A stretch of 64,000 bases of DNA from Siphonodentalium dalli. Its lineage: Eukaryota; Mollusca; Scaphopoda; Gadilida; Siphonodentaliidae. Shown here piece by piece: positions 1 through 64,000 of this stretch. The position numbers and the translations under genes are program-made. The first letter of the stretch is position 1. Every line of letters begins with the position of its first letter. The stretch spans positions 80,750,705 to 80,814,704 of the forward strand of contig CP136067.1 in NCBI GenBank assembly GCA_032622095.1. Reading direction: 5' to 3'. The notes under the pieces were generated by a model, which was not told the origin of the DNA, did not search any database, and saw nothing but the letters and a program-made list of their open reading frames with translations.

Positions 1-1
1 T

Positions 2-103
2 GGAGCATCAATTTCCTTGATAAAAGGGAAGATCATTGAAGAAGTTAAAGATGTTTTGGGTTGCTTCAACTACGATGTCTGTTTGGTCACTCAATTGAAT
101 TGA
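2..103 (+). CDS. Possible 3' end of an upstream gene (partial, unrecognised)
   Basis: An open frame enters from the left edge and reads 33 codons to a TGA at 101-103, ending GCFNYDVCLVTQLN. Composition (mixed hydrophobic and charged residues, no low complexity) looks more protein-like than the AT-rich surroundings. No acceptor site can be checked because the start is outside the window. I do not recognise a family; it may be chance. Confidence 0.2.
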   Translation, partial: GASISLIKGKIIEEVKDVLGCFNYDVCLVTQLN

Positions 104-1031
104 TCATATTAGATCACAACAGGGAGGAAGAACGGGAAGAGAGAAGACATTGTGCAGCTTATCTCAATCTTCAAACTTTGTCGACTTACATAGTTTTTAT
201 AAACCCCACTGTAAAACAGTTTTAGTATGTCGTGGTGTGATTCCAATTTGAATCCATGTTACTTCGTGCAGTATTAACTATTAAGTTACGAAAGCATGCA
301 TTGCCACACAACGCCACTTTTACGTTGTCACTTTCTTGTGTGCATTCTGACTTGATACACAGTGACTGCACACGTGCTTTTGACGGAAGATCAGAGAAAA
401 CTTCAAAGGGTCGGAATTGATTGAAGGTCGCCGACACTTCCAGACAGTTTGAGAATTGCTACTAAGTATCTGATACTACCGCGTGTACCAATTAAAGCTT
501 ACATTGCACTCTACTATCGGTGACACAGGATTTAGTATTAGTTTTGCATCATTTAACCTAATATTTTGAGGATTATTTACGTTCACATTCAACTTACAAC
601 AGGATGCGGTTACGTCCAGTTCATTTTTTTCTAACCGGTTACGGCGCTAACTGGATGCTAACCGGTTATCCGTTTCAGCTCTAGATCGGTGATGGAATAT
701 GTATTACTTTGAGAAATAAAGCAGTCATTTGTAACTGTATTCATGTGTAAATATACTGGATTTAATATTGTTATTGATTGTGTAATTTATGAAAAATTAC
801 ACAAAATAGAGAATGCTTTAAACATTGACAAACTCACCCAATTTCATTGCATTGTTTGGATCACCACTGATAAATTGTTGATTACAAACACCCTTACATT
901 TTGTTTGTGGTTCATATTAAATATTCACCATACCATAATTACTGTGGGGGATTTGACATTCACAACTCTGGACATTTTGTTTCCACATAACAAAGTTAAT
1001 TTAGATGGAGTTAAACAACATCAAAAATAGA
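104..1031. other. No recognised gene or repeat
   Basis: AT-rich sequence with short open frames but no family similarity that I recognise. A short repeated motif, CTAACCGGTTA then GCTAACCGGTTA, sits near 632-668. Confidence 0.5.
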
Positions 1032-1039
1032 CAAACTAA

Positions 1040-1514
1040 GGCTGATGGGGTCATTGTCACAAGGCTCTGGTCACATTCGTAGCCAGCATTTTAAATCGAT
1101 CACAAATGTAGCCAGCTTTTCTACGGCGATCACATTTGTAGCCAGCTTTTCATATTCATGCGAGCCTCAATAAACAAGATTAGATTAGTCTCATTTTTCT
1201 GAGTTGATGAATGAAAAACAACATAAATTTTAATTTGATATTAGTTCATCTAATAACCTGAGGTTTCCAATCAATGTCGTTAGATGCTCGAATTATATTC
1301 CAATATATTAGTTGATAACGAAGTAAGTTTTGGAGCATGATGTCGATATTTTAGTTACGAACGCGATGACGTCATATTTCGCGCCATATAAAGCATGGAA
1401 TTGGAAAAGCTGGCTACGAATGTGATCGCCGGCGAATAGCTGGCCTCATTTGTGATCGATTTAAAAAGCTGGCTACGAATGTGACCGGAGTCATGTGACA
1501 ATGACCCCATCGGC
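1040..1514. mobile_element. MITE with about 110-bp terminal inverted repeats and an 8-bp target duplication
   Basis: Bases 1040-1150 (starting GGCTGATGGGGTCATTGTCA) are the imperfect reverse complement of about 1400-1514. CAAACTAA flanks both ends (1032-1039 and 1515-1522), giving a 7-8 bp target site duplication. The arms contain repeated 'gtagccagctttt' subunits. No coding capacity. The 8-bp duplication suggests a hAT-like mobiliser. Confidence 0.8.
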
Positions 1515-1567
1515 CAAACTAAGGGCTGTAGTAACTCAGATAAAATAAATCATAACTGTAAAAGTTG

Positions 1568-1621
1568 AGGAGGGCTATAGCCCTCCTAGGAAAATCTAGG
1601 AGGGCTATTAATAGCCCTCCT
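1568..1621. repeat. Two adjacent near-identical palindromes
   Basis: A perfect 20-bp palindrome centred on GGGCTATAGCCC (1568-1587) is followed after 10 bases by a perfect 24-bp palindrome centred on GGGCTATTAATAGCCC (1598-1621). The two share the AGGAGGGCTAT arm. Confidence 0.85.
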
Positions 1622-1695
1622 GGATTTTCTAGACCGCCAGCCCTGAGTGGACCATCAAGAATCCAAACGGGTCTGTGAACATACATGTTCATCAT

Positions 1696-2134
1696 TAGGG
1701 GTGTAACGATACATCGATGTATCGCGATATGGCACTTGATAATACGAGTATCGATACACGTTGTTCATATCGTCACTAACGATACACCCACGATACACAG
1801 AACATATACACGCTGTATAAATTCTAGTGAATTATGTCAGTTGCTGTGAATCTCTGATGTCATGTTTACCTCGCAATTAAGTTCGTTTCCGGTTGTCGGA
1901 TATTATTAGACAATTGGCGCATTTGCCGTGTTTTCCTTTTATAGGCAACAGGAACTCGTGTATTTTTGTTGATATTACTCAATATATGGGGTATGGGGAA
2001 GACTGGAAGAGGGTTTGGAACTTATATGTCAACTAAATAACTGTACCACGATACGTATCGCGATATGTATCGTATCGGCTCCAATATATCGCGATATGTA
2101 TCGATCTTTTAAAAAACGTATCGTTACACCCCTA
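1696..2134. mobile_element. hAT-like MITE (TAGGGGTGTAACGATAC ends)
   Basis: Left end TAGGGGTGTAACGATAC at 1696 and right end GTATCGTTACACCCCTA ending at 2134 are perfect inverted repeats, with more 'tatcgcgatatgtatcg' matches inside. The flanks TTCATCAT (1688-1695) and TTCTTCGT (2135-2142) agree at 6 of 8 positions, a decayed 8-bp duplication. This terminus is widely seen in animal hAT elements (recalled, not searched). No transposase. Confidence 0.8.
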
Positions 2135-2142
2135 TTCTTCGT

Positions 2143-3300
2143 CAGGTTGGGTACAGATTCCAAACTAACAATATATAGCCCATTCCTTGGGGTTGAATAA
2201 TATTAGGATGGTATCTTGGGCGTTTGAGCACCTATAAATCAAATATTGAGTCTTCAGATTTCCATTCCTAGCATGGAATTTTCGCCTTTCACTTTTTACA
2301 GGTCGAATGAGTTATCATAGACCAAACAAGCTATAGTATATAGCTCTTTGGAACCCATTGCCAGTGTTCATCTGTTGAACTGTTCATGGCCTATTTGAAT
2401 CATCATTTCAACTACAAGTACCGGCACAAGAAAGCGTGACAATATCAAACGATTTCCCCGTCGTCGCCCACTGTTTTGAGTTTTTTCAAAGAAATATAAG
2501 TTATAACTCTAATATTCCCGTTATTTAGAAATTTTTTACCTTTAGGCTTTACTAAATAACGGCCACACCAAAATGAATCACACCACAGAGAGACACGTTT
2601 CAAGAACACTATAGGAAAAAACCATGGCAGGGTGGGTGGGCTTGGTAGGATGATGGTACATTCTAACAAACTTCAGCCCAAAATTTACTCGACGAGGAAG
2701 TCGTGTGAGACTGAGATTGCCGAAAGCGTTCAAAACATGTTTCGCGAAATTCGGTCTTGGTAACCTCAACCTGTCATTCACAAACATATTAAAAAACACA
2801 ATTAGAATCTAGAACTTACAATTTGTAGTAATTTACAGTTTAGATATTACATTAGTTAGAGAAATTAAAATAGAAGTTAAACATTCTCATTTTCAATTTT
2901 TTGGGTGCGGACTTTCCTCGTTTCGAGGTGTCGAAAAGTTCAAAACCCGAATCACCTTTGTAAGATAACTATCTCTCTGGCATGCAAACATATCAAACTT
3001 GAAATTGGGTTTGATAAGACCAGAATGAAGTCCAAATTTCGAGTTTATCGAGAACAATTTAAAGAATTATGAAATAATATCACGTCCTGTTGAAAATACC
3101 GGAAGCATGCAATTATTTTGAACATATATCGTACTATAGTTTTAGCGTACCCGCTATTTTCGTACCACCCGCAGCCACCATGTATACATGTATAGTCTCT
3201 TTGTATATATATATATATAACCCGTCGTCTGTGTCTGTCTTTCACTCTTACGTTCATTTTAGCCCAAGTTTTTAATATACGATTTGACACATATTAGAAT
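2143..3300. other. No recognised gene
   Basis: AT-rich sequence with short overlapping frames only. An AT dinucleotide run lies near 3206-3222. Confidence 0.5.
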
Positions 3301-3310
3301 ACGACACGCA

Positions 3311-3458
3311 AATTTTCAGACTGATCTGTTAAAGATAACTTGAGATATATATAGAATATTTCCAGGGAACATAATATAGAAGTCCAAATTTTCAGACTGA
3401 TCTGTTAAAGATGATCTGAGATATAGAATATTTCCAGGGAACATATATAGAAGTCCCT
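3311..3458. repeat. Tandem duplication, about 75-bp unit
   Basis: 'tttcagactgatctgttaaa' followed by 'tttccagggaacata' and 'agaagtcc' occurs twice in direct orientation, at about 3314 and 3390, with small indels. Confidence 0.8.
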
Positions 3459-3936
3459 GATATTTCCCAAGGGTCGTGATGGCGAAATTTCCATCGCCGA
3501 TTAGGAAGGAGTATATGTACTTCTAAAATACATGATATATACATATAATTTTGGAGGAAGTGCATTGTGCTGTTCCAATATAATGGGGGGTCCGTTCAAT
3601 ATGTCAATATTCGAAACCATGTTCCGACTGCGTGAGCACTATACTTCCCAACTCTCAGTGAAAGGGCTTCCTTATATTAATTTTTAACTCTTTGGCGAGT
3701 GGAACGATATGTCGTTTCGGGAAGTCATTTTAAGTAGTGTTCCATTAATCATCTGATTTATAAATGAATTGTATAGGAATTTTGATTACTATAATGTCCC
3801 AATGTATAAGTCAGGGGCGTATGAACCGGGGGGGGGGGGCAAGGGGGTATTTACCCCCCCCCCAATATTTTCCAAAGGTTAGTAAAAATATTTGGCAAAC
3901 TAATGAAGTATCGCCGACGATCGTGGCAATGCACAC

Positions 3937-4398
3937 CCCCACGATACATACCCATGCACACCATACATATCTCCGTGATACATACCCACACTATACATAC
4001 CCAAACTATACATACCCATACTATACATACCAACACTATACATACCCACACTATGCATACCCACATTATACATACCCACACTATACATACCCACACTATA
4101 TATACATACCCACACGATACATACCCACACAATATATATACCACCGCTATACATACCCACGCTATAGGCCTTCATACCCACACTATACATACACACACTA
4201 TACATACCCACACTATACATACTCACACAATACATACCACCACTATACATAACCACGCTATACATACCCCCACTATACATACCCAGGATACATACCCCCA
4301 CGATACATACCCACTATACATACCCACTATACATACCCACGATACATACCCACACTATTCATACCCACACGATAAATACCCCACGATACATACCCATG
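3937..4398. repeat. 15-bp minisatellite (catacccacactata)
   Basis: Roughly 30 degenerate copies of a 15-bp unit CATACCCACACTATA. Because 15 is a multiple of 3, several frames stay open on both strands and read as Tyr/Thr/His-rich or Val/Cys/Met-rich repeats. These are not genes. Confidence 0.9.
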
Positions 4399-5274
4399 GT
4401 GATGTGTGTATCCATGTAGTCTACTTTCTCATGGTTGTTTGTGACATATTTACTTTCAGAATATCTGATCCCAGTTATGGGAGTAATTTCACATCATTAA
4501 TGACTAGATAATAACACAACATGAATTCCCATATATACCTATTTGTTCATTACACTTTCAATCGGCCTACCATTTTATGAAATTACAATTGATAAATGAT
4601 AGAATGTTGATCTAATCTATGATAATGTAGTGGGTGGGAAAACAATGTCAGATGGGTCAGAAGCCACCAGAGAGCCACTTTAAGCTTCCAATGACAGAAG
4701 ATTTTCCCCGGGGGAGAACCCCTGGACCCCCCCCATTGAGAGGGTGCGACCCCCTCTCGTGCTCTCCCCCACCGACGCCTTTGGCGTCTGGTCATCCCAA
4801 TAAAATTTGCTTGCTACGCCCCCGGTATAAGTCCAAATATTATGATAGCACACGTAAACAGATTAGGATAGCTTTTGTGAGGAGAAAATCATATTTTGTT
4901 AGTTAAACAGTGCAAAACAATTTTGCCCATGTCGTACTCAAATGTTAACAGAATGGGGACAAGACTATTGTTATAACTAAGTCTGCTAATTCGAGAAGAG
5001 TAACACCTTATGTAATCACACATGTGCCATTATATATTGATCTCCGATCTGTTGTCTCAAATGTTATAATGATAAAAGGTAAATAACTTTAAATTGGTAG
5101 ATACCTGGGTACGTGCACCAATGTATACACATGGGCTCAGCTATACATATACAATGTCAAGGTAAATATTGTTGGAGCACTGTATTCTCTTATTTATCAT
5201 ATTAATGGGATACTTCCATGGGAAGCTTCGCATATATAATATAATGCACTGTCTTGCAATGTCAAGATAATATT

Positions 5275-5361
5275 ATAGGCCAATGTATCCTTCTATATGT
5301 GAATCTCACATATATAAGAGAATGCATTGGCACAGGATTTTCGAAAAAATTCAGGAAGCTT
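5275..5361. mobile_element. Fragment of the TGCATTCTCTTATATATGCGAG hairpin MITE family
   Basis: 'ggccaatgta' through 'atataagagaatgcattgg' and 'aaaattcaggaagctt' match one hairpin and the right shoulder of the family seen intact at 34425-34651 and 46560-46822. The match stops abruptly where the LINE coding sequence begins. Confidence 0.75.
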
Positions 5362-7010
5362 CCAATCAGCTTCAGAATTGAGTGTTCCGTTGTGTTGCCT
5401 CTTCAGCAGACCCTTACAAGAGAGCTTCATACCCGACTGCTGGAAAAGAGCTAACGTGACAAGTCTTTACAAAAAGGGCAAAAAATGTGACCCGGGAAAC
5501 TATCACCCAGTTAGTCTAACGTGTATCCTTTGTAAAATAATGGAGTCCTTCGTAAGAGACGCAAGTCTAAACCATATGGAAGAGCATGGATTGTTCACGG
5601 AATGTCAACATGGTTTCCGACGAAAACGCTCTTGCCAAACACAACTGAATAGCTATTTAGAACACTTAACAGATGAACTAGATCAGGGAAATCCAGTGGA
5701 TATTGTTTATACTTAGACGTTCGGAAGGCATTTGATACCGTCCCACATGAGCGGCTCATCTTATGGGGTGTGTAGCAAAATTCTAAATTGGACCAAAACT
5801 TTCCTCACAGGAAGGAGCCAGCGTGTGAACGTAAATTCTTCTTATTCGGATTGGATGGCGATCACCAATGGAGTACCCCAGGGAAGTATTCTCGGACCTG
5901 TATTGTTCTCCGTATTTATAAATGATATCCCACTGTCTTCTCCATCATGCAGTTGTCAGATATTTGCTGACGACACAAAGATAATAGGAAATCCACTGGA
6001 AACGAACGTTCAAGAAAATATAAATTCAATAAGCCAATGGTCCCTAGATTGGCAGCTCCGTTTTAACCCCACGAAAATTCACGTACTCCATTCGGTCATA
6101 ACAACCCTCAAACAACATATCATATGGCCGACACTACGGAACATCCGGCTATCATTCCATCAATAGAAGAGAGGGATCTTGGAATACGTATATATATATA
6201 GACAATAAATTAAATTTCCATGTACATGTGGAGTCGGTGGTATCGAAAGCAAATTATATCGTAGGTGTAATAAACAGAACTTTCATTGATATTGACTCAT
6301 ATACTTTAGTGCACTTATACAAAGCCATGGTTCGTCCGGTGATAGAATATTGTCATAACGTCTGGAATCCACACCTATTAGGACAGTCGCGAACTTTAGA
6401 AAACATACAGCGAAGAGTGACTAGACTGATTCCCTGGTTGCGGAAGTATCAATATAGTGATCGATTGATGATACTAAATTTATATTCGCTCAAACACAGA
6501 AGGATGCGAGGGGATTTGATAGAAGTTTACAAAATACTGAAAGTCTTCTATAACATCAACCCATATTCACTATTCAGAAAAGCAGATTATCAGCAAACAC
6601 GGGGTCATTCCTGGAAACTTCAAAAGTTGCAAAGTACACGAGACGTTCGAAAGTACTTCTTTTCAAGGAGAGTAATTTCCATCTGGAATAATCTACCAGA
6701 AGAAATAGTCTCCACAGAAAACATGATGACTTTCAAACAACAGTTAGATATTCACTTTTCAGACATCAATTTGAAAGTGATCTGGACTAAGTAGTGTGGT
6801 ATTTAAGCATATATACATGCTTACAACGCTTGTAACTAAGAGTCGGTCAGACTCGATCGTTCCGTAATTTATTTTATTTGATTGATATTTGATCATGGGT
6901 GGGGGGGGGGGGGGGGAGGTAATTGATGTATCCCTTCTGGAATTCTTCCTGTTGAATATCAGTTTTATTTTAATTATTGTGTTTTATGCAATAAAATAAA
7001 TAATATATGA
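5362..7010 (+). pseudogene. 5'-truncated, frameshifted CR1/Jockey-type LINE reverse transcriptase
   Basis: Readable in three frames. First (to about 5712): WKRANVTSLYKKGKKCDPGN, then FTECQHGFRRKRSCQTQLN. Next the LDVRKAFDTVPHERL block, broken by a frameshift near 5710 and a small deletion near 5762. Then ITNGVPQGSILGPVLF and the catalytic box IFADD (about 5870-5975). After more frameshifts near 6110 and 6200, the C-terminal part 6228-6794 reads VRPVIEYCHNVWNPHL, LYSLKHRRMRGDLIEVYKIL and ISIWNNLPEEIV. These are the RT domain and C-terminal region of CR1/Jockey-superfamily retrotransposons, which insert by target-primed reverse transcription. The endonuclease and ORF1 are missing, as is usual after 5' truncation. 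The 3' tail probably ends in the AT-rich 'aataaaataaataat' near 7005. Inactive. Confidence 0.9.
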
Positions 7011-7044
7011 CTTTATGTTGACTTAATGTACCGTATATCAAAAT

Positions 7045-7098
7045 AGTGGTCCGAGCGAAGGAATAATCAACAAGCCATTCCGCCTATATCGGACCACT
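7045..7098. repeat. Short inverted repeat (AGTGGTCCGA arms)
   Basis: AGTGGTCCGA at 7045-7054 and TCGGACCACT at 7089-7098 form a perfect 10-bp inverted repeat around a 34-base spacer. Confidence 0.6.
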
Positions 7099-7461
7099 AG
7101 TGTTTGGGCCTTGTCATACCGGTATAGTCAACTCCAAGTCATGCACCATCTATATATTACATTTGAATTTGATCATTCAACATTTTATGCCATTTTGTTT
7201 TTAAAAACGGTGCTTTGTCTGTTTACACTAGTTGCTTAATACATTATTGAACTATACTCTTCTTTTGTATCATTTCTGAAATTATTCCAACCGATCGAAG
7301 GTCATGCAATGCTGACCACTTTTGAAGCAGTATGTTTTGTCACATGCAACTTGGAACAGGTTAGTGATACTTTCTGACTCAATGTCAATTTAATTAGTGT
7401 CAATTTAAGTACATTTAGCGTAATTTTTTCACTTTTGTTATCTATTTGAGATTGCCTATAA

Positions 7462-7935
7462 CCCTATTGGCAAATGTTGGCAGAATGTGGAACGTTGGCT
7501 GGTATACGTTGGCACAACGTTGGTCCAACCAAATGCCATAATTATGTTGGCCAAACGTTGGGAAAATTTTATATGTTGGCAATATGTTGGCAGAACGTTT
7601 GCCCAACCAAATGCCAACCGTTGTGCAACATAAGGTTCGCCAAAACGTTGGGTCAATGTTGGGCCAACGTTAGCAAAATTTGATCTGTTGGCAATACGTT
7701 GATACAACGTTGGCCCAACCAAATTCCAACCGTTGGACCAACGTTGGCCCAACGCACAAGGTTGGCCAAACGTTGGGTCAACGTTGGGCGAACGTTGGCA
7801 AAATTTTATCAGTTGGCAATATGTTAGCAGAATATGGAACGTTGGCTGGTATATGTTGGCACAACGTTGGCCTAACTAATTGCCAACCGTTGGGCCAACG
7901 TTGGCCCAACGTTGGCAAATGGTTGGGCCAACGTA
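7462..7935. repeat. Degenerate array of CCAACGTTGG-containing units
   Basis: About 470 bp made almost wholly of variants of 'ttgggccaacgttggc' and 'gttggcaaaattt', including the self-complementary core CCAACGTTGG many times. Both strands carry spurious frames rich in Gly-Pro-Thr or Gln-Arg-Trp-Ala. Unit boundaries are irregular (longer repeats such as 'gcagaatgtggaacgttggc' recur about 340 bp apart). Confidence 0.9.
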
Positions 7936-7954
7936 GTTATGCTATCTGGGTAGT

Positions 7955-8290
7955 ACCTTGTAAAAATGCCCAAAATGACATGGGTATATAAACTTGGGTA
8001 ATTCAGGTACCAGGATTTACATGGGTATATACCAGGGTATACGTTGGTACGTGCACTGTGGTATGGGTACAGTATAAGTACCCTTGTAAAATGTCCAAAT
8101 GACCTGGGTAATAAAACTTGCCATATATGAAACTTGCATGGGAACAGGTACAATGGTTTACTTTGGTAGATACCATATCATATCATACAATGTATATATA
8201 GGGCATACTTTGGTAAGTAAATGCACCATGCATGGTATACATGGGCGCAATACCATGTAAAAAGCCAAAAATGACATAGGTACCAAAAAA
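7955..8290. repeat. Degenerate tandem repeats rich in 'gggtatac' and 'gtaccttgtaaaa'
   Basis: 'taccttgtaaaaatgcccaa', 'tacccttgtaaaatgtccaa' and 'taccatgtaaaaagccaaaa' mark three diverged copies, each followed by 'atgacatgggta' or similar. Confidence 0.65.
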
Positions 8291-8399
8291 CGGAACGGGG
8301 ATGGATGGATCCAATATGATAACACGACACAGTGTATACACTCTGAAGAAAACAATCTCAAACTTATATTAAAGTCTATATATATATATTATACTAGCA

Positions 8400-9010
8400 G
8401 GTGACCAGACTTCGTCCGGCTGTTTCCTCTCTGCTTTCATCCGTCGAATGGTGCGATTTGACATATAATTGACAATTTTGAAGGTCAAGGTCAGGTCGGG
8501 GTCACGATTTGACCCGTACAAAACACTCCCTGGACAAAAGTACCCCTATTTATCACATTTCGTCGAAATCAGTCCGGCAGGCGCGATTTGACATTGAATT
8601 GACCATTTTGAAGGTCAAGGTCAGGTCGGGGTCACGCTGTAGCCCGCCCAAAACACTCCCCGGACAGAAGTCCCAAAATATATAGTAGAAAAACAAGAGT
8701 ATGAAATCTTCTGTCCGTGTAGCTGTCTGTCTGTTCGGATTTTCTCTCAGACCCCTGGAACGATTTCAACCATATTTGGTATGGTGACTCGAGATAGCCC
8801 GGCGGAGGTCATAACGGCGTTAGTTTTTCAAATTTTTGATTTAAAAATAATTAAATTAAAATTAAAACGTAAAATGTTTGTGAATTTGAGCAAGGAGCTC
8901 ATGAATCTAAAAAATAAATATTTTGTGATTCGAAAGCGCACACAAGGGCCGCTATGGGAGACCCTTTTCACATTTATTATTTATTTACGCTTAAGGGTGG
9001 TTCTCCATTA
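8400..9010. repeat. Dispersed-repeat block with a tandem duplicated module
   Basis: 'ttgaaggtcaaggtcaggtc' plus 'ggggtcacg' and 'aaaacactccc' occurs twice (about 8478 and 8608). It is followed from about 8690 by the 'tgtctgtctgttcggatttt' type repeat that resembles 20190-20400, and at 8950-8985 by 'atgggagaccct' and 'cacatttattatttat', related to the hairpin MITE at 15238-15400 and to an inverted copy at about 13170-13210. Confidence 0.65.
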
Positions 9011-10127
9011 AATGAACAATTTCGTCCAGAACATTCTGGAGAGAAAAATGTTTGTCACATGCCGATGAATTTTATGTGAGTATATATGTAGCACAGATAT
9101 TGGTGACCACGAAAATGACATTTGGCAAAATTATAGGGCCAGGTCAAGGTCAATCAAGGTCGTTCATTACAGCATGTGCCAATGACGTTTTTTTTTTGGG
9201 TTGAATCAGGGCAACGTCATTGTCAAATTCGCTCTTTCTCCAAACTTGTTGACATGTGCCCTTTAATATTGAATTATCGTTATGAGTATATATTGTTTGA
9301 GTAGCTGATGATGTATCCGTCCAAACGACGTATTGCGTAGCTCCGCACGTTGAGACGTCTATGAGATACAGCCATTTGAATATACGTGGTGGAAATTGAT
9401 GTGCTTTGTGGGCGTGACTTCAAACTCTCTAAGAGGTCAACGAATACAGCGTTCAGATATGATAATTGGAAACAGATTTTGATCGCATAAAAGGCGATTC
9501 CTATCAAGTCGGGCATGCCCTGGTCCCTCGTACACTTGGTTTGACGCCAAACGATCGAGGAACTCTGATGTAGACAACGTGAACATACGTCAATCAAAGT
9601 CTGTTCCCCAAGGGGTTCGCCAAATTGCAATGATAATTTAGAGTAGAAAACATTGTCGATGCATTTTTCTTACATGTTTCAAGATATTGAACTGAAATTT
9701 GGTATTTAGGGGTTTCTCGGTGCGCTCAATCAGATAGAATTGTCAGTGAGATATTCTGATGGTCCAAAATGTGTATTTTGACGTCGTTGCTATAACACAC
9801 GAGCCGGAAATCGCCCCGCAGGCAGAACGATTGTTGAAAAGTACGGAAATAATTGACTTTCACACTGTCATCTGCTTCTCACTGAGATTGTTTGATGTAA
9901 ACGTCAATCCATTTAGAAAATTCGTTAGATTCCGTTGATCACCCCCACCCAACACCACCACCACACTCGTTCACTCACCCCCCCCCCCCCCCCCGATTGT
10001 ATATATAAACGCACTAAAACTAATCCATATGTCATATTTGTTCTTTTTATCTACACCCAGATCATCCCTTAACATGTTTTATTTGTTAGATCGTTATTGC
10101 GTCTCTGGATATTTCAAAATTAAAATT
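9011..10127. other. No recognised gene; one long C tract
   Basis: A 116-codon minus-strand frame (9280-9630) shows no family features that I recognise. A run of 17 C lies at 9978-9994. Confidence 0.45.
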
Positions 10128-10168
10128 GCGTCATTACCCAAACAGAGGGAGTGTTTGGGTAATGACGC
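10128..10168. repeat. Perfect 16-bp arm hairpin (GCGTCATTACCCAAAC)
   Basis: GCGTCATTACCCAAAC at 10128-10143 is the reverse complement of 10153-10168, with a 9-base loop. 'tttggataatgacg' and 'tgtaatgacgct' recur nearby, so this may be the end of a decayed element. Confidence 0.75.
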
Positions 10169-10437
10169 GTTTGGATAATGACGATTTTCGTTTCATCGCG
10201 CTCTTATATTTTGAATATCCATAACCTATGAAAATGAACTAGTTTATGAACAAACAACCGCTGTGAGCTTTCGAAAAAAACCTTTAATCGTTCGCCTACA
10301 GCATGTAACATTCAAATGGTCTGCGTTTTTTGTAATGACGCTGAATAAACATGTACACGCTAGCGATTTCTAGTTTCAAAGGTTGATTTTGAAAAATTAT
10401 TCAAGGAAACATAACCTGGGTTTATTTTTTCTAGACA

Positions 10438-11025
10438 TTAAAGGGGTACTGTACGCCATTTTCAATAAATTTCCGGTGATAACAACGATCTAATATCGAT
10501 ACTATATAGAAACATAAGTAATTTGAGTCGAAGATGTATTCTGTAAACGCTCAGGTTAATAGGCTATCTTAAAATCAAAGTTAATAATTTCATATAAATT
10601 TCATTTATGACTGGAGCCATAAAATGGCGTAAAGTAAATTACGAATTTCCGTGTGCAAGACGTAATCAAATTAATTGAGGGATACTGGATTGGTAAACGG
10701 ATGGCACACGCGATCGTTTAAAACATTATGATGATACGGGGAGAAAGCCCAAGCCACTCACTGACTAGTGACGATACAATAACTTAAATGTGTATATGGG
10801 ACTAGTATGCATATAATATAACTATTATTTGATACATTTGGTTGAAAAATGTACAAAAATTACTCGACAACGGCAATTTGTATTTTTGCATTCCGGTAAA
10901 TTTGTCATCCGTAACACTACTTCGTACTCAACAGACTTTCAAATAATGAAAAAATTGTTTCCTTATTCTCCGACTCGGAGACTATAGACACCAACAACAA
11001 CATTTGGCGTACAGTATCCCTTTAA
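10438..11025. mobile_element. TTAA-bounded MITE (AGGGGTACTGTACGCCA ends)
   Basis: TTAAAGGGGTACTGTACGCC at 10438 and its imperfect reverse complement ending in TTAA at 11022-11025 bound 588 bp without coding capacity. The TTAA target duplication is the hallmark of piggyBac-type transposition; assignment is by signature only. Confidence 0.8.
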
Positions 11026-11068
11026 ATGATATTTACCCCGCGATGCAACCATAGATATGAACAAGCTA

Positions 11069-11349
11069 TTTACCTTCGTGGTGGGTGCCCCTCAGTGCAT
11101 TCCTGTCTTTGTTATGGGGGTATAATGATATTTACCATCATGGTGGGTGCCCCTCAGTGCATTCCTGTCTTTGTTATGGGGGTATAATGATATTTACCAT
11201 CATGGTGGGTGCCCCTCAGTGCATTCCTGTCTTTGTTATGGGGGTATAACGATATTTACCTTCGTGGTGGGTGCCCCTCAGTGCATTCCTGTCTTTGTTA
11301 TGGGGGTATAATGATATTTACCTTCGTGGTGGGTGCCCCTCAGTGCATA
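11069..11349. repeat. 62-bp minisatellite, about 4.5 copies
   Basis: 'tttaccttcgtggtgggtgc' recurs at exactly 62-bp spacing (11069, 11131, 11193, 11255, 11317), with only a few substitutions (ttcg/atca). High identity implies recent expansion. Confidence 0.93.
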
Positions 11350-11596
11350 TCAGCCGTCTTTATCGTGCGTTTGCATGGGTAATGATTCTATATAACGGGA
11401 CATGCTTTTGGAAGACTTAATTCACATGCTTTCCACTAACTAAATATTTAATTTCATACAAATTATACGAATTGCATGGCGTTCAGTGCAAAATTCCGCA
11501 CAAGAATATTAATTGGTTTAAAGATAAATCGTTCGGTGGCGAATGGGAACAATCAGGGAAGTTGAATACCTTTGATTTGGGACATGCTGTTTCGGG

Positions 11597-12934
11597 GTAG
11601 GGGAGACCCGGGCAAAGCGGATCGCCCGGGCAAAGCCGATCACCTCTATTATTTCAATACTATCAAATTATTCCTTGTCTATCTGTATTTTAGAATAAAG
11701 TCGTTTCGTGTTGGGTTAGTTTTTATACATTTCCACAGAGAACAAGGCATACTAAAATTTTGTAGCCCAGTAGAAAATTTTCGTCGAAATTTTACGATTT
11801 TACCAAATTTATAATTATTGTGCGTTTGCGCATATCTATTGCACAGGTCGATGATCACATAATCATCTACCCGAATAAATGTTGTCGGTATCTTAGGAAA
11901 TAGATGTGTGGAATAAGACAATATGTCGATTACTAAATTCGATAAGACACGCGCGTAATGCCACGGACTGTAAAAAAGATGTGCTGTGGGCAAAGCGGAT
12001 CATTCATAATATGACTAACTTCCGGTACACATGCGTAGATTAAAGGTACTCAACCCGTAAAGAGGGTCACCATCTCAACAGATTCCAACAACAACAATCC
12101 GATCAGAGGGTCCTATATTACTATTTCTTTGGCTTTGGGGGTAAAAAATATTTGATTCGAGTCGGGGAACCCATCAAACAAAGCTCAGAGTTATTAGATA
12201 TTGATTTTTCAAATTTGTTATGTTCTCGAGATGAGTACCAATAACTGCCGTAATCTGCTCTGGATGTGTACTCCAAATCTATTCAAACAGACAAGGATGA
12301 ATAACTCTAAAATCAAGTGGTAATTTTAACGTAATTTTGACTGAGTTCTGGGCCAGATAGTATTCCCGATAATGAAAAATAATAGATTTCTAAAATCGAT
12401 ATCTAACAAATCTGAGCTTTGATGGGTGACTTCCTCGACTCGAATCAAATATTTTTGACCCCCGAAGCCATTGAAATAGTAATTGAGAGGAGTTTTATCG
12501 GGTTGAGTACCTTTAAGCGAATTTTGACAATTTTATTAAGATGGGCCGACAAAACTTGTGCCTTGTCGGAGCATGTCCATAATTGAAAAATTTGACCGTT
12601 TGAAAAACGCGATTTTAATTATTTGCAATAAATATGTATAATTGTCATAAATAAAACTGAAAAGTATATGATTAGTTGAGTAGCATTTCATTTTCAGAAG
12701 GATTCGTTTGCTGATCCGCTTTGCCCGATGTGGTGATCCGATTTTCCCAACGGCCGGGCAAAGCGGATCAAAATTAAAGATCACCATAGCAACTAAACCA
12801 ATATATGCATCTGCATCCTACGTCAAATGTTATGCCATCATGGTTAGAAACTGACAGTGCTAATATTTCTGATTGCCGGTTGCATTTTGTACAAGAAAAC
12901 CTTACGTGATCCGCTTTGCCCGGGTCTCCCCTAC
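11597..12934. mobile_element. 1.34-kb terminal-inverted-repeat element with a nested MITE
   Basis: GTAGGGGAGACCCGGGCAAA at 11597 (extending to about 11623) is matched by its near-perfect reverse complement ending at 12934. The motif 'gggcaaagcggatc' recurs inside (11614, 11989, inverted near 12713, and 12764). The TTAA element at 12040-12516 lies within it. No transposase frame. No clear target duplication beyond the bases GTA overlapping the right end. Confidence 0.75.
12040..12516. mobile_element. TTAA-bounded MITE (AGGTACTCAA ends), copy 1
   Basis: TTAAAGGTACTCAACCCG at 12040 and the inverted GGGTTGAGTACCTTTAA ending at 12516. The interior is strongly palindromic: 'tttggctttgggggtaaa' and 'gattcgagtcggggaa' on the left mirror 'ttcctcgactcgaatc' and 'tgacccccgaagccat' on the right. 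Confidence 0.85.
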
Positions 12935-13619
12935 GTAGCCTGTAATATACACATGGCATATATCTTGTCACACGTCCATACTAAACCCGAAATGTCTCTA
13001 ATAAATGCCTGTATCGTGAGCTACAAGATCATTACCATCACTTTTATATAATTATGGTGGCCATTGTTTTTCATATAGGATGAACTAATAACGCAGGACA
13101 TGGGTTTGCTCATTTACGGGAGAATCACCCTTAAAAGCGCAAATGATTTACGCTTTAAAAGCAAATATTTGCGCTTAATAAATAATAAATGTGAAAAGGG
13201 CCTCTCATATGCCGCATGCCCCTAACGCACAGAGTTCGCAGGCCCCTCCGACGCTGAATAAAGGCCGGCCCTGGCCGGGACCCTTCGGGAGACTGTTTGA
13301 GCTAGCGCTAGTATTATATAAGCCGGGTGATCAATTGACACGTTGAGTTCAACCCAAGCCCTTATATAGGCCTACGGTGCAAATGAAATTTTCTCGGTAC
13401 AATCGGTGTGATTTAATGGGGTGGGGTGCAATTGGAATTTCCACAGTGGCCTTACAAACCCATACCGCTCGACTGTAGTCTTTGCAGCCACAAGTGTCCC
13501 ATATGGGAATGGTATCATGCCACCTATAGATAGAGTTAACAAAGCGCATAGTTAATTTATTTTGTCTGAGCCAAAAATAATTTTGTTATCAAACAGAGCG
13601 GCTTTATGAGATAGGTTTA

Positions 13620-13741
13620 GCCATATCGATCTGTACAGTGGGACGCGAGGAGTCGCTGCTTTGTGCATTCGCAGAGTGGCACCGCGCGGTAAAAGTTGTG
13701 CTGTTTTTCGTTGCTTCTACGCGGATCATTTACGAAATAGG
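13620..13741 (+). other. Speculative untranslated first exon of the myosin gene
   Basis: A stretch richer in G+C and CpG than its surroundings (for example 'ggcaccgcgcggt') runs into a consensus donor, g followed by gtaagt at 13741-13747. The first coding exon has an acceptor-like site ending at 26203 just before its ATG, so an upstream untranslated exon is expected somewhere. No TATA box or transcript evidence; a chance donor is equally possible. Confidence 0.15.
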
Positions 13742-14085
13742 GTAAGTATTCTATAATTTCTATGGAATGATAATGAAATTTCAATGTGTATGGCAAGGTT
13801 CCTTTGACCTTGTATGAATGACACCGGGTATAAATGGTACACTGACGGGATTTCAGGTTCGTCACTGAGTCACGCGAGTCATCAATGACAATGACTCGGA
13901 AGCGTGCATATGGCACGCGACTCACTCCGGTACAGCTGTGAACAAAACATATTAGTTGCGACAAGTCGACAGCTGGTGAACGAGTGAAAATGCATACCTG
14001 ATCAGCGTGGCGCCTGTCTTTCAAATCTGGTAACTTGTGTCTGTGAGTTCAGGTGGTCATGGTGTTCATATTGACTTGAATTGTA

Positions 14086-14929
14086 TTAAAGGTACTCAAT
14101 CCGATAAAACTCCTCTCAATTACTATTTCAATGGCTTCCGGGGGGGGGGGGGGGGGGCAAAAATATTTGATTCGAGTCGAGGAAGTCACCCATCAAAGCT
14201 CAGATTTGTTAGATATTGATTTTAGAAATCTATTATTTTTCATTATCGGGAATTCTTTCTGGCCCAGAAGACAGTCAAAATTCGTTATTATTACCACTTG
14301 ATTATAGAGTTATCCATCCTTGTCTGTTTGAATAGAGTTTTGGCGTAAAATCTCGAGCAGGTTACCAAATTGACGGCAGTTACCGCTATTCTCAAAGTAA
14401 TTGACCAGAAAAACGGGGTGATACCCCGGTCATGACCGCGGTGATACCGGTAATAAACGGTAGCGGTATCGAGACGGTCATGGCGTGGAGTTATGGTATT
14501 GGGTGATAATGATACTGTGGTCTTTTAGCGGGCACCGCATTAATTTTGTTGAATACCGCGGTGATTTTCATGGAACTCTTTTAGGGCAGGTATTTACTCA
14601 CACATACTTGTTCGCATTAACAAGCGGTATCAGTAACGCGGTATTGGAGGATACCGCGGTATAGTACCGCCATATTAACGCGGTGACACCACGTTATTGG
14701 TGGTCAATTACTTTAAGTATAGCGGTATTAGTATTCATCTCGATCAATTAACAAATTTCAAAAATCATTATCTAATAACTCTGAGCTTTGTTTGATGGGT
14801 TCCTCGACTCGAATCAAATATTTTTTACCCCCAAAGCCAAAGAAATAGTAATATAGGACCCTCTGATCGGATTGTTGTTGTTGGAATCTGTTGAGATGGG
14901 GACCCTCTTTACGGATTGAGTACCTTTAA
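14086..14929. mobile_element. TTAA-bounded MITE (AGGTACTCAA ends), copy 2, split by a nested element
   Basis: TTAAAGGTACTCAATCCG at 14086 and the inverted CGGATTGAGTACCTTTAA ending at 14929. It is the same family as 12040-12516 in opposite internal orientation. A run of 18 G replaces part of the 'gggggtaaa' motif at 14140-14157. The extra length is explained by the insertion at 14383-14725. Confidence 0.87.
14383..14725. mobile_element. TA-type MITE nested in a TTAA MITE
   Basis: Ends CCGCTATTCTCAAAGTAATT and the inverted AATTACTTTAAGTATAGCGG, flanked by TA on both sides (14381-14382 and 14726-14727). The related element at 12040-12516 supplies the empty site in inverse orientation (cagttattggtactcatctc), so the inserted length and the TA duplication are directly visible. 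The interior is rich in 'taccgcggt' palindromes. Confidence 0.88.
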
Positions 14930-15042
14930 TGGTACTGATTGTAATTTGTGGAACCAGCAGGATGCAGGATCGAGTTTGGAACATGACAATGTTCAATGGG
15001 TGGGGTGGTGTTGTGTTGTGTAGGTGGTGTGGCATGGTTGTG

Positions 15043-15183
15043 GTCCAACAAATTAGAATATTCGGATTAAGATATATTTTAATATATGGACATTTACGAT
15101 TATCTTAAATCTGAAGGATTAAGAGGTTCGTAAATGTCCAAATATTAAAATTCCTCTTAATTGGAAAGTCTAATTTGTTGGAC
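15043..15183. mobile_element. Hairpin MITE (GTCCAACAAATTAGA ends)
   Basis: GTCCAACAAATTAGA at 15043 and TCTAATTTGTTGGAC ending at 15183 are perfect inverted repeats. The interior is also inverted ('tggacatttacga' against 'tcgtaaatgtcca'), so nearly all of the 141 bp can fold on itself. Confidence 0.8.
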
Positions 15184-15237
15184 TAGTGTGGTTGGTGGTA
15201 ACTTGGTGGATATGTATGCGGGATGAGGGACATAGCT

Positions 15238-15400
15238 ATGGGAGGCCAAATTCACATTTAATAACCAATTAGGCTTAAGCGTAATTGCATTACGCTTAAG
15301 TGTAATAGCATTACGCTTAAGCGTAATGGCATTAGGCTTAAGCGTAATGGCATTACGCTTTAAGCGTAATTAGCTATTAAATGTGAATTTGGCCTCCAAT
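15238..15400. mobile_element. Hairpin MITE with a perfect 8-bp target duplication
   Basis: ATGGGAGGCCAAATTCACAT at 15238 is matched by the inverted ATGTGAATTTGGCCTCCAAT ending at 15400. ACATAGCT flanks both sides (15230-15237 and 15401-15408). The core is a tandem series of 'cattacgcttaagcgtaatg', itself palindromic. The 8-bp duplication suggests a hAT-like mobiliser. Confidence 0.88.
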
Positions 15401-15409
15401 ACATAGCTA

Positions 15410-17856
15410 GTGGCTATCAGTTGGGGGAGAGTTGTACAACTTACGGTAGAACTTCCAATTGCAACTCATTATTCCCTCTTGAGCCCCAGACCAGGTATCA
15501 ATATGATATGCATGCACCCCCCCCCCCCCCCCCCCAAACCTTTGGTTAGAACTTTCCAATTTGTACTTCAAGCTTTCCAACTGTTGGAGATTTCTGACCT
15601 ACCGCCTCAGTCCAAAATTTGACTGAAAGTAGGGACATATACAGTATAACAACTCAAACTTTCCAACCAAATATAGGTTGAGATTGTTTGAATAATTAAT
15701 TTTCCAACCAATGTAGAAGTGTAAAAAAATATGTAGTTTAGTTAAAATATTTATTACAAACTTTTAGACTAAAATAGCAATCAGTCATTTTAACAGTTGT
15801 AGGGATTTGCAAGGTTTGAGACCATGGATTGTACCATGGTGGTTTCTACTTGCAGTGAGGTGATGAAGTTAGTCATTATTTCCTCCACCAATAAAGATGA
15901 CAACACAGTGATATGGTCCAGTGGTGAATGATAATTAGCCTGGAGACATTTACTGAAATTAATTATTATGCAACTACATGTTAGACCAGTTTTATATTTA
16001 AGAGCAGGGTGCTTGGAAGATCTCACAGCATGGGCCAGCATGGGCCATCAAATTAGCAGATACTGGTTGTGTCATATTGGATAATTCCCCAAGGGGTACC
16101 ACTGTCATTATAATGAAAGGTTAGGCCTATTGACAGTCAGACATCCTGTTATAAAAGTATAGCAATGTTGTACCTCAGAACCATATGGACAATTAAGATG
16201 TAATTAGTCTTTGCCAAACTACCAAACTGGGAATGACCTGCATGCATTTATAGCCTTTGAGTTTTGAAGAATGACTTCAACCAGTTTGTTATCAAAACGG
16301 TTGACTATGAAATCATGTGCTTCAGTGCTTCACATTGTCTAGTTTTTTCTTGGCAAGTTTTGTTCATTCCATTTATGACTAGATAGTAGTACATGTACAT
16401 AGTTAACATACATGTACTTTAGAAATCCACTATATAAAGGAATAATCCTGCAAATAGGACTTATCAATAGTTTGAAAAAAGGTATGTGATGCTGTTTTAA
16501 TGAGGGCAAGCTGATTGAGTGTTCTGATTGGTATGGATGTCTAATCAAGTCTTCAATACAGGGTACTTGTATAGATGCAATTACCCTAAACTGAATTTTC
16601 ATTATGTTTTCACTGGTTATAAATATTTTTAACCGATGAGTAATGTATCTATATTAAGGCACTCAAGCTAGCACAAGTATTATATAACATAGAATGTAAC
16701 ATTAGACACGTTATGTTTACACTTACAATACTAGTACGTACAGGGTTTAAATCTGACGAGAATCAGAATCATGATTCAAACTTAGTTTGATCTCATAAAA
16801 GCAGCTGATTCGCTGTAGAAAATGCTATATTATGATTCTCGCAAAATTTTATGGACTTGAAGGCCTGACGTGTGAGGTGTGTGTCTATCGCTATAATAAA
16901 TATTTGTGTTATTAGGTGGGAAAATCCTCTACTAACCTTTGTGGTGTCTCGAGAGCATATGCACTAAGAGCATGTGTGTATGGTGTGTAAATGGGACTAG
17001 CTGAAGGAGCTGCTATTGTGCACCCAGTATTCTCCATTTGTTATGCCTAAATAACATAATATTTTTCATGGCAACTTGAAACATGCAGCAGATTACTTGG
17101 CAAGAATAACATATCATAAGCCTCATTCTCACTCAAGTCAAATATATTAGATTTCAACTTGTCGTTTGAAAAATACATACATGCTCTCGATTCAGCAAAG
17201 TCACTCTGGGTGTCCACTGTAAGGCTTCCAACATTGGCAGTCATTGTGAACTTGTGAGAGTACCACTTACAAATGTTATCACTAAACTAGCAGTCAAACA
17301 TTTATTTACTAAGACTTACCAAACTAAATGATAATATACTCTTAAAGGAAGTATTTCAGTTGGACACAAAACTTTTATCTAAAGGTAGTCCATCATGGTA
17401 CTCCACTATCAACTCCTCTGTTACAATATTTAATTAAAGTTTGACACACATGAACTTAGAAAACATAGAGGATTTTTGTATTGACTTCTTTCAAAGCAGA
17501 TATAAACAAAACACTCAAAATCTATTCAAAAGGCAAAATGATTGACAACAAGCTTAATTCATCTTTTTGTGAAAATTTACCAATAGTTCAAAATGCAAAT
17601 ATACATGTATCTGACATTGGGAATATCTAAATATGTGTATCTGTCAAAATATCTTTACTTCCCTGTGGATTAGAGCCCACAGACTTAAATTGCCATCGAG
17701 AAAGATAAGTAAAAATGTCAGAAACCCAATATCCACAAACGAGTCTGTTCCTAATGTGTGGGCAACTTGTTAGTAGATGAAGAACAATTGTTATTCTTTT
17801 GTAAAAGAAATTAGAATCAGAATTGACATGAAGGCCAAGCTCAGTTACTTAATAGA
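15410..17856. other. No recognised gene; one long C tract
   Basis: A run of 19 C is at 15517-15535. Short frames such as 16339-16602 and 17047-17244 (minus) have no family features. No inverted-repeat elements noticed. Confidence 0.45.
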
Positions 17857-17931
17857 TACAGTAATGCAACACAGCAGAATTATGGGTAATTTTTCAGGAT
17901 TTAGTCGGAAATAAGTGAGAGCTAATTTGCA
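17857..17931. mobile_element. CAGTAATGCCC palindromic MITE, fragment
   Basis: TACAGTAATGC followed by 'cacagcagaattatgggtaa' and 'ttcaggatttagtcggaaat', the left arm of the TA-bounded palindrome family, with an internal deletion and no right arm. Confidence 0.75.
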
Positions 17932-17939
17932 TATATTTG

Positions 17940-18001
17940 AGAATACATTGGCCCAATAATATTTACGTAAGCCAGTGCATTCTCATATATGCGAGGCTCC
18001 A
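17940..18001. mobile_element. TGCATTCTC hairpin fragment
   Basis: 'gagaatacattggccc' and 'gccagtgcattctcatat' followed by 'atgcgaggctcc' are parts of the double-hairpin module described at 34425-34651. Confidence 0.6.
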
Positions 18002-18900
18002 AGAATACTCTGAAGGATGCTTAATCCAGACATAATACACGGGACTAAACCAATATGTGAATTTTTATCATAACTACCCAATTGATCCTCCATGATGTCA
18101 TCACAACCTTACTATCGTAAAAACCTGAAACTGGCTATTATACCAGCATACAGGGACATGACCAGGGGGTCTCTGTTGGGGGGTGTCTACATTGGAATTC
18201 CCAAACACCCATCAAGGTTGGAAAAATTTTCCCAACTGATGGTCATTTCAGTCAAAAATTTGGACCAAACCTAAGAATATATGCAAATGCTGGTCTAAAA
18301 AGAACAAATTCCCCACAAATAAATTGTTGGAAAATCAAACTACGAGAACAATATCCACCTATTGTTGGTGTGAAATTTCCAACTGTTGATAATTTTTACC
18401 AAACCCCTCCCCCCTGTCTCTGCCAGCATAACATGTAACACAGTTCACATTGGCCAGAAAACATTCTTTTGGCCGATCTTTTGTCCATTTCTGAATTAGT
18501 CTGTCAATTTTTCGGAAAGTTTGACCAAATTGAAAAACCGAAACATAGGATCATTGGGGAAAACCGAAACTAAAAAAATATATAAAGCACATGCATAAAC
18601 ATTCTCGTATTTTGAAATCACAAAGCAGTACAGTATTGTGACTTAATTAAAAAAGATGCCATTCTCGCTGCTAATCATCGTTTTGATAAGAAAGCAAGCG
18701 CTAATTTTTTTATAAATTGTTATCTGCACATATGCAAGGAACTGCTGATTACCTAGTAATGAAGGCGTCGAAGGGTTTCTTAGAGATGTGATAATCAGAG
18801 TGGTAATTGCTGACTGTAGCTTGAAACATTTTGGTCAAAAAGATTGGCTAAATGAAAATAAAAAAGAATTACTACCATTGGCTTCATTTGTGGTTTTACC

Positions 18901-18955
18901 CAGGGACCAGCCTAGAGAGAAGTCACTTCTCCCTGTTTGTTCATTAGGGAGAGGT
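18901..18955. mobile_element. End fragment related to the hAT-like element at 58029-61781
   Basis: CAGGGACCAGCCTAGAGA followed by 'gaagtcacttctccctg' matches the terminal and subterminal sequences of the large intron-9 element. No second end could be paired with it. Confidence 0.55.
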
Positions 18956-18957
18956 AA

Positions 18958-19170
18958 CAGTAATGCCCTAAACAATCGACTCCTTAACCACAGCAGAATT
19001 ATGGGTTACTTTTCAGGATTTAGTCCGAAATATGGCTTGTTGCTATTCATCGGAAAGCTCTAAGTGAGAGCTTTCCGATGAATGGCAACAAACCATATTT
19101 CCGACTAAATCCTGAAAAGTAACCCATAATTCTGCTGTGGTTAAGGAGTCGATTATTTAGGGCATTACTG
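18958..19170. mobile_element. CAGTAATGCCC palindromic MITE, full length
   Basis: A 213-bp near-perfect palindrome. The left arm reads CAGTAATGCCCTAAACAATC, 'ccacagcagaattatgggt', 'ttcaggatttagtc' and 'cattcatcggaaagctct'; the right arm mirrors it, ending GGGCATTACTG then TA. Partial tandem copies of the right arm follow at 19195-19300 and 19391-19430. Confidence 0.9.
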
Positions 19171-19194
19171 TAAGGTCGTTTTGTGAACTTATGG

Positions 19195-19430
19195 AGAGCT
19201 TTCCGATGAATGGCAACAAGCCATATTTCCGACTAAATCGTGAAAAATTACCCATAATTCTGCTGTGGTTAAGGAGTCGATTATTTAGGGCATTACTGTA
19301 AGGTCGGTTTGTGAACTTTTTGTACATTTTACAGTGGGATAACTACTCATCAATGATGCTTTAGTTTAGAAAGGTTTATGAATGGTAATCTGTGGTTTAT
19401 AAGGAGTCGATTATTTAGGACATTACTGTA
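19195..19430. repeat. Two further right-arm copies of the CAGTAATGCCC palindrome
   Basis: 19195-19300 repeats the right arm from 'gagctttccgatgaatgg' to GGGCATTACTGTA, and 19391-19430 repeats only 'aaggagtcgattatttagga' plus the end. The spacer 'aaggtcgttttgtgaactt' is duplicated, and the spacer region matches 38873-38990 in inverse orientation. Confidence 0.8.
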
Positions 19431-19534
19431 ACAATGGATGAAGTTCAATTTACACCCCAACATCACCCTTATATGGTTCAATAAGTATTACAAGAACCCA
19501 TTTTTGAAACCGTTAAGTGAGTAAGAAAACCATT

Positions 19535-19746
19535 TTAACCCTTTTATTACAAGAGCTGTGCTGGTGCTGCATTAAAGATCCTGTGACAGTACATTCTCTT
19601 ATATATGCGACTATCCCATATGGAGCCTTGCTTATATGTATTCTCATATATGCATGGCTCCCTATGGGAGACTCGCATATTTAAAAGAATGCATTCGCAC
19701 AGGGTTTTCAAAAAAATTCAGGAAGACCCAGTCATAGAAGGGTTAA
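19535..19746. mobile_element. TTAACCCTTTCATGA-type double-hairpin MITE
   Basis: TTAACCCTTTTATTAC at 19535 and 'atagaagggttaa' ending at 19746 enclose two degenerate TGCATTCTC hairpins. TTAA on both sides. Confidence 0.8.
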
Positions 19747-20189
19747 TCAGTGAATTTACTTTAAATATGCTGTTTGCACATTTGCATACTGGTACATGTA
19801 TATAAGAGAGAGCAGTTACTTCTCCGTGGGACAAAAATAGGGAGAAGTGACACATTTCATGGGGATGATGGACTCCCTTTAATCTGGCTTTTATCTTCCC
19901 AGGATGAATGTCAAAAAACCCAGGGATGCAATTTATAGCAGCAGCTTTGTGTGTCAGCTTGCTGATATATTATTGATGTATGTCCTATGTGAATTTGTCA
20001 TGTTGGATTGAAAAGTATTTCATGAATTTTTACTGAACTCCGTGGGATTATTCTTCTGTAAACATGAATTCTCATTTAGTTGTTGAATTGTTTCTGGCTG
20101 GAGACCTGATAGGATGGTCTGGCGTGCAATTCCCTTCACCCTTTCTTGATCTGAATTCTGATGTGGATGGTACTTGGATTAATCTATAT

Positions 20190-20420
20190 ATATGTAATAG
20201 AGTGGGATCTGTCTGTCTGTCCATCTGTCTGTCTGTCTGCCTGTCCGGATATGATTTCTCCCAGACTGCTGATCCGATGTCAACCAAATTTGGTGACTCA
20301 GGGTACCCTGGCAGAGGTTAAATCGGCATTTGTTTTTCAAAATTTTGATTTAAACAAATTTAATTAAATAAATAATAACAAAAAAACAAAAAAATTTAAA
20401 ATAAGCTCACTATGGGACTA
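20190..20420. repeat. CTGT tetranucleotide run and associated dispersed repeat
   Basis: 'ctgtctgtctgtccatctgtctgtctgtc' type sequence (20209-20240) followed by 'gatccgatgtcaaccaaatt' and 'actcagggtaccctggcag'. The same phrase order recurs near 8720-8830 and, with GTCC runs, near 50590-51060 and 58240-58820. Confidence 0.7.
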
Positions 20421-20574
20421 TTTCAGAATCAAATAATATTTTTCAGCAGATACGTACGCTCTTGGTGTTAATTTTCGGTGTGGCCCACACCATCCAATGG
20501 AATAACGGGCATAATTAAGTCCACTATGGGTTTATTCCAGAATCAAATAAATCCATTATGATCCAATGTAATAC

Positions 20575-21372
20575 ATGTATAGTATAATGGTGTGATGATA
20601 GAGTGTAATGTAGTATAATGATGTGATGATAGGGTGTAATATAATATAATGGTGTGATGATAGGGTGTAATTTAGTATAATGGTGTGATGATAGAGTGTA
20701 ATATAGTATAATGGTGTGATGATAGAGTGTAATATAGTATAACAGTGTGATATCAGAGTGTAATATAGTATAACAGTGTGATTTTAGAGTGTAATATAGT
20801 ATAACAGTGTGATGTTAGAGAGTAATATAGTATAATGGTGTGATGTTAGAGAGTAATATAGTATAATGGTGTGATGTTAGAGAGTAATATAGTATAATGG
20901 TGTGATTTTAGAGTGTAATATAGTATAATGGTGTGATGATAGAGAGTAATATAGTATAACAGTGTGATGTTAGAGTGTAATATAGTATAACAGTGTGATA
21001 TTAGAGTGTAATATAGTATAACAGTGTGATATTAGAGTGTAATATAGTATAACAGTGTGATATTAGAGTGTAATATAGTATAACAGTGTGATATTAGAGT
21101 GTAATATAGTATAACAGTGTGATGTTAGAGAGTAATATAGTATAATGGTGTGATTTTAGAGTGTAATATAGTATAATGGTGTGATATTAGAGTGTAATAT
21201 AGTATAATGGTGTGATGTTAGAGAGTAATATAGTATAATGGTGTGATATTAGAGTGTAATATAGTATAATGGTGTGATGATAGAGTGTAATATAGTATAA
21301 CAGTGTGATTTTAGAGTGTAATATAGTATAACAGTGTGATGTTAGAGAGTAATATAGTATAATGGTGTGATG
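20575..21372. repeat. 31-bp minisatellite, about 25 copies
   Basis: The unit is close to AGTGTAATATAGTATAATGG followed by 'tgtgatgttag', with two main variants (ATGG or ACAG, and GTGTAAT or GAGTAAT) that are interspersed in blocks. Period 31 bp is steady across 0.8 kb. Confidence 0.92.
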
Positions 21373-21572
21373 ACCTATTTTGTGTCAGGAATCTCTGATT
21401 GTAACATCCATAAATTTGCTAAAAACCACTATGGACAATATCAATCAGTGGAATGTACTGAATCATGAAAGATATAATTAAATAAATGAGTCTGAGAGGT
21501 ATAAAAATTGCACATTGTACACACACAGCTTAAGACTAAATATCGGTCCAAAACAAAACACACACTAAAATA

Positions 21573-21754
21573 TACAGTAATGTCCTAAATAATCGACCCA
21601 TAAATCACAGCAAAATTATGGGAAATTTTTCAGGATTTAGTTGGAAATATGGCTTGTTGCCATTCATCAGAAAGCCATATTTCCAACTAAATCCTGAAAA
21701 TTTCCCATAAAATCAGTTGTGGTTAAAGAGTCATATACTTCGGGCATTATTGTA
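21573..21754. mobile_element. CAGTAATGCCC palindromic MITE, diverged copy
   Basis: Starts TACAGTAATGTCCTAAATAA and ends 'cgggcattattgta'. The centre is shortened and more diverged than in the other copies, so it is an older insertion. Confidence 0.85.
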
Positions 21755-21766
21755 GTAAGACATCTG

Positions 21767-21892
21767 TTAACCCTTTCTTTGCAAAATACTCATTGCTTAA
21801 TTTTCCTGAAAACCTATCCAGATGAACAATAGACCATTCAAATGTATATTTTTATTATAACTAAGTGGGAGAATCCATTTAGTACAGAAAGG
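21767..21892. mobile_element. TTAACCCTTTCTTTAC-type MITE, right end lost
   Basis: TTAACCCTTTCTTTGCAAAA at 21767 and 'gagaatccatttagtacaga' near 21870-21890 match the family seen at 35851-36017 and 38511-38762. The final GGGTTAA is replaced by 'ggccgccc'. Confidence 0.75.
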
Positions 21893-22561
21893 CCGCCCCG
21901 GCCCTGCATCTGGTGCCCCTGACAGCTCTTTACGATTGAACTACTTCTTCTGACATAACTAATAAAATTGGTCATTGCTCAAGGCTGAGACTAAACTTTT
22001 GCCTTTAGTTATCAACAAGTTATTTTCCCTCTCATGATTGCCTTATTACAATGCCCCTAGTCTAACAAACATTAATATGAAAGAGAAAGAAACTAGAAAA
22101 ACCAATAATCATTGATATAATCATTCACAAGAAATGTCATAACTCCTCTTAGGGAAAATATAACTTAAATGAAATCAAAATGTTTACTGGTCCCCATGAA
22201 TAAGTATCATAGGCTAAATGACCCAGACGCGCCATTGCTTATTCACCATGACGCAGACAATGAATTTATTGGATAAAACTAACATGATTAATACTGGACA
22301 TTAACTCTCTTAAATGGGCATAATTTATTTAGAAAACTTATCGATAAATTATCATTATGCTGAATGAGTAAGTCATAATGATATTTATTTGGTAATAGGA
22401 CACAATGAGATACAGTTGGGGCCAAAAATAGTTACTGTGTACTTGTATTAATTTCATTTAACCCTTTGAACCTAGTCCTTCTGATAAGAATTGACTTCAA
22501 ATTTGAATGCTCTATATATAATACTGATTTATTCTAACTTTGATGGTGAAAATATTTTATG

Positions 22562-23003
22562 TGGTTCCAGTTTTAGTATATACCAGCTTATGTGCCCAAC
22601 TTCGTCTGGGCTATTTAGGGATTTCTTTGTGATTGCCTCCATCTGGGCAGAATATACAGTGTCTGGACAAACTATTGTTCGATCGGTCCATAAATATGCC
22701 TATATGAGCATAGATAAATGAGGTCAAGGACATAATTGCACATGAAATTGGACCCACCCATATTGTTCCCGGGATCAAAGTAGGCCTACATACCAAATTT
22801 GAATCGGATCGGTCAAGGTCCAGAAATATAAGCGTATATGAGCAAGGTCAAGGACACTGTCGAATATGAAATTGGACCCACCCATATTGTTTCTGAGATC
22901 AAAGTAGTCCTACATACCAAATTTGAGTCGGATCGGTCAAGCAGTTTTTGAGTCTATAACACACATACAGACAGACAGACAGAGGTCTTCACAATATATA
23001 GGA
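22562..23003. repeat. Dispersed repeat with a duplicated internal module
   Basis: 'gaaattggacccacccatat' plus 'gatcaaagtag' and 'cctacataccaaatttga' occurs twice (about 22743 and 22867). It ends in 'acagacagacagacaga' and 'atatataggaga'. No coding capacity. Confidence 0.7.
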
Positions 23004-23997
23004 GATGTATTGAAGTGAATTAAGTTTGGCAGTGAAGGGTGCAAGGCTTCCAGCTCTTCCTGTGTCAAGATAACATATGGAATTATTAATGTACGCTTCC
23101 TTCACCATAAACCATGGGTACTTGATAGGTGAGAGTGGTTGTTTATCTGATAATGAAGGCCTACTGTTGGAGCATACCACTTTATATGAATGGGATAAGT
23201 TAGTGCTTTATTTACACGAGCTTCCTGCAAAGAACCTATTGCGTAATACCAACGTCAGCTCATGTTTTTTATCGTGGGAGTTACATCTATATTGGCTCCA
23301 GCAATCTGTTTCCTCTTCTCTCATGGCACATCAGTACTGCTGTAAATCACTGACATGAAATATATGAGGGAATATATGGCATTTATATTTAATTTTTGCA
23401 CGGAGTTTTAGAGAACTTTCATCAAATAACTCATGTTTGGTGTGCAGCGCTGTAGTGTACCATGACATCGATAATACTGGTACATTTATATATTGTACTA
23501 GTGATATCAATAGAATTAATGGGCCTTAAATTTTTCATACCAGGGTTGACCAGATAGACATTGGTATTGTCTGATTTGTGTATGACTGAATTTTGACAAT
23601 TATTTTTTGAATATTTTGGCACAAAATAGAGCTTATGTTTGACTTTATATTGGGGTTGATTTTGTTGTCCTTGCACTAAAAGTGTTAAGGTCTATATATC
23701 ACATTCATGATTAGTTTTACTGAAATGAGCTACCTCTGTTATGATATGCATCACAATGAAACTTACCACCTATATATTGAAACTTATAGGGGCGCCGGAG
23801 GAAAGAGGCACTGGACAGTGGGGGGGGGGGGGGGGGGGGTGGCATGGCATTGCCTCTTCTACCTCCACCATGTTCCTTCCTGGAACCAAAGTATATATCG
23901 CAGTAAAATATGATGTGTAAAAGGAATGTTTCTATGTTGTTTGAAAGAGAAATAGATCTATTCTGGTGGTTCAGCATGAACTTGAGTTGTAAATGTA

Positions 23998-24257
23998 TTA
24001 ACCCTTTGAGTGCCAGGGGCCGATCTCATCGGCCCTAAACCCAGCTAAACCTACAAAATAAGTCTGTTAAAGAATATAAGAATAAATTATTAAAATTGTA
24101 AAAAATTGTAAAAACAAAAAAAAATATATATATGTTAGGCCAATGCATTCTCTTATATATGCGAGGCGACCTATGGTCGACTCGCATATATAAAAGAATG
24201 CATTGGCACAGGGTATATGGGTTGATACAAAAATTGACCTGGCACTCAAAGGGTTAA
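23998..24257. mobile_element. TTAACCCTTTGAGTGCC-type MITE carrying one hairpin
   Basis: TTAACCCTTTGAGTGCCAGG at 23998 and the reverse complement CCTGGCACTCAAAGGGTTAA ending at 24257 are perfect 20-bp inverted repeats including the TTAA. Inside is a single TGCATTCTC hairpin (about 24138-24210). The left interior also has the small palindrome 'ggccgatctcatcggcc'. Confidence 0.92.
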
Positions 24258-24263
24258 AACTGT

Positions 24264-24525
24264 TTAACCTGGTTTATCCCTTTCTTTACTAAATACTCAT
24301 TGACGAGTAGTTTCCTTAGGAAATGTTCAGATAGTAATTTTGTTTGTTGAACTTCAACTTATTAACTGAATATTTGCCATGAAACCAGCTGTTTCTTGTA
24401 TTATCTGATTTTCTGTCTGTTGTCTGTTTATGCATGAAGAACACCCCTCCAAATTAATAATAGACCATTCCAATTTACACTTTTATAAAGGAATGGGATA
24501 ACCCATCTGGTAAAGACAGGGTTAA
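24264..24525. mobile_element. TTAACCCTTTCTTTAC-type MITE
   Basis: 'ccctttctttactaaatact' and 'cattgacgagtagtttcc' on the left, 'gaacacccctccaaat' and 'aatagaccattcca' on the right, with GGGTTAA ending at 24525. It lies only a few bases after the previous TTAA element. Confidence 0.75.
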
Positions 24526-24732
24526 CATTTTGTATATGCCAGCTCTATATTCAAATGTAGCTCACCAGATTGATGACACACTTAATTATGTAGTCCTGTA
24601 ACTACATATAACCCATTTGTTTGTTATGTGCCATCACTGATGGTGTATAAGGTTAGCAATAGAGGTTGAGATATAGTTCAATAAATTGGCAGCCATTCCC
24701 CACAAGCCTGAGTTTAGAGTGCCTGTCATTTG

Positions 24733-24823
24733 CAGAATGAGGTCCCCAATGGGTGAATTTAGTGACACTATCCCGCATAGCGGGCTATCATCACCAAGTT
24801 CACCCTCTGGGGACCTCATTCTC
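24733..24823. mobile_element. GAGGTCCCC palindromic MITE core
   Basis: 'gcagaatgaggtcccca' and 'gggtgaatttagtga' mirror 'tcaccaagttcaccc' and 'tctggggacctcattct' around a 'cccgcatagcggg' loop. Related copies lie at 44156-44611 and 47812-47912, with half copies near 26090-26117 and 61898-61935. Confidence 0.82.
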
Positions 24824-25189
24824 TTTCGGCCTCATCTGCTATGGGAGACATAGACTCAGATTGTATGGGCAGCCAAATTAACATATACTCAAATATTTGG
24901 AGATATCTCTAAATAAGATAAGATCATCCTGCTCAAGACTAGATGAGGTTAAAGCGGATTCTATCACCGACCTGTGCACAAATCTGGAATGATACTGTCC
25001 TTTGTATAGTATGTTTCATGTCCCATGGACAACTAATTAAATCACTGTGTTACTTTGCCCGGACTTTGTTTGGAAATAAACCATAGCTGGTTGATTACTG
25101 TGTGATACTTTCCCCCCTCGGGCAATGCAAATTATAGTCAGTTATGTTGGAAGGGTGATGTTAGAAGTTTTATAAATCTGAACCTCCCC

Positions 25190-25355
25190 ATTATCTGAAC
25201 ATTTCCCACTAATGTATAGAGGAATCCTTCTGTACTTGTATCTTTCGTCTGTTCATATTACCTGAACATCTCTCAGAATTAATAATACACCACTCAAATA
25301 TATTTTTTTATAACTGAATGTTTTCAATATCACTGGTATAAAGAAAGGGCTTCAT
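25190..25355. mobile_element. TTAACCCTTTCTTTAC-type MITE, internal fragment
   Basis: 'ttatctgaacatttcccact', 'cctgaacatctctcag' and 'aataatacaccactca' are interior phrases of that family. No intact end. Confidence 0.55.
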
Positions 25356-25571
25356 AATTCATCTCACATGGAGATACTTCAAATTGTGTAATATCCAGGA
25401 TGTACCTGGGTATTATTCTTACCTGTGCATGCGTGACAAGCGTCTCAGTCATATGGAAATTAAGGGAGGGGAAAATCACGCTACAGGAAATATGCATACA
25501 TTCACAGAGAACTTATTGAGTACAGCATACATACTGCGATGTAATGAGCATTTTGTGCATAACATCAGATG

Positions 25572-25747
25572 TACAGTAATGCCCTAAGTAATCAAACCCT
25601 TAACCACAGCAGAATTATGGGTAACTTTTCAGGTTTTAGTCGGAAATATGGCTTGTTGCCATTCACCGGAAAGCTCTCACTAAATCCTGAAAAGTTACCC
25701 ATAATTCTGCTGTGGTTAAGGGGTCGATTACTTAGGGCATTACTGTA
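25572..25747. mobile_element. CAGTAATGCCC palindromic MITE with shortened right arm
   Basis: Starts TACAGTAATGCCCTAAGTAA and ends 'cttagggcattactgta'. The right arm lacks the 'ttccgatgaatggcaacaag' part, so the centre is asymmetric. Confidence 0.87.
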
Positions 25748-26210
25748 GGGCTATCATGTAGGTGTTTTAAAACAAAATTCCTTACTGGAACTGAAACTTT
25801 GGAATGTCGAACGTTATCATGAAACCCACGCAGCTCATTGAATGATTCAAATTAAAGGCATGTGGCTAGTTTGAACCCCAACACTATATCTATATTTGCG
25901 AATGTCTGTCCGTCTGTCTGTGTTTCATAGAAAATATATCGCTCCAAAGAGGTCTATCATGGATATCCATTTATGAGGAATATAATGGTGCAGGTACACA
26001 TTTTCTAAAGTAAAGTCTTTGGGTCAGGGACAGGAGAAGGTTCGAGGTACAACAAAATCGATGAATTTTTTTTGTCACCGATTGATATCAAACCCTCTGG
26101 GGACCTCATTCTGCAAATGTCACCATATTCCCAGGCCTGAATGCAGGATTGTGGCATTTCAGTAACAGATATCTAATCTAATATATGCATTTACTATTTG
26201 TAGATGAGAT

Positions 26211-26345
26211 ATGGCGCTACATAAAGTTTCACTGGATATTCTGGAGAATAATGTTGGGGTCAGTGATTGTGTGCTTTTAGACCCTCTCACAGAAGACGCT
26301 TTTATACATAACATAAAACAGAGGTTCAACCATGAACAAATCTAT
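26211..26345 (+). CDS. Myosin I exon 1 (first coding exon, residues 1-45)
   Basis: ATG at 26211 opens 45 complete codons, ending NHEQIY before the donor gtaagt at 26346 (phase 0). An acceptor-like tatttgtag ends at 26203, so the seven bases before the ATG may be the end of the 5' UTR and an untranslated exon may lie further upstream. The ATG at 26204 is out of frame and stops at 26224, so it would act as a short upstream ORF if transcribed. The next intron is 5,903 bp. Confidence 0.93.
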
Positions 26346-29300
26346 GTAAGTATTCATATAATAATGCTCCAGCAATGGATAATAATAAATGAGAATTAGG
26401 CCTATTGCAACATAGATGTATTCAGTCATCCAGACTACAAGTTACAACAACAACATACACCATCTAATTTAACATCACTGATGACTTTCTGCCACCGAAA
26501 ATAAAAAAAAATGAATGTCACTTAAAAACTAGACTCAAAATGCCAAATAATGTCATTTATTTATTGAAAACTTAAAGCAATAATTATTAATATCCATCTA
26601 CCATGGTATATCATCGACACTATATGAAATCATCAGATAAAGAATTGTCACTTCCAGTTAAAAACATGTAATTTCATACACTAGAATCTGAGGCTGCCCT
26701 AATTTCAAATACCACACCCAAAACTATTTTGCCCTTTTTCTTCGCTGATTTTTTTTTTGATCATTGTTAACCCTTTGTTGGGTAGAACAACATTCTTGTC
26801 GATGTACGGTTGACATTTATGTTGTTTACGGTAGTTTTGGATAATATTATGTTACCTTGTACAGAATTTTTTTTAAATCATCTCCAAAGAGGAAACTGTC
26901 ATTGGATATAATGAGGATGGATATTATTTGTATTATTTACATTGATTCATGCTTTTAATATTAAATGTTGGCTGTTAGTCCCAAAACATAACATTTATAT
27001 TAAATCAGAGCAATATTTGAGAGTGTTTAATAGCTCTGTTTGAATAGTCGGTTCCACCCGACTGTGGACCCGACTAGTTGGCTGTATGATTTTTTAGCTC
27101 ACCTGAGACGAAGTCTCCGGTGGAGCTATAGTCATCACTCCTGGTCCATCGTCCGTCCGTGCGTCCATCCGTCCGTCCGTCCGTCAACTTTAAAAAAAAC
27201 ATCTTCTCCTCTGAAACCATCATACCGAATTGGTTCATATTTGTTGTGAATGTTCCCTATGTGACTCTCATTCAGATTTGTTCAAATGAGGTCACTTGGT
27301 CAAATAGTTGCGAAGCCAGGGCCATAACTCTATTCCTCCATAGTAATTCTTAGAACGACTTCTTTTACTGAACTATAAGGCCATATGGATTCATATTTGG
27401 TGTGGATGTTCCCTAGTTGACTCAAATTCAGATTTGTTAAAATGAGGTCACCAGGTTGATTAGTTGAGAAACCAGGGCCATAACTCTATTCCTCCATAGT
27501 AATTCTTAGAATGACTTCTTCTTTTGAACCATTTGACCGATTTAGCTTACATTTGGTATGGAGAGTCCTTGTGTGACTGGGGTTCAGATTTGTTCAAATG
27601 GGGTCACTGGGTCAAATAGGGGCAGAGCCAGGGCCCAGGGACATAACTCTTTTAATTTTTTTTGTTTAAATCCATGTTTTAAATCCTTGCCCCCTCAATC
27701 CCCCCCACCACCACCACTGAATGTCCCTGCCACCCCACACCAGATCCTTGCAAGGTTCACACCATTAAAAGCCTTACACTTTAGTTATATGACATGCCAG
27801 GAGCTGCCAGCCTTAATTCTCACAGTGCTCACTGCTGTGTGTCCAGTCATTATAAAGTAATTAACTTTTATCTCAATATCCACATTTATCAGGCTGGGAG
27901 AGAATGAGGTGTGTGAATGAAATTTAATCCTATGTGTTTACAGCAATCTCAAATACAACTCTAACTGTTTGACAGTTTACACATTTTATAATAGTATTAG
28001 TATTAACCATTTCATTACCAGAGCTATGCTGGTACAGCAAAAAGACCCTGCACCAGTGTATTCTCCTATATATAAGAGAATACACTGGGGATCAAGGAAA
28101 TATTGTTAGGCCAATTTTGTCAGACATCCAAATAAATCAGACATGTCCTATTCTCGCAGGGATGTCCCCACATATGTTTGGGGAGGGGGCAAATTTCTCA
28201 GATTTGTTCATTGAGATGTAATTTTTTTTCCAAAACCAATTACGTATACTAAAATAAAATGAATATAAAAAATAGACCATTGATCAAGAGAAATGAGCTC
28301 CTAGTTTTAATATTTGTCCAATATTTATTATTTTATAACAAGGTACTAGTATCATGCCAGTGCATTGTCTTATATATATGTGAGTGTCCCATAGGTAGCC
28401 TCACCTAAGAGAATGCACTGGCTCTCAAGGTTAAGGAAATATTGTTAGGCAAATGTAGACAAGCATCCAAATAAATCACAGATGTCCTATTCTTGCAGGG
28501 ATGTCCCCATGGGTTGAGGGGGTGGAATGAGCAGATTTGTTAAATGAGATGTAATTTGTTTTCTCAAAATTAATTATTTAGACTAAAATGAATATAAAAT
28601 AGTAAACTACTTAATTTTTTAACCCCACAGATTACATTATATAAAATATATGCCATATTATATACCATTTGAAAGAGGAAGCTCCAAAACATTGTATTAT
28701 CAACTTTTCCAGTATAATAAACTGTGGACATGTTGTTTTTATTGAGTTGCCAAAGAGTTTTGTCATCTAGATTGCAGTAAAAAGCAAAATTATTTTCAAT
28801 GCAGGGGGAATAACTCTATATATTAAAGATGGAGTTCTTCCCCTTCCATTGAAAAGTTTGAATTCTGTTGCATTCTGGGATCCAAAGGGGGGGGGGGGGG
28901 GAAGTCATTCTATAATTTCAGTAGTTTTTGGCTCACCTGAGACGAAGTCTCCAGTGGAGCTATAGTCATCACTCCTCGTCCGTCCGTCAGCAATTCTTTG
29001 AACTTCTCCTCTGGAACCATAAGACCGTATGGGTTCATATTTGGTGTGGATATTGCCTTGGTGACTCACATTCAGATTTGTTCAAATGGGGTCACTGGGT
29101 CAAATGTGGGCAGGGACATAACTCCAAAAAATATTAAACATTGCAAGTGAAGTCTGACATTTTATAAACATTTCGTGGAGATCTGCTAGAGGTCATTAAT
29201 TCCCAATTACAACATCAATCTATTACCTTGGGTGACAGATTTGTGAAAATGGTATTACAAAGTCGAATAAGGGCATTGCCAGAGACATAACTATTTCACA

Positions 29301-32300
29301 ACATATTAATTCTTAAAATATGTATGGAAGAGCCAAGAACTAGTTGGCTTATTTAGCATGGAATGTTCTTGTTTGACTGCAATACAGATATTTTTAATGG
29401 GGTAACCTGGAAAAATAGGGGCCAAGCGAAGGACAGTTTCCTTCTTAATATGCTTCCTTCACAAGGACCATCAGGTCTATTTTATAAAAAGGTGCTTGTG
29501 AGATTGGAAATTTCCAACAATTGGGAAAGTTTGAGATGTCAATTGTGTAATTCCAACCTAAGACTTGGGAGTCTTGAGCCTAGTCGTGAGGGGACTTGTT
29601 GGGGAGGGGGGGGGGGTGATCAGTAGTGTACAGTTGGTAATTTGGCCACATATCCTGTTTAGATCTACTTCTTTTAAAGTGATTATGAAAAGTTCCAACT
29701 ATTGTGGTCTCCAGAGTCCCAGTCTTATCAGTCTTTGCAGTCTGGTGAGCGACCCCACAGTCATTGACTGTCTTGTTTGTTACAATATGCGACAGCTACA
29801 ATATTTCTCAGTTTATTTGCAATAATATATTTGCCCATGGATATGACGTCATATATGACATACTCACCCGACAAAGGGTTAATCTGGACATAAAATTTAA
29901 CATTTCTTATACAACTGAAACCCTCACATTCTATGTCATCTATGTATGCATTTCAGTTAAATTGGTACATTAATATTGATATTCTGAGTTCATGGTGTTC
30001 ATTATTCCAGTTTGCAAGGTATTTTACAAAATAATATGAAAATTTGCCCGACAGCCCCAATTTATTTTAGACCTGTAAATAAGAGAAACATGTATTGATT
30101 GTATTTTGGTTTAAATTAAATGTAAAACAGGTTTTGTTAAAATTCTCCTGGAAACCTGAACACATCATTAACAAATGAGTCAGTAATTAACTTTTGGCAT
30201 TGGTTTTCAAATGTTGGTTTTAATCGAGAAATAATTTCAGAAATAAACTTGATGACTTCATGTTAAAATCAATAAGCTATGGTATTGTTGATTCAAATTA
30301 TTGATTGCTGGAAAAAAACAAGATCATTTATCTTATCTGATCACGCACACAGTGGAAGTGCAGCATGATCTCAGTGGACCTCAGAGACTAGTCTGAAATT
30401 CATACTTAATCATCATTCTTCATGGCAACTGACAATCCTCATTATGGTTGAGTGAATCAAGGCTTGAGTCAGTCTTTGAGAATCACACACTACAAGGCTA
30501 CATAGACAGGTTACTTTATACTCCTCCAGCTATTCACTCTTCACATTAATTTACCCTGGCTGCTATGGGGAACCCCTCTACAGGCCTGTGGTGATGAGTG
30601 TAAAGTTTTTATGATCTCAGCTGTTGAGTCTGAATAACCTCTTAATTAAGGATGGGACATATAATTACCTGAGACACATTAAAATCATGCTGTCATGCAG
30701 GCTAATAGCTTTTGTTCATCATCTCTGCTTATAGACTGTTGGAATATTATACACATATTTAAAGAAATGCTGATGACTTCCTCATTTAAAGATGTATTTA
30801 GTGTTCCAGACCTCCAGTTACAACAACAACAACAACAACAACAACAAAACATATCTTATTTGTCATAGATTTCTGTTTTTGATTTTTTGATAAATGTTGA
30901 AAACCAAATATGACACACAAACCAGACCTGTGAATACCAATAAAATAATTTTTGGTGTCCCTCTAAACATCATGAAATGAATACATACAAAATTCAATAT
31001 CAAACAAAATTTAATCTTTCATGTAGCAATTCTCGTTCAAAACATATTAATTTATACACTGTAATCTGAATTAAGATAGATTTCACAAATATTATCCTTG
31101 ACCCCTGAATACATCTTTAATTAACCCTTTCATGATGAGAGTTGTGCTAGTGCAGCATTAAATATCCTGTGCCAGTGCATTCTCTTATATATCGGACTCT
31201 CCCATAGGGAGCCTTGGATATATAAGAAAATGCGCTGGCTTACAAACATTTTTAGGCCAATGCTTTCTCTTATATATGTGAGGCTCCCTATGGCACAGGG
31301 TTTTCGCAAAATTTCAGGAAGCTCCAGTCATGGAAGGATTAATATATATAATTAGTATATACATGTAAGAGAATGCACTGGCCTACTAATTCAAGGAAAA
31401 TATTTTTAGGCCAATGCATTCTCTTATATATGCGAGTCTCCCATAGTGAGGCTCCCTATGGGAGACTCGCATATACAAGAGAAAGGTAACACCCTGTTTA
31501 TTAACCCTTCTATGACTGGATCTTCCTGGAATTTTGCGAAAACCCGGTGCCAATGGATTCTCTTATATATGTCAGTCTCCCATCAGGAGCCTCGTATATA
31601 TTAGAGAATGGAATTGGCCTAACAATATTTACATTGCTCTTGTAAGCCAGTGCACTCTCTTTTATATGTGAGGCTTTTTATGGGAGACTCGCTTATATAA
31701 GAGAATTCACTGTTATAGGATCTTTAATGCTGTGCCAGTGCAGCTCCCATCATGAAATGGTTAAAGCCACATGTGACATAATGTTCACAACTTCATATAT
31801 TGAAGAAGAGAGACTTGTATATCTTTATATGGAAAGAGCAATCAAATTATTTACAAAAGAAATTGAATCCTGACATATCAATGACAATTGCTCTTCAGAT
31901 ATGATGTGAAGGTCGACCATAAAATACGAGGCCTTTGTGATAGCTTTTCTCTTGTGCGCTTTTTGACGTTACATATATAAGTGTATCAACCATTGTGACA
32001 ATGATTAGGATAAATTGGATATTTGAAAATACACGAATCTGAGGACCGTTTCGGTTTTGATACCGAATTACACCGGTGATATCAACATCAAATCTCTAAT
32101 ATTCAGTCAAAGGGCTCTAAATATGAATGTCTCTATTGTCAATCTTTGAACTCCTCATTGAAATTAGAGACAAAAACTCTTAATGACCTAAATTTGTGTA
32201 TATATCAGTGTATTGATTATCATGAACACAATTCTCTTTATTCTTCAGACATACATCGGTAATGTGGTCATCTCTGTTAACCCTTACAAGAAGCTGTCTC

Positions 32301-35300
32301 TATACACAAGCAACATTATAGATGAGTACCGAAGTAGGAACATCTATGAGTTACCTCCACATATGTAAGTATACTCCCTAACTCCAATAAAGTCATTATT
32401 GCTTCACTAAATCTCTATATGTGTATTAATTCACACCTATATTTCTGCTGCTTTGGCCATAGTATTACAATAGCAAAAGATATATCACCCCAGGTGTTAA
32501 TTATTGAATTTTGTTGTTCTTGGGTATGATGATGGGATTTGGGGGGCTGGGGGGAGGGCAAAGATACCCACCTACTACGGGTTTCATCCATTTATTTTTA
32601 CCAGAGTTTTTTCTAGAATTATTGGCTTTGTTGGAGTTGGTAGTAGAAGCTAATTTCGCACATTTAGCATTGTTACTCAAGGCCCAACAGTTTGATTTGA
32701 ATATATTTTGTTATAGCGATAGACCAATATGAGTGAAAGGATATACTCATATGATCGGTTTCATTGATTGATTTTCACCTGACCTTCTTGAACTTAGAAA
32801 ACAGCACAATTTTTCCTCCATACAAACATTTAGCATTGCCCACTCTCTCAACTGAGTGCCTTGGGCATATGGCACACGTAACGTAATACCATGTTAATAT
32901 CATTTTAATGTCAATGCTGCATGTACTACTGTAATTAGCAGCATGCAATAATGTCTATATGTTGGATGGCACATTTATTTACTGTGACTGTCTGCTACGC
33001 TTAGCATTGTTTTGTAAACAAATTCACATGAGGTGAGTTTGGAAAATACATAACTACCTTCAACAGTACTGAACTATACAGTGGCAACTGGCAAATATCA
33101 TTGTACAATGGTGTCCAGGTGGCAGCCACTAGTCTTTTATATAGTTTTAGCCAATCAGGGTTGGGGAATTAGAATACCGATTTGTCCAGTCCACATTCTT
33201 GCTTGGATAATATTCACAGTGTCTAAGCCTGTACTCGAGGATTTCCTTATTTCCGATTATTGCTATGTCTTTATTGTGATTTTCATCTCTTTTGAAATCT
33301 GACAATGAAAAGGGTTAATTGTAGATAAATTAATTAGTCAACATAACCACCTGACAGACCAATGATCTAAATTTGCTATTTAGACCAAAACAACTATTTC
33401 AAATGCATATGCGTACAAATAGATGCCGCATTTGTCTGATTTCGGTTTCTTTTAGTTGTCAAAATGTACTCATAATCAAAGTACCTCAACAATATTCATT
33501 AATAAATGACATATTCAGATACAACACCATAGCTCCCCTCTTATATATAAAGCTTAGTAGGTGTTGACAATAAGAACTGAGTAAAAATTTCAACCTTCAT
33601 ATGTAAGTGGTCTACAGTCTACTAGTAGCTGTCCAGTCTGTACGACATTTGTTGCTGCATGTACTTCTTTCTACATATAAGCCATCTGATGCTGTACATC
33701 TTTTAGTCTGCTTGCTATTTTCAAATTGGGTTATGAGAAAGCCACAATGGTCTACAATCCCAAGTTTTTTTTACAAATATAAGTCATATATATATATATG
33801 TGTTAATTACAGCAATTGTATTCTAACTCTTTTTTAGCTGTGTTTTTACGCAACATATTTAGCACTGTTGTCCTTGGAGAAATTGTACAATTAGGCGATA
33901 TATGGACAATATACAGTAATACTCTAATTAATCGACTCTCTAACCACAGCAGAATTATGGGTAACTTTTCAGGATTTAGTCGGAAATATGGCTTGTTGCC
34001 ATTCATCGGAAAGCTCTCCCCGAGAGCTTTCAGATGAATGGCAACAAGCCATATTTCCGACTAAATCCTGAAAAGTTACCCATAATTCTGCTGTGGTTAG
34101 AGAGTCGATTACTTAGGGCATTACTGTACATCATAATTATGCATCTCAGTTTGTCAAGATACGACATTGATTCCGCCATGAGAGCACACACATGACCAAC
34201 ACTTTTTATTTCTGTCAGTTTATCATTCCACTAAACTACACTAAAAAGGGTGGGTACAACTGGGATATCTAAATGAGTGTTTCATTCATTATTGTTATTT
34301 GGTGTGTGGGGGGGGGGGGGGGAAGGTTGTGTGTGTGGAAATGTTCGTCGTAAACATAAAATGACATGTTTACACATATGTGTAGCAATTCAATATGAAA
34401 TGAAATAAATATGAATACACCAGTTTAACCCTTTCATGATGGGAGCTGCACTGAAGATCCTGTGCCAGAGCATTCTCTTATAAATGTGAGTCTCCCATAG
34501 GGAGCCTTGCATATATATATAAGAGAATGCACTGGCTTACAAGATCAAGGTAAATATTGTTAGGCCAATGCATTCTCTTACATATATAAGAGAATGCATT
34601 GGCACAGGGTTTTCAAAAAATTTCAGAAAGCTCCAGTCATGAAAGGGTTAATAAACATTGATTTGGATTTCCGATCGAATCGTTTGTTGTGGTGAGATCC
34701 AGATGTCTTGCCACAAAGAATATTTAGTAGTACTGGTGTACCAAAATCCTCATTTAGGATCGATATCTTGGATATGCTCATAAACTGAATCATGCAGACG
34801 TGACTAATTCATCCATGCATTGTAAATGGGTAGGTTTTTGCACAAATCCACACAATAAGACACACACCACAGATATCCTAAGTACAACATGTGCCTTAAA
34901 TAGTGTGTTATCTAAGCGATTTAAAACATAATATTCATATAAAACAATTTTTGATGTCGATGAATGATTACAGTTAATCAGCGCAAAGGTTACAGATTTT
35001 GATTTTGATGAATGTGGTACAGACGAGTACATCGAAAAACATAAATAATAGATAAACCATGACAACAGAACACCTTCTGAGTGCCCTTGATGTGTTTCTC
35101 TCAACTTCACTATATGAAACCGGATTACACAATCATCTTATAAAACTGTATATTCAAAGGTTGTTGGTGCGGCTATATAAAACTACTACCGGTATATAAA
35201 AGGTAGATATTTATCTCTATCAATGCACCCGTTTATAACTTATGATTGTGTGCAGAATTTATGTAAATATGAACTGTGTCACGTCCATATGAGAGCCTGA

Positions 35301-38300
35301 TTTTATATGGAAAAGTATACTCAGAACAAATATCATTGGGTGGAAAAATCTTCCACACTGTATAGTGTATGAGTGTAAGTGTTGGGGCACACATGCATGA
35401 AAAACCTTCAAACTGCATAAGGTCAATTGTTCGTAAGAATATACCATACACACATGTTAGTTATTAACTTCTGAGCGATTTACATATTTAGCTATTTGAT
35501 GATCGGTTTCAAAATTTCACTCATGAATGATATAACAGAATACTAGTAGTTTTTTTTTTTAATTATAACCTTTGTAGTTCAGAAAAGAGATGGAGCATGT
35601 TTCACGCATGATACAGACAGTACTGATACTGAGATACTGACATGCAGTTTGAGACAGGAACCAGAAATGAACCTGAAAATTAGTTATTGAAGGAGAAGTT
35701 AGAATATTTCTAGAAAATACCAACTTCATTGCTTTATAATTCCTTCATTTAAATGTTATTAGATAACAACCCATTTCCATGTGGAATAGTAGAATTGCAA
35801 CGAGATGTAAATAGTCCTAGGATATTATGGCTTCTGTTCTCGAAATTTACTTAGCCCTTTATTTTCTATTACTCATTGACGAGTAGTTCCCTTACGAAAT
35901 GTTCAGATAATAAGTTCAACAAACAGATCCTGAACACCCCTCCATATGGATAATAGACCCTTCCAATGACTATTTTTATAGGTAATGGGAGAATCCGTTT
36001 AGTAAATAAAGGGTTAAAAAGTGCTTCAAGTTGGTTAGCAAAATAAGTGATTTTCTCTGAAAGGGTTATTATATAAAGTTTGTATATTTTGTTTGAAACC
36101 TCACCCACCCAGTGTATACACAAACATAAATACAAGCAATCAAGACCAATAATCCAAAGATGGGTAATTAGAAGCACATGTAGCAAAACAATTCAAAGCA
36201 TTTGGAAATTTATCCTTGACTCTAAACAACAAGACTCTGACTATAAACAATGTTGAGTGCTAATCCCCACTGTGTATGCCGATTTGTTTTATCCCTCTCA
36301 TAACAATCTTAGTTGGCCAGCTCTGCTGGTGTCTTTTCTGTTCAAGATGTTCCATCTGATACTCAAAGAATCTATTTTAAGATACTTTTCTTTGAACATA
36401 ATAGCCCTAGTTATATGGCTGACATGCTAAGACCAATGACATTTGCAGGTTGAAATATCAGTGTGGTAACTCAAAGATATCACCTAACCCCTTGGTGGTG
36501 TTATTTTGTTAGTTAATTTTAGTAGAACATGTTTGTTTACTGTGGAAATTCTGAGTGTTTGATCACTAGGGAAAGGAGATAAGGTGTCTTTCAATGAACA
36601 GATGTTGTTCAACTGATAAATTTTTAACAAAAATAGAAGTTTTCTAATTTTATCTCACTCTGGCATGTTATATTATCTTTAGACAAGGAACTAATTTGTG
36701 AGCAGAAAAACATTAGAATACAGATTTAGCTTAAGACCTATTTGTGTCGGTACATGGCTTAATGCACCATCTATATATTCAATCTGTATTCATACTAATG
36801 CAGCAGCCCCAACTCAACCATATCATTACATCATGTAGGCTTTATTATACAAAGTGCAGGTTTATAACAATTCCTTAGCAAAACAACATTTTGATAGCTG
36901 TTTTACTCAGTAGTGCATATACACTGCATAAATTATATAGAGAGTAATCACTTGGTTGTAATTGGTGACGTGAATTAATTCATGAGAGGCAGGGACGTTG
37001 TACAAACATGAATGAATGAATTATTTCATGTCACCTGTTCAATCAAGTGATTATTCTGTTTATTATATTCCATTATAAACATCGGATTTATGAGAAATCT
37101 GAATAATAGTGCCATTATACCCATGACGCATATACAGTAATGCCCTAAAGTAATCGACTCCTTAAACACAGCAGAATTATGGGTAACTTTTCAGGATTTA
37201 GTCGGGGAAATATTGCTTGTTGCCATTCATCGGAAAGCTCTTGGGGACAGCTTTCCGATGAATGGAAACAAGCCATATTTCCGACTAAATCCTGAAAAGT
37301 TACCCATAATTCTGCTGTGTTTAAGGAGTCGATTACTTTAGGGCATTGCTGTATTATGATAGTACGTATGCATACATAATGCGCTAGTTAAATTGACACC
37401 ATTCACTAGTGAAATTATCGTTTATAATCACTCGAGAAATCAAGGTAAATCACACATAGGAATGTAATAAAACTATAAAGTATTATATTTATTGGTCGTA
37501 ATGTCTTTCAGTAATCAACACAGAGGAAATTCTACTATCTATTCGTGTAAACTATGGGACTGTTAACTCGATTTCGGACAAACTGCTATGGCTAGATGAT
37601 TTAGTAATATGTTTTAACCCTTCATAATGTGTACAGTTTACTTAATAATAATTCTCATTTGTTCATATTCAGCTATGTTAAAGATGCTCTATCTCTTAGA
37701 GACACCACTTTGGCCCAACAACAATAACAATATTTCTTAAAAACATTGCTTAGGAGGTCCAGTTGCATTATTCTGCCCATTATTCACAAAAGAAATATCT
37801 GATGTTACAGATATTTCACTTTATTAACCATACCATGATGGAGCTTCCTGAATTTTTGTGAAAACCCTGTGCCAGTGCATTCTCTTTATATATGCAAGTC
37901 TCCCACAGGATCTTTAATGCTGCACCAAAAATCTCAAGCAAATCTACCATACCACTCCATAGAAAACATCATTTGAACTACGCTCAATTGTAAATATTTA
38001 CTTCTCGATTCGGGGCGCAACTATCGTTGATAAAGTAATGCAAACGATTTCACTATCGAGAGTCACTGAATTTAATTAACATATAATATAATGACAGTGT
38101 ATGTTGTCAGTTTGGATTTAATATTTGTATAAATAACTTCTTTGTCACCCTACCGGAGTGTTTCACATCACTTTAATGATAAACATAAACAAAGTCTTTG
38201 TTATAATTTTGGTGTTTATTTTTTTGCCCAGAAATGAATTTGCACCTAACACATGCCCCTGCTCCTGTCTTTATCTCAGTTCCATTGGCTCCCACACATG

Positions 38301-41300
38301 AATGCCCTCCACAGATTGTATGTGTAACCCACCAGGTCTGCTCCACATCAATTAAGATGAAGATCTCATGCATTTATCTTAATGACCCAGCCAAGGACTT
38401 TTACACCAAACAGATGCCTCCTGTCTCAATTTATCTCAGCAGGCAGGCTCCTTGTTTTAAAATGAAAACACAAAATTTGAGATAACAAGATACAATTATG
38501 TGTGGTAACATAAACCCTTTCCTTACTAAGACACTCTTGACAAATAGTTCCCTTAGGAAATCTTCAGATAATAATTTCAACAAACCAGGAATATTTCCCT
38601 CAAATTAATAGAAATCCTATTGCACTTGTATTTTATGTTGGTCTGTCTGTCTGTCTGCTGCTTATATTTCCTGAACACACCTCCAGATGAATAACAGACC
38701 ATGCATTCCAATGTAATCGTTTATAACTGGAATGAGAATCCATTTAGTACAGAAAGGGTTAAGCCTTCTTTTACTGAATTTATTCTTTCATTCAGTTATA
38801 AAGATTATATCAGAATTGTCTATTTTTATTGACCTTGGCCTTGTAAGGCAGTGCATTCAACATGATACCAACCGATGATACAACTGCAAGAAGATTACCA
38901 TTCATAAATCTTTCTATACTGAAGCATCATTGATGAGTAGTTATCCCATTGTAAAATGTATAATAAGTTCACAAAACGACCTTACAGTAATGCCCTAAAT
39001 AATCGACTCCTTAACAATATCACTTTCAAAATGAGAATTCAGTTAGAAAACTGAAGAGTATTTCAGTAATGCCCTAAATAATCGACTCCTTAACCACAGC
39101 AGAATTATGGGTAATTTTTCATGATTTAGTCGTAAATATGGCTTGTTGCCATTCATCGGAAAGCTCTCAGTGAGAGCTTTCCGATGAATGGCAACAAGCC
39201 ATATTTCCGACTAAATCCTGAAAAATTACCCATAATTCTGCTGTGGTTAAGGAGTCGATTAATTAGGGCATTACTGTAGTTCTTTTGTTGCACATTATTA
39301 ATTATCTAAACATTTCCCTCAATAAATAGGACTCCTTCTGCATTACTTGTTACTGAAAACACAAGCTTTGATAACAAGGTAGGGTTATTTTAGGAAGCTA
39401 TTATTCATTTGAATGGGCATTTCAATAACACAACCAGTGACACAAGTGCATGTCTATACTAAATACTGATCATTGACGAGTAGTTCCCTTATATTAGGAG
39501 ATATTAAAGTTCAACTAATGGCCATATATTTGTTTATTGAACTAGATATTATCTGAACATTTCCCACTAAAGAATATGAATTCTTCTGCACCTGTATTAT
39601 CTTTTCGTATGTCTGTCTGCTTAAATGACATGAACATCCCTCCCAGTGAATATTAGGCCATTCCAGTGTAAAATGTTATAACTTGGTGGGGTAATCCATT
39701 CAGTAAATGAAGGGGTTAATGTGTTGGGAGTTGTTAGAAAGGATCAACAAGAGACCCATTCCTATAGACCAACTCTCTAAATGAATCTACATTTTTATAA
39801 TTGAATTGGAGAATCAATTTAGTCAACCCTTCTATACTAAATGGATTCTCCCTTTCAGTTATAAAAGTACATGCTGGATTGGTCTATATTGGAGGGGTGA
39901 TCATGAAAAATAAGCAGACGACAAACAGATGAAAAAATAATAGAAATGTAGAAGGATTTCTAGTAATTGGTATTAAAAGTTCAGATAATAAGTTCAACTA
40001 ATGACCTGTGGTCTCATTAAGATCAGAGTAACAAGTTCCTCATTCCATAATACAGTAATGCCCTAAATAATTGACTCCGTAACCACATCAGAATTATGGG
40101 TAACTTTTCAGGATTTAGTCGGAAATATGGCTTATTGCCATCATCAGAAAGCTCTCACTGACAGCTTTCCGATGAATGACAACAAGCCATATTTCCAACT
40201 AAATCCTGCAAAGTTACCCATAATTCTGCTGTGGTTAAGGAGTTGATTATTTAGGGCATTACTGTATTTAGAAAGGATTATAAGTTGTTTTATTTCAGCT
40301 ATGATTCAATTTATTTGACATGAACATGGCAATACACTAACCCGAAGATCATATATCGCTTCAGATATGCAATCGCAGACGATGCTTATCGGTCGATGCG
40401 AGACCGCAACTTGGATCAATGTATCATCATATCTGGGGAGAGCGGCTCTGGAAAAACAGGTTTGAATATTCATCCAGCCTATTTAGTGGTGCCGAATATT
40501 ACTGCTGTCTCCTGCAGTTATCCCAGGAGAGTATCATTGCTAAAAATCAATGCAAAAATCACATAAATCACACAATAAAGCGAACATAGGAAAAGCTTAG
40601 CTTTTAACCCTTTACCCAACAGAAGGGCCCTGTGCCAATGCATTCTCTTATATATGCGAGTCGACCATAGGTCGCCTCGCATATATAAGAGAATGCATTG
40701 GCTTAACACATTAAAAATTATAAAATTGTTAAAGATTGTAAGAAAAAATGGTAAAAAAAGATTTTTTTTAGGCCAATGCATTCTCTTATATATGCGAGGC
40801 GACCTATGGTCGACTCGCATATATAAGAGAATGCATTGGCACAGGGTATAACTGTAACTATCACAATGTGGTCAAGGAGCCGGTTCCAATGATATCCATA
40901 TGTGTATGGTTCTATTGAGACAGACCGAAGATATTTTAGGCTGTTGAAGCTTTATTTGGTCGGTTTGTTGGGTAAACTTTATTACTCCCCAAACCAAGTG
41001 GCCTCTCATGTAGCCAAAAGTCAGACTGTTATAGATATCTCATTTATTCTGCAAATCAAAGATATACACAGAACTACACTTGTGTGTTCTTGATAATCAC
41101 ATTATGGCATGAGTGTGTTGTTGTACAGCGATGGGTCAATTACTTACCCAAAGTAATTAATTACAATTACTTTTAAAACCCTAAATTACAATTAGTTTCA
41201 AACAGAAAGTAATTAATTACAATTACTTTATGAAGTAATTAATTACTTTTCAATTACTTTTGTATGACTTTCAAAATTATTTCATGTGACATTGTGCACA

Positions 41301-44300
41301 GTCTTTTAATACAAAATATGGATACTGAGCACATATCAGAACTTGGTAGTTAAAGGTACTCAATCCGATCAGATGGTCCCCATATCATCAAGTTACAACA
41401 ACAACAACATTTCTTCAAAATACGCTTTTGTCATCAGAATTGATTAATTACAACAAAATAATGCTAACCGCTGTCATTTGGGAGAGTTACTTTAGTATTA
41501 TACATCTTTAACTATATAATCAGCGAAAACTAAAAATAAATGAAGGGTAAAAATCCCAAAATAAAAAAAATAGAAACAAAACTAAAAACAAAAGCAATAC
41601 TCTGCCATTATGGACCAGATAACTTGTGTGGGTGAATTCATTTTTCAAAAGATACAGTAATGGACGAGTACAAGAAAACACATACTGTACACAACATTGT
41701 ATAAGGACATTTTTATTATCCATCTGTATGTTTATCCAAATTTTGGGAATAAAACTTTTGTGGTTATGTTTGGTATTTGTCGGCACTTGATTCTCGATAA
41801 AAGCCTGTATTTGATCATAAGAAAGCATGATTTGGAAGATTAAACACGGAAGTGAAAAAAAAACTCAATTCGCAAGTGAAACGTCTGCTAAATCCACCAC
41901 AGTATTGCTTGCGCATCACAATTTCACCTATTCATTTGGCAATCGAGTTACTTCGTGACATCACAGAGTCCTGATAAAAAAAGTCATATTGGACTCGATT
42001 GAGTCCAATATGACTTTCGGGAGTCCAGTATGACTTTTTATCATTTGACAGCTTTTGCCCAATCAGAAAAAGTGTTAGTTAAGGGATGGATAATAAATCT
42101 TTTTACAATACATTTCCTTTTAGGTCCAAAGTTATAACTTAGATATTTGCATGACCGACATGCATGATCTTGGACATGAAACTTCTTGAGCCATGCTCGG
42201 TTGTTATACATTGTTGATAGCCTATGGTAGGTCTTAGTGTTTGTTTGTGATAGTTAATAGATTAAGGGAATGGAGAGATTCTAAGTGACAGCACTTGTGC
42301 CCCATTCTGTAATTCCCTTTATAATTGTCTTGGTATTTCTTTTTTGACTCTGTATCTGTCCATAATTCCCCTAAAGTTTCATAATCAATACCAAGTAGGT
42401 ACCACAGGGGCATGTCATTAATAAATTGAGTAAAAATATAAATAAAAAATTAAAAACTTAAAAGCTTTTATAGTTGGGAGCCATCGTTTTTTTTTCTGAA
42501 ATTAGTTTTTTTTTAAACATGGCCGCTAGCAGCCATCTTACTAATTTCAAATTTGAGTCCATGGACACACGCTGCAACTCACATTTATTGCGATTTGTTT
42601 TGAAAATTTACAGGCATGTCTCGAATCACCTCAAGATGGGAGCTATCAAATTTGGCAGCCATCCTGTATTTTACTCTTTGTATGGCTAAATACTTTGGCA
42701 CACTCTACGGACCACCTCCCTCATCCGATCATCACCAAACTTGCTATGGATCTTCAGGTGACCTCCAGATGGGAGGCATTTATTTTTTCCCGAAATATGT
42801 AAAAAAAAAACATCTTGGATTTCAAATATGAACCCTGCAGCCCGCATTTATTGGAGAATTGTTTTGAAAATTTACAGGCATGTTTCAAATCTCCCATCAT
42901 GAAAGGGTTAAAATGAATTGGCTTATTTCTACAATTATAGGCAGCCAAGTTTAAAATAAACCACACCTTTTTTATTTTCTCGCTTTTCAGAGGCCAGCAA
43001 AATTATTATGCAATATGTTGCTGCAGTATCAGGAAAAGGTCAAGATATTGACAGAGTCAAAGAACAATTGCTGCAGTCAAACCCAGTGCTTGAAGGTAAA
43101 AGTTACTACAGTAAAACCGAACCGAACCTTCCTACCGGGTATAAACCAAATTTCTCCCCATATTGAACGAACTGCATAGTCCCAAAATCAACCTCACTAT
43201 GAATTACCTCTGTAAATCCTCCGAAAGGAATTTTGCATCCATAAGCAACTGGAGCACATGCAGTTTGACATTCCCATGCATGTCAGATGAGTGGTTGCAT
43301 ACCATTGTCTGATATACTGACCTGTATATAAAACAATCATCTTTTCTTTGAATATTGCTTTTAGCCTAACAATAACAAAAGAAACCTGATTAGATATCGA
43401 GATATTCGTTTTGCACCTTTAGTGGACAATTACAAATTCAGTTTTAAATGTTAAAGTGATGTGAAATGGACAATAATCTTGCTCAAAGTAGTTAATGTTA
43501 CGAATATTAATCCAAATTTTCAACACATTTTTATATATTAATTAAATGCAATGAGTCTCGATGGCCAAATCATTCACGCTAGTTTGTTCCGAATCGGGAT
43601 GTAAATATTTACAATTGAGCCTACATGTAGTTCAGACAATGTTTTCTATGGAGTGGTACGGTCGATTTCTTTGAGATTTTTGGAGATGCTAGTAGAATGG
43701 TACATTCACCCAATTGGCATAGCGTCTGAGTTCTAACGCTCCCGAACAAGTCCATTGTTGGCAGTTTGTTTTTACATCACTTGATAAACTATATTTGTGA
43801 TAAAACTTTCACAGGCACTGTCAGCGTAAACACTGTTCTCTATAAATCCAGTGTGGTACATTTGTCATCAAAATATTTTTATCCTTAATGATTGAACCAT
43901 TACACAGATGTTGCACACAGCATCAAATTCAGAGAAGAAATTTAAGTTCATAAAACAATCTACAATTATTACAAATAATATTTACCATTGTGTTGATTAA
44001 TATTAAAGTTGAAATTATTAATAATGTAGTATTTGCTACTTTGTAATGGTTGTTTCATGTTTGGTGGTGGCATGATTTTTCTATAAACTAAACACCTCTC
44101 TAAACTGAACAGAAAGCTGTTTCGGTTTGGCAAGGTTTTACTGTTCCTATATCAGCAGGCCTCAAAATATGGTGCTGGTCATATGCAGAATGAGGTGCCC
44201 AGCGGGTGAATTTAGTGACACTACCTCTCACAGCAGGCTGGTGCCACCAAATTCATCCTCTGGCGACCTCATTCTGCATGGCCTCATTTGCGGACCTAGA

Positions 44301-47300
44301 TTTAAGTTCCCAGATGGTGATGTGCACCCATTGGGTACCTCGAGTATGCATTGTGTCATCTGCCAATTTGGGGATATAGAGCAGCTACACTGAAAAAAAA
44401 AAAATTCTACAGACATTTCTACAGAAAATTAACAACTTGTCAATTCAATAGAAATTAGATACTTTCCAGAGAAGATGAGGCGTAAGCAGATTGAGGTCCC
44501 TAGAGGGTGAATTTGGTGCTGCTAGCCCGCTATGGGCTGGGGGTAGCATCACTAAATTCACCCTCTGGGGACCTCATTATGCAAATGTCCAGCACCATAT
44601 TTTGAGGCCTGTATTCAGTCTCAGTATATTCCATCCGGTATCTGCAATAATGAGCATCTCATTTCATTACCCGATGTAAATCTTTGGCCAATCATGTGTA
44701 TGTTTAACTTTATGGGTAATAATATTTCTTCTTGTGAGATCACCAGGTCCAGAATATTGAATATATTTGTGGTAATCTTCAAGTCTTCACAAACATCTAC
44801 AAATTTTTATAAACATTTATCTCAGGAAAGTAAGAACTAAGATTTTACCATGTATTAAATTAAATCTATAATTTTTCAGCATTTGGAAATGCAAAAACCA
44901 CTAGGAATGACAATTCTTCCAGATTTGTAAGTATATTATTATATTATCCCATTCAGCTCACAGTATTTGTGTTGTTGGCATTTCTGTGTGTTCACTGTAC
45001 ACCATATGCAAAAGTTAAAATAAAATAAATGATGACCAAAACAGTTTCTTTCCTGTATCTGAATTCAGTTTTTACATATTTAAGTTAATACAAGAATTAT
45101 TCCTTGAGTGGCTACAAGAAAGACTGATTATACCCAATCAGCTTGCTGAAAGTGTAACATTGGTATTAACTATTCTATGGCTGGAGCTTCCTGAATTTTT
45201 TGCGAAAACCCTGTGCCAATGCATTCTCTTCATGGGAGACTGGCATATATAAGAGAATGCCTGGAACAGGATATTATAATTTGAACCAGTGCAGCTCCCG
45301 TCATGAAAGGGTTAACTTGTAGAATCTGTCAAGTCAATTCCCACAGTCATTTGAAAATCATAGGTTTTCTATTGATTATGAGCATTGATACAGCCACATT
45401 TTAATTCTGCTTTTACCAACTTAAAAACTGTTTGCACACTTTACAATTCCAGAAGATGATCAAAATGCATTTGGGAAAATTAGAGCAATGTGGAATAAAG
45501 AAGCAGATGATTTCAGTGTGTAATGACATCATATGGATGGTATCAATTAAGAATGGAATAATAGCAATTTTATTTGCTCAACACGAAAAGAGCAATGGAT
45601 ATGCTATTTATTTTACAGTCCTTTTGTGCTATTTCACTGAAAATCTTAAAAATATCTATTTCAGGGCAAGTACATGGATATTGAGTTTGACTACAAAGGA
45701 GATCCTATGGGTGGCGTTATAACAAATTGTAAGTCAGTCGATCATTTATGGGATAACAGTGTTGTGTTTCATGATTTTCTATGGCAGGCTGCTGATTTTA
45801 CTGTTGCAAATTAAGATGTTTTGCAATGCTGTAGTGGAGCCGCAAATCGGGTATTTGCAACAGTATAAAACCAGCGGTCTACCACTGAAAATCACAAAAC
45901 ACAACACAGGTATCTCCATTCTAATTGTCACAATTATCAATAAATTGAAGTGCAAATGTCACTTTATCAGCAACATCTGCAAGTGAATTCCACCTTCGCT
46001 CCAATTTCAATAAATTCACAAAAACATTGTTATGTCATTAATTATTTCTTATCAGCATTCCCCGGCTAACATGGGCTACAGAAATGCCCTAAATAATCGA
46101 CTCCTTAACCATAGCAGAATTATGGGCAACTTTTTAGGATTTAGTCGGAAATATGGCTTGTTGCCATTCATCCGAAAGCTCTCACTGAGAGCTTTCCGAT
46201 GAATGGCAACAAGCCATATTTCCGACTAAATCCTGAAAAGTTGCCCATAATTCTTCTGTGGTCAAGGAGTCGATTATTTAGGGCATTACTGTACATGACC
46301 ATAATAAATAGACATTGGAATAGCCATACATGTTAACATACCCGATTTAGGTGGGGGTCGTTCCAATTTCAACCCTATCTCCTGCCTTCCCTTTTGGGGG
46401 AAAAAGTTTCTCCCAAATTCAGCAGACAATGAAGCTAACTTCATACAATGAAGCTAACTTCATACAATATAAGTCATACATATGTAATCTGCCATAATAC
46501 TATCGTAATGAAAACAAGCTTTCTAATTAGCCTTGGGCATTTAATAGCCACTGGGATAATTAACCCTTTCATGAGGGGAGCTGCGCTGGTGCAGCATTAA
46601 AGGACCTGTGCCAGAGCATTCTCTTATATATGTGTGTCTCCCACAGGGAGCCTCGCATATATAAGAGAATGCACTGGCTTACAAGGTCAAGGTAAATATT
46701 GTTAGGCCAAGGTATTCTCTTATATATGCGAGGCTCCCTATGGGAGACTCGCATATATAAGAGAATGCATTGGCACAGTGTTTTCGCAAAATTTCAAGAA
46801 GCTCCATCCATGGAAGTGTTAATAGTCACTGTCCAAACATAATTTATAATATACCTCTTATTCTATTAAATTAGCATGGACCCAAAGAAACCATATAATA
46901 CTGTTTTACTGACCACAGCATCATATTCACCCAGCAAGAAACATAATTATTTGATCCAGAGTTATAAAAACACATGACAACATCTCAAAAGCCATATAAT
47001 ATCAGAGCGAACCAACTGGAATATTATGTAACCAGTAGCATGTGCTTTTGTGAAGAATGTGGTGGTGTCAAAGACCATTTCCTCCTGGATGTATGTTTGG
47101 TTTTTAATGCCAAGATGTTGCAATAATTCCCTTTCAAAGAAGTGTTCGTTATTTGTAGTTAAGGGGTTCCCACGCCTGAGTTACATCAGGAGGTTGAAAG
47201 TTTAGACAGACCTACACAGAAAACTACTTAATTGATAAGCTAGTACACCAACTAAAGGAATCTATGCTATCTGAATATCACATCAAGCATATCATATAAC

Positions 47301-50300
47301 AATAAAAATGTCAAAGAGATGACTTTAATTATATTTTTTAAGGTTAATTTGTGAAGAGCATTTTCAACCAGTATAAAAAATTATTGGAAATGAATAACTG
47401 CCATAAAAAATACATGATCTGAACTAGTAAAATGCTTGAATGACAATTTAATAGATAGTCCAGTGAATTTACCCAGAATATTGCTTCAAGACTGTTAAAA
47501 AGAATGTTAGTGTGTGCTAGAAAATTGTAAGCATCCATTTTGCCAGAACTAATATAAACCTTTGGGCTGAGATGAGTTTTAGGTCATATATCCATAGCCA
47601 AATCCCTAGCTGACCAGCTATATCTACTGTGACCTATTTTTAGTTGATTGCTCCCTGCTTCAGTGATTAGCATGCATACCAACATTTGAGCTGGTTCTTG
47701 AATGTAACAGTTCTTGCAAAATGGATTCTTACAATTTTCCGGCACATACTAACATTCACCATCACCATCTTGGAACTTAAATCTGTGTCTAGGTCTCCCA
47801 TAGCAGATGAGGCCATGCAGAATGAGGTCCCAGAGGATGAGTTTGGTGAAGCTAGCTTGTTGTGCAGTGTAACATTACTAAATTCACCCTCTGGGGACCT
47901 CATTCTCCAAATGTCCAGCACCTGAAGCCAGATTGATTTATTGAATTTTCGTAATAAAATGTGTTGACTTTTTAAGTAATTATTATACATGTATCACTCA
48001 AATAATAATTGTTCCATCTTCTCGTTTCATATTGAAAAATAAAACAGATCTTCTTGAAAAGGTAAGCTATGCACTAAGTTTATTTTCTTGAAAGTGCAAT
48101 GATTTTGTAACATCATCAGCATTATCAGTTCTAGATTGAAACCATAATTTTTTTTCTTAGATCGAAATATAGCATCACTTTAAAAAATAAACACTAACTC
48201 GGTGGAATACTTCATATTAGGTTGCTGGTCAGTAGTGGCAATTTGGTAGAAACAGAGAAATTACTTGGCTACATTTTGTTTTTTTTATGATATTAGTTAC
48301 AGTGTATGCAACAGAAGTGGTCCAAATGAAGCTGGAAAGGTCAACTTTTGATATTCACCATTATTGTGACTGCGTCTTTGATTCCAATTTCTTTCAAGTT
48401 TTTGTTTTTGACCAATATCGGATAACAAGTTTACATTTGTTATATTTTTAAATTCTAGAACAAATTATTCATGCTAGTTTTTTATTTTTTTTTATTTTGA
48501 TAATTTTAAAGAATATTTCTAAGAGAAAAGTAATGTTAACAAATGGATGACTAGTTTGAAAATAGTGTTTTTTAAACTCTTCATAAAAGTCAGAATAACG
48601 TGGCCTCTGCAGAAAACCGAATAATAGACCCTCTTGTGAAAACTACAAACAATATTTTGGAAAGCACAAACCTACTAGATTGAAAACACCATTTATCATG
48701 GAGGGAATCATGTGGTTTCGAGTTGATGAGTATCACACATTCAAAATGGTCAAGGAAAAAAAAAGATAATAAACTAGGATAATGATATAATACATTGTAT
48801 TTTGGCAGCTACGAGCATATGCTATACTATTTAAAAAAAAAAGCTGATACCTCATTTGTGTCCAAACTCACCGTTGTTTGCTCTAACATTCTGACCAAAG
48901 TTGTCAGTCGAAGGATTCTCCTAAATGTATGGACTGGTGTATTCCACAAACTTCTGGCTGGTAACTTTGGTCGGAATGTTACAGAAAATTACTGATTTTT
49001 TCCGAACAAATAAGCTATCAACTTGTTTTTAAAATAAACTAGCATATGTTTGTAACAGTCAAAATACTATGCTTTGTGTCAATTCCTCATATATTATGTT
49101 TTTGTGCATTTTCACTTGCCTCAGCCATTTTTAACCCTTTACCCAACAGAAGGGCCCTGTGCCAATGCATTCTCTTATATATGCGAGTCGACCATAGGTC
49201 GCCTCGCATATATAAGAGAATGCATTGGCTTAACACATTAAAAATTATAAAATTGTTAAAGAATGTAAGAAAAATTGTAAAAAGTGTTAAAAAAAGATTT
49301 TTTTTAGGCCAATGCATTCTCTTATATATGCGAGGCGACCTATGGTCGACTCGCATATATAAGAGAATGCATTGGCACAGGGCATAACTGTAACCATCAC
49401 AATGTGGTCAAGGAGCCGGTTCCAATGATATCCATATTTGTATGGTTTTATTGAGACATACCCAAGATATTTTAGGCTGTTGAAGCTTTAATTGGCCGGT
49501 TTGTTGGGTAAAGGGTTAATGCATGGTGCTCACCAACCCCAAAACCATGTGATTCCCCACATAGTAGTAGCGGCATACAAATGAAAGTAATTGGAAAGGC
49601 TGGGACTATCTTGAAATATAATATTCTTGGACATGAGCTTAAAGATCACAAAAGACTTCCAATATTGTCATAAATAGCAAATCTACAGAATCAATTTCCT
49701 TTATAAAGTGTGTCAGTCTGTAATACACTTAGCTTCATGAAATTCATTCGTCTGATGCCCTATATAATTGATCATTTAGCTCTCTGAAATCATACTTGTC
49801 CCAAATTCTAGCAGATCAATAAAGTGATGAATGGATGTGTGTGTTACCCATCTAAGTCAACAATTCCCCGACAGTTCATTCATACAATCTTATGGATAGC
49901 TGTTTGCCCAAATTTATCTGAGTGCTGATTGGACTTGTTATTCCAGCTTATACATGTACCACAGCAGGTCTATAAGATAATAGAAGAGTTTGTTTGACAG
50001 TATATGGCCATACTGTTTGTGTACTTTGTTGTACTTACTCCAGAATGATTGATGAGCATGAATACTTCTTTGATAAAGGGACATCATGCCTTTAAAGTGG
50101 ATTCATCCGAATTAACGTAAATTTTTATAAAAGTCTGTAAAACAACTATCATTACAAGCACATGTTAAAATAAATTAATATTTTTCTTATTTTCATTAAT
50201 AGCTCTCGAATAACGAGATTTCTCATATTGAAACTATTGTTATTTATATATTACTGTTACAGCTGCATTGTCGATCAAAGTCCAATTAGTTCAATAACAT

Positions 50301-53300
50301 ACCAAAGTTTAATCAAAACTTGACATTAAACATTGAAAAAAGTCAAATCATTGAAAATTATTCTGAAAATAATATTCAGACTAAAATATTTGAACTTACT
50401 ACACAATTAGGGATGCTTGGTGATAAAATAAGTGTAACAGATTTGTTTACATAACACTGGTTTCAACAATTTGATCATAAATTTGTGCTATTTACTTTTA
50501 ATTTCTGGGTCATAAATTCATGCTTTTTATGTTTACCCATACCATAGTATGGTAAACATAGTGTTGTTGTCCAGATTGACCACTCGTCGTCCATCCATCT
50601 GTCCGTCCGTCCATCCGTCATTCTGTCTGTCCGTAGACACTTTACGCATGGTGCGATAACTCAAATATTTTCTATCTGATCGGAACCATATTTTGTATAT
50701 GAATTTCTCAGCACGAAAGACAGATCAAGTTCGAATATGGGTTTGATCCGACTATTTTTAACAGAGTTATGGCCCTTTTTTGAAAAAATATTCACTCTTA
50801 AAAAATAAAAAATAAGATTTAATTCCTTTGCTCAATTTAACAAAAAATAAATAAATAGATAAAAAAAAATATAATAAAATAAGTTTTTTTTAAATAATTG
50901 AGAACAATTTTTTGTTTTTAAGTCAGTAAAATTAAAAAAACTAACACCATTATAACTGCCAAGGGTACCCCGAAACTGCCAAGGGTACCCCGAGTCACCA
51001 CACCAAATTTGGTTTAAATCGGTCAAAAATCTTGTGTTACGTACTGGTAAATTTGTTTGGAGTAACATTAAATCCAATTCACCAATTCCATCCCGTGCCT
51101 TTGGACTACTTGGCTATTGATTAGGCTATATTATTTTCTGATGTCTCTTATGCCAATGTGCAGATAAATCTGATAAAGAAAGCTATGGTATCTAATTTAA
51201 AATAAAGATTCAACAATACACATCACATGATATTAACAGTAGACTGGGACATCTGTGCTGCCTTGCACAGCTGAAGATATCACTCTACAGATTGTCTAAG
51301 GTCACTATAAATTTTATTGGTATAATAGAGATATCAGCTTTCAACATAAACAATTCCTTTGATTTGTTGACAGCTCTGCTATATAATTGATATTAATGGG
51401 TCAGCAGTGAGGTGGCTTATCTTGATCTATATTGTTGGTAGAATTTGATACATTATCATGGTAAACTTAAATTGGACTCTCTTAACCCAAGTATTCCATG
51501 TCCAGGTTACCTTTCACATTTAACCCAAGGCTGTGGTGGTGCAGCATTACAGATCCTGTACCAGTGCATTCTCTTATATAAATGCGAGTGACCCATAAAT
51601 TCCAATAATCTGTGTTATGTACATTTGTCTATAATAGTACATAACAGTATACTCTATAATTCAACAGCAAAACTCTCATTTATGATTCCAATCATAGCAA
51701 TTTACTATCGCTAAGGGATGGGTTAACATTTGCCGATCGTGATCGGCCTCTCGTTTCTTTTAATTTTCGTGAGATCTCTCATTAAATTGTGACCAAACAT
51801 AAAATTAGAACAGTATAATATCTGCTGTGAAAGAAAACGCTTTTAGGCGATGATTATATGACATTATATATGCGCAGTAACATGATATTGCCATAAAACT
51901 ACCATAAGCGACACAAATGTTGTTCCATCTGTCAAGTTGCTAACCATAAAACGACGTAAATGTCCTTCTCATACTTTCCCGATTTAGGCAGGAGTCTTCG
52001 TTATTTCCGACCCATCTCCCGCCCTCCCGATTGGAAACAGTTTCTCATGAATTCTGTAACAATGAAAGACCAAGCTTCCTCAGTGCATTCATCTAACTTC
52101 ATACAATAGAAGTAACACAAATTTGACTGTCATTATACGGTCTCAATGGAAACAAGCTGTGTAATTAGCCTCGGGTCATAACCTCTTCGCTGCTATGACG
52201 TCCGTAACTATTACGGACGTAAAAGTGCATGTCGTGTGCTATATGGTTCGTATGTACTACGGACCTACTTCAGCACACTAGCAGTAGGCCATTAATCATA
52301 ACTGGAACTCAGAGATTGGTGAATCGGAATATCTGTATCTCAAAGTTTCAAACAGTGTATGATGTTCATGATAGTGAACGCTAATAGCCTTTCAACTGAG
52401 TCAGTTTTGTGTTCTTGTGATATTCCCGTTATATTTTTCCACTGGAAAATCGCAATAACGTCAACATCCCAGCATACGATGTCATAAAGTAATTTAGCAG
52501 CCAAGAGGTTAATGGCCAACCAACTATCCAAACATAGCTTATCTTGTAACGCCTCTTATTCAATTAAAGAATCTATGCAGTTTTACTGACCATAGCATAA
52601 TATTCACCCAGCAAGAAATGGATATATATATTTCACCCATAGAGGGTATAGCTGTAAAAAGACATGACAACATCTCAAATGTCCGTATAACAACAGAGCG
52701 ATCAATTCGCTGGAATATGACATCATCAGTACCACGGCAAAGAATGTACCTTAGTGGTGTCAAAGACCATATCTTCCTGGATATAGTCCTCAATTAAACT
52801 TAGTGTTTTTAATGCTAAGACAATAATACCCTTTCAAAGAACTTGTGTTTGTGATTTGAAGTTAATGAATCTCAAGTTGAGTCTGTCTTCACTTCATTGC
52901 ACGACTATTCAAAGTAAGCATGGACAAAATAAACAATCAGTTTGCGAGCGGTAAACCAAACAAACAAATGAACTTATTTTGCGTGAAATTTAAGCTTTAT
53001 TGCTAAACTGTTAAATTTTAAAGTTTTGTTATGCTATATGTAGTTCAGTCATGAACGTTGTGCATACCCTGGAAGCAGCAATCTGCGAAACTGGTCATGT
53101 TGACCTATGCTACATGGTATTATTGAGTTTAAAGTGGGTAAAATTAGAAAGTTTATACTAGTACATGTAACTATGAAAAATCTCCCGAATTTGAACTAGA
53201 TTTCCCGAATTCTGAAGTTCAATCTCCCAAAATAGGTTTGCCAGAAGTTAACATCTATGGTCGTTCTATCTGCCAAAAGATTAACATATAAAGTTTATTC

Positions 53301-56300
53301 TTTCTTTACTTATAGAGCCGAGTAGCAGGTCAGAGTAATGGAGAAAGGAATTTCCATATTTTTTACCAACTGCTGCATGGTGCTGATTCAGAACTGCTGA
53401 GTAAGTCGATTGTTGATGAAATATACAGAGAACTGCAATCATATCTTACTGACGATCAATCTTTGACCCAATTGCAATGGCATATGTAGAATGCTAGGTA
53501 TTAAAGTTTAACCGTTTATTGACGGGAGCTGTGCTGGTGCAGAATTAAAGATCCTGTGCCAGTGCATTCTCTTATATATGTGAGTCTCCCATTGGGAGCA
53601 TCACATATATAAGAGAATGCAATGGCTTACAAGGTTAAGGTAAATATTGTTAAGCCAATGTATTCTCTTATATATGTGAGGCTCCATATGGGCGACTCAC
53701 ATATATAAGAGAATGCATTGGCAGAGGTTTTTTGCAAACTTTCAGGAAGCTGCAGTCATGGTAGGGTTAAAGTGGAACAAATTGTCTGAAGATCTGAAGT
53801 GTGTTCTCGTTCTAGAATTCAGAAGACTCAAAAGAAATATTGTAGAGTGGACTTTTTTTTGGAGTTAACACTAAATCTGCTCCAATTGCCACAGTGCCTT
53901 ATTCCTCAACAAAACACAGCAGACCTACGCTCATTTCTTATAATCATTTAGATTTTGGCTGATTTATTCCCATAGAATCAACTGATATAATTTGTATTGC
54001 TTTTTTGAAATTTGTCATAAGTTAGCCCAATATTAACTTGATTTCTCTTATCGATCAATTTCACCACATTCCATTAAGTGTATTTGGTGTGTTTTATAGA
54101 GGTATGAAACACATGATCCAATTGGCAACTGATCAGTCGGCGAACAGAATGTAGTGTAAAATGAATGGAGGATAACACTTTCTTTACTAAATGGATTCTC
54201 CCACTCAAATATAAATGTATACATTGGAATGGTCTGTTATTCATTTGGCAGAATGACCAGGACATACAGTAATGACCCTTGCGCATGTGTGCATCATTCC
54301 GGGACTTTGTCTGAGCTTGTATTCTATCATTTTCTGGTCAATTTAAAAAAAAACTTGGCACATATATCAACCAGCATGGGAACCGGCGCACCTGCAATTT
54401 TGAGTTCAGTCGGAGTCATTTTGGTGGAGTTATTATCATTTTCGACATAGAATCGTACTTCCTGGGATGCATCTTTTGTTCAAGTCTGCATTCCGTCATT
54501 TTCCAGTCAATTTTTGTAAGACTTGGCACAGATGTCAACCAGCATGGGAACCTGCGCATCTGCGATTTTGAGTTCAGTCGGAGTCATTTTGGTGCAGTTA
54601 TTGCCATTTTTCGACATAGAAATGTTTTGTTTTTTATTTTAGAGCTATTAACCCTTTCTCCACACATTGAAGATTTGCAACATATAGTGAATATGCACTT
54701 TGTATCATATTGCTGTATTCTATTCCTATATCTTCAAACGTGCCATCTTTGTCATATGACATTTTGGTCAGCGACCTTTTATTATTATTCACAGAATCCT
54801 TGAAACTCCTGAATGAAACAAGCAGTTATAACTATCTACGTGGCAGTTTCTGTGATACTGATACTGTTGTCGTCGACAAAGACAACTTCCAGAATGTGCG
54901 TCGAGGGATGGAAGTGATTGGGTTCAGTGCAGATGAAATGGACTTGGTTTTCAAACTGTTGGGCAGCATTCTCAATCTGGGAAATGTGGAATTTGAATAC
55001 AAGGACAACAGTGATGGAACAGATGGATGTAGCCTGTGTTCCCAACAAGGTAATATTATTCATACGCTACTGAAAATTTATATATTTATGTCTTAATATA
55101 AATTACTTTCTTATAGTTCACCTCTTGTAAGAACACACATAATTTATTGAACAGAAAGATGGCGAAGACACAAACATAAGGAAAGCAAGATAACTACCCT
55201 CACCACCTCTTGCTGATTAGCTTCTTTAAGATATCACTTAACGTTGAACAATTCTATAGAGAGACCAATATGAGAATTTGATATTATGTGCTGACCAGAC
55301 CAATCAAATGGCGATGGTCCGCACAGATATCCCAGCCATGTGTTATCAGATCTGAATGATATTTGATGAGAAAAAGAGGGGCAAATGACTTTCGAGTTTT
55401 CCATTCTAGAGTTATCCTTCTTTGTTTATCTGCAAATCTTGTTCTTTTTGCACATATATCTCAGCCATGTGTTATCAGATCTAAATGAAATTTGGTGGTT
55501 TGTCATCATGACTGCCTTCAAAAGAGAGGCAAATGATCTTTGCGTTTTCCATTCTAGAGTTCTCCTTCTTTCATTATCTTAAAATGTTAGCTTTTTGTCA
55601 ATGCAAATATCTCAGCCATGGGTTATCGGATCTGAATGATATTTGGTTTGTAGGTTCCAACAGAGGGACAAATGATGTTGTTCACATTTTCCATTCTAGA
55701 GTTATCCTCCTTTGTTTTTCTGGAAATGTTGATTTTTCATCCATGCAGATATATCAGCCATGGGTTATCGGGCATGAATGAATTTTAATTTGGAGGCTCA
55801 TCATCATGACTGCTTTCAAAAGAGTGCCCAATGATTTTGTTGAAATTTTCCATTCTAGAGTTATGCTTCCTTGTTTAATTTAAATTTGGGTTCCATCCTG
55901 TCAATGCTTCAATTTTGCACTGTGTGGGTATGCCAGCACCCGAGATGCAGTTTCTTGTTGCAGTTGACTTAAGGTAGTATTCTCTGATATTGACAGAGTG
56001 TTGAGCTTATAAACAACATTATCACTCTGTGAGTCGGTAGAACATAAATAAACTCCAAGCCATCGATTTGACCGTCAGTCCACCACAATAACTTATAATA
56101 TTATCCATCCCATAACTAACACTATTTCTGGTTGGGCAAAAGCCGTCACATGATATCCAGGAAAAAGTCATATTGGACTCCCGAAAGTCATATTGGACTC
56201 CCAACAGTCATAATAATGAACTTACTATTATAAAAATTATTGGGACTCCAGGTGACGTCATTTGGTAAAACATACAGATGGATAACGAAAATGTCATTAT

Positions 56301-59300
56301 ACAATGTTGTGTACAGTATGTGTTTTCTTGTACTCGTTGTCGTGAAAAGTCATATTGGACATGACACTATGCGTCTCGTACAATATTACTTTTCATCACA
56401 ACATGGACTCGTACATGAAAAACACATAATGTACACATTGTATAATAACTTTATAATATTGAATCCTGGCAAATGGAAGATAAACGATAAGGTAACACTA
56501 TCATTGAGTTAATCAGGACATTATGGGGAGGATGAATTGCCATTGCATTGATATACAGTAATGCTCTAAGTAATCGACTCCTTAACCACAGCAGAATTAT
56601 GGGTAACTTTTCAGGATTTAGTCGGAAATATGACTTGTTGCTCTCGGAAAGCTCTTTAATAAACTAGCGATAATCTTATCCAATTTACGTCTCTAGATTT
56701 CCTATCCTGATCCTATTACTAGAATGTCAAGGCTTTCCCAATATGATGTCATAAATTATTTCCAAATATGGAGCGCATGCTTGGTGTAGTGAATGTTGGT
56801 GTGAATCGTAGTATTCAATAAAAACTACAGGATGCGAACAAATAATCAGTAACATATATCAGTGGCTGATCAAAACTGGGAACAAATAATCAATATAACA
56901 ATAACATGATTTTTGAGGGCATTATGGTTTCTTAACAGCCCGATAGGAATAATTAACAGCCAGAGGGCCGCTAATAGGCACGAGGGCTGTTAATCATTCC
57001 GGGAGGGCCGTTAAGAAACCATAATGCCCGAAAAATATCATGTTATTAATATTATTTCCACACACTATCATTATGTAAGTGTCGTACCCCGGCAAGTTCA
57101 AATATTTCACAACATCTCTGAATTAACACAATTTAATCAAAATATGGGCGCGGATATAATATGCCTGTGAATTGCTGCCCGTAAACATGTCAAAGTGCTC
57201 AGTGTGAGAGAACCACCGGATTTCTTCGGTTTAACTTCTGCATAAAATTTTCTCAACAGGTCATTTAGACTATCTGTTGATATCGACGAGAAATCACAAC
57301 TTTTGCTTCTTTTTTTCAAGCCAGTCTTCGAAGCGTCTCGCTCCGTAAATTGTCGATCGAGATGTGCTATCCGGTCTAGCACTATTTTCAAGAAAATTTA
57401 GTTGATTTTCGTCTAATTCACTGGATTGAGACATTTTTTTAATTTACACAAATACGCATGGATCGTCTGGTTTGTGTGCAAACAATTATCACGTGATCAA
57501 AACAAAAATCACGTGACCAAAATACATCGAAATTTGGCAAAATATCACCGGCATCTGAGACCAAATAACTCGCGTAATAATGCTTAAATTGAAATAATAT
57601 ATACCTGTGTTTACCTTAGGATACCATTTAGTTAGGTATGTGTTCTATGTAACACATGGCAATCGGATATTTCTTCGTTAAAAAGCTTTATTAGAATAAA
57701 GAAATTCTGAACAATTCATCGGCAGTTTGGTCACGTGACGTGTCGGGCCATCTCGTGCTAATGACAAGCATATCCCATTAGCGCCCAAGGGCCATAATGA
57801 ACTTACATATTCACGTAATTTAGTTAGTGTTATGGGATTTTTTCGCAGGATAAAACGTCATTAATATTCTAGAGAATGCCCTTATAGGTGGAAATAATAA
57901 CAAATATCATTGGCTGATCAAAATATAATGTCTCCTGGATTGCAATGAGTAATTTTTATCGCATTCAATTATGAATATATCGCCTGTGTTTTGGTATGTG
58001 TGAGATAATTGTCAAGACATCATTGACCCAGGGACCAGCCGAGAGGGCAATGTGGGTGAAGAAGTCTCCCTATTCTTGCTAACTTCGCCCATATTTTGCA
58101 GCCGGGCGAAGTTTAAGTCAATATTCAATATTTCGTTTCGTTTAGCAATTTTTTTCGTATTCATAAGCATTGTTTAATTTTTATGTTTACCCATACTATG
58201 TATGGTAAACATAGTGTCGTTGTCCGGATTGACCACTCGTCGTTCGTCCGTCCGTCCGTCCGTCTGTCCGTCCGTCGAGCCGTCTGTCCGTCCGTAGACA
58301 CTTCACGTGTAATGCGATAACTCAAACATTTTCTATCCAATCACAAGCAAATTTTGTATATGGGTATATCAGCCCAAAATACAGATCGAGTTCGAATTTG
58401 GGTTTGATCCGAGTTTTTGTTACAGAGTTATGGCCATTTTTCTACTTAGAATTCACACATTCTGCCATAACTCAAACATTTTGTATCTGATTGGAACCAA
58501 ATTTGGTATGTGAGTTTCTCAGCCCAAAATACAGATCTAGTTCGATTTATTTTAAAGGAGTTATGACCCTTTTTCGAAGAAAAAAATCGATTTTAATTTT
58601 TTTTTATTTTTAACTATTATAATAATAATAAAAAAAATGTCATTGACATTGTCATTTGTTTTCATTTAGATATTGATGATTATGATACAAGTTGATAAAA
58701 AGATTTCCAATGTGTCCCTTTAATTTTTTTAAATAATTAAAAACAATTATAACCATTATAACTCTGCCAAGGGTACCCCGAATCACCACACCAAATTTGA
58801 TTAAATCGGTCCAAAATCTTGTTTTATGTACTGGTAAATCTGTTTGGAGCAACATTAAATCCAATTCACCAATTGCATTTGGACTACTTAGCTATTGATA
58901 AAGCTATATTATTTTCTGATGTCTCTTATGCCAATGTGCAAATAATCTGATAAAGAAGCCTGTGGTATCTAATTTAAAATAAAGATTCAACAATAAACAT
59001 CACATGATATTAACAGTAGACTTGGACATCTGTGCTGCAGAGTTATATCTTCAGATGGTCTGATATCATTATAATTGTTATTGGTTTAATAGAGGTCAGT
59101 GTTCAACATAAACAATTCCTGTGATTTTTTGACAGCTGTGCTATATAATTGATATTAATGGGTCAGTGGTGAGGTTGCTTATCTGTATACTAGGACACAT
59201 TATTATTGTAAACTTAAATTGGACTCTCTTAACCCAAGTATTCCATGTCCAGGGCACACCTACCAATTTAACCCACGGACTTGCTGGCTGTGGCGGTTTA

Positions 59301-62300
59301 GCATTACAGATCCTGTACCAGTGCATTCTCTTATATAAATGCCAGTGACCCATAAATTCCAATAATTTGTGTTATGTACATTTGTCTATAATAGTACATA
59401 ACAGTATACTCTATAATTCAACACCAAAACTCTCATTTATCCGATCATATTCAATTTTTATCGCCAAGGGATGGGTTATCATCTGCCGATCGTGATCGGC
59501 CTCTCGTTTTTATACGCCCTTTTGAAAAAAAGGCCGTATTATAGTATTGGTCTGTACCGTCCGTCCGTCCGGGCGGGCGTCCGTCCGTCCGTTAACCTGT
59601 TGTCCGGATGATAACTTTAGTTAGAGTGAACCAAATTTAATAAAATTTGGTATGTGGGTTTATTAGCCGAAAAGTAAGTTCAAGTTCGAATTTGGGTTCC
59701 GCCCGCCAATTTTCACCGGAGTTATGCCCCTTATTTGACGTTTTTTGACTTAGAAAATCCTTGAAATTTGTTGTCCGGTTGATAACTTTAGTATAGTTTA
59801 TTGGAATGAATCCAAATTTGGTATATTACTTTCTCCCCCCAAAACACAGGTCAAGTTCGAACTTGGGTTCTGTCCGACCATTTTTGGCAGAGTTATGCTT
59901 CTTTTTCGACTCAGAAAATTCAGTTTTTCTTATGTTTTTTGGTTTCCGGATGATAACTCGATTTTGGAATGTTTATACGCAATGTGGATTACATATATCG
60001 AAATACAGCTCAAGTCCGAATTTCGTTTTAATCCGATAATTTTTGCAAGAGTTATGGCCCCTTTTTTGACGAAATTTGACTTAGAAAATCCCTGAAATTT
60101 GTTGTCCGGATGATAACATTAGTTAGAGTGAACCGATTTCAATAAAATTTGGTATGTGGGTTTATTAGGAGAAAAGACAGCTCAAGTTCGAATTTGGGTT
60201 CCGTCCGCCAATTTTCACCGGAGTTATGCCCCTTATTTGACGTAATTTGACTTAGAAAATCCCTGAAATTTGTTGTCCGGATGATAACTTTACTAGAGCT
60301 TATCGGATTCAATGATAATTTGGTATATTACTTTCTCCCACCAAACACAGGTCAAGTTCAAATTTGAGTTCCGTCCGCCAATTTTTACCAGAGTTATGCC
60401 CCTTTTTTACCAGTTTCCGCCGACCCAAGAGAGGGCGTATATTGCACGCCCAGCGTAGCTCTTGTTGTATTCATAAGTGCACAGGGGTTTGTCAGAATGA
60501 TAGTAAATAAAAAATATAAGAGATATATAGATATATATAGATATATATAGATATATATAGATATATATAGATATGTAAGTAATAAATAAAGAATAGGGTT
60601 GCAACTAGGGGATTAGCGATTTAAGTAATTTTTTTTTTTTTTTAGTATCACGAAATTTAGAAACGTGAAAAAACGTTCCGCTCGTGGCACTCTCCATATT
60701 CATTGCTATTATGACTGTTATACATCAACGTGACCACTGTGATTTACATTTAGCATGACATTGGCAATATCACCTTATGTTCTCTTTATATCACCGCAAC
60801 GCCAGGTTTCATTTTCGAACCGTCCGCTGATTTCGTGGACACGCGACCATGTACATCCGTTGTAATTAGTTGGCGGTGTCGGGCAAAAATGTACACATAT
60901 AATAAAAGGGCCGAGGAATCTGTGCCGTTTGCATCATGCTGTCCGAATATTTCCGGGGCATGTTAATGTTAGTAACGATGTAACATATCCAAGATTTAGG
61001 TCGAAATATTCGGACCACTGCTGCAAACGACTTCGTCCAAGAGTGGATCAAGTTTTACATGACACCGTACCCAGCAGCGTGTCACCGAGGGCAGCCAACG
61101 CTTCGAAAATGAAACTTGCCGTTGTGGTGATTTAAAGAGAAAATAGGTGATGTAGTCAATGCGAAATTAAATTTCAGCCACATGCGGTCATATTGATGTA
61201 TAATAGTCATAATAGCAATCTGTCTGAAGATCGCTACAATCGATAATGTTTTGGCTTTCCTATTTTCGAGGCAAAAAATTTATAAATAAACATTTGTAGG
61301 TCAAATCACTAATCCCCTTGATTCAATCCTATACTCTTATTACTATTATTACTACTATTTATTATTATTTGTATATATTTATTATTATTATTATTTATTA
61401 TCATTCTGACAAACTCCTGTGATAAGTGGTTGTAAATAAACAAACAACAACATGCTGTTCTCCCAAAATTATTATATAAAATGCTACCATTCTCTCACAA
61501 TTATGTTTGGACATTATTCATAGTTATTTGAGTGATGATTTGAACATAATGATTCCATATTTGAACAATTGTTTCATCATTTTAATTAATATATTACATA
61601 TCTCCTATTTTCGTTATATAGGCGACTACTGTACTAGCCGATTTCAATTTTGTAAAGCACACTTCACCCTATTGAAGGCCCACTTCGCCTTATTATTGTG
61701 ACAGGGAGAAGTCACTTCGCCTTATTATTGTGACAGGGAGAAGTCACTTCGCCCTGCAAATCAGGTCTAGGCTGGCCCCTGCATTGACCTCCATTCTCGC
61801 AATATGAATATAACGAATCATGAAGGGGTGTTTATGTTTTGTGCCGGTTCATAAAATGCATTGAAAATGCCTCTTCTATTCCCAGTATGTTCATTAAATT
61901 CTCCCTCTTGGAACCTCATTATGCAAATGACCAGCAATATATTTTGAGTTCTTTCTGGCATGCTCCAAGTTAATAAGCGATAAGTAAATAATGACATCTA
62001 TATTTCTATCATTTGGTTGATAAATAAAGCTTTATAGTTTCAGCGGTGGACAATGTATGTGAGTTACTTCAGAGCGACAAGGAGATTTTGATTACAGCCT
62101 TGACTCAAAAAACTGTTGATGTGAAAGAAGACCAAGTGAAAACAGATCTGACTGTGCCAGCTGTAAGTTGTACGATAACAGTTTTAACTCTTTGCTAACT
62201 GGATACTCACTGGTGAGTAGTTACATGTTTCCTATCCATATGTTTGGAAAAGGATGTTGAGTTAGTAAACTATGCCTTAGGCCCAACAAAAATTAAATGT

Positions 62301-63897
62301 CTGTTTGGTGTTGCAAACTTGCAAGTCAGAAAAGAATATTATTTTAATTGACTTTTTTATTTTGACATATTGTTATGGCTTTCCGTGCCTTATATATTAT
62401 CTGTATGATTGAGGTAAACTTAATTTTGATTACCAGTATCTGTGTATAAACTGTAATAAACAGTATTCTTTGACTAAAAAATCAACCATTTCAGAGACTG
62501 TTTTTAGTCAAGTTTTTAAGTTTATTTTTTTAAAACTATGCAGGTTTTAACTTCTATTAGAGATTTGAAAATCGTTATATTTTGGTAGAACCCTATCACA
62601 CAGATAGTGTCCTGATAGCTTATTTATGGAGAAACTATTCAATGCCTCTTCAATGCATGTTACAGATAATTAGATCACCATCAAGGCTGATTATAAATTT
62701 CCTAAGGGTTTAGGTCAAAATTGCAATATTTGAAATATAAATTTGTCAGGTTATATGTTTTTTTGGGGTATTTTAACTGTATAACAGTCAAATATGGGCC
62801 ACTGGATGTAGACAAAATTAATAATCATGACTGCGGTTATATTGACAATGACCTGACCTGTCATTACACCTCAAAAGAATTTTTTTTTGCAGAAATCATG
62901 GTTTATTCATTAAAGATGCATAATCCGAATTAACGCTCCCAAATTACTATTTCTTTGGCTTCGGGGGTAAAAATATTTGATTCGAGTCCAGGAAACCACC
63001 CGTCAAAGCTTGGAGTGATCAGATATCAATTTTTTATATCTATTATTTTTCACCACCGGTGCTTTTTAGTGGCCTAGAAAAAAGCTGACGAGCCGATGGT
63101 CTCGGACCAAATTGCGGATGAAGATGGATAACTCTAAAATTAAGTGGCTATCGTTGAGCAAAATGTTGATAATTGTTATTGTTGGAATCTAATGATATGG
63201 GGACCATTAAATCGGATTGAGTACCTTTAAAGAGAAAAAGTAAGTAAACAAAGTAAGTCACTTCAAATTTTGTTTAGGACAATCTCCTCGACCTAAGGCT
63301 TATACTCAGGCTTCATCTACATGATGCACATTCGTTGAATTCTCATCTCTTTTTACAGGCGTATTATGGCCGAGACGCCTTGTGCAAAGCACTCTACAGC
63401 AAACTGTTCTCATGGCTCATTCAGAGAATCAACGACAGTATTCAGGTAATTTATTTAGAATTATTCTAGTGCTTTAGTTGATATAGAAAATTGTGAGTAA
63501 CCAAGTCAAATGTTTATTTCTTGCAATGGTTTTCAGTTTAGCCAAAGTTTCTGAAAAATGACCAAAAAAATTCAGAAATGTCAAAAAAATTGGCCTCAAT
63601 ATTATTCTAGCCAGTGGACTTGACTTTAATTCTCAACAGAGATATCATTTTAAATTAGGAAAAGATTATGCTCATATTGAAATCGAGTTCAAGAAAAAAT
63701 TATTGACATTTCGTGGTTAGGATGTTATATATACTTATACTTTTGAACAACCCAACAACCATATTGTCTAACCTCTGATTATCTAATTATTTAATTATAG
63801 TATATTATATTGGTTGTCTAATTAATTATAGGTAAAAGAAGAAGGAAAGCGGAAAGTGATGGGTGTGCTCGATATCTATGGATTTGAAGTGTTTCAG
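26211..63897 (+). CDS. Class I unconventional myosin, motor domain N-terminal half (MYO1A/MYO1B-like), 12 exons, 3' incomplete
   Basis: Twelve exons with GT-AG introns join in frame into 396 codons (exon coordinates in the summary). Seen: P-loop GESGSGKT at residues 108-115, switch I NDNSSRFGK at 160-168, the strings LLQSNPVLEAFGNAKT and NYLLEKSR, RDALCK at 350-355, and switch II LDIYGFE at 387-393. Known of the family: these are the ATP-binding and actin-coupled elements of the myosin motor, and class I myosins are single-headed, membrane-binding motors of the actin cortex with IQ and TH1 tail domains, which here lie outside the window. The TEDS position, 16 residues before the DALxK aspartate, is Asp335; an acidic residue there fits animal class I myosins, which do not need heavy-chain phosphorylation. 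The start at 26211 has G at -3 and +4 and matches the usual short N-terminus; a 6-codon upstream ORF begins at 26204. MYO1A/B assignment rests on remembered similarity (GVSD.VLL, VAAVSGKG, KGDPMGGVI). Introns make up about 97% of the visible span. Confidence 0.95.
27096..27660 (+). repeat. GCTCACCTGAGACGAAGTCT dispersed repeat, copy 1
   Basis: Starts 'agctcacctgagacgaagtc', then a GTCC-rich run (27150-27183), then two to three diverged copies of a roughly 180-bp module: 'ggttcatatttg', 'cagatttgttcaaatg', 'gggccataactctattcct'. This layout is one I associate with molluscan genomes; no protein is encoded. Confidence 0.75.
28085..28605. repeat. Tandem duplication with about 350-bp spacing
   Basis: 'aaggaaatattgttaggc', 'catccaaataaatca', 'atgtcctattct' and 'gcagggatgtcccca' occur in the same order near 28099 and 28433, each preceded by a damaged TGCATTCTC hairpin (28040-28085 and 28350-28425). 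Confidence 0.75.
28930..29440 (+). repeat. GCTCACCTGAGACGAAGTCT dispersed repeat, copy 2
   Basis: Starts 'ggctcacctgagacgaagtc' at 28930 with a shorter GTCC run, then the same 'gggttcatatttggtgtgga' and 'cagatttgttcaaatgggg' modules as at 27096-27660. Confidence 0.75.
31121..31342. mobile_element. TTAACCCTTTCATGA-type double-hairpin MITE
   Basis: TTAACCCTTTCATGATGAGA at 31121 and 'cagtcatggaaggattaa' ending at 31342. Both internal hairpins are recognisable, but the second has lost part of its right arm. Confidence 0.85.
31501..31764. mobile_element. TTAACCCTTTCATGA-type double-hairpin MITE, inverted copy
   Basis: TTAACCCTTCTATGACTGGA at 31501 and 'cccatcatgaaatggttaa' ending at 31764. Relative to 31121-31342 the interior runs in the opposite direction ('cttcctggaattttgcgaaaa' is on the left). 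A hairpin remnant fills 31343-31490 between the two copies. Confidence 0.85.
32249..32364 (+). CDS. Myosin I exon 2 (residues 46-83 plus two bases)
   Basis: The acceptor ttcttcag ends at 32248 and the donor gtaagt starts at 32365. It encodes TYIGNVVISVNPYK and continues to NIYELPPH, the conserved start of the motor core before the P-loop. It ends in phase 2, with codon 84 split. The next intron is 8,000 bp, the largest seen. Confidence 0.95.
33912..34128. mobile_element. CAGTAATGCCC palindromic MITE, full length
   Basis: TACAGTAATACTCTAATTAA to 'cttagggcattactgta', a 217-bp near-perfect palindrome bounded by TA. Arms can pair over about 100 bp with a very short loop. Confidence 0.9.
34425..34651. 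mobile_element. TTAACCCTTTCATGA-type double-hairpin MITE, reference copy
   Basis: TTAACCCTTTCATGATGGGA at 34425 and 'cagtcatgaaagggttaa' ending at 34651. The order is TTAA, 'ccctttcatgatgggagctg', 'gatcctgtgcc', hairpin 1, 'cttacaagatcaaggtaaat', 'attgttaggcc', hairpin 2, 'ggcacagggttttc', 'cagaaagctccagtcatg', TTAA. Hairpin 2 here is collapsed. Confidence 0.9.
35851..36017. mobile_element. TTAACCCTTTCTTTAC-type MITE
   Basis: 'ttagccctttattttctatt' at 35851 and 'tttagtaaataaagggttaa' ending at 36017, with 'actcattgacgagtagttcc' and 'gaacacccctccatatgg' inside. The left TTAA has one substitution. Confidence 0.8.
37133..37353. mobile_element. CAGTAATGCCC palindromic MITE, full length
   Basis: TACAGTAATGCCCTAAAGTA to 'tttagggcattgctgta', bounded by TA. 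Both arms carry the same extra A ('ctaaag' against 'ctttag'). Confidence 0.9.
37824..37935. mobile_element. Double-hairpin MITE, internally deleted copy
   Basis: 'ttaaccataccatgatggag', 'aaaaccctgtgccagtgc' and then directly 'ggatctttaatgctgcacc', so one full hairpin and the spacer are missing. Confidence 0.65.
38511..38762. mobile_element. TTAACCCTTTCTTTAC-type MITE
   Basis: 'aaaccctttccttactaaga' near 38514 and 'tttagtacagaaagggttaa' ending at 38762. The interior includes 'ttggtctgtctgtctgtc' and 'ctgaacacacctccagatg'. Confidence 0.8.
39062..39278. mobile_element. CAGTAATGCCC palindromic MITE, full length
   Basis: CAGTAATGCCCTAAATAATC at 39064 to 'attagggcattactgta' ending at 39278. The left flank is TT rather than TA. 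A solo left end with the same sequence lies at 38985-39015. Confidence 0.9.
39446..39990. mobile_element. Two adjacent TTAACCCTTTCTTTAC-type MITEs in opposite orientation
   Basis: 39446-39719 reads 'ctatactaaatactgatcat' to 'cagtaaatgaaggggttaa'. From about 39823, 'caacccttctatactaaatg' and 'gattctccctttcagtt' begin an inverted second copy that fades near 39990. Confidence 0.6.
40051..40266. mobile_element. CAGTAATGCCC palindromic MITE, about 100 bp upstream of the P-loop exon
   Basis: TACAGTAATGCCCTAAATAA to 'tttagggcattactgta', TA on both sides. Its right end lies 98 bases before exon 3. Confidence 0.9.
40365..40459 (+). CDS. Myosin I exon 3 (P-loop exon, residues 84-115 plus one base)
   Basis: The acceptor cgcttcag ends at 40364 and the donor is gtttga at 40460, a weaker GT site. 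It encodes IYAIADDAYRSM, then DQCIIISGESGSGKT. The Walker A/P-loop has serine where nearly all myosins have alanine. It ends in phase 1. The next intron is 2,531 bp. Confidence 0.94.
40604..40976. mobile_element. TTAACCCTTTACCCAACA-type double-hairpin MITE, right terminus damaged
   Basis: TTAACCCTTTACCCAACAGA at 40604. Two nearly perfect hairpins follow (loops 'gtcgaccataggtcgc' and 'gcgacctatggtcgac'), then 'caatgtggtcaaggagccgg' and 'tttgttgggtaaac' where the intact copy at 49131-49519 has TAAAGGGTTAA. Confidence 0.88.
41130..41290. repeat. AATTAATTAC-rich block
   Basis: 'aagtaattaattacaattac' occurs repeatedly in both orientations. Its first phrase, 'gggtcaattactt', resembles the end of the nested element at 14383-14725. 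Confidence 0.55.
41350..41410. mobile_element. TTAA MITE (AGGTACTCAA ends), solo left end
   Basis: TTAAAGGTACTCAATCCGAT at 41350 and 'gatggtccccatatcat' followed by a CAA run. No matching right end nearby. Confidence 0.65.
41630..42095. repeat. Dispersed repeat, inverse match at 56090-56460
   Basis: 'gagtacaagaaaacacatac', 'gtacacaacattgtataa' and 'aagtcatattggactc' followed by its own inverse; the same phrases appear reverse-complemented around 56090-56345. Also 'cttttgcccaatcagaaaaa' against 'tttctggttgggcaaaag'. Confidence 0.65.
42470..42905. repeat. Diverged tandem duplication, about 270-bp spacing
   Basis: 'gggagccatcgttttttttt' / 'gggaggcatttattttttcc', 'cacatttattgcgatttgtt' / 'cgcatttattggagaattgt' and 'ttgaaaatttacaggcatgt' occur in the same order twice. 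The second copy ends about 85 bases before exon 4. Confidence 0.7.
42991..43095 (+). CDS. Myosin I exon 4 (residues 116-150)
   Basis: The acceptor cgcttttcag ends at 42990 and the donor gtaaaa starts at 43096. It encodes EASKIIMQYVAAVSGKG, the short loop-1 region, then LLQSNPVLE. The string VAAVSGKG resembles MYO1B in particular. Phase 1 on both sides. The next intron is 1,784 bp. Confidence 0.95.
43540..43690. repeat. Dispersed repeat, inverse match at 37927-38070
   Basis: 'gatgtaaatatttacaattg' and 'ttctatggagtggtacggt' are the reverse complement of phrases in intron 2 ('caattgtaaatatttac', 'ccactccatagaa'). Confidence 0.7.
44156..44611. mobile_element. Composite MITE with perfect 23-bp ends and two GAGGTCCCC palindromes
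   Basis: CAGGCCTCAAAATATGGTGC plus TGG at 44156-44178 is exactly reverse-complemented at 44589-44611. Inside are two copies of the 'gaatgaggtccc' to 'gggacctcatt' palindrome, at about 44184-44277 and 44487-44578. No coding capacity. The flanks (tatatcag / tattcagt) hint at a decayed target duplication. Confidence 0.85.
44880..44926 (+). CDS. Myosin I exon 5 (47 nt, switch I)
   Basis: The acceptor atttttcag ends at 44879 and the donor gtaagt starts at 44927. It encodes AFGNAKTTRNDNSSRF, covering most of switch I, whose Asn and Ser residues coordinate nucleotide. It ends in phase 0. The next intron is 738 bp. Confidence 0.95.
45166..45315. mobile_element. TTAACCCTTTCATGA-type MITE, shortened copy
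   Basis: TTAACTATTCTATGGCTGGA at 45166 and 'ccgtcatgaaagggttaa' ending at 45315. One hairpin is collapsed to 'gcattctcttcatgggagac'. Confidence 0.82.
45665..45728 (+). CDS. Myosin I exon 6 (64 nt)
   Basis: The acceptor ctatttcag ends at 45664 and the donor gtaagt starts at 45729. It encodes GKYMDIEFDYKGDPMGGVIT plus N and the first base of Tyr. It completes switch I (FGK) with exon 5. It ends in phase 1. The next intron is 2,319 bp. Confidence 0.95.
46077..46293. mobile_element. CAGTAATGCCC palindromic MITE, full length
   Basis: TACAGAAATGCCCTAAATAA to 'tttagggcattactgta', TA on both sides, near-perfect palindrome. Confidence 0.9.
46320..47170. repeat. Duplicated intron segment, copy in intron 6
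   Basis: Collinear, diverged match to 51960-52865: 'cccgatttaggtggg', 'ctaacttcatacaat', 'gaaaacaagctttctaatta', 'ttcacccagcaagaaa', 'gacatgacaacatctcaaa' type and 'ggtggtgtcaaagaccat' occur in the same order in both. Interrupted by the MITE at 46560-46822. Confidence 0.82.
46560..46822. mobile_element. TTAACCCTTTCATGA-type double-hairpin MITE, near complete
   Basis: TTAACCCTTTCATGAGGGGA at 46560 and 'catccatggaagtgttaa' ending at 46822. Both hairpins are intact. Inserted into a duplicated segment whose partner at 51960-52865 lacks it. Confidence 0.9.
47812..47912. mobile_element. GAGGTCCCC palindromic MITE core
   Basis: 'atgcagaatgaggtcccaga' mirrors 'ctctggggacctcattct' around a degenerate centre, followed by 'ccaaatgtccagcacctg'. 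It lies about 135 bases upstream of the microexon. Confidence 0.78.
48048..48061 (+). CDS. Myosin I exon 7 (14-nt microexon, YLLEK)
   Basis: Fourteen bases between aaaacag (ends 48047) and gtaagc (starts 48062). Joined to the T left by exon 6 they read YLLEK; exon 8 then opens with SRV, restoring the near-invariant NYLLEKSRV string. Without it the frame shifts, so reading frame and family conservation both require it. It ends in phase 0. The next intron is 5,254 bp. Confidence 0.9.
49131..49519. mobile_element. TTAACCCTTTACCCAACA-type double-hairpin MITE, intact
   Basis: TTAACCCTTTACCCAACAGA at 49131 and 'tgttgggtaaagggttaa' ending at 49519, 389 bp. Both hairpins are nearly perfect. It is almost base-for-base the same as 40604-40976 through the hairpins and the 'tcaaggagccggttcca' tail. 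Confidence 0.93.
50524..51735. repeat. Duplicated 1.2-kb segment, copy in intron 7
   Basis: Starts 'tttttatgtttacccata' with a 'ggtaaacat' inverse, GTCC-rich run, 'gccaagggtaccccg' and 'gtactggtaaatttgtttgg', then 'atgtctcttatgccaatgtg' and ends 'gccgatcgtgatcggcctct' at about 51770. The same order occurs at 58178-59515. A truncated TTAACCC hairpin MITE (51520-51590) is shared by both. Confidence 0.88.
51960..52865. repeat. Duplicated intron segment, copy in intron 7
   Basis: Partner of 46320-47170, in the same orientation and order. It carries its own insertion (52178-52512) at nearly the position where the partner carries the MITE 46560-46822. Confidence 0.82.
52178..52512. mobile_element. 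TTAA-type MITE (CCTCTTsGCTGC ends)
   Basis: 'ataacctcttcgctgc' at 52178 and 'gcagccaagaggttaa' ending at 52512 are inverted repeats; the left TTAA has decayed to ATAA. The interior starts with the palindrome 'acgtccgtaa' / 'ttacggacgt'. Confidence 0.75.
53316..53400 (+). CDS. Myosin I exon 8 (residues 193-220 plus one base)
   Basis: The acceptor tatag ends at 53315 and the donor gtaagt starts at 53401. It encodes SRVAGQSNGERNFHIFYQLL, then HGADSELL. GERNFHIFYQLL is a conserved myosin motor string. It ends in phase 1. The next intron is 1,394 bp. Confidence 0.95.
53508..53770. mobile_element. TTAACCCTTTCATGA-type double-hairpin MITE, near complete
   Basis: TTAACCGTTTATTGACGGGA at 53508 and 'cagtcatggtagggttaa' ending at 53770. 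Both hairpins are intact, with 'gtgagtctcccattggga' type loops. It lies about 105 bases after exon 8. Confidence 0.88.
54280..54635. repeat. Tandem duplication, about 180-bp unit
   Basis: 'tcaaccagcatgggaacc', 'attttgagttcagtcggagt' and 'cattttggtg' occur twice (about 54367 and 54536). It ends about 160 bases before exon 9. Confidence 0.85.
54795..55049 (+). CDS. Myosin I exon 9 (255 nt, residues 221-305)
   Basis: The acceptor attcacag ends at 54794 and the donor gtaata starts at 55050. It encodes LKLLNETSSYNYLRG, then FQNVRRGMEVIGFSADEMDL and ILNLGNVEFEY, the expected upper-50-kDa motor segment. It is the largest coding exon here and ends in phase 1. The next intron is 6,994 bp and contains the Crypton-like fragment and the hAT-like element. 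Confidence 0.95.
55318..55880. repeat. Degenerate tandem repeat, about 4 copies of a 135-150 bp unit
   Basis: 'tatctcagccatgtgttatc', 'gatctgaatgatatttgg' and 'ttttccattctagagttatc' recur at about 55330, 55457, 55606 and 55750, each with indels. Confidence 0.85.
56090..56460. repeat. Dispersed repeat, inverse of 41630-42095
   Basis: 'ctatttctggttgggcaaaa', 'gtcatattggactcccgaaa' and 'acaatgttgtgtacagtatg' reverse-complement phrases in intron 3. It also contains its own inverted arms ('catacagatgg', 'tacacattgtataata'). Confidence 0.65.
56554..56657. mobile_element. CAGTAATGCCC palindromic MITE, left arm only
   Basis: TACAGTAATGCTCTAAGTAA through 'ttagtcggaaatatgacttg' and 'ggaaagctct', then the family match stops. 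Confidence 0.8.
56880..57900. mobile_element. Element with palindromic ends around the Crypton-like fragment
   Basis: 'gagggcattatggtttctta' and 'acagcccgatagg' (56917-56950) are mirrored at 56990-57030 ('ggccgttaagaaaccataatgcc'). Phrases 'gggccataatgaac', 'gaatgcccttat' and 'ggaaataataacaaat' near 57785-57905 resemble a second inverted end. 'atatcagtggctgatcaaaa' at 56857 and 'atatcattggctgatcaaaa' at 57904 flank the region in direct orientation. Boundaries uncertain. Confidence 0.5.
57137..57434 (-). pseudogene. Crypton-like tyrosine recombinase N-terminal fragment, frameshifted
   Basis: On the minus strand an ATG at 57434 reads MSQSSELDENQLNFLENSAR, later TIYGARRFEDWLEKKKQKL, then a stop. 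One base over, the frame continues CDFSSISTDSLNDLLRKFYA, EVKPKKSGGS and LTCLRAAIHRHI to a stop at 57137. Joined by one indel in the A-rich run, this order (FxxWL, then LxxFYAEVxxKxG, then LxxxRAAIHRHI) resembles the core-binding domain of Crypton-type tyrosine recombinases and the ZMYM/KCTD1/QRICH1-like host proteins derived from them (recalled, not searched). The catalytic Arg/His/Tyr region is absent. Non-functional remnant in intron 9, antisense to myosin. Confidence 0.6.
58178..59515. repeat. Duplicated 1.3-kb segment, copy inside the hAT-like element
   Basis: Collinear with 50524-51735, from 'tttatgtttacccatac' to 'gccgatcgtgatcggcctct', including the same truncated hairpin MITE ('taccagtgcattctcttata', 59320). 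It contains one extra 'gagttatggcc' module. Confidence 0.88.
59512..60440. repeat. TATACGCCC-bounded repeat with 4-5 internal modules
   Basis: Starts 'tatacgcccttttgaaaa' and ends near 'gagggcgtata' (60430). Between are a GTCC/GGGC run and diverged copies of a roughly 170-bp module: 'ttgttgtccggatgataact', 'aatttggtatgtgggttt', 'agttatgccccttatttgac'. No protein encoded. Confidence 0.8.
60530..60575. repeat. AGATATATAT short tandem repeat
   Basis: 'agatatatat' recurs about four times at 12-bp spacing. Confidence 0.85.
60594..61320. mobile_element. Foldback element of about 0.72 kb (GGGGATTAGYGATTT ends)
   Basis: 'ctaggggattagcgattt' at 60607 and 'aaatcactaatcccctt' ending at 61320 are inverted. 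Inner inverted pairs follow in order: 'ccaggtttcattttcgaa' against 'ttcgaaaatgaaacttg', and 'gctgtccgaatatttc' against 'gaaatattcggaccac'. The whole unit folds into a long imperfect hairpin. Confidence 0.78.
61681..61755. repeat. Tandem 33-bp repeat near the right end of the hAT-like element
   Basis: 'acttcgccttattattgtga' plus 'cagggagaagtc' occurs twice in perfect tandem, followed by a third partial 'acttcgccc'. Subterminal repeats of this kind are common transposase-binding sites in hAT elements (inference). Confidence 0.8.
62044..62162 (+). CDS. Myosin I exon 10 (TEDS-site exon, residues 306-345)
   Basis: The acceptor tagtttcag ends at 62043 and the donor gtaagt starts at 62163. It encodes AVDNVCELLQSDKEILITAL, then TQKTVDVKEDQVKTDLTVPA. 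Counting 16 residues back from Asp351 of DALCK gives Asp335, the TEDS position. It ends in phase 0. The next intron is 1,196 bp. Confidence 0.94.
62945..63230. mobile_element. TTAA MITE (AGGTACTCAA ends), left end missing
   Basis: 'tttggcttcgggggtaaaaa' and 'gattcgagtccaggaaa' on the left and 'atcggattgagtacctttaa' ending at 63230. It is the same family as 12040-12516. It ends 128 bases before exon 11. Confidence 0.8.
63359..63445 (+). CDS. Myosin I exon 11 (residues 346-374)
   Basis: The acceptor ctttttacag ends at 63358 and the donor gtaatt starts at 63446. It encodes AYYGRDALCKALYSKLFSWL, then IQRINDSIQ. The family motif is usually DALAK; here Cys replaces the second Ala. Phase 0 on both sides. 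The next intron is 386 bp. Confidence 0.95.
63832..63897 (+). CDS. Myosin I exon 12 (switch II, residues 375-396), last in window
   Basis: The acceptor aattatag ends at 63831 and the donor gtaatt starts at 63898. It encodes VKEEGKRKVMGVLDIYGFEV plus FQ, containing switch II (LDIYGFE). Phase 0 on both sides. The rest of the motor and the tail must lie beyond base 64000. Confidence 0.95.
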
Positions 63898-64000
63898 GTA
63901 ATTATGGATAGCGTGGTGAAATTTAGCATATTTTAGAATGACATGCCGCATCAGGCCTTTTTATTGTGATGACTAATGTTATGACATAAAAACCTCTGAA

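Follow-up and report, generated by a model that had tools for sequence, protein, structure and literature searches.

How one short hairpin module comes to be housed between the ends of several different transposons is the question raised by the window analysed here, a stretch of 64,000 nucleotides from the 2.2 Gb genome of Siphonodentalium dalli. A preliminary description had noted a double-hairpin module in elements with at least three different terminal repeats, and offered two accounts of this: a module that is itself mobile, or ends exchanged by recombination. We refer to the module as the cassette and to the transposon sequences enclosing it as shells, designated a to d.

Cassette structure and copy number

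The cassette is limited by CCCTGTGCC...GGCACAGGG and measures approximately 180-370 bp. Most copies comprise two inverted hairpins, each a palindrome of about 70 nt, flanking a spacer that is A-rich in shells b, c and d. The outer boundary lies six bases beyond the hairpin stem, and the fixed inverted ends CCCTGTGCC / GGCACAGGG were present in the b, c and d arms and in the right arm of a; the left boundary in a reads TCCTGTGCC, one base off that of the other shells. Consensus sequences and folds indicated that the inner stem has switched from CTCCC/GGGAG to CGACC/GGTCG with pairing kept.

An exact 20-mer of the module occurs 306,035 times in the whole genome (153,121 + 152,914), against 0 exact copies of the same 20-mer read backwards as a control, and exact outer module ends (20-base word) number 152,002. 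Within the window, the 20-mer matched 37 times at up to three mismatches compared with 0 in 100 shuffles, and TTAACCCTTT matched 38 times at up to one mismatch where 8.1 matches were expected. Genome sampling in 10-kb regions found cassettes in 10 out of 20, with contigs C2 and C4 to C9 represented; contig C1 and the window also carry them (Table 1). Searches of a viral and a prokaryote collection with the hairpin word returned 0 and 0 matches.

Table 1. Cassette-bearing elements of the window and their component parts
Feature	Position	Strand	Comment
Decayed shell a element	19535..19746	+	Cassette 19579-19704
Shell b element	23998..24257	-	TTAA CCCTTTGAGTGCCAGG at both ends (GAGTGCCAGG type); single hairpin
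b0-derived arm of shell b (GGGGCCGATCTCATCGGCCC...), b0 interior mostly missing	23998..24066	.	Read against b0 and L043
A-rich cassette arm, beginning at the internal TTAA where b0 inserted	24067..24135	.	
Sole cassette hairpin in shell b	24136..24213	-	Outer boundary CACAGGG at 24213
Multi-hairpin compound of shell a copies	31121..31764	+	
Shell a element, TTAA at both ends	34425..34651	+	Cassette 34458-34609
Shell c element (ACCCAACA), decayed right TTAA end	40604..40975	+	
Full double-hairpin cassette CCCTGTGCC...GGCACAGGG in shell c	40628..40846	+	
Shell a element, hairpin collapsed to a single one	45166..45315	+	
Shell a element	46560..46822	+	Cassette 46604-46780
Complete shell c element, TTAA at both ends	49131..49519	+	
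Double-hairpin cassette in shell c	49155..49382	+	
Shell a element, decayed ends (TTAACCGTTTATTGA)	53508..53770	+	Cassette 53552-53728

Four shells house the cassette

After removal of six duplicated or array copies, 95 outer ends were read regardless of their flanks, and 91 of these belong to the four shells: 89 were assigned by score to a set of six shell arms, at a threshold passed by 11 of 1000 random window 40-mers, and the other two are decayed arms recognized by eye. Three of the shells are TTAA elements (a, CATGA; b, GAGTGCCAGG; c, ACCCAACA) that have TTAACCCTTT in common. They are non-coding, have short inverted repeats and a high copy number, and display the terminal CC[C/T]T motif as CCCTTT, in all of which they resemble piggyBac-type MITEs. 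TTAA was retained at both ends in three window elements (23998-24257, 34425-34651 and 49131-49519) and in many sampled copies, other copies being decayed. The fourth, shell d (TGTGACCCGCC), is known from genome sampling; its end is absent from the window at up to four substitutions. It is not a TTAA element and is flanked by 2-bp duplications, with matching flanks in eight of ten copies (five TA, two TT and one AA); it is a candidate Tc1/mariner-type MITE, a class marked by duplication of TA.

The module thus occupies a wider range of shells than the preliminary description had claimed, and the statement that all of them begin with TTAA plus CCCTTT holds for a, b and c and fails for d. Reading of the individual copies bore out the CATGA-type ends at 31121, 34425 and 46560 and the ACCCAACA ends at 40604 and 49131, whilst the end at 53508, also listed as CATGA, is of that type in the decayed form TTAACCGTTTATTGA. 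The element at 23998-24257 does carry GAGTGCCAGG at both ends, but has one hairpin rather than the two attributed to it. As nearly all sampled cassettes lie in shells, their abundance is attributable to those shells. Taken as a whole, our best explanation, in which the cassette is passenger DNA of several unrelated non-autonomous DNA transposon families, is probable, if by no means secure.

Module and shell histories disagree

The 78-bp hairpin consensus is the same, without a single difference, in b, c-right and d; it differs at one position in c-left and at six to seven in a. Letter-identical hairpins were found in sixteen copies distributed over b (3), c-right (7) and d (6). Representative b, c and d arms, typed from reading, cross-align at no more than 0.21 on a scale where self-alignment scores 1.0. 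Since one hairpin consensus is found in b, c-right and d despite unrelated arms, the histories of module and shell disagree, and the interior is more conserved between shells than are the terminal repeats. Mean hairpin divergence from the consensus was 18-20 % in a versus 1.5-6 % in b, c and d, whose copies are young (median 0-1.3 %).

Separate trees for module and ends had been proposed as a check. The hairpin tree, which rests on 78 columns and is poorly resolved, requires 18 shell changes where the minimum is 3, yet shell labels are still clustered relative to shuffled labels (mean 36.3 changes). Together with an identical module in unrelated arms and the nested intermediate described below, this tree upholds the proposal of modular evolution and suggests that such small transposons can be built from swappable parts.

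Shell b acquired its end by nested insertion

A TTAA MITE of 294 bp, which we designated b0, has TTAA at both ends and no module (contig C1, about 563350-563645). At locus L043 a b0 copy stops at a TTAA, which is precisely where the cassette arm begins; this copy is identical to solo b0 in 240 of 268 ungapped columns (307 columns including gaps). End replacement in shell b has therefore taken place by nested insertion, as its anatomy shows. A b0 copy went into a TTAA inside a cassette arm and so supplied a new end, after which the outer b0 end and a second b-type end moved the half-cassette together in the manner of a composite transposon. Of the two accounts originally offered, end exchange is thus established for b, whilst the near-identical boundaries point to, but do not prove, transfer of the whole module.

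Transposases

The piggyBac DDE family (PF13843) matched 128 genome stretches, some loci giving two, which vary in frame length and score. The preliminary description had envisaged one piggyBac-like transposase serving all ends through the shared CCCTTT. The flank stretches read at eight piggyBac loci contained no full terminal repeat of any shell, three of the eight having been read in 600-base windows per side, beyond which the ends may lie; the proposed search for an autonomous element with matching ends accordingly yielded none in these stretches. Among the locus ends, two loci were b-like at one end (TTAACACGTTGAGTGCCGG), one read TTAACCCTTTATCTGC and one TTAACTCTTTACTCC, and none equals a shell. 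According to a study of coral elements, CC[C/T]T is a general piggyBac terminal motif (PMC2872659). As CCCTTT is only a hallmark of piggyBac, a single transposase for all ends is not supported, and the variety of transposases and the non-TTAA shell d also speak against it. Each shell probably had its own transposase, with piggyBac-type enzymes mobilizing the TTAA shells.

Evidence for and against movement of the cassette itself

The near-identical boundaries suggest earlier movement of the cassette as a single piece, TA being a possible target. Module copies outside TTAA shells, which the preliminary description had recommended seeking, do exist: cassettes with no shell at all were identified at L094/L114, L079, L109 and L083, all but the last with TA on both sides, though no empty site was found for them. 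TA also stands immediately ahead of the cassette in 14 of 15 d copies and at L044 and L055, and is the last dinucleotide ahead of it in all 12 of 12 b copies. The junction dinucleotide of c-left is GG rather than TA in 18 of 19 copies, that of c-right is TG in 14 of 17 and TA in two, and in a it is mostly GA or AA.

Amongst 26 TA-flanked ends, 14 had no shell arm on the side concerned; a further 11 were shell variants and one was ambiguous; L094/L114 and L108/L112 have common flanks, leaving approximately 12 independent cases among the 14. A non-TA control also yielded shell-free ends (3/10), and TA specificity is consequently not demonstrated; the comparison is confounded by shell d remnants, several shell-free copies retaining TAAAAAAA on the right and resembling truncated shell d. 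Counting against independent movement, just 88 SSWW-flanked outer ends occur in the whole genome (27-base word), compared with about 8,000 expected from base composition if the 152,002 ends found with the 20-base word lay in random DNA. A search with joined flanks did not recover the empty site of L094, whose left flank is a repeat with other copies mostly ending about 5 bp short of the junction. The predicted empty d palindrome had 0 exact matches in a search that decayed forms would escape.

Origin of the shared cassette

We tentatively propose, as a reading that may well prove wrong, that the cassette can move by itself and has made its way time and again into unrelated transposons, whose target sites fall into at least two classes (TTAA and TA/TT), that it is now nearly always a passenger, and that shells were swapped by nested insertion. 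The lineages of b, c and d would first have received the cassette as a self-contained piece, and it was probably itself a TA-targeting MITE out of an old CATGA-type (a) background. A rival account, which we regard as unlikely but worth serious attention, is that the cassette was never self-mobile and passed from shell to shell through recombination, through template switching or through the uptake of filler DNA at excision breaks under repair, aided by its hairpins and copy number. Shell-free copies are indeed rare and often truncated, and some shell-free ends lack TA (3/10); at L053 a cassette fragment separates two direct copies of a flank about 90 bp long, an arrangement predicted by filler repair, a single-hairpin c copy (L021 9425-9676) represents internal collapse, and shell b originated by nesting rather than by cassette movement. 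What this account leaves unexplained is the CCCTGTGCC boundary, which recurs in all four shells with a deviation of at most one base and lies six bases outside the stem.

Descent from one cassette-bearing TTAA ancestor, with ends diverging to a, b and c and the interior under selection, appears very improbable. The occurrence of TTAACCCTTT in every TTAA shell would fit such descent, as would the coral CMITEs of the same pattern (PMC2872659) and the hairpin pairing kept despite change of the inner stem; however, TTAACCCTTT matches the piggyBac superfamily motif, and shells b, c and d have unrelated arms in spite of the youth of their copies. Common descent of all shells was rejected because shell d is not a TTAA element and b0 exists without the cassette. 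That the pattern is an artefact of assembly or sampling is scarcely credible: part of the C1 sample does lie in a tandemly repeated region, but cassettes occur on many contigs (C1, C2 and C4 to C9) and in the window, and the six duplicate or array copies had been dropped.

Comparison with known systems

The closest precedent is provided by the CMITEs of Acropora, which as described in PMC2872659 have different TTAA shells with CCCTTT-type ends around one shared interior more conserved than the terminal repeats; modular evolution of this kind, which the preliminary description had called unusual, is hence not without precedent. CMITEs are elements of about 100 bp with a 75 bp interior, estimated at approximately 1,600 copies in one species; one family matches a piggyBac-like element, and a new element was born by CMITE insertion (PMC2872659). 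The likeness is drawn from the published description of those elements; here the cassette is a double hairpin of 180-370 bp with 152,002 exact ends and a nested intermediate (compare PMC2872659). A CMITE-like group would consist of TTAA elements throughout, which shell d is not. MER6 is similar as a DNA-transposon MITE bearing a conserved module of another element, the V-domain; this domain in MER6/MER6A is SINE-derived, whereas a single module here occupies four shells with at least two target types (PMC6887750). Long terminal inverted repeats recall Foldback-like elements such as Galileo, whose structural variety has been attributed to recombination and template switching; that variation, as far as PMC4168063 describes it, lies within one P-superfamily family, whereas the exchange seen here crosses families.

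The authors of the CMITE study left the origin of the common interior open (PMC2872659). In the present genome a common interior occurs together with several unrelated shells, one of which is not of the TTAA type, with b0 both as a solo MITE and joined to the cassette, and with an intermediate in which one is nested in the other. With all these forms in one genome, both the change of vehicle and the very high copy number of a short non-coding module become directly testable.

Abundance, anatomy and genomic setting of the hairpin cassette

In the window, which spans 80750705-80814704 of contig C7, the hairpin word gave 37 matches against 0 expected by chance, and TTAACCCTTT gave 38 against 8.1. 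Across the genome (2,226,750,531 bases in nine contigs of 190 to 301 Mb each), exact hairpin 20-mers numbered 153,121 + 152,914 (backward control 0), and exact outer ends of the cassette, CCCTGTGCCAATGCATTCTC, numbered 76,182 + 75,820 (control 0). Reading of the window copies bore out, with some corrections, the three TTAA shells and their coordinates given in the preliminary description.

The cassette in shell c runs CCCTGTGCC - hairpin - GGCTTA - A-rich spacer - TTAGGCC - inverted hairpin - GGCACAGGG. The standard hairpin of shells c and d folded as DNA into a 32-pair stem with one T-C mismatch. Fold z-scores reached -16.2 and -16.8 in two c hairpins; d gave -14.6, b gave -12.6, and two a hairpins gave -10.3 and -12.2. 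The inner stem is CTCCC/GGGAG in old copies (a) and CGACC/GGTCG in young copies (b, c and d), and since it is altered on both sides the palindrome keeps pairing. The outer six bases, CCCTGT, are conserved though outside the stem (the a-left arm has T as the first base), as would be expected of a terminal repeat.

The window also contains two exons for a myosin head, at about 40.4 and 54.8 kb; they share one strand and keep the profile order, placing the elements at 40.6, 45.2, 46.6, 49.1 and 53.5 kb between exons of what looks like a single myosin gene. Elsewhere in the window are broken reverse-transcriptase fragments, the first of which is under the family's curated cut-off and is entered by a decayed cassette, and a region whose translated frames are highly repetitive (PHYTYPHYTY...), suggestive of a short tandem repeat. 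On contig C1 the 20-mer recurs in regular steps of about 14.6 kb and then about 11.2 kb, which points to long tandem arrays bearing the elements.

Coordinates of features in the window, on contig C1 and at sampled loci (L numbers, local coordinates)
Feature	Region	Position	Strand	Evidence
Myosin head exon	Window	40324-40563	Same as second exon	Pfam PF00063, E about 2e-11
Myosin head exon	Window	54671-55093	Same as first exon	Pfam PF00063, E about 2e-11
Reverse-transcriptase fragments	Window	5318-6163		PF00078
Decayed cassette	Window	5172-5337
Repetitive translations	Window	about 3764-4508
Regularly spaced 20-mer	C1	about 727,000-926,000
Shell a element, young interior type	L018	4446-8665
Nested TTAA element	L018	about 4909-6497
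b0 plus cassette	L043	591-1053
Cassette fragment in duplicated flank	L053	93-530
Cassette with unlike ends	L089	169-550
Repeat adjoining shell-free cassette	L094	18-172

Shells around the cassette

Cassettes were present in 10 of 20 regions of 10 kb sampled across the nine contigs; 40 further C1 places were taken from among the exact-word matches listed, and are therefore biased to well-kept copies near one contig end. The combined set (the window, L001, L005, L009-L028 and L039-L078 minus six array duplicates, with other overlapping loci left out) held 95 outer ends. By score, at a threshold passed by 11 of 1000 random 40-mers of the window, 89 were assigned to six arms, i.e. shell sequence flanking the cassette: a-left 13, a-right 13, b 12, c-left 19, c-right 17 and d 15. 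Two more were judged by eye to be decayed a and d, and four lay outside shells (L044, L055 and both ends of L073). L053 also belongs to this set; it is truncated, lacks an outer end and sits between two direct copies of about 90 bp of flank (ATGCCCACTTGACTTATTACGC...CTTCTGTCAA), an unusually long duplication that perhaps arose when a break was repaired with filler DNA.

Shell d lacks TTAA; its ends read TGTGACCCGCCATATCAAATCCAGTCG... Among ten two-ended copies, five of them from flank-selected loci, 2 bp flanks matched in eight (TA 5, TT 2, AA 1) and did not match in two.

Cassette history versus shell history

The 78 bp outer hairpin consensus is the same in b, c-right and d, with 1 difference in c-left and 6-7 against a, whilst the arms of b, c and d (representatives typed from reading) score no more than 0.21 in mutual alignment (self = 1.0) and the two a arms score 0.27 against each other. 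Letter-identical hairpins were shared by 16 copies over three shells, and a second set by 12 over c-left, b and c-right. The hairpin tree, built on 78 columns with 52 of 60 inner branches open, required 18 shell changes for four shells (minimum 3); shell labels were nonetheless clustered on it (shuffling gave a mean of 36.3 and never, in 200 trials, a value as low). Copies in a diverge from the consensus by 18-20 % on average, those in b, c and d by 1.5-6 %. From these comparisons we infer that b, c and d acquired the module recently, out of an old background of type a. The young interior type is already present in two a-shell elements, in L018 and L041; the first of these is large and has a 1.6 kb TTAA element (TTAACTCATTCAGTGCCGG...) nested in it.

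The origin of shell b is visible in L043. Its left part is a complete 281 bp TTAA MITE, b0 (TTAACCCTTTCAGTGCC...GGCACTGAAAGAGTTAA), whose right TTAA is the exact start of a cassette arm that matches the d arm (TTAAAGAAKAYAAGAAAAAATTATTAAAATTGTA...) plus one additional 20-base stretch. L115 and L059 carry b0 alone (294 bp, TTAA at both ends, no cassette between), identical to the L043 copy at 240 of 268 ungapped columns (307 with gaps). Ordinary b comprises a single hairpin and half the spacer, and in the window retains only about 69 bp of b0, with 12 bp of its inner end missing. The anatomy shows that b0 went into the cassette at a TTAA within it, and that its outer end and a second b-type end beyond the cassette now form the termini of a new, successful element; the transposition step itself we infer.

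Means of dispersal

The piggyBac DDE family matched at least 128 stretches of the genome, a lower bound from 116 of 649 candidates scored, many in open frames. In the partly read flanks of eight such loci, a b-like TTAACACGTTGAGTGCCGG stood at one end of two, a third had TTAACCCTTTATCTGC and a fourth TTAACTCTTTACTCC; no terminal sequence there equalled a shell. The earlier suggestion of one transposase acting on all shells through CCCTTT gains nothing from these ends. In view of them, CCCTTT looks like a superfamily signature here and does not count as evidence for a single shared enzyme.

The cassette may have moved by itself. Its boundary falls at nearly one and the same base in every shell, TA directly precedes it in b (12/12), d (14/15), L044 and L055, and shell-free cassettes occur in L094/L114 (flanked by TA on each side), L079 and L109, as well as in L083, there with an additional A. 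Against this, the junction dinucleotide is GG in 18/19 c-left, TG in 14/17 c-right, GA in 10/13 a-left and AA in 11/13 a-right ends, and several shell-free copies retain TAAAAAAA at one of their sides and could be trimmed versions of shell d. Neither the exact predicted palindrome of an empty shell d nor the joined flanks of L094 revealed an empty site. Ends with SSWW flanks, a longer word than that of the outer-end count, numbered only 88 (TA 51, AA 28, TT 7, AT 2). Of the TA cases read, 26 in number, 14 (some 12 of them independent) had no shell arm on the side concerned, 11 were shell variants and 1 was ambiguous; such an arm was also missing from 3 of 10 non-TA cases. We place past mobility of the cassette as a unit slightly short of an even chance, and put any present independent mobility as numerically small.

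In L089 the cassette directly abuts TA on the left and ends in shell d on the right; the insertion may have had mixed ends, or the left arm may have been lost. Beside the shell-free cassette in L094 lies a repeat of about 160 bp, which is frequently tandem and recurs at many places across all nine contigs.

Precedent and significance

The closest known system is that of coral CMITEs (Wang and others, PMC2872659), where different TTAA shells surround one conserved interior of unknown origin. Among the titles and abstract openings listed by searches of open-licence papers, none reported an interior common to TTAA and non-TTAA shells. The hairpin cassette of S. dalli and its shells form a genuine MITE system, modular and very abundant, of a kind already known; as far as the literature searched reaches, the crossing of target-site classes and the visible intermediate are new.
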